Assembly: GCA_025201365.1 (NCBI GenBank)
Contig: JAIXMF010000116.1
Coordinates: forward strand, 1 to 36,498
Reading direction: 5' to 3'
Length of the DNA stretch: 36,498 nt
From: Syncephalis plumigaleata
Lineage: Eukaryota > Zoopagomycota > Zoopagomycetes > Zoopagales > Piptocephalidaceae
The position numbers and the translations under genes were made by a program. Below, one piece after another: positions 1-36,498 of the stretch. The notes under the pieces were generated by a model that did not search any database, was not told the DNA's origin, and was given only the letters and a program-made list of their open reading frames with translations. Numbering within the stretch: position 1 is the first letter of the stretch; every line of letters starts with the position of its first letter.

Positions 1-1172
1 GGTAGTGTTCATCAACCTATCGTCTATCCAAAGACACAGTATACGGTAAGATTGATTGATCAATCAATCGGTAGACAACTAGTAGTACAGATGGAGTAAC
101 GCAATTTAATTAGACTATAGCAACACTGAAATCGCATGAACATCTTATTAATCAATGGCGTAATCAATTACCGGTTAATACACGACGACTATTTACGCGA
201 TATCATACACGAATTGAACTGATACCATTCCTATTAAGAATCATATCACCCGAAATTAAATCGGTAACTAATTTCGATATGGACATATATGTATACGGTG
301 TACTTATCATTTATCTAGATCAATATACAACTTATTAAACCACATGAACGACCCGTGTACATCGAGTAGTTTCGCTTATGGTGAATCATGCTCTCTTCTA
401 CACACAGGAACGACTTGAAGATGGTCAATTCTGTTATCGCTTAGAACCGTGAGTTATTGCTATTGCTAGTGTTATGTGTTAATATTCAACTCACCATTAT
501 TGCTATTGCTATATAATTGATCTATAGACCATTAGAGGTCATTACGCAGCTAGCATCGGAAACGACAGGATCATCGCGTGTCAAGAGTGTACTACCTAAA
601 AGCTATGCAACACGTCAATTATTAGCTCAAATGGTAAATTGTATAAATAATTGAATATTAATCATGATAAATAACACTAGTTGTTATTTAGATTGATACG
701 CATAAGATTAAGCAACATGAGGTGAATTCGGTAGAGCGGTACGTTTATACATAGATACATACATACATACATAGATACATACCTATATACTAATCATCTA
801 TAATTACGTAATCTAGCCAAACAATGGTTTCTACTCCACGTAAAAAAGAACTAAAGAAAAAGAGCGAACCTTCCACGCCATCTGTGCCAATAGTCAAGGT
901 AATCCTATGTGTACACGAGGGTAATGACATACTAATTACGTCAATGATGATAGGCACCAGTAGACTTTTTTGGTCGTCCCATACAAGTAAAACCAGCTAG
1001 TAATAGCCATTCGACGACATCTGGCAAGTAATACGCTAAACATATTTGGCCTATACTTATACCTACATAATTATTAGATAAACAAGTGAAGCATCCTATT
1101 TGGTATGTATTTAACGAGGGGTTCTCCAATGCAGTTCGACGACCTGTAACCATTAAAGAGTTATTCAATTGA
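1..1172 (+). CDS. CTF18: CTF18, 3' part (alternative RFC clamp-loader large subunit)
   Basis: C-terminal part of Ctf18, the large subunit of the Ctf18-RFC complex that loads PCNA during replication and sister-chromatid cohesion; the 5' part lies outside the window. Exons I read: 1-45, about 105-263, 319-448, 528-633, 692-738, 817-898, 954-1027 and about 1080-1172. Recognisable family blocks in order: PFLLRIISPEIK, then QERLEDGQFCYRLEPPLE, then a lysine-rich linker, VDFFGRPIQVKPAS, and the terminal block FNEGFSNAVRRPVTIKELFN followed by TGA. In this family the extreme C-terminus binds Ctf8-Dcc1. Three joins need a one-base correction: the exon start near 105, the CCC run near 351, and the last exon start near 1085. 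These look like sequencing errors at the window edge, because the residues on both sides are conserved. It converges on the minus-strand secreted gene at 1689. Confidence 0.85.
749..782. repeat. ACAT/AGAT tetranucleotide microsatellite
   Basis: A run of acat/agat units inside a CTF18 intron, just after the donor at 739. Simple-sequence tract with no other signal. Confidence 0.8.
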
Positions 1173-1688
1173 TTGCGAAATTAATAAACGTAATTCAACA
1201 TAACCTGTCTATGGAGTATGTAAATTTAATTCAGACGGTAAATAATCTCACTTTTAGATGCAATCAAAGTATTCTGCTCGTTTACAGGTTGTTACAACTT
1301 TTGCTTTATAAACGGCTTATAATACATGAATCAAATAATGAATAATCATTTGTTTGCTCTCTACTATATAAACTATTTCTCCATATCCATCTATTTATAA
1401 GTTGATGTTGCTTAGACATACCGAATGAACTAACAAGTGATACTACCAATGATGGTTGGAATAGATCACTCGTGTCTATGCAAACTAGTGCTGTTTGTAT
1501 TGCAATGAATTAGTCATTAAGCATTCGTGCATCACATGAAATATCAATCTGTCAGTATGGGTCAACATTGTCACTGGAATGATGATCGATTAAACAATCA
1601 AACATCTCTTATAAGAATGAAGCTATTTATTATGATGTATCAATAGTCTAGTCATCGTTATAGTGAATGATAGCAGTTTGTCGTCTAT
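1173..1688. other. Intergenic, convergent 3' ends of CTF18 and secreted gene copy 1
   Basis: No gene seen. From about 1339 rightward the sequence is the conserved 3' flank of the repeat unit, nearly identical to 3585-3933 and close to 22910-23259. Each flank contains a ctactatataaa motif and, on the minus strand, an AATAAA signal about 60 bases beyond the stop. The part from 1173 to about 1338 is unique AT-rich DNA. Confidence 0.7.
1626..1631 (-). terminator. Putative poly(A) signal, copy 1
   Basis: AATAAA on the minus strand about 58 bases beyond the stop of the gene at 1689-2993. The same motif occurs at equivalent distance in copy 2 (3871-3876) and copy 3 (23197-23202). Confidence 0.5.
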
Positions 1689-2993
1689 TTAGTTATTCCT
1701 AATGGCCGGCGTTACTAGTGTGTTGTAGTCATTCACGTGATCCATTAGTATATTGAACAGCATGTAAGGCGTTTCGGCCTTGATCATAGCACTTTTTAGC
1801 TTCCACAAGCTTTTACGTTGCGCATTATATAGGTTTACTTGAGGGAGCAAGGCAGGTGGGATGTTTTTAAATTTAAAATCAAGTAAGCCACCATAAGCCT
1901 TAAAAAGTTTATCGATGAATACTTCAGTTTGCTTAATGTCATCCAGGAAAGGTTTTTTCAAGTCTGACACTATTTGACCTTGGTAATTCTGTCCATTGGC
2001 CATACTCTTTTCAAGCTCTTTGGACATAACTGTACGATCAAAGTTGATCAGCTTGACGCCATTTATGTTATTCTTCTTATCAACAGAAACCATAATATCT
2101 ATCATGGTATTGGTTAGACTTGTTCATATGATAAAAGCAATGACTTACGATCTCTTCCAATGCTATTATAGGCAACGCCTATTTTATTAATATAAATAAC
2201 ACCTAAATAGGATTGTTGTTAGTGTTAGTATTCAAACTGTTGCTACTATTGATGTACATACCTTCCATTACACGAGCGATAATATTTGGTATATGTTTGA
2301 CCCAGTCAAATGAGACTGGTCGGTCAAAGAACCCTTTCAAATACATATGTCCTTGAGGAACTTCGAACACAAAGCATCCCCCTTCTATATTTTCTGAGTG
2401 AGCATTATCCATACGTCTCAGTAAAATGCTATCTAATTCCTTCTTGTATTCTGGATTTGTAATTCCCTCAGCATACTAAATAGCAATGTGAGCTAATGTC
2501 ATTAGGCGGTATAGCTGTAGCTACTTACATCATAGAATGCCTTCACTTTTCCGTATTTCTTATTATCTTTGTAACATGTAACAAGTAAATCTTGTCTATT
2601 CCATGTAACCTTCTTTTTATAGTAAGGATAGCCGCTGGAAACTGCCCATTTCATCGGTTTAAATTTGTATTTTCCGGAGAAATGGAAAGTTATATCATTA
2701 TTACTATTATAATCTATTGTTGCTTGTATAATCATCTTCTCTGGTGATTGAGGTTGTCCTTGGTTGCTGTTTGGATGTATTGGTGTAGCTGCGTTATTCC
2801 AGTTATTGCTTCCAAATTGCATATTAGTATTTGGCTGCTGATGCCATTGCTGTCCTGCCATTGGCATTTGATTAGGATTGTTATTGGTGAATGGAGATGG
2901 TGTACTCCACATATCCGTGCCATTTGTATGATGGGATAGCATCATGCACACACACAGTGTGATAGCAGATAATGAAGTCGTGCTGTATTTCAT
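1689..2993 (-). CDS. Secreted degenerate protein-kinase-like protein, copy 1
   Basis: Unnamed family. Four exons (2993-2529, 2475-2262, 2202-2149, 2098-1689) join in frame to 380 aa. I start at MKYSTTSLSA because a signal peptide of about 25 residues begins there; an in-frame ATG exists upstream at 3053. Next come a Gln/Asn-rich stalk (about 26-85) and a kinase-like domain. The 54-base third exon carries the catalytic-loop equivalent GVAYNSIGRDHIMVS (about 235-249), where active kinases have H-R/N-D-x-K-x-x-N; here Tyr, Ser, Gly and His stand at the His, Asp, Lys and Asn positions. The DFG equivalent is N-F-D (263-265). A later Asp in DDIKQT may match the structural Asp of helix F. Inference: extracellular pseudokinase, probable effector. 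No enzymatic activity is expected. Confidence 0.72.
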
Positions 2994-3108
2994 GATTATC
3001 TCGGTCGAGTAACGTGTTGATATGTCGTCAATAAACTCGATTCTTGTAGTCACACTTGTGCTGATCTATATCGACGACTAGTGCAGTGTATTGCGTATAC
3101 TAAATGGA

Positions 3109-3329
3109 ATGGCTTTAACGTGTAGTTCTATGAGGAGACTTGACTACGGTAAAAAGAAAAAGAAGAAAGCGTAATTATTATCGATAGTCAAGTGTTGACA
3201 TTTTTTGATGATCCATTTATAGCTGTAGATACAATGATGGAGTTTAAATCTCTTACAATGACACGTGTAGTCCATACAAACACTCATATGTCATGTACCA
3301 TATTGGGACCGAATCATGGTTATGGATAG
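3109..3329 (+). pseudogene. Broken copy of the small plus-strand ORF in the repeat unit
   Basis: Nearly identical to the open copy at 5478-5702, but a deletion after the lysine run (AAGAAAGCGTAA near 3163-3174) closes the frame. The end shows substitutions (for example ATATTGGGACCG where copy 2 has ATATTTGAACTA). Product unknown. It may never have been a gene and could simply be promoter DNA of the divergent secreted gene. Confidence 0.35.
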
Positions 3330-3383
3330 CTGTTTTTGGATGTTGTATTCAAAATTGCCAACATACTATCCGTTATGATTGTT

Positions 3384-3460
3384 CTCTGGATCATTCGAAT
3401 GATGAGAATGGATACATCTGCAAATAAACACAATGCACGATGCAAACAATCTACATCTTA
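3384..3460. repeat. Junction direct repeat between tandem units
   Basis: About 75 bases around attcgaatgatgagaatgg and caaataaacacaatgcacga, at the boundary of unit copies 1 and 2. The same block flanks the dispersed copy at both ends (22711-22786 and 24955-25028), so it marks the unit boundary. Confidence 0.8.
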
Positions 3461-3870
3461 TGAATCGATATCAATCAAGACACAGTAAAAGCCCAGTATC
3501 ATACAATAATAACTAGCACCATTAAATACCATTCTTAAGGAAATGACAATGATTTCTTATGGACGTGAGTTGGATTACGGCAAGGAATAATCATTTGTTT
3601 GTCCTCTACTATATAAACTATTTCTCCATATCCATCTATTTATAAGTTGATGTTGCTTAGACATACCGAATGAACTAACAAGTCATACTACCAATGATGG
3701 TTGGAATAGATCACTCGTGTCTATGCAAACTAGTGCTGTTTGTATTGCAATGAATTGATCATTAAGCAGTCGCACATTACATGAAATATCAATCTGTCAG
3801 TATGGGTCAACATTGTCACTGGAATGATGATCGATTAAACAATCAAACATCTCTTATAAGAATGAAGCTA

Positions 3871-3876
3871 TTTATT
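3871..3876 (-). terminator. Putative poly(A) signal, copy 2
   Basis: Minus-strand AATAAA about 58 bases past the stop of the copy 2 gene, in the conserved 3' flank. Confidence 0.5.
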
Positions 3877-3933
3877 ATGATGTATCAATAGTCTAGTCAT
3901 CATTATAGTGAATGATAGCAGTTTGTCGTCTAT

Positions 3934-5362
3934 TTAGTTATTCCTAATGGCCGGCGTTGCTAGTGTGTTGTAGTCATTCATGTGATCCATCAGTATATTG
4001 AACAGCATGTAAGGCGTTTCAGCCTTGATCATAGCACTTTTTAGCTTCCACAAGCTTTCACGTTGTGCATCGTATAGCTCCACTTGAGGGAGCAAGGCGG
4101 GATCGGTGGTTCGGAAGTCAAGTGAAAGTATGTTATCGTAAGCATTAAAAAGGTTATTGATGAGCCCAGCAGTTTGTTTAATGTCTTTCAGGTAAGCTTT
4201 AGAAATCAAGTCTAACACTGTTTGATCTTCGTAAATCTGTCCATTGGCCATACTCTTTGCAAATGCTCTAAAGACAAGTGAACGATCAAAGTTGATCAGC
4301 TTGATATCATTTACGTTATTCTTCTTATCAGCAGAAACCCAGATATCTATCATGGTATTGGTTAGGCTTGTTCATATAATAAAAAGCAATGACTTACGAT
4401 CTCCTCCAATGCTATTATAGGCAACGCCTATATCATTAAGATATGCAACGGCTAAATCATATTATGGTTAGCATTATTAGTATTCAAACTGTTGCTACTA
4501 TTGATATACATACTATCCATTATATGAGCAACTATGTTTGGTAGTTGTTTAGCCGCGGTAAATGTAGGGTTTCGCGTAAGGAAAGCTCTCAAGGTAGTGT
4601 ATTCACGATGTAATTCAAACACAAAGCATCCCACTTCTTTGTTTGCCGACTGAGCATTAGCCGTACGTTTCAGTAAAATACTACTTAATTTGCTTTTGTC
4701 CACTTCATTCGTTATTCCCTCGATGTACTAAATAGTGCTGTGAGCTCATGTCATTTTACGGTATAGCTGTAGCTACTCACATCGTAGAAATCTTTAACTC
4801 TTTGATATTTCTCGTTTCCCTTGTAGCATATGACAAGGAAATTCTGTCCCTTCCATGTCGGTTTCATTTGCCATTGCGTATGCCTAGAGAACTTTGACCA
4901 TTCCAATGATGCAAATCTGTACTTTCCGGAGAAATGTATAATTATATCATCTTTAGCTTTAGGATCTGGAGTTGCATGTATGATCATTCTTTCCGACGAT
5001 TGTAGTTGTGACATATGTTGTGATTTGTCATATTTGTTACTTGGATGATCAGGAGATAATACTGCTTTACTCCATTTAGCGGGCTTAAATTTTAGCTTAG
5101 CACTTGGTTGTTGATTCCATTGTTGTCCTTGGTTGTTGTTTGGATGTTTCGGTGTAGCTACATTATTCCAGTTATTGCTTCCAAATTGCATATTAGTATT
5201 TGGCTGTTGATTCCATTGTTGTCCCGTCATTTGTATTTGATTCGGATTGTTATTGGTGAATGATGATGGTGTACCCCACATATCCATGCCATTTGTGTGA
5301 TGGGATAGCATCATGCACACACATAGTGTGATTGCAGATAATGAGGTCGTGCTGTATTTCAT
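3934..5362 (-). CDS. Secreted degenerate protein-kinase-like protein, copy 2
   Basis: Exons 5362-4781, 4727-4514, 4451-4398 and 4346-3934 join in frame to 420 aa. Same architecture as copy 1: signal peptide, Gln/Asn-rich stalk, kinase-like domain. Exon 1 carries about 39 extra residues, including a second QQWNQQP motif, between the stalk and the domain, so the stalk grew by internal duplication. The catalytic-loop equivalent is GVAYNSIGGDHIWVS and the DFG equivalent NFD, so the active-site residues are lost as in copy 1. The last exon differs from copy 1 at about 30% of residues, yet the segment SLWKLKSAMIKAETPYMLFN is identical. It is divergent from the gene at 6093, with about 730 bases between starts. 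Confidence 0.72.
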
Positions 5363-6092
5363 GATTATCTCGGTCGAGTAACGTGTTGATATGTCGTCAA
5401 TAAACTCGATTCTTGTAGTCACACTTGTGCTGATCTATATCGACGACTAGTGCAGTGTATTGCGTATACTAAATGGAATGGCTTTAACGTGTAGTTCTAT
5501 GAGGAGACTTGACTACGGTAAAAAGAAAAAGAAGAAAGTGTACACTGCTATTATCAATAACCAAGTGTTGACATTTTTTGATTATCCATTTATAGCTGTA
5601 GATACAATGATGGAGCTCAAATCTCTTACAATGACACGTGTAGTCCGTAAAAGCACTCATATGTCGTGTACTATATTTGAACTAAATCATGGTTATGGAT
5701 AGTTGTTTTTGGGATGTTGTATTCAAACCTGCTAACATACTATCCGTTATGAATGCCCTATTAGCCTTTCTGTAAACCGTTTACATACACCACATAGAAT
5801 AGAGAGGAAAAAGGATGGCGTATAGTGATAATAGTCTTACTAGTATGAAGCTAAGAGAATATAAGTGACATTTATTATTATACGAACTCGCAATGAAAGA
5901 AGTCACTACTAATCATGATGTTAAAGCATAGCGAGAGAGGTGTAACATGCACTTTTCCTGTTTATAAACGCCACTCTCTCCGCTTTCAACAATATTTCAT
6001 GAGCCGTTCTTCATCTTGTTCCATTCCATATATAAATATAAATATACTTTGTTTCTTTCTATTATTATTCCTATTTTATTGCTAGTAGTAGC
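5363..6092. other. Divergent intergenic region
   Basis: Upstream DNA of secreted gene copy 2 and, on the right, of the 1,633-aa gene. Contains the small open frame at 5478-5702. From 5753 on it is unique AT-rich sequence with a pyrimidine-rich, TATA-containing stretch (about 6020-6080) just before the ATG at 6093, a plausible core promoter. Confidence 0.5.
5478..5702 (+). CDS. Small hypothetical ORF in repeat unit (doubtful)
   Basis: 74-aa open frame with a KKKKKK run near the start and no signal peptide, membrane segment or family I recognise. It lies upstream of and divergent from the secreted gene. The equivalent regions in the other two units (3109-3329, 24680-24898) keep most bases but are frameshifted, which argues against a selected protein. 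It may be incidental or a dead gene fragment; flanking bases are equally conserved. Confidence 0.25.
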   Translation: MALTCSSMRRLDYGKKKKKKVYTAIINNQVLTFFDYPFIAVDTMMELKSLTMTRVVRKSTHMSCTIFELNHGYG

Positions 6093-9000
6093 ATGGCGAA
6101 TACGCAGCATATTGATGCCGTATTAGAACAATTTGAGGTAAGTGTTTTATTAGTTAGCCTATGAACACGTCACTTAACGTGTCATTAGTGGTTAAAACAA
6201 ACAGAATGGCTTAGTATAGACGCGGAGGCAGTTACTCGTCTCTCGTCACTAGCGGACACTCATCCTGCACGGTTCTATAGACCATTTCTGGTGTGCGCTT
6301 CAGCGAGTAAAGTGCATAGGGTGGCCAATGATTTGGGACAGCTTATTCACCTATCCAATATACTACCTAGCCATGTATTCTTTTTTAATAATCTTGATCT
6401 TGCCACTACGGTATTGGCTACGGAACCACCGCACTCTAATGGTTCTACACTCGGGCAACATGCACTTGTACTCGAATACACTCTACATATAGCGGAATTA
6501 AAGCGTTCCAACACCGTAAGAGCAATAGATATTACTGCTTATTAGATGATGTAATAACATAACGATAGATGTCAAGAGTGGAACGTGGTAAAACTGCCGC
6601 ATTCCTACTTCAATTAGAACATCGTATATCAGTATTACTCTTTGCACGAGTAAGTGATATCATGAATGAATAACAATAATAGCTATATTTATTAGTATGC
6701 TTAGGAAGCAAGCAAGAAGATTGTACCTATTTCATTATTTATTCTGTTGATAGGTCTTTTATCAGAAATCCGACATGTTGTACGAGCTGATCCATTAAGG
6801 TAATATAATATAATAGATTGATTGATTGATTGATTGAGTGATTAATTGAACTTATTTATTATACATGATAGTCGACCTAATTGGATAGATCTATTAATTA
6901 CACGAATTACCGAGTGTTCATTAGAGACAAATGATGATCATGATGCTACTACTACAGCTACTACTACTACAGGATCATGGTCTAATATATTAACAAAATT
7001 AGGTAAAGTCTATGATCGATTATCACGTACGGGTATTAGTATGGAGGAGGTAAGTAATAGTAATTGCTACTACTATTTATTTATTTATAATTCATAATTC
7101 ATAATTCATAGAATGGTGATCTACAACAGACGACACAACCGGCAATGATGGTGCATCGCTTACGTAGTTGGGTCATTCCTGGACTCATGTCAAGTATGCC
7201 ATCATTTGCACGCGCTACTCTACTATCGCAATGGAGTGAAACGATTAAGAGTCGTATGCAAAGGCTGATACAATATCCGCGGAATGCATATAGCATGTAT
7301 ATTGAAGCGATAATGGCCAGTTGGTCCTTGTTGTCGGATAACGATCGACATAGCGTACAAATTGCCATATGGCGAATGGGTCCTCATTTGTATGGTGAAC
7401 GGGCTCGTCTACTCTTCTCGTTGGCCATACAGACATCGTCGACATTTAGCGATATTATTCGACAGGAAATACCCCAGGAGTACCTGTGTCATACACCATC
7501 AAGGTAATCTATACTAGTGATCATTGAATGTTAGCACTAATGCGGTCGTGTAATATTGATTAGTATTGATGTTACATTCAAGCGATACATACCGCAACAA
7601 TTGAACTGGCTAATGTTCATGTCGTCGGCATTTTCGGAACGACATCGTATTCAATTGAATCGACTTGCGGCCACTGGCGTGAAACGACCTGTCTCGGCGA
7701 CTATGCCACCGCCCTTACCGTTTATATCGACGGATATCGATACGGAGAAACGAGAAGAGTTCACCGTTGGATCCACGCTACTCGAGGCTAAACTAGGGCA
7801 GTTGGGCATTAGTGACACGGAGCGTATAGCTCAAGAGAAACGAGAACGACTAGCCGAGCGTCTATTATTCCAATCGGCCGTTCTACTTGATGGACAGGAA
7901 CGTGGTATACGTCAACGTGTACGTTTACTACCCGCTCAAGAGCTGATCTATCATCAGTTGGAGGCATTATGCCAGCACCCGTCGGCATTGATCGCCACAC
8001 AAGCGATGCAACTCATCAATGCCTACGAACGTGATGAGCCATCCCTATTGTGGAGGGCACCACAATCTATCATTGGTAATGCAAAGATACAGGATAAATC
8101 GGCTGGACTACATCGTATACGATGCCATACCTCGTTGGTAGGTCAGATGCCACCGAATTCCGTTAACTCGACCATCAATTTCATTATGGGTATGGCTAAG
8201 TATGGATTACGAGAGAAACCGGAACTATTGGATCCTATCCTCGTCGAAGTGTTCCCCGTGTTAACCGCACTCGTACCGCATACTGGTCGTATGAGTATTA
8301 AAGCGTTACGCAAGAACAAGTTGGAAGCGTTGATTACGACTGCCAATAACTTCTGGTTACCTGGTAGTAATCAAGATGGCCATGATGCACTAGTGGAGAT
8401 CAATCGTGGGCAAGCATTGAACGGCCAGTTAAAGTCGCAACTCATGCGTACTACGTTCATTCGTATAGCACAGGCACAATGGTTGACCTCCATCATACGA
8501 CATAATCCGGAGGAATGTTTGGAACTATCCAAAGTGATGACGAGTTTCATACCGGATCTACCCCATGTCAATAAATCGAGTGCATCCGATGGACGACAAC
8601 TTCTTGAGGCACTAGTGCATTTACGTGCATGTGCCTGGCTTAACTTCTTAACGGCAATGATCGATCTAATCGACGAGCATCGTGCCAGTGCCGAGAATGT
8701 AGTCTCTATTGCCGCAGGATTGGATCGAATTCTACGCTACTGCTACGAGGATACGCTATTACTACCACAAGTGTTAATGGCCTATGAACGGATAAGTAGA
8801 CGATTCCGCGCGTTATTAGCACAAACATCCGGTGATCCGGTTATTCTTCCCGCGTTGTTTGAGGTATACGTTGCCTTACATCCTAAACCTGCTGCCAATC
8901 AAGTGGAACTAGCATGGAGAACCCTACGTGACATTAGTCCGGATGAATTCCTATTTTATGCACTATGTGCCGTTGCACCCATTATCGTCGATGACACCTA

Positions 9001-11347
9001 TAACAATGATGATCACGATACGAATGGTATGCAGGATGATAATAGAACAAATTCACAAAAGGATAAAGTGAACGAACAAGATGCCAGTAATGAAGATACT
9101 AGTGAACAGACTATGAAGCAGAAGACACCGGAACAGCAAGCATGGCTATTCTTTCAATTACTACTCGTGTTAGATGTACGACATCCTGATCATATTGCTC
9201 TGGCCACCTCCACCACGATAGCATCATTTAATCAGGCAGCAGCATCTGCATCTACTACCATGCGACGAGGTCGTACATTCTCCAACTTTGATAGTAGTAA
9301 TACTTTCTTAACTGGAAATACATCCACCAATACTGGTAATAATAGCAATCATCATAACAATAGTAATAGTAATAGCAACGGTAACAGCAATAATCATACT
9401 AGTAATACTAGTAATAATAGGAGTAGTAATGATATCATGGTCATGAATTATAATACAATTAGTATGGCAGCCACTACACCTCAGTATAACTCGGTATTGA
9501 TCGATGTTAATAATAGTCGACATGTTACTGAGACATTGAAACTACTAGTTACTATAATTGCGTATAATCCTACATTACGTATTGCAGAACAATTCACGAA
9601 ACTATTACGTTTGTTATTGCCTAATTGTACGGCTAATGATGTGCTATCATCGTCTATCGATGCATTATCACCTGTTATGCGTGATTTCGCTAAACATTCA
9701 AAGTATCTGGCAGGTACTCCTTCGTCGCAGGCTACAGCGTCACCCGTCAATGAGCATCCATCATTGCAATCGACGTTGGCATCCTCGTTGGAAACACGCT
9801 CTATACTGAGTCATCTACCATCTAGTCATCATCATAGTAACAATCATGGTGATGATAATGATAATAAACGTATGGAGAATGATCATATTATTATACGACA
9901 AGAGTTTATTCGTTTATTGGGTATCTACATCGATCACACGGGCCAATTGTCGTGGCGACAAGCGAAGTGTGCCTGTCTCGTTATTAGATCGACGTTGAAG
10001 GACCTAGTATCCGCTAAGGTGGCACATAAAACGGAATGGGTAGGCCAGTTCCTCGATAGTCTAGCGCAAATATCCGATAGATCACTCGTGTTGAGAATAC
10101 TCGAATTCTTCCTACGTCAATTGGCACCCATCTTCGGCAAGCTATTTGTTAGCGCCGATTACAGTGGGCTCATTGACGGATTATCCCGTTTACTCGGTGT
10201 ACACAACTATGGCAATATTCCATTGTTACATGAGTTGATCCTTGATCGTTACGTGCAGCCGATGCTACTCGGTCTTGATCGACATTTGGCAGTACGTGAT
10301 CTCGTCGGTATTACAGGTCGATTGATCGCCGCGCTATTACTGCACAGAGATGCGGATGTGGCCACCGTGCTTGATGGCGTATCACCGCAACTACAATGTC
10401 AACTGCTACCACGTCTATGTACGGCATTGGCACAACTTACCCTTGATAATAATAACAGCAATAATAGCAATAATACTGGTGTACCTAGTCATCATCGTAG
10501 GAATTCAGCTAGATCGACCTCTCTTATATGGCATTATCCATTACAATTGATTGAGACCAACTATATGGCCGTGCTCACCCTGCAATCATCCAAGTTGGCG
10601 AGTGATTCGCGTCATCTCGGCCCTAACGCTAAGCGGGCCAGTTTACTCGCTGTAGGCGGGATGGGCGCAGTGGAAGATGCCACCATGTACACGATGGTGA
10701 GTCAACTCGCCTTATCACTTCGAGTCATTCTACTCGTACTTGGTCGACATCCTCTATTGATGACACCATCCATGCGTCATTGGATTGGTCGTATGGTGCG
10801 TGCGTTCCTTGCCTTCTTCGGTAATTGCTTGACCACGTATGTCGCAACCGATATCAGTTCAACGAGACGTAGTGGCATGCGACCACCCTCACCCGTGCCT
10901 AGTACGAGCAGTAATGGTATGGCACCACATCGTCGTATGCATACCGTAGGACCGATGGCCACCGTTGCTCTTACTGTATGGACATTAAGTGAACAACTAC
11001 TAATGGATAGACATTTAATAATTCCATGTCAATTATTACTACGACAAGTGTTGCAATCGACGATAGATGTTGATTGGTGGCAACCACCTTCTACAACTAC
11101 AGGACCTAATACTAATGGAAATGATGGTTGCTCACTACCATTAGATACTGCTAATGATCATCGACAAGCATTATTAGTATCAACGAGTGGTGGATTAGCA
11201 GAACGATTACACGATACGACGAATAGAGCAATGACACGTATTTATAGTTATCTAGTTGAAGGGTATCGTCCTGATTTTGGTACAATAACTACACGATTGA
11301 ATCAGATACAACAAGATTTAAATATGCTTCGATTAGCGAATGCATAA
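6093..11347 (+). CDS. Large helical-repeat (HEAT/ARM-like) protein, unrecognised
   Basis: Seven exons (6093-6137, 6189-6515, 6569-6649, 6705-6799, 6872-7049, 7112-7503, 7564-11347) join in frame to 1,633 aa with no break. The product is mostly amphipathic helix of the kind seen in HEAT/ARM scaffolds, with a hydrophobic helix near residues 155-170 (PISLFILLIGLLSE). A charged linker lies at about 852-895 and an Asn/Ser-rich low-complexity tract at about 958-995, with shorter Asn tracts near 1335. No signal peptide, kinase, GAP or other catalytic motif is visible. Size and helix content resemble large scaffolds such as the Mon2, UNC80 or Furry classes, but I cannot assign it to any of them. It converges on the histidine kinase gene, 298 bases apart. 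Confidence 0.75.
9319..9430. repeat. AAT/AGC codon-repeat tract (poly-Asn/Ser)
   Basis: In-frame run of AAT, AGT and AGC codons inside the large helical-repeat gene, giving an Asn/Ser-rich loop. Similar but unrelated tracts occur in the histidine kinase gene, suggesting triplet expansion is common in this genome. Confidence 0.75.
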
Positions 11348-11370
11348 TCCATGTAATATAAATATATATG

Positions 11371-11376
11371 AATAAA
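11371..11376 (+). terminator. Putative poly(A) signal of the gene at 6093
   Basis: AATAAA 24 bases after the TAA stop at 11347, in AT-rich DNA of the convergent intergenic region. A minus-strand AATAAA at 11401-11406 could serve the facing histidine kinase gene. Confidence 0.5.
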
Positions 11377-11645
11377 GATCAATATTAATCGTTTAATAGA
11401 TTTATTAAGAGTGAGTAAATGAGTAGAGTAAGAATGAAAGAATGAAGTGCCATTATTTAACAAAATAGGATGATGATGATGATGATCTTAATAAAACAAA
11501 GCAAACAAAGCAAGCAAGCAAGAAAATAAAAGAAATAAACACGCACAAATAGTATAATCATCAATCTATCACTTCAACACATGTACAGAAAGAAATGTGA
11601 TTGTAGTAGTAATAGTAGTAATATGACGCAGATAAATGTATAAAT

Positions 11646-14600
11646 CTACATAGCATCATTTGAACGGTTGGATGAGAATGAATCGGTAATAGGAATGAAT
11701 GATGGAGGTAATGCTGCTGATGATGATACAACTATATCTTTCTCAATAGTAGTGGTGCTCGTAGTAGTAGTACTCGTAGTATTACTAGTAGCAATAGTTG
11801 CGGTAATGGGTGTTGCACTAGTTAATAATGAAGTAGCAGATGTATCTGTACTACTACTACTACTGCTACTGCTACTGCTACTACTATTATTGCCTTCTAA
11901 TAATGGTCCTGTATCATTAGCATCATCTGTAACTTCATCTTCCTCGTCATCCTCATCTTCATCCTCATCCTCTGGACTATCACGTAGGTTGATTCTATCA
12001 CGATAACTGCGTAACACATCAACAGGGAATGGTTTCGTCAAGTATTCCCAGATACCGGCACTCGAGGCACGCGCCTTCAAGTCTTCACTTGTATCCGCGG
12101 TATTCAACACGCATAATGGTTCACGCGGCCAATCTAGTTCACGTAATTGATGGACCGCTTCAATACCGTCAATACCGGGTAGATGGAAATCCATCATAAT
12201 CAAATCGAGCATTTGTGGTGGATCCGATCTACGTAATTGTTTGGCACGCGCCACCGCTTCCTCGCCTGAAGTGGCCGCTAAGCAGTCAAATCCAACTGAC
12301 TCCATACGACGTAATAGTAAACGTAAATTGATGGGATTATCGTCGCAGCATAATGCTAATGGATTAGTGGACTGTGCTGGTGATGCTGCACGCTCACTAT
12401 CTGTACCACTACGTTCACGTCGTGGTTTAGGCGGTACACCCAATGAAGGAATCGAGTGTAACGATGGGGTACCCGTACAAATGTGTGAACCCGACGATAA
12501 TGGTAATGGATTATCCTTGATGTATTCACCATTATTATCAGGTGTACTACTAGCAGTATTAGTAGTGGTAGTATTAATGGCAGTGGCAGTGGCAGTACTA
12601 GCAGACATTATGGTTGATTCATTATGTAATGCTGAAGGTGCAATTGTTGCTCCTGTAAAATAAGAATGACGATCATGAGCAGTGGGAGTGACGGCTGCAC
12701 GACGTGATCCCTAAATATAATAAATATCATAATATCATAATAACATGATTAATTAATTAACTGTATAACAAATGTCCATCACATTTCTTATATGTGAACT
12801 CACCTTTGTGAATGATGAGGCAGATGGTGGACCACTAAGTGCGTATAAACTTGAAGGGCCCTCAAAGTAAGGACACCAATCGGTACAAGCGACAATCGGT
12901 TCCTCAACAGTAGGCGGTGTTGGACAAGTGAACGCCATCATTGAGTTATTGCCGGCATTCATATTGGGATCGAATGCCCATGGCGAGGTTGGTGGTATCG
13001 ATAATCGAAGTTGGCCCGGTGCTGGCGCTGTTCTATTTGAACTAGACGTCATCAGTGCTGCTCTTCTAGGAGAAGTGGCAGCAGTTGTCGTGGCAGTATC
13101 TTCTTTAGACATGGCCAACGCCTTTGCACTTATCATGACTACTTCATCATTTGATCGATTTGTCGTCGTATTACCACTGCTATCATTGTCATGATCATGA
13201 TCATTGTTGTTGTTGTTGATGTTGTTGCTGGCCTGACCATTTGATTGACTAGTTGTTGCTGCTGGACTCACTTCATTTATAGGTGCAAGTGTATCTGCTT
13301 CGATACTAGTGACATCCACTTCCTCCAAGGGTTGTGGTGGTGGTGGTGGTGGTGGTGGTGGTAGTGCCTGCTGAATAGATGGTAGAGATAATTGCTCCAT
13401 AGGACTATCCAATCTATTGCTTATTCCATCGTTGTGAGTAAACTCATCCGGTGACATGGAGGAGCCTGCACTCATAGGGAAGGAAATCCAACTTTGATGA
13501 TGAGCAGAATAGGCATGTCCTATCTCTTCCTCATTATCCGATACAGTCAACCAATTCGACGATATTGCATGTAGACTACGATGTCGTCTATGTCGTCGGG
13601 ATGATCGATGTCCCGATGACGATGACGATGCACCTGGACGTCGTCTTCCTCTACTATCACGTTGTCTTAATAGTGCACCACCATTACTAGTGTTGTGATG
13701 ATTGCCATTAGATTGAAACGAGGCTGATGCTGATGCTGGTGGATTTGATGACGTGGTGGAAGCATTGGCGGTACCTGACAATTTCAACGTATCATCATCA
13801 TCAGCATCTGGACTAGCGCGTGAATCATCTGTATAGATTGAAATAGACGATTTACGTGAATGGCTGGTGGATTGACGACCTTGACTATCCACAGATACAT
13901 TACGTCTATGTCCAGATGGTGCTGAATATTCCGAGTGCATCGAAGTAAATCGGAATTGTTGCATGAATCCTTCGTCGTATGGTATAGATCGATTGAAATA
14001 GGATTGTCCTTCGTTAGCCGATGGTGTTGCGTCATCACGTTTACTACTGGAAGAATTGCGTCGTGTATCGTTGCTACTCGCCAAGAGTGATGTAGTTGCC
14101 AGGTGATGATTATTGCTATCATTGCTTTGATTTCGATTTCGATTTGTTGTATCATGAATGTAGCTACGTGATGCAGCTGTACTATTCTCATTATTCACCG
14201 AAATGTTCGGTAAGGGGCGTAGTGTGGAAAGAGGAGGTGACCACGTAGATGTTAGGCATGATTCGGTATAAGCGCCCGTATTGTGTCCACGAGTCCGTAG
14301 ACGATGTCGACAAAAGTAATCATGCTCGCAGCTTGTGGTATGTATCATATTAGCATCCATATTGGAGTGTGATGATGTTGCCGTCTCTTGATTCGTGTAC
14401 ATCATTTCATTTGAAACGGGAACACTCTGTGGGTGTGCTGGTGGCGACACATTACTCGTTGTATCCACCTCATCGTAAAATGACTTTTCTGCTCCTGCTG
14501 CAGATGTTGTAGATGTTGCAGATATCGCACCTGCTCCTCCAGCTATTGTTGTTGTTGTTGTTTGGCCATGAGTAGTAGAAGATACATGAGTACGATCACG

Positions 14601-16989
14601 TATACTGCTGGAACGTGAAGCAATCAATTCCGATCGTTGATTCAGTCCTCCTCCTAATCTTGCTCCTAATGGTGTGGTGAACATGGAAGATGGCAATACC
14701 ACTTGGAATAGTGTACCATATCCTTTACGTGAACACACTCGAAGTCGGACACCAAGTTGATCGGCGTAGGTTTTAGCGATATACAAACCAAGACCTGTGC
14801 CTCGATAGGGTCGCTCCTAATCAGTACAACAATGAGTATGGCGAGTGTAATTAACTGCATATTATAGAAATGTTGACACTTACTGTAGCACGAGAACTAG
14901 TGGTAAATGGCATCCATACTCCTTTCTTCATAAAATCGGTATCCATACCGCATCCACTGTCCCGTATAGATATAACAATACCATCTTGCGTGTCGTTTAA
15001 TTCATCGTCAAATGTTGGCTTTGATCGTTTAGGTAAATTCGGCTCATTGAATCTAATCTCAGAGGGATGTCGTTTATATCGTTTAGGTTTACCGCCACCT
15101 AACGAGGTGAGTAATCGTTTCCACGAGAAGCGTGACGATAGTGATGTCGCCGATTCTATACTTGATGTCGATCGACTTGATCCACTTCGACTGAGACCGC
15201 AACTAGTGGCAACATCATGGTCGTCATCGTCATCAGCATCAGCATCATGATCATCGTCACCAGTATCATTATTATTGTCATTGCTGTTATTGCTATCGTT
15301 TCTCATAGTGAATCGTCGTGATAGTTCGCTAAATATCGTCGATGACTTATCACGAATATTGTTACTAGTACTAGTACTAGTTGCTGTTGCTGTTGCTGTT
15401 GATGCTGTTGATGTCGTAGTAGTCATAGGAGTAGTAGTCCTTGATCTCGATCGAATAGATGGTCTCTTCGGTACACGTGATATACAAATCCATACACTAC
15501 CATCTACGTGAGCTGTGAATTTAAGCGCATTCGATAAACCGGCTGTTAACACTTTGGTGAGCATTGCACCATCGGTACGAAGTGTTAAGCGATCCAGTCG
15601 AATACTTCGTGTAATACACCGATGTACAGGCACTTTGTCACGACTATGACTATCGGCGATCAGTGCATCCATGGCATTGATGAGTGCCTTCAATGGGAGT
15701 TCGGCATAGATGGGCCGAATCGGTCCACGATGAATGTTGGAGTAGCTCATCACATTCTCTAGGGTTTCGCTTAGTGCTTGCGCGCTCTCCTTCAACGTGT
15801 GATGCCAGTTATTAACTTCCGGTCGTTTCTGTATGACAGATAAATCGGTCGATCGATTTGGCTGGTTCATTTCTCGTAGTACTTCAAGTGCACCAAGAAC
15901 TCCTATAATACGAATACAAATTTGTATTTGTTAGTAAAAAGAAAACAATACAGCATTACTATACTACTACTACTACTACTGCTAGTATCACACAAATAGT
16001 CAACCTACCATGTAAAGGTGTACGTATTTCATGGGAAAGCGACTCGATCAACTCGTTTCGTTGTCGACACGCCGTGGCTAATCGTTGATTCAGTTGACGA
16101 TACCCGTACATGACAAGTAGATGCAGACCGGCACTCGTGCTAACCAGCCACATATCGATTATATTGACATCGCGCATAAACAAATGAGAAAATAGTAGAA
16201 CGGTGGCAAGGAGCAATCCGGCAATTGGTAGTTTAGCAAACGATGTTGGAATGTTAATACTAATTAGCAAACAAGATATTACAATGTCGAATAATGACAA
16301 TCGATCATGACAATAGTTAGTAGTTGCTCGTTTCAATATATATATATATGGCCATTAATTATCGCTACTTACAAATAGAAATAATAGTATATGAGGGTTG
16401 ACTTCTCGCCACCCGCTAGAATTCGAATCCATACGACGATAAGTGCACAGGCTAAACGCCATCTGGATAGTTCCCGTTGACGATATTGATCAAGTTGCTC
16501 CTCGTTATTGGATGATGCACCAAACATATTTGTTCTATCATTATCAAATGCACTATCCCGAGTGGCAGTGGCAGTGGCAGTGGCAGTAGTGTTTCCATCG
16601 TTATTAATGTCGTTCAGTCCCAGAATAGTCTTTAATCTCTTGGTGGGCGATTCGTTAATATGCTCGCCAGGCGCTAGATCTTCTATGTTTAACGTTGAAT
16701 TGGTAATAATGATTTCATCCGTGCAATGAACTACATTATACATTGCCTGTCGAACTATCCCTCTAAACCAGGCAAGATAACCGCCTCGGTAACGGCGACG
16801 TCGCTGTCCCACACCAAATAGTATGTAGTCAACGATATTGGCCAGTGCCATTAGGAAGGGTCTATCCGCTAAAACGATACTGGCCAACGAGGCTAGTAGC
16901 AAGTTCAAGTGCAACACCTCTGATAGCGTTCTACGATTGAGGCCATCAAGCCAGATGAGCAGTTGCTGGCGATAAGCCTCTAAACTCAT
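11646..16989 (-). CDS. Membrane-bound hybrid histidine kinase (HisKA-HATPase-REC)
   Basis: Phosphorelay sensor kinase. Exons 16989-16373, 16259-16009, 15902-14884, 14816-12804 and 12710-11646 join perfectly in frame to 1,654 aa. About five hydrophobic segments occupy residues 21-260, with no PAS or GAF domain visible. HisKA follows, with LSHEIRTPLHG and the phospho-accepting His near 282. The HATPase domain has the N box (LSNALKFT, Asn near 414), G1 (DSGCGMD, near 604), F box (WMPFTTSS) and G2 (GTGLGLYIAK). A low-complexity insert of about 160 residues, rich in Ser/Thr and Asp, lies between the N and G1 boxes. A disordered linker of roughly 700 residues leads to the receiver domain: DD pair in LALCCDDNP, phospho-Asp near 1474 in MMDFHLPGIDG, Lys in YLTKPF near 1526. 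All key residues are present. Partner HPt and response regulator are not in the window. Confidence 0.9.
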
Positions 16990-17867
16990 ATTGAAGTAAT
17001 TGGACGGACAAACGAGCGAGCAAGCGAACGAACGAACGAACAAAGAGAGGCAAATGCGTCAAGTGTATGTATGTGTATGTATGCAAGCTGCTACGGTAGT
17101 GACCGCATCTGCTGCTCCAATAGCAACCACACCAACAGATAAGGTAAATGCTGTGTCCGTGGTTATGACTATCGCTCGTGAAGACACAATAGAAATGCTA
17201 TACTAGAGGAGACAAAGAGACTGCGCGAGGATATAGAATAGTAGTGGTGGTAAGAAGATGGTATAGAGTAAGCGTGGTAATTGTAACAGTGGGAATCGTA
17301 GCAATAGGTAAAATAAAAATTCAACAATGAGAAACCTGTGCGTGTGTGCGTGTGTGCTACAACGATAGTAGTTGTAGTAGATAAAGAAAAGTTACTAATA
17401 TTCGCAATCGCATAAGCTAATTAATACGTAAATTAGCTTACACTATATTGTATATAATTTTAGATAAATAAATAGGTATATATAAGTATATATATCGAAA
17501 TAGAAATAGAAATAGAGAAATAACGCTTATAAGAAATAGATATGAAAAAGTAAGCAACTGACTCAACAGTAGATGGTCGATAAATGTTAAAGAATAATAG
17601 GAAAGACTCTACTACAATGATAGAGAAAATCGTCGATGTTACTATTGATATATAATATATATATATTGAGAATGATAGACCGATTTACGTTAATAGAATA
17701 AAGATCGTTGACAATTATAATTCAATAGTATTGAGAGGGAAAAAAGAGGAGAAATCGACAAAGTAAGTTTCATAGAATTTTACTGCTCTCAATGTGAAAT
17801 AAATAGTGTGGTTGGCGTAGATAAAGGGAAGCTTGTTGTATACAAAATAGTAACCAGCGTAACGCTA

Positions 17868-17893
17868 ACGACGACGACGACGACGACGACGAC
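17868..17893. repeat. GAC trinucleotide microsatellite
   Basis: Eight or more tandem gac units in non-coding DNA. Confidence 0.85.
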
Positions 17894-18931
17894 CCTTCAA
17901 CTTCTTTGTCACTATTGTACTACAAGTATACAGCTTAAAAAAGAAAGAACGAACGAGAGAGAAAGAGAGAGAGAGCGAGAGATGAACAACCACGGTAGGA
18001 CTAGAGCCCCAATACCTGACCAAATAAACGAGTAAGAAGAAGCAGCCGATAAATATCAACAGTCATACATATAGATATATGTACATACACATGTGTACAC
18101 GTACGTGTATGCGCGAGTATGTGTATGTTGCACGTATCCTGCTGACAGTACACACCGAACAAAGCACAATCAACGATGGTTGCTATGGTGTACGTGTTAA
18201 GGTTAAATGATTGCTATTGTTACCATTACACTATTACAAATATTCATGTTCTATTACCATTGTTACTAATAGAATGGTAACTCGTAGATGCTCTCCTTTT
18301 TTTCCTATATAGATTCTACTACTAGTACTACTACTACTTGATTTATCCGAATATCCGTTATTGTCTTTCCCCCATGATAACCATACTGCTAGTGCTAGTA
18401 TTATTGATGTAGCTATTACTCCTACTTTTACGCGCATTCTCACCAATCGTGTTCCTATTCGTACTTGTACCACTATCATTGGTATCATTATGCATGTAGA
18501 TAGAATGATAGAATGATAGAATGGGATAGGATGAGATGGGATGGAATATACGACCGCATATAGGTGCACGTGCCAGTGGTCAATAAGGGGTCAGCGACAT
18601 ATTTGTACGCCCCTAATGGCCATTGCATATCGTCGCAGATAAGTCTGCCGGTCCAGATGGTCGATGGATAAATGTAGTAGGACAATACAGGATGTATGTA
18701 CAACGTACATTCAACAAACCCATGCACATCTCTACTATCATGTACAACATCGTAAGTATAGTGCTCTCTTTGTTTTATCGAATAAATGACTGTATAGTGT
18801 CAATGTATAAAACGAATGTTTCAAGCATTTTACTAAATACATTTATATATATATCTATAGGTTATAGGTTAGTAACAGCTGTTTGTTTATGTACTATGTT
18901 GACAATGTCAACAATATAGTATGATGTGTAT

Positions 18932-18957
18932 GATGTGTGTGTGTGTGCGTGTGTGTG
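18932..18957. repeat. TG dinucleotide microsatellite
   Basis: tgtgtg run with one tgcg interruption, non-coding. Confidence 0.8.
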
Positions 18958-19283
18958 ACCGTGGATTTGTCGTGTCATGTTAAAAAAAGAAAGAGGACCC
19001 GTACAGTAATTTGTACGTGTGCGTGTACGTGTGTGGTAGGGTAGAGTAGACAGTAATGGTGCGTAAGGGAGTAAACCGGTGTAACGTGAAATCAGTCTGT
19101 CAAAGACGACAGTTGCATCAAGGATGAGCAAGAGATATCCATTCTATTAAACAGTTGAATTATATCTGCATGTCTTTTACTAATTAGATGGTGGCATTTA
19201 TTAATTTTATTGATCATGGTATAGTATAGTAAAGAAAGAAGCACGGCTTCTTGAATGTTGATCATCCTACTTCTTGCTATAGC

Positions 19284-21155
19284 CTATCGATCTTTACCTA
19301 GTTCCACCTTTTGACGAAGGGCTCTATCGGCGTTGTAGATGAATGCATCGATTAGACTGGCCACTGTAAAGACACCACCCACAACAGCGCATACACTCGT
19401 CAAAAAGGTAAGGAAGGAGCGATGTGTTTCAGTGTAAATGATAACCATAGGTGAAATATCATAGTTGAAGAAAAGTCCTATTCATGCATAATATATATGC
19501 GTATGTGTATGTGTATATATATGTATGTGTATGTGTATACGTGTGTGGATGCATGAATGCATAGATGCACATAGTATGCAAATAGAAATGCGTTAGTATC
19601 GATGTAAACGGTTGAGATGACGCTCGACATGAATGCATACGCATGTATTTTGAACACGGTCATATTTTAATAAAGGGAAATGAACCGGTGCAACAATACA
19701 TGACGAGACACATTGTCATTGTCATTGTCATGTCATGTCAAATGAATCTAGCGCTGTATATCTCTTACCTGGCAAACTACCGCTAGCTGGTTGTGCATGT
19801 TGTGTGGCCGCATACTGATTCGTGTGGATGGTTGTACCATTGAGGTATACAGCCTTGGTGCCTACAACTTTAATGAAATACTGATAGTCGCACGTATCCT
19901 CTAACAAGTTAAATGAATACAATTGCTTAGCATAATAATGACAACGAATACTTCTATCTATACAACACTACCTGGGCAATCATGCGTGTAGACATCCTTT
20001 GATTGGCCATCAAGTGGATTGATAACGTCATTGATCTTCTCTCCAAATCGAAGTTCGTGTATTTCATGCGAGAAATCGTATTGACGCGACAGATACGGCA
20101 TCAAGTCGTGAACATGCGCACCTGATGACGAGAAAGTGCGACCCAACGCCAAATGGAAATTACCCGCTACTTTACTAACACCTAGTCTACCGTGTAGGTT
20201 ACAGCCCTCCTTCTCTTGTGCCTGCATCTTTTCCGACCAATGCTCTTTAACACACTACATAAATTAACGGACAATGATTAGTAGATTGACATGGGCGAGA
20301 CTAGTATATATCTATATCTATATATATATATGGGCACACACATCAACCACTACTTACTTGTTCTATTTTATCCGTATTGGTAAATGACCATCCCTTACGC
20401 ATGTAAGCATCGCGTACTTCTTCGCAAGTATTACAACAGCCGCTAGGTGGCTTTTCTCCACCATAACAATCGCCGCAGTAATTTGGATCTTTCGCTTTCA
20501 CTAGACCTTGTACACTTTTAGCCGCACCAGTTGTACTATCACCTAGTACTATAGACAATATAGAGTTAATAGTTAACTAATGATTAATGGACAAGCATGT
20601 CATATTTCCTCTCTCTCTCTATATATATATATATCCTTACCATTTTCTTGTTCCTTTTCAATAACATGACCATCGGGACTAAGACGCACCTTGACAATAT
20701 CATGCGATGTATCCGATTGCTCCTCACCCGAGGCATCCATCACATGAATACCCAGCACTAATGACAATTAGTTAAAAGAAAGGAGAAAAGCATAAACATA
20801 AAAGTAATGGATATGCCTACTTACCATAGCAAGGAATCTTGGGTAAGGTAATATTCAATTCAATGTTCAAACGATCTTTACGCGCTCTATCCACAATCAA
20901 TTGCGGCTGAATGGATACTTTCATGTAGTCTCTGAACTCGGATATTAGTAGCATTACCATAATAATACTACTGATGATAGTCACTGGTATCATTGGTAAT
21001 ATGAATGAATACGATATACTCTATTATATCTATCTATCTACAACTAGTAACTTACCAAGTGCTCCCGTCTTTGTACGAATACGAAAGTCATCGAGCGTTT
21101 TAGCAAACGCATCAAAGCGCTGCACATTCTCGAATAGACTTCCTTGCTTACCCAT
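19284..21155 (-). CDS. ERV46: ERV46/ERGIC3 ER-Golgi cargo receptor
   Basis: Erv46 cycles in COPI/COPII vesicles with Erv41 as a cargo receptor between ER and Golgi. Seven exons (21155-21056, 20983-20825, 20757-20641, 20548-20358, 20254-19972, 19900-19769, 19477-19284) join in frame to 391 aa, the usual length. Features in order: short cytosolic N-terminus (DAFAKTLDDFRIRT), first membrane span (VTIISSIIMVMLLIS, about 34-48), a large lumenal domain with the family cysteine motifs YCGDCYG and SGCCNTCEEVRDAY and the block GCNLHGRLGVSKVAGNFHLA, then a second span (FLTSVCAVVGGVFTVASLID) and a short basic tail. Intron 6 is long (291 bases) and TA/TG-rich. Erv41 is not in the window. Confidence 0.95.
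19495..19545. repeat. TATG/TA-rich simple repeat in ERV46 intron 6
   Basis: tatgtgtatgtgtatatatatg-type sequence within the longest ERV46 intron. Its expansion may account for the intron size. Confidence 0.7.
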
Positions 21156-22070
21156 ATTCGTGTTTTAACAAGCAATAAACTTGACGAACAGCCGGTAATA
21201 AATAGGTGTTGCTACACACGTACACACTATACTTTTAGATTGCTTTTTTGATCAAGAAATAGCTAAACGATAGATGGAATCAAAATAGTAGGGTATGTGT
21301 TGATAATGTACCAGTGTATAAAATGTAGATAATCACTGCGTATCAATACCAACAGATGTAGTGACAAGAAAGAGATGTGCTATAAACCGAGTCAATCAAT
21401 TAGTAAGAGCAATGAAACCACAAGAGTGATGATACGTTTAAGGGAAAGAGGAATGAACGGTGGCTAAACGAAAGGACGGAATGTAAAGGCGTAATTGGCA
21501 CAAATAAACAAACGAGCGGTGAGTGAGAGTGTTGAAAACAGCGTAACCTATTTTGAATAGCAATCAATCAATTAATTGATAGGAGATAGAACTTGTCCAT
21601 TCTTAAATGAAATGATTAGCAATAACAGCGAACAAGAGCAGCTTATTGCCATCATCCCTCTCCTATGTCTTTTGTCATTTCATAAGTAATGATATTCAAT
21701 GCATATGGATATACAGAGATGTAACAATGATTAGAATAAAGCATTCATGTCTATGATAAATGTATGATGATTACATGTATTAGTTCGCTGCAAGTTTAGA
21801 GGGTAGCCGATTGAACGGTAATGATATAGACATTTGTACTTTTGTACTAATGGATAGTAGAAAGCAGTCAACTGTACGCTGCATCATTTCATTATTTATT
21901 GGTTATTCGTCGAAAAGTGGCAATGATTGCTAATAGTTGTGTGTTATACTCCTCGTTAAACGTCATAGTTTATTTGATTCTATCTAGTCTATCGTTCCAT
22001 GATCAAATAAGAATAGTTTTCCTCATTTGTTATGAGCGTATCATACGAGTAGTCGTTGAGTGTAGTGGCG
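21156..22070. other. Intergenic, upstream of ERV46
   Basis: About 0.9 kb of AT-rich DNA with no gene I can support. The left part should hold the ERV46 promoter. A minus-strand AATAAA (21895-21900) lies about 170 bases past the stop of the Cys-rich gene and may be its poly(A) signal. Confidence 0.5.
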
Positions 22071-22421
22071 TTAATCGCGTTCGCAGTACTTGAGAATGTT
22101 GAGTTCATCTGGCTTATACTTGTCGTTTCCTCGTCGTTGGTGCCAGCCATCGGGACAAGTATGACACGAAATACCATTCACTATGCAATGGACCATTAAG
22201 TATGGTTTACCAGTATCTGGTGTGCACATTTTAGTGGCACCAGTTATTTTAAGCTTGTGGTAGCCATCGGGACAATCGGGACATCGGCCAAATATTGTTG
22301 CACATCTAACCGGAATATTTCCCGGTTCTACTCGTTGCTTTGGTGGAGTAGCAGCCGCCATAATACCTCCAACCACTGAGGCTACGACGATTGTAAAAGT
22401 GATGGCACTTGGTAATTTCAT
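22071..22421 (-). CDS. Small secreted protein with duplicated four-cysteine motif
   Basis: 116 aa, single exon, no family recognised. Signal peptide of about 23 residues (MKLPSAITFTIVVASVVGG onward). The mature chain has exactly eight cysteines in two repeats of C-x6-C-x2-C-P-D-G-[YW]-H-x(n)-C, with n about 11 in the first and 19 in the second (CPDGYH and CPDGWH). This regular spacing with a conserved PDG-aromatic-His core points to two disulfide-stabilised modules made by internal duplication, as in many secreted fungal effector-like proteins. It lies next to the dispersed copy of the secreted kinase-like gene and on the same strand. Function unknown; effector or binding role is inference. 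Confidence 0.75.
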   Translation of the reverse strand: MKLPSAITFTIVVASVVGGIMAAATPPKQRVEPGNIPVRCATIFGRCPDCPDGYHKLKITGATKMCTPDTGKPYLMVHCIVNGISCHTCPDGWHQRRGNDKYKPDELNILKYCERD

Positions 22422-22710
22422 TATCGGTGTTAGCGGTAGTGGTGGAGGAAGGCAGTGTCGTTACTGTGTAATAAGATAAAAATAAACGATAATTGAAGCT
22501 GCGAGTTGTGAGTGATAATATCAATGATAGCCAGACTATTGACATGTCTTTATATCCTGGTCAAATACTCCATTAACCTGGTAGTCATTTTGATTTTCAA
22601 TAATACAAACCTACTTGCTGCTGCTTAAAAATAGATACACAGGCCTATTCAATTGCAGCCAAGTGTTTGACTACAAGTTTGCTTTTGCTTTTTCTTTTTT
22701 TCGCCTATAC

Positions 22711-22786
22711 CTGGACTGTTCGAATGGTAAGAATGGATACATCTACAAATAAACACAATGCACGATACAAACAATCTACATCTTAT
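22711..22786. repeat. Left junction direct repeat of copy 3
   Basis: About 75 bases matching 24955-25028 and 3384-3460 with few differences, starting ctggactgttcgaatgg. It is in the same orientation as the right copy and lies 2244 bases away, the tandem period. Confidence 0.85.
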
Positions 22787-23196
22787 GGATCAATATCGAT
22801 CATGGCATAGTAAAAGCCCAATATCAGACAGTGATAGCTAGTGTCATTAAAGTAGCATTCCTAAGGAAATGGCAATGATTTCCTATGCATTTGAGCTGTA
22901 TTACGGCAATGAGTAATCATTTGTTTGTCCTCTACTATATAAATCATTGCTTCCCATCCATCTATTTATAAGTTGATGCTGCTTAGACATACCGAATGAA
23001 CTAACAAGTGATACTACCAATGATGATTGGAATAGATCACTCGTGTCTATGTAAATTAGTGTTGTTTGTATTGCAATGAATTGATCATTAAACAGTCGTA
23101 CATCACATGAAATATCAATCTGTCAGTATGGGTCAACATTGTCACTGGAATGATGATCGATTAAACAAGCGAACATCTCTTATAAGAATGAAGCTA

Positions 23197-23202
23197 TTTA
23201 TT
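23197..23202 (-). terminator. Putative poly(A) signal, copy 3
   Basis: Minus-strand AATAAA about 58 bases past the stop of the copy 3 gene, at the position conserved in all three units. Confidence 0.5.
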
Positions 23203-23259
23203 ATGATGTATCAATAGTCTAGTCATCGTTATAATGAATGATAGCAGCTTGTCGTCTAT

Positions 23260-24564
23260 TTAGTTATTCCTAATGGCTGGCGTTGCTATTAGGTTGTAGT
23301 CATCATTGAATAATATGGAATTAGACATCATGAAAGGAATTTGGGAAGCGTGCATAAGTGCGCTTATATTCTTCAAGCTTTCACGTTGCGCATCGTATAG
23401 CTCCACTTGAGGGAGCAAGGCAGGATCGGTGGTTCGGAAGTTAAGTGTAAGTATTTTATCGTAAGCATTAAAAAAGTTATTGATGAATGCAGCAGTTTGC
23501 TTAATGTCTTTCAGGAAAGCTTTATACATCAAGTCTAGCTCTTTTTGATCTTCGTAAATCTGTCCATTGGTCATACTCTTTGCATACCCTTTGAAGATAA
23601 CTGTACGATCAAGGTTGATCAGTTTGACGCCATTTATGTTGTTTTTCTTGTCTTTAGAAACCATAATATCTATCATGGTATTGGTTAGGCTTGTTCATAT
23701 AATAAAAGCAATGACTTACGATCTCCTCCAATGCTATTATAGGCAATGCCTATATCATTAAGATATTTAACACCTAAATAGGATTGTTGTTAGTGTTAGT
23801 ATTCAAACTGTTGCTACTACTGATATACATACCTTTCATTACACGAGCGATAATATTTGGTATATGTTTAACCCAGTTAAATGAAAGTTCTCGGTTAAGG
23901 AACCCTGTCAAATACATATATTCTTCAGGGACTTCGAACACAAAGCATCCCCCTTCTGTATTTGCTGACCGAGCATTATCCATACGTCTCAGTAAAATGC
24001 TATCTAATTCCTTCTTGTATTGTGGATTTGTAATTCCCTCAACATACTAAATAGCAATGTGAGCTAATGCCATTAGGCGGTATAGTTGTAGCTACTTACA
24101 TCATAGAATGCCTTCACTTTTTCGTATTTCTTATTATCTTTGTAGCATGTAACAAGGAAATTTTGCCCCTTCCATGGTATTATTTTTTTATAGTAAAGAT
24201 GGCCAGTTTTATTTGGCCATTTCAATGGGCCAAATTTGTATTTTCCAGAGATACGGAAAGTTATATCATTCTTATTATTAGGATTTACTACTGCGTCTAC
24301 AATCATCTTCTCTGGTGATTGAGGTTGTCCTTGGTTGTTGTTTGGATGTTTCGGTGTAGCTACATTATTCCAGTTGTTGCTTCCAGATTGCATATTAGTA
24401 TTTGGCTGCTGATTCCATTGTTGTCCTGCCATTTGTATTTGATTCGGATTGTTATTGGTGAATGATGATGGTGTACTCCACATATCCATGCCATTTGTGT
24501 GATGAGATAGCATCACACACACACACAGTGTGATTGCAGATAATGAGGTCGTGCTGTATTTCAT
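23260..24564 (-). CDS. Secreted degenerate protein-kinase-like protein, copy 3
   Basis: Exons 24564-24100, 24046-23833, 23773-23720 and 23669-23260 join in frame to 380 aa. Signal peptide and stalk are nearly identical to copies 1 and 2. The kinase-like signature is clearest here: GVKYLNDIGIAYNSIGGDHI followed by KLINLD, which lines up with a subdomain VIb-VII pattern (K-Y-L-N-x-I-G-I-A-H-N-D-I-K-P-D-N-I in active kinases). The positions for His, catalytic Asp, Lys and Asn hold Tyr, Ser, Gly and His, and the DFG equivalent is NLD. The C-terminal 35 residues differ from the WKLKSAMIKAETPYM version of copies 1 and 2, whereas the last residues (ATPAIRNN) are the same, suggesting a mosaic. It is the complete unit flanked by direct repeats. 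Confidence 0.72.
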
Positions 24565-24679
24565 GGTTATCCCGGTCGAGTAACTTCGTAATATGTCGTC
24601 AATAAACTTGATTCTTGTAGCCACACTTGTATTGATCTATATCGACGACTAGTGCAGTGTATTGCGTATACTAAATGGA

Positions 24680-24898
24680 ATGGCTTTAACGTTTAGTTCT
24701 ATGAGGAGACTTGACTACGGTAAAAAGAGAAAAGAAAGCATACACTGCTATCTATAACCAAGTGTTGACATTTTTTGATGATCCATTTATAGCTGTAAAT
24801 ACAATGATGGTGTTTATTCTATTTCAATGACACGTGCAGTCCGTAAAAGCACTCATATGTCGTGTACCATATCTGAACTGAATCATGGTTATGGATAG
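24680..24898 (+). pseudogene. Broken copy of the small plus-strand ORF, unit 3
   Basis: Matches 5478-5702 but has short deletions (lysine-run region near 24720-24745, and around 24810-24830) that destroy the frame. Same caveat as for the other copies: this may be regulatory DNA rather than a dead gene. Confidence 0.35.
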
Positions 24899-24954
24899 CT
24901 GTTTTTGGATGTTGTATTCAAAATTGCCAACATACTACCCCTTAAGAATGTTCT

Positions 24955-25028
24955 CTGGACTATTCGAATGGTAAGAATGGATACCATCTGCAAATAAACA
25001 CAATGCACGATGCAAACAATCTATATAT
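24955..25028. repeat. Right junction direct repeat of copy 3
   Basis: Direct copy of 22711-22786 (ctggactattcgaatggtaa at its start), closing the unit. Sequence beyond it is unique. Confidence 0.85.
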
Positions 25029-25553
25029 TATCAGTAAATCAATCATCATGTCTTATTTTAACTGCTTATCTATGCCAATAGATATGCATGTATGCGTACT
25101 ATGATGCAAACTAAATGGGAACACCTCAATATATCTAATGTATTGCTTTGATAAAATGATACCTATAAATTTGCAATCAAAGACTGATCACGTATTTTAA
25201 AGCACCATTACAAAGTAAACTTATACTAAGGATACATTTCAAGTTGTAAAAGATAAATACACAATCAAAAGAATGCCACGATCACCAAGCCTTGTTGCTG
25301 TATTGATTAATATGGATGTGGCAGACAATTGTGATTGATAGCCTACCATTTTTTAGCAATCATACGTTCATATTGCTCGAATCCAATCCGATCCCTTATA
25401 GCATGTAAATGAATGGAAATGTGATGGGAGAATTAGGACATTTGTGATTATCGTACCCTCCAGGATTTATTAATATATGTATATTCTTCCATATATTCCG
25501 GTTTCCTATTTCATTTATTATCACTTTACAATGCTTTAATAAAGGGTGTATCT

Positions 25554-28395
25554 CTACTTCCAAACACATATACTACCAGTGGCATCAGCACTAGCAACGC
25601 ATGTATCGAATGGTGCCCAACACACAGTATTAACAGATCCTCTAATGATACGAATTATTAAGCAGCAATGATTAATTACTACGAAAGAATAGATCACTTA
25701 CTTGTGCTGATCCAATTGCTCACATTCTGCCGTATCGATATTCCATATAAACACATTGCCACCTAGATATATATACATATATATCGTATAAAGTGAATAA
25801 ACCCATCTCTAGGATACTCGTTGTTGATACTTACTAGCGCTACCAGCCATGGCATATCGACCATCAGGACTGCGGTTGATATATTTGATGTAATGAATTT
25901 TGATTAGTATATCCATTTATTTTAACTATTTATTCTATAGATATATTTACTACCTGAATATAGCCTTACTCCAATTGGATCCTGTACGATACTTGTCATG
26001 ACTAATATTGGAACAATAGTAATAATATACACGCGTATTAATAGAACTATTCCTCTAGCTGATTAGTTCCTATTTACCTGAGCGTACAAACAGGTTTGAA
26101 GGTACGCGTATCCGTAATGATAATATTGTTATCTCGCGCAACAGTCAATAGTTGATGCCCATCTAGTATGCGTATGTTTCTATACATGAGTATACCTATT
26201 CTACAAATTGTAATTATTCTACAATACCACGAGCTACTGTCACCGATGTTATTTGACCGGTGTGTAATTGGGCCAATTCCTTGAAACACTTTCCCGTACG
26301 ACTATCCCAGAATCGAATGACCGAGTCAACATGACCTGATACTAAGACGGTACTAATAGTTATGAAAAAAAGGAAAATATATGTATCTATTAATGGTATA
26401 TACTACATGCCAATACAGCAATCATTACCCGTCATAATCTCCCTGAACAACGCTGTTACAACTGGATGGTGAAAATATCGTTTGATTACCTAATTATTCA
26501 TTAGTTAATTATTATTATTATTATCATTTAGTCTTTCTTTCTTTCTGTGTTCTTTTGTAATTAAATTACTTCACTTACAATAACCTTTACTTAAATCCCA
26601 AATCTTGATTGCTCGATCATGTCCACCTGATACCTAATACCAATAGTAATACCAATTCATCGCTTAATAGGCCATTTTATCACTAAGTGATTTACAGTCC
26701 AGTATACTTACTACTTGTGTGCCATAACTATTGAATACGGCAGAGTAGACTTTGCCAACATGGCCAGTCAGGGATGCCTGGTTGAATGATTAATGATATC
26801 GCGTTAATGACTATTATCGTGAGTGGAACAACACACTACATACAAGTTGTCGTCCTGTTTCCGGTTCCCATAAATGAATAATATTATCGTTTGAACCTGC
26901 CAACACCATAGATCCAGTCATATTGAAGGATACGCACATGACATCACGGGTACAACCGGCCAAGGTACGAAGCAAGCTGCCTGACAAATGATCAAGCAAA
27001 TAAGCATGCGTGCTCATCTAGAATTTACACTAATTGAGAATGGCACTTACCCTTTCGTGCATTCCATAGCTTGACCAGATTATCTCCACCGCCAGTGACT
27101 AGCCATGCACCATCCTCTGACACTGCCATATCGTGGATCTGTTCCTTATGAGCGGACTATATATATATAATACAGACAAGAAGGTAAGCAATCATGTATA
27201 CAGTTTATAGTTGAAGGTAGGCTTACAATGGTATTTGATAGCATGGTTGGCGGTGTGGACGTCAATGCTCGTTCGCGTAACCTATTAGTAGCAATGATTA
27301 ATTATATCGATTGACCGATTGATAAATACTCGATTCTATAATACTGACGTGGGCGACTTGGTCAAATCCTCTACAACATTTACATTGGACACTTGAATCT
27401 TTGGACTGTTATACGCCAGCAATAGTATAGGTAGACATTATTATTAGTATATTTTAATAGTCAGTTATCTCGCAGTATTCTAATTAAATTGAATAGGCTA
27501 GACCACCTACGGCTGATCCACTAAGATGACGGCGTTCATATCATCCGCTTCTTGATTCATCTTCTTAAGCCATCGATCAAGTAGCTGCTTGTTCTCTTGT
27601 TCGAGTGACTTTGTACGTTCATCCATTTTATACAATTCTAACTGGGCCGTGGAAAGTTCATCTTGCAACACCTAACATAAGATGGCGTACATGTCACGTT
27701 AGCGGTATACTCAAACAATCATTAAACGATCGCATTACCTGTACTGTGATATCTTTCTCGCGCAACTGTTCTCGTTGCATGTCCACTCGAGATACTTGTA
27801 CTTTAAGTTCATCGTTCAATTGGGCAATCCTACGTGAACACATGTCGCATGCCTTCTATCAGCGCAAGAATTACGATAAAGTCATGCTACGAATGACCAC
27901 TTACTCAGTTTGAGCTTGACTCTCCTTGACTCTCGCTTCTTTCAACTGTTCGTGCTGTTCAATTAGACGTTTTTGTGTCTCATTATGCAGCTGACGCAGT
28001 TGCTCTGCTTCTTCACGCATTCTTGCAAGTTCCTTTTCTAGTAGCTGACACTGTTCAGCTGTAGCCACCGAACTATACATGGACGTGGCTTAGTATAACT
28101 TTACTCTCATTCCTGCTACTATTATTATTTCTTACCTGCTTGATTGTAATTGTTGATGTTCATGGGTTAGTGATGTGAGCACTTGTTCTAATTCTACATT
28201 ACGGATCATATACTGGGTGAGATGCGCGTTCAAACTATGGTCTATAACGACAATATACAATAAGCAACTAGTATTGAACAGGGAGAACAGACATATCAAC
28301 GTACAAGCTTTGCATAGTTCAATTTGCGGTTTTATCGCCGTGTCCCTTGCATGTAACCGGTCGGCAACTAGAGTCTGCCACTGAGGTGTAGTCAT
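25554..28395 (-). CDS. ATG16: ATG16 (ATG16L-type, coiled coil plus WD40 propeller)
   Basis: Autophagy scaffold that binds Atg5-Atg12 and directs Atg8 lipidation. Eighteen exons join in frame to 542 aa: 28395-28305, 28241-28136, 28072-27905, 27829-27739, 27671-27511, 27405-27349, 27281-27227, 27156-27051, 26980-26844, 26777-26712, 26633-26579, 26489-26429, 26352-26228, 26195-26078, 26001-25954, 25869-25835, 25762-25702, 25641-25554. The N-terminal helix (WQTLVADRLHARD) fits the Atg5-binding region. A Gln/Glu-rich coiled coil runs to about residue 205, followed by a short linker and a WD40 domain (about 244-542) with motifs such as GGGDNLVKLWN, AGSNDNIIHLWEP, SGGHDRAIKIWD, SGHVDSVIRFWD and SGNVFIWN. 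Intron 13 is only 32 bases. Divergent from NUP159. Confidence 0.9.
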
Positions 28396-28671
28396 AGCTA
28401 GAGTAGGGAAATGAACAGAATACTGCTGATAACAACGGGTAAATTACGGGAAAAGAGCTTAATCGTTATTATTACTATTAGAAAATAATTAGTGACGATC
28501 GTTTTGACGTCAATGTCATCGTGATTCATTTTTATTACTATTACATCAAAGTATATCGCTAGTCTTTAGTTCTATTTCTTCTTCTTTTCTCAAGATCTAC
28601 TCTCCACGCGTTTATTACACTAGCTATAGTGTAATCAAGTTAGTCGAATCTCTTACTTACCAGATCTAACA
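28396..28671. promoter_or_regulatory. Bidirectional promoter region, ATG16 / NUP159
   Basis: 276 bases between the two divergent start codons. AT-rich, with a TGACGTCA palindrome at about 28505-28512 (tttgacgtcaatg), the consensus of a CRE/bZIP site. No sequence proof that it is used. Confidence 0.5.
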
Positions 28672-31600
28672 ATGAGTGGCACGCCAACTGAAGAGGATAT
28701 TAGTGAACTTGAAGTTAGCGTAAGTGACAAGCAACGAGCCTTATACAATTGTGTATGTGTATGCTTCTATCTCTCTCTCTAACAATTCTACAGTTTCTTC
28801 AGTTCAAACAAGTCAAGAATGACACAGTGATTAGAATAACGGAATCGCCGTTTGATCCGGAGCAAGTTCCTGCTAATGCCAACCTATTTGCCATATCCAA
28901 TATTTACGGTTACGTAATTATTGGTACACCTGAAGGTGAGCAGTTTTGTTGTTATATATTTTATATATATATAGTTGCTGAGCTACTATTTTATGACTAT
29001 AGGGATTATGTATGGCTCAACAAACTCATTATTGCATGCTTATCAGGCTAGTATAAAAGATGCGAAAATGCTATACAAACCTCGACGACGTATACGTATT
29101 CCCGTTAAAGACAACTCAGTAGTGCGACAAGTTGCCTTATCGGCCGATGAACTTGTCATACTTATCGCTTATTCCAATGGTGACATATACTGTATAGAGA
29201 CATCCTCACTTGAGTACACGGTAATACGCGGTAGCATGAGACAATTACGCGACATGATCTAACCCTGCTTATTAGGATAAGATCTCGAGTATTGGCAAAG
29301 TGCAATTAAAAGGAGAAATCGCTTATTTGCTACCGAATCCTGAAGAGTTCAAGAATACGTGTGCCGCCGTAATGATGGATGGTCGTTTGCAAATGTTTGA
29401 CATACGACAAACGAGCACACCACCAATTGTAATAGATTTAAAGGGTGATCAGGCAATTTGCGGTAAGTTCCTACGAATGAACATGGCACTTACTCTATTG
29501 AATACTAACTGGCACGTTGTCTCATTTAGCTTGTTGGTCACGTAAAGGCAAACAGATCATTTGCGGTATGAAATCCGGTCTACTTCGTCAGTATACGCCG
29601 ACAGGTGATATGAAACGACAGATTAGTTGTCCACCTTCATTGGATCAATCATTCTCTGGTAAATAATCTTCTTATGCAGTGTGTGTGTGTGGGCAGTTCT
29701 ATTTAACGCGATACTAATATATTCAATTTAGTACAAGCGGTATTATGGATAGAAACCAATACTATTCTTGCTATCTACGCACCAGGTCCAAATGAGAATG
29801 GTGAGATAGATGAAGACACGAGGCACGACTATGCCGTTTACATTCTCTCGTTGGAGAGTAAGAATATGCCGTGGCATTATCGTAAAATACCCGATCCATG
29901 TCCACCATGGGGAATGCTCGATCGAATGAGCCATTTTTACATGTCATCTCTGAAAGATTGGTAATGATCGATTAATCCATACATATATTTATATATTTAT
30001 ATACATATACTAATCATTGTAATATTACAATGTTCATTATAGGTCACCATCAGCTAAACATATGATTTGTTTGGCTAATAGTCCATCCACTGATATCGGT
30101 GTCATTGGTGAATCAACTAATATCGATGATGGTTGGCAAATGTGGCTACCGGCCGATGAGAGTGATCGTGCTGCACTTCCTTTACCTAAAGATTCGATGG
30201 ATACAGCACCAATTGGACTGGCATTGAATACGATTTCATTAGATGGACCAGCTACGATGAGTTGGCCATTATTAATCGTGTACACCCTTGAAGGTACACT
30301 TGTGTGCTATCATGTTATTGATACGAAACAAGAGGAAGACAATCAGAGTTGTCAACTAATACGACAGGCTGCACCATTACCCAATGCATCTGGTGGTGCA
30401 TCAACGGTAATATCCACAAAAGATACAGCTATACAAGGTACGACTAAACCAAATAACATACCTGCAGTATCGAGTGGTCAATCTTCAATTCCCAAGACAC
30501 CAACTGCAACACCTGCACCTGCAGCGGCAGCAGCAACTTCAACGCCAGTATCAATTAAGACACCATTGGCAACACCTATCAATAATAGTAATAGTAATAG
30601 CAATCAATATTCAACAAGTAAATTGTCTAATCCACCAGCAACACCATTATCAAAGTTATCAGGAAATACAAAGACTGATAGTACGGTAAGTTATTACATT
30701 TATTATTACAAGTGAATAGAATGTCTACTTACTACTGCTATATATATATATATATATATATATGAATAGACAACAAAACCATCACAATCAAATACACTAG
30801 CCAAGGTTAGTTGGATATAATAATAGTATAGTGTTTATCTAACATATAATCATCTATTATTAGCAATTATCTGATGAATATTATGCAACACTTTCATGGT
30901 TTGATTCAGAATTAAGCATGGTAAGTGTAATAGCAATTACAATTGATTACATAACCACTAATTATGTTTATAGCTGTTTAATGAATTGAATACAACTATC
31001 GTATTTATTGATGATATGGCACAAAGTAATAATGACGGATCATTACCTAGTATTGCACGATATATACAACAGCAAACAAGTCAGTTAAATCGACATATTA
31101 GCTCATTACGTCATGCTATTCTTAATGAGGAGACTCGTATTAATCAACTAGGAGAAGGTATTCCCTATGGTAAGTGATGTATTTACTATTTTGTTAGCTA
31201 TTTTGAATATAAACATTAATCAATGATTGTTGAATAGTCGAGGGTAAAAGTACAGAAATCAAATATTGGCTCAAATCTCATGGTAATGAAAGCAAACATG
31301 GTCAGTCACAATTGGATGAGCAACTTGATCCAGTATTCGTTGATTCCGATCAATTATTACGTAAAAAGAATGAAGTAAGTCGAATGGATAATAGCGCTAC
31401 TCATCAGTAAATACTTATAATTATACAGCTGATAGAGCATCAAATCAAAGAGGTTGAAAACTGGTTACAAGCACAATATAAACGAGATCAACATTTGGAA
31501 TCATCATCATCATCATCGACTAATAGGTAAGTATTAAGGAGTAATAGTGATCCGATATGTATCTGATATACTAAATATATTGTTGTAAAAAAGAAATGCA

Positions 31601-34600
31601 ACAATGCAGGCTATTTGTCAATCGGTTGAAAATATCTCACTTGCCACACGTCGTCAATTGGACAATATTGATCAGTTAGCGGTGCAATTAGATCAACTAT
31701 CGATTATTGGCGCGCAAAACACTAAACCCGCATCTGGCTACAACGAATCCAGCAAGAAATTCATGTCTGGATCTGGTCCATCGGTAATACGAAGACGACG
31801 CTTACACAAACGACTACACACTATCGTGGCAGAGAGAAATGAGCCGCGTCATGCATGTTTGACGGATCTTCAAGGTGTGAAATTAAGCGATTTATACGTC
31901 AAGTCAACGGATCGTTTACAGGAAGAGTTGCAGGATTCAACAACTGCACCTAACATCAATAAGGCAAAGGAAGAGGAAGAGTCGAATATACTGCCGTTAG
32001 AACTTAATACGCCCAGTTACACCTTAGACACCCGTTCATTATCGAATGTCACATCGGATAATGAGAATCCATTCGATATTGATGCCACAAGAATGATTCA
32101 TGAAAAGGCCAAACTGCCCGTTAAACTTGTTCCAAATGATGAGGTATCATTCAGCAATATGTCACCTATGGCATGGAGTACACCCACTAAAAAGCCTAGC
32201 CAGTCAAATAGTAGTAATCCGTTAATTACACCAACACAACATGCATCCACACCTGAACGTAGCACGCTCTTGTCAATAGGAAAGAATATCATTCAGGATG
32301 ACAATGAATCGATTAGTTCGATCGATGAAAGTCTGTCATTAGAGCAGTCATCATTAACGATAAAGGAGGCATTCCACGTTGAAGAACAAGTAGGCTTCTC
32401 GATTCCTCAATCATTATCGACAGAATCAGATGAATTGGCCAATACTGACAATGCAAAGAATACGCATACGATTGAAACTGTCGATAATGAAGTGATAGCA
32501 TCAAGATCACCATCACCGTCGATTGAATTACCAGAGGAACCTGCTCCTACTTCTCCTTTGTTAGAAATTGAAGAAGCAGTGAATGAACAAGAATCAGATG
32601 TGACAGAGGAGGAAACACAGGAGCAATCTAGTATAATGGATCAATTGGATGATCAAGAGACGAGTGTATCTGAAGAAGAGGAAGAGGAAGAGGAAGAAGA
32701 AGAAGAGGAAGAGGAAGAGGAAGAAGAAGAGGAAGAAGAGGAAGAGGAAGCTATTTCATCGGAAGAAGAAGAGGAGGCCGTTGCATCTACAGAAGAATCA
32801 ATACACGACAAATCGACGGCAGATGAAGAAGCAGAAGAGGAAGAGCATCAAATATATTTATCTGAAGTGGATAGTCAGCAAGAAAGTGAGACTAGCGAGT
32901 ATGTCAATGAAGCAGTTGAAGAAACAGATGAAGAGACTTCGATCAATGACAACAATGCAATAGTAGAGGAAGAAGAACTCAGCGACTTGCTATCATCTGC
33001 GGTATCCGATAAGCACGAAGAGATCGATGAACAACCATCAGATGAGATTGTGCATGATGATGCTATTACACCAGTACCTGATACTGACAATGTAGAAGAA
33101 GAGGAATTATCTACAGTCATTGATAACGTGAATGAGCAACCTACCATTAATAAGGAAGAGGAAGAAGCGGAAGAAGCTGAAGAAGAGCAAGAACAACAAG
33201 CAGAATTAGAAACTAAGGAGCAAGCAGAAGTAGAAACTGAGGAACAAGCACAGGAAGTTGAGGAAGAGCAAGAACAACAAGCTGAATTAGAAGCCGAGGA
33301 ACAAGTCGAGGAACAAACAGAAGAAGCCAAGGAGGAGCAAGATCAACAAATTGAGAAGCAAGTCGAGGAAGAAGCACAACAACAAGTGGAAGAAGTAGAG
33401 GTAGTGGAAGAGCAACAGCAACAAGCAGAAGAAGCCGAGGAAGAGCAACAACAGCAAGCGGAAGAGGTTGAAGTGATTGAAGAACCAACTGAAGCAGAAG
33501 AAGTGGAGGTGGTAGAAGTTGTTGAAGATGTCGTTGATACTATTGACATAGCAGAGGATAACAAGGAGGAAAGTGCTCTTACTCAACATTTATTCTCATT
33601 AGATACAATACCGGCAACAGTGGCAGACACAACTATTACACAGTCTAATGCATTCGATCAAATGAGAAATCCTATTCCTAGTATGAACACTTATAATGCT
33701 ATGAATGATGATGATGATGATGATGCCGTTTTAGTACAACAACCATCACGTTCCAATACGGCCATTTCATTAAGCTTCTCAGCTTGTGATATGGATTCAG
33801 ATGAAGAAGAGGAAGCTCGTGCTGCGGTGGTGGTACCCGGTCTTGAAGATGAAAAAGATGAAGCAATGGAGATGCGTTCCACATTCGGTGCATTTGGTCT
33901 TGGTACCAGTGGTGGTTGGTCTAGTAATAAACCAGGTAAGTAGAATGAATAGCAACTAATATCAAGTAACAACCAATAATATTCGATATAAATAAACATT
34001 AATAGCAGGTAGTGCATTTGGTGGACAAACCACTATTAATACCAGCGATTCAATCAATCAAGCTGGTACGGGTTCTTTCTCATTCGCATCATTTGGATCT
34101 ACATTGACCGATGATTCAGCATTTAATACAGCGCCATCCACTGGATTCTCTACAGGATTCTCTACATCCAATACTAATAATACCAGCGGTGTATTTGGAC
34201 AACCTAATAGTACAACAAGTGGAACTTCCTCATTTAAAACAAGTGGTACGGGATTCGGTGCCATGGTACTTGGGCAATCGGGTAACAATAACAGCAATAC
34301 ATCTACTGGTGCATTTGGACAAGCATCTACATCGTCGTTTGGTAGTAACACTACATCAACAGCATCAAGTAGACCGGTATTCGGGCAGCCATCTACTTTA
34401 GGATCAGGATCAGTATTCGGGCAACCATCTACCTTAGGATCGGGATCGGTATTCGGGCAGACTGCCACCTTAGGTGCTAGTAACAGCAATAACAGTAGTA
34501 GTAGTAGTGCGCCAGTATTTGGTCAAACTACATCATTAGGAGGGGCAAGTGGTGGATTTGGTCGATTCGCCGCTACAAATCAACAAACATCAAGTGGATC

Positions 34601-35037
34601 AGGATTTGGCGGATTTGGAACGTAAGTTTATTACAATTGTTACGAGTAACATAATATGTTACTAACATTTATTATTTCAGACAAAATAGCATGGGTTTCT
34701 CATCGTTTAGCAGTCAGGGACAAGGAAATGCCTTGGATCAAGAGACTACAAGTCAGAATACATCCGATTCAGCATTCAGGTAAACGTGTATAACAATGAT
34801 ACAATTATGTGCAACCTATTCACTCATTTATGATAAATACCAATCATAGTTCCACAACATTCGGTAGCACTAAAAGACACCATCTGCATGGTAAGCCTAT
34901 CCAATGTGTAAAGGGAGCGAGTGTATCACAAAAAGTAACTAACTAGAAACGAAACTAATCAATATTGTTTATTTGTAACAACATTACATTATAGGGGGAA
35001 TAATACTAATAGTAGCTTTAATCAGTATCGTGGTTAA
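28672..35037 (+). CDS. NUP159: Nucleoporin NUP159/NUP214 (beta-propeller plus FG repeats)
   Basis: Cytoplasmic-side nuclear pore protein for mRNA export. Exons: 28672-28719, 28794-28935, 29003-29220, 29276-29462, 29530-29658, 29732-29960, 30043-30685, 30770-30805, 30864-30920, 30974-31169, 31238-31374, 31429-31526, 31594-33935, 34009-34621, 34681-34779, 34850-34890, and a last exon ending near 35037; about 1,750 aa. The N-terminal propeller (to about 490) is typical, with the family block PIGLALNTISLDGPATM and LLIVYTLEGTLVCYHV. The middle has helical segments and a very acidic region with 26 consecutive Glu. The C-terminus has FG repeats (VFGQP, GFGAM, AFGQ, GFGGFG). The last join needs one more G in the run at 34996-35000; then it ends SSFNQYRG-stop. 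I see no C-terminal coiled coil like that of yeast Nup159. Confidence 0.88.
30739..30763. repeat. TA dinucleotide microsatellite in NUP159 intron
   Basis: About 12 tandem ta units between the donor at 30686 and acceptor at 30769. Confidence 0.85.
32672..32749 (+). repeat. GAA/GAG codon run, 26 glutamates
   Basis: Uninterrupted in-frame GAA/GAG codons in NUP159 exon 13. Further Glu/Gln-rich sequence continues from 33150 to 33530. Mixed GAA and GAG codons suggest an old or selected tract rather than fresh slippage. Confidence 0.9.
34378..34476 (+). repeat. 36-base tandem repeat coding FG units
   Basis: About 2.7 copies of a 36-base unit (34378-34413, 34414-34449, 34450 onward) encoding VFGQPSTLGSGS, so new FG repeats were made by tandem duplication. 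Copies differ by a few synonymous bases. Confidence 0.85.
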
Positions 35038-35340
35038 GGTAGAAAAGAAATTGAAAGAAAAGAGTAGGCCAATATTGAATCAAATTCTAAATGCTTCATT
35101 GCAGAGCTATCTAAATGCGTCCTTATGTTTAAGTTCCATTAACGTGTCATGTACACGTGCTAGTTTCAAACCGTTTTTGTAATCCGATACAAATAAACAA
35201 CCATAAATACATATGGCCTATGCCAAATGCGTATTATGATCATCTTCCATAGTGTTTTTCTCTTTCTTCTATTTCTCACTCACTCTCTTACTCACTCACT
35301 CTTACTCTCTTACTCGCCGTCTATCTATCTATCTATCAGC
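35038..35340. other. Intergenic, NUP159 to subtilase
   Basis: Contains an AATAAA at 35192-35197 that could end NUP159, and a strong pyrimidine tract with tcac/tctat units (about 35255-35338) directly before the subtilase ATG at 35341, likely its core promoter or leader. Confidence 0.55.
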
Positions 35341-36498
35341 ATGGCCATCTATAACGCTGTACTTTGTACTTTGATGGCTATTTCATGCCTTTTATCCGCT
35401 CATAGAACATGGGCAATGCTACCCTTGAATGCAGTGGATATAATACAGCCTCCACCATCATCACCCGAGGAGGTTCAAACACAAGTAGATGGCGCATTTA
35501 TTATCAAGTTACGATCTAGCACGAATGTCACCGCATACATGGAGGAGATCAAGAAGAATAAAGGGTTAGGCTTGTCTATTCAGCACATTTACGATTATGG
35601 TGATTTAAAGGATTGCTAGTGAAGCATCACCAGTGCCGTGCGTGAATTACAACGCAACTCACAGGTGGAATACGTGGAACACAGCGTATTCTACGTGTTG
35701 CAGTGAACAGGCCAATCCACCGAATTGGGGATTATCGCGTATCTCGCAAACGAATCTTAATCTTGACGAAGCGTACACCTATCCTGATGGATCAGGTGCC
35801 GGTATTGACGCTTGGATCATTGACACGGGCGTTATGGCCAGCATCCTGATCTTGAGGGACGTGCTCGATTAGCGGCCAATTACGTGAAAGACGAGGATAT
35901 GCTCGATCTACACGGTCATGGCACGCATGTCGCGGGTATTATCGCATCGAAAACGTACGGTGTGGCTAAACGGGCCAACATCATCGGTGTGAGGTGTTGA
36001 ACGAGATGGGATCCGGATCCGATGCCAATGTCATTGCAGGTATACAACATGCTGTGAAATCGGCAAGACTCGGTAAATCCGTGTTAATTTGTCGTTGGCC
36101 GGTACCAAGTCACGCTCCTTAGACGATGCGGTGAATGCCGCGGCAAACGTCGGATTCCCGTCATGGTAGCCGGGGTAATGGACGACAGAACGCGTGTAAT
36201 GCCTCGCCATCCGGTGCCAAACAAGTGTTTACGGTGCCGCTAGCAATAAGCGTAATCAACAAGCACAATTCACGAATTACGGAGGGTGTACGAATTATAC
36301 GCACCCGGCACGGATATCACCTCGTTTGGATTGACGCACGTAGTAATGGTAAGGGATCAATACCGCATCAGGTACATCTATGGCAGTAGCGCATGTCACC
36401 GGTGTTGCCCGCATTGTATCTCGCCAAGCGTTCGTATAACAAAGTGGACGATTTCTATAACGAATTGATTACACGAGCCACCACTGGCAAGTTGACCA
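35341..36498 (+). CDS. Secreted S8 subtilase (proteinase K-like), 3' end outside, frame broken by indels
   Basis: Extracellular serine protease. The start at 35341 gives a signal peptide (VLCTLMAISCLLSA), then an I9-type inhibitory propeptide (GAFIIKLRSSTNV to about 35700). The catalytic core follows: Asp in DAWIIDTGV (35822), His in HGHGTHVAGI (35911-35928), and Ser in SGTSMAVAHVTG (TCT at 36376-36378), so the triad is intact. The reading frame changes at least ten times, near 35608, 35622, 35703, 35834, 35994, 36082, 36153, 36171, 36190, 36234, 36295, 36341, 36362 and 36410. Most are a single base missing from a 2-4 base run, with conserved residues continuing on both sides and few substitutions. 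This looks like sequencing error at a contig end; a young pseudogene is the alternative. Confidence 0.8.

Follow-up and report, generated by a model that had tools for sequence, protein, structure and literature searches.

The genome of Syncephalis plumigaleata, a fungus parasitic on other fungi, contains an expanded, multicopy gene family whose predicted products place a kinase-derived head with a dismantled active site behind a signal-like N-terminus and a Gln/Asn-rich stalk. We retrieve 54 family loci, approximately 37 once near-identical copies are merged, in place of the three-copy family proposed by an earlier sequence-only reading of this DNA. With somewhat more confidence than doubt, we read these proteins as secreted, non-catalytic binding heads originating from a Syncephalis kinase lineage.

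Three members, all on the minus strand, are located in the window, which is the whole 36,498-nt stretch of S. plumigaleata contig JAIXMF010000116.1 analyzed here. Each contains three GT..AG introns of 50 to 62 bp in phases 0, 1, and 1. The exons, re-derived here, agree with the coordinates that the sequence-only reading had assigned to the three spliced genes, and the exon joins it used for gene 1 are identical in the NCBI model P0005 (363 aa), which differs from our gene 1 model only in taking the second Met, 17 residues downstream, as its start. The features are as follows:

1337..5712, no strand: tandem duplication that spans genes 1 and 2 with their flanks at a repeat spacing of 2245-2373 bp; single copy on the syntenic contig C223
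1689..2993, minus strand: gene 1 (W1; P0005), four exons (2993-2529, 2475-2262, 2202-2149, 2098-1689), 380 aa, with signal-like N-terminus, Q/N-rich stalk and pseudokinase domain
2529..2993, minus strand: gene 1 exon 1, signal-like N-terminus MKYSTTSLSAITLCVCMMLSHHTNG, stalk and N-lobe strands; VxK Lys replaced by Thr (LLVTC)
2262..2475, minus strand: gene 1 exon 2, end of helix C to helix E, with the GCFVFE strand
2149..2202, minus strand: gene 1 exon 3, carrying the degenerate catalytic loop (GVAYNSIGRD), in which Tyr and Ser stand for the HRD His and Asp
1689..2098, minus strand: gene 1 exon 4, (H)IMVS..KLINFD, with Asn in place of the DFG Asp; the activation segment is short and lacks APE, and helix F keeps its Asp (DDIKQT)
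3934..5362, minus strand: gene 2 (W2), four exons (5362-4781, 4727-4514, 4451-4398, 4346-3934), 420 aa (exon sum), with a longer stalk
23260..24564, minus strand: gene 3 (W3), four exons (24564-24100, 24046-23833, 23773-23720, 23669-23260), 380 aa

The spliced translations display the motifs described earlier for these genes: LLVTC, GVAYNSIGRDHI, and KLINFD in gene 1, FLVIC, GVAYNSIGGDHI, and KLINFD in gene 2, and FLVTC, GIAYNSIGGDHI, and KLINLD in gene 3. The window genes also begin alike, with a charged start followed by a hydrophobic stretch (9-mer hydropathy, 2.7-3.0) and conserved first residues; based on this hydropathy and conservation, the family proteins are probably secreted. The stalk is rich in Gln and Asn, as the sequence-only reading had it: over 59 residues, Q+N reaches 36% (gene 1) and 41% (gene 3), versus 11% in the gene 1 domain.

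The closest relatives observed outside the family are intact-looking kinases of the genus, likewise with signal-like starts: P0008 in S. plumigaleata, P0009 in S. fuscata, and P0010 in S. pseudoplumigaleata, all exceeding the cut-off of Pfam PF00069. They have in common with the family a hydrophobic N-terminus, a low-complexity stretch, and a kinase domain, but unlike the family they keep the VKC Lys, HGD/HSD, N, DFD, and the PE of APE. In addition to P0008, the S. plumigaleata genome holds 14 loci at least 60% identical to a single kinase that looks intact and has a signal-like start, counted with near-identical contigs unmerged and including one locus with a stop and one partial locus.

Aligned with hhalign, family profiles match the intact-looking Syncephalis kinases with E values of 3.3e-9 to 3.1e-12, the latter for nine family members against P0008-P0010 (probability 97.6, 259 columns, 14% identity). 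In separate profile-profile runs, the score is 77.9 over 198 columns, falls to 70.9 when the distant row is omitted, and is 70.6 when the kinase domains are the only target. In this last setting, the reversed profile scores 20.7 and 100 column shuffles at most 24.5. Among 66 matches of the family profile to PDB sequences at E ≤10 (best E, 0.0096), kinases account for 59 of the best 60 of 66, in the same register as proposed for the motifs; P0004, a member whose NCBI model deviates from the others over the catalytic-loop exon, gave no match to PDB sequences. Similarity to protein kinases thus exceeds chance and indicates homology. Pfam places one member, L020, above the curated cut-off of PF07714 (24.0 versus 23.1 bits). 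For FunK1 (PF17667), no match was listed among the family members scanned, and the intact Syncephalis kinases match it weakly (16.0-19.3 bits, under the cut-off of 24.1).

Gene structure points the same way, the family and the Syncephalis kinases having a phase-0 intron after helix C in common. In gene 1 it follows KAFYD, 15 residues beyond the Cys of VTC, and in P0008, the sole gene read of P0008-P0010, it follows EAFR, 15 residues beyond the Cys of VKC; in C112-type kinases it follows the matching EAF/AAF stretch in 8/8 loci examined. The predicted structure is of low confidence (pLDDT 49), with helices and strands ordered as in a kinase. Its comparison by VIA returned kinase domains in 50/50 PDB rows among the matches listed, mostly covering residues 67-357; the model itself yields no confident fold. 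The structure alignment A3 retains the P0004 row, which is wrong over the catalytic-loop exon. Taken with the residue table below, the shuffle-controlled profiles, the L020 match, the common intron, and the weak model bear out the kinase-like reading first made from the window, and descent of the family from kinases is supported.

Residue losses were tabulated on gene models from a purpose-written script, which gave usable stop-free models for 43 of the 54 loci, the other 11 being broken or fragmentary. Many models contain spurious stalk introns, and L007, L031, L035, L040, and L043 have further odd ones; the three introns in phases 0, 1, and 1 are present in 40/43, and 26 contain nothing else (for gene 2, only the three real introns were counted). 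The VxK Lys, the HRD His, and the HRD Asp are each lost in 43/43, and APE is absent throughout (a gap in 42 models, a KPK insert in L050), while the alpha-F Asp is kept in 42/43. In the 26 three-intron models, K, H, D, and APE are lost in 26/26 and the alpha-F Asp is kept in 26/26. All nine comparison kinases retain K, H, D, K, N, and the DFG Asp; L056 and L058, two of the eight C112-type loci, were excluded from the table because their script models contain a stop. The DFG Gly place holds Asp in 34/43 models, as it does in the intact relatives.

The suspected replacement of the VxK Lys is therefore confirmed, by Thr in gene 1 and family-wide by its loss. The claim that every copy carries the same replacements holds for the three window genes and is rejected for the family: the catalytic-loop Asn survives in 8/43 models and the DFG Asp in 5/43, never in the same model, and the replacing residues differ among paralogs. 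A kinase-like sequence counts as a pseudokinase when it lacks the VAIK Lys, the HRD Asp, or the DFG Asp; the family qualifies, with Lys in 0/43 and HRD Asp in 0/43, and the heads are predicted to be without catalytic activity.

A tree clusters all 43 models, including the distant pair L050/L051, apart from nine kinases (support, 0.987), and residue loss therefore preceded expansion, although the rooting is weak, since there are just nine kinases and they do not form one group, and one internal node has a support of 0.0. A word-prefiltered protein search returned five proteins at E ≤0.01 among 2,683 candidates, all from S. plumigaleata and none from S. fuscata or S. pseudoplumigaleata; since the prefilter limits cross-species detection, absence of the family elsewhere is not established.

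Delivery part and head have diverged to different degrees. Across 702 paralog pairs, median dS is 0.31 for the signal peptide and stalk versus 1.07 for the domain, the former being alike between paralogs and the latter diversified. Between near-identical partners (11 pairs used of 18 with ≥93% identity), stalk dS (0.16) exceeds domain dS (0.05-0.06), a pattern suggesting that paralogs exchange sequence. For the heads, dN/dS between these partners is 0.43-0.46, versus 0.07 and 0.11 in two neighboring open reading frames, and the pooled value between partner loci is <0.5. Among paralogs, the C-lobe median is 0.5-0.8 with some pairs >1; values across family comparisons are mostly <1, and neither paralog nor partner-pair dN/dS gives proof of positive selection.

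At the window locus, copy number also differs between haplotypes. The syntenic stretch of C223 has two family copies versus three in the window, and the window flank 1-1337 there runs directly into a single gene, so that the window haplotype carries one tandem copy more, either gene 1 or gene 2. In the two near-identical pairs for which synteny was considered, gene 2 is syntenic with C223 locus L004 (matching NCBI model P0003) and gene 3 with L012 (matching P0006).

We propose as ancestor a secreted kinase lineage that is still represented by intact-looking members in S. plumigaleata, S. fuscata, and S. pseudoplumigaleata; one branch of it would have lost the Lys that anchors ATP, both HRD residues (His and Asp), and APE before multiplying. 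Each gene would export a common delivery part, signal peptide plus Q/N-rich stalk, bearing a variable kinase-fold head that may serve as a protein-binding module without catalysis at the interface with the host fungus. Such a head could sequester a host protein, as in the case of ROP5 in Toxoplasma, or, like Fam20A with Fam20C, bind and tune an active kinase secreted alongside it.

Other explanations fit parts of these data. A head unrelated to kinases, matching their motifs by chance, is highly improbable: the 14% identity and the low-confidence model leave some room for it, but the shuffled and reversed profile controls, the L020 match, the common intron, and the predominance of kinases in both PDB comparisons (59 of the best 60 of 66 sequence rows, 50/50 listed structure rows) argue against it. 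SelO and SidJ are kinase-fold proteins using other residues, and the heads might likewise be enzymes of another chemistry, "pseudo" then meaning merely non-canonical. The 43 stop-free loci, dN/dS mostly <1, the Asp at the DFG Gly place, and the alpha-F Asp would suit such enzymes; we nevertheless regard them as quite improbable, as no model retains the Lys or the HRD Asp, few retain the DFG Asp or the catalytic-loop Asn, and the varying replacements among paralogs are unlike a conserved alternative active site. The 11 broken copies, the haplotype difference at the window locus, and the C-lobe dN/dS would be expected if duplication and gene conversion had spread a lineage-specific family whose copies are under relaxed constraint and, for the most part, have little function. 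This is improbable in view of the 43 stop-free models, the near-universal alpha-F Asp, the intron phases conserved in 40/43, and the pooled partner dN/dS.

The alternative with a real, if minor, chance is that the heads are secreted activators of co-secreted active kinases and not host binders. The same genome supplies candidate partners in P0008 and the 14 kinase loci, and there is a precedent in Fam20A, described as a pseudokinase activating Fam20C in the secretory pathway (PMC4421793). The likeness lies, by that description, in a pseudokinase and a kinase on the secretory route, and the Fam20 proteins differ in being atypical kinases. Many variable heads facing few kinase subfamilies would better fit diverse targets, and ROP5 interacts with host GTPases and, according to a section heading of the same paper, not with ROP18 (PMC3386190).

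Arsenals of secreted kinases and pseudokinases are known from apicomplexans. In Toxoplasma, two papers describe kinases and polymorphic pseudokinases exported by the parasite, ROP18 and ROP5 (PMC3386190, PMC6442604). The likeness to Syncephalis is one of strategy only: the ROPs are apicomplexan and rhoptry-delivered, whereas the nearest relatives seen for the fungal family are Syncephalis kinases. Among the matches listed, no secreted fungal pseudokinase family appeared in open-access titles or abstract beginnings; mention in body text or subscription papers is possible. Tentatively, and at somewhat less than even confidence, secreted binding heads of kinase descent could form part of an independently evolved, ROP-like arsenal, in which intact secreted kinases stand beside dozens of secreted pseudokinase heads on one exchange-homogenized delivery part, the heads diversifying, varying in copy number between haplotypes, and binding proteins of the host fungus or the parasite's own secreted kinases. 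If so, this would be a second, apparently independent arsenal, in a fungus-on-fungus parasite, and would make the export of dead kinases a repeatable solution. For obligate mycoparasites, it would supply a tangible class of candidate effectors that can be compared with intact relatives from the same genome.

Syncephalis plumigaleata belongs to Zoopagales within Zoopagomycota, and a title cited in PMC6784888 describes the genus as ubiquitous mycoparasites. The species is not known to cause disease in humans, animals, or crops. The three genes that the sequence-only reading proposed in the window (genes 1 to 3; 1689-2993, 3934-5362, and 23260-24564) are present, each on the minus strand with four exons and with introns of 50 to 62 bp in phases 0, 1, and 1, and their spliced models carry the motifs it had named. 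The product of gene 1 is in the database as P0005; the NCBI model shares our exon joins, the sole difference being a start 17 residues downstream, within the signal-like stretch. The supposed three copies, however, are part of a far larger set. Protein searches of the whole genome (32.6 Mb, 383 contigs) returned 103 exon matches in one case and 142 in another, and 54 loci were fetched, 51 beyond the window plus the window's three. Stop-free, alignable models came from 43 of these and form the residue and tree set, while 11 loci are broken or fragmentary. Family models are our own script-built predictions, some with spurious introns; 40/43 contain three introns in phases 0, 1, and 1, and 26 contain these introns alone. 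Among the other models, at least L035 may be broken.

Window positions 3582-36387 are collinear with contig C223 (719137-751999) at ~97% identity, and because they align in order the two look like haplotypes, so that copy counts in the assembly are inflated. Across 1-36387 and C223:717801-751999, the window contig appears as an alternative haplotype of the large contig. Eighteen locus pairs are at least 93% identical across at least 1,200 bases, and merging them leaves ~37 loci. The left flank of the window adjoins a tandem gene pair and the same flank on C223 adjoins a single gene; copy number therefore differs between haplotypes. Other features of the window are as follows.
22071-22460, minus strand: small protein whose start resembles a signal peptide and which carries two Cys-rich CPDG[YW]H repeats (MKLPSAITFTIVVASVVGG...), without a Pfam match; it lies between genes 2 and 3 and is a further candidate for secretion.
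11646-16354, minus strand: hybrid histidine kinase pieces with long Ser- and Asn-rich stretches; in Pfam, response regulator receiver over cut-off, HisKA and HATPase under theirs.
30023-34625, plus strand: probably a nucleoporin gene, with a Nup159/214-type beta propeller match, then a Glu-rich stretch and FG-type repeats.
35200-35619, plus strand, near the window's end: reading frame containing a hydrophobic stretch, its tail resembling a protease propeptide; Pfam matches weak, all under cut-off.

Computational comparison shows that the family descends from protein kinases. Nine members, one of them entered with a typing error at the start of its row, were combined into a profile and aligned by hhalign with P0008, P0009, and P0010, intact-looking Syncephalis proteins annotated “kinase-like domain” that were reached via one of this genome's kinase genes. 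The alignment (probability 97.6, E 3.1e-12, 259 columns) spans the N-lobe, catalytic loop, and DFG to beyond helix F. A separate rerun scored 77.9 (E 3.3e-10), omission of the most distant member 70.9 (E 3.3e-9), and kinase domains alone 70.6 (E 1.6e-9), with controls in this last setting at 20.7 for the reversed profile and 24.5 for the top of 100 column shuffles. Against PDB sequences, 66 entries had E ≤10, and kinases made up 59 of the best 60, among which the top match was HIPK3 (E 0.0096), in the same kinase register that had been read from the sequence. Most single members scanned with Pfam fell below thresholds, while L020 exceeded the PF07714 cut-off (24.0 versus 23.1 bits); since noise families reach comparable E values (ATP13, 6.9e-4; PADR1_N, 0.004), single-sequence matches alone are insufficient for the kinase case. 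The first intron is an independent mark of kinase descent: in gene 1 it is in phase 0 after KAFYD, 15 residues beyond the Cys of VTC, and in P0008 in phase 0 after EAFR, 15 residues beyond the Cys of VKC. All eight examined loci of intact-looking kinases on C112, C351, C371, and C358 have a phase-0 intron after the equivalent EAF (AAF once).

The catalytic site of this family has been dismantled, as seen by aligning the 43 members with nine intact-looking kinases (P0008 to P0010 plus six of the eight C112-type loci).

Catalytic-site residues in the 43 family members
VxK Lys: kept 0/43; Thr 18, Ala 11, Val 7, Ile 4, Leu 2, Ser 1
HRD His: kept 0/43; Tyr 38
HRD Asp: kept 0/43; Ser 33
Lys after HRD Asp: kept 1/43
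Catalytic-loop Asn: kept 8/43; His 33
DFG Asp: kept 5/43; Asn 21, His 13
APE: kept 0/43; 42 gaps, one KPK
Alpha-F Asp: kept 42/43

All nine kinases retain both Lys, the HRD His and Asp, the catalytic-loop Asn, and the DFG Asp. The loss read in every copy of the window extends to all 43 members for the VxK Lys and the HRD His and Asp but not for the Asn and the DFG Asp, which are kept by nonoverlapping sets of members. Helix-C Glu occurs in 2/43 members but in just 6/9 kinases, so the alignment is uncertain in that column. Each of the 26 three-intron-only models has lost Lys, His, Asp, and APE and retains the alpha-F Asp. A tree groups all 43, including the distant pair L050/L051, apart from the nine kinases (support, 0.987); these four losses therefore seem to predate the expansion, although rooting is weak. 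L050 (C80) and L051 (C340) retain the catalytic-loop Asn and have GFG in the DFG position; their poly-Gln stalk is long, and they carry an insert rich in KA. The deposited model of another member, P0004 (BDF22DRAFT_775365), is apparently in the wrong frame through the catalytic-loop exon, where our L024 model has the usual motif.

Residues 1 to 25 are signal-peptide-like in the window's three copies (9-mer hydropathy, 2.7 to 3.0), and the predicted Gln/Asn-rich stalk is borne out: Gln and Asn together make up 36% of the next 59 residues in gene 1 and 41% in gene 3, versus 11% of the gene 1 domain. The family proteins are likely secreted. Across 41 members, median dS is 0.30 for signal peptide plus stalk (820 pairs), and the two lobes give 0.81 (820 pairs) and 1.20 (799 pairs). 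In the 702 pairs with domain dS of 0.4 to 1.5, the medians are 0.31 versus 1.07, the stalk part being lower in 695. The order is opposite in 11 near-identical partner pairs (stalk, 0.16; lobes, 0.049 and 0.058; a neighboring long ORF between window and C223, 0.051). Exchange between paralogs predicts this very pattern, a stalk that differs little from paralog to paralog but strongly between partner copies. Head dN/dS across partner pairs is 0.43 to 0.46, and window-C223 values are 0.07 for ORF 7541-11347, 0.11 for 31589-33943, and 0.37, from few changes, for 14851-15930; heads are therefore fast-changing yet still constrained, and dN/dS gives no proof of positive selection.

Fourteen loci of the same genome, with near-identical contigs unmerged, one stop-containing and one partial, are at least 60% identical to one intact-looking kinase with a signal-like start, and P0008 (C2, L060) is a further such kinase. 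A second multicopy group (C112, L052 to L055 and L059; C351, L056; C371, L057; C358, L058) consists of kinases that begin with a signal-like stretch and keep the FIKC, HHDIK, N, and DFD motifs intact; this group and P0008 are candidate active secreted kinases.

PMC6442604 puts the secreted kinases and pseudokinases of Toxoplasma at about 50. Its ROP18 phosphorylates host GTPases with which the polymorphic pseudokinase ROP5 interacts (PMC3386190). The secretory-route pseudokinase Fam20A can activate a kinase partner (PMC4421793). Syncephalis may be likened to Toxoplasma as a parasite with both active-looking and dead kinases predicted to be exported. Among the titles and abstract starts listed by searches of an open-access library, none presented a secreted pseudokinase family of fungi. 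A parasite's secreted pseudokinase set is already known as a kind, and what appears new is the lineage, origin, and arrangement of the Syncephalis set. We infer that its heads would bind proteins without catalysis, host proteins being more likely targets than the parasite's own kinases.
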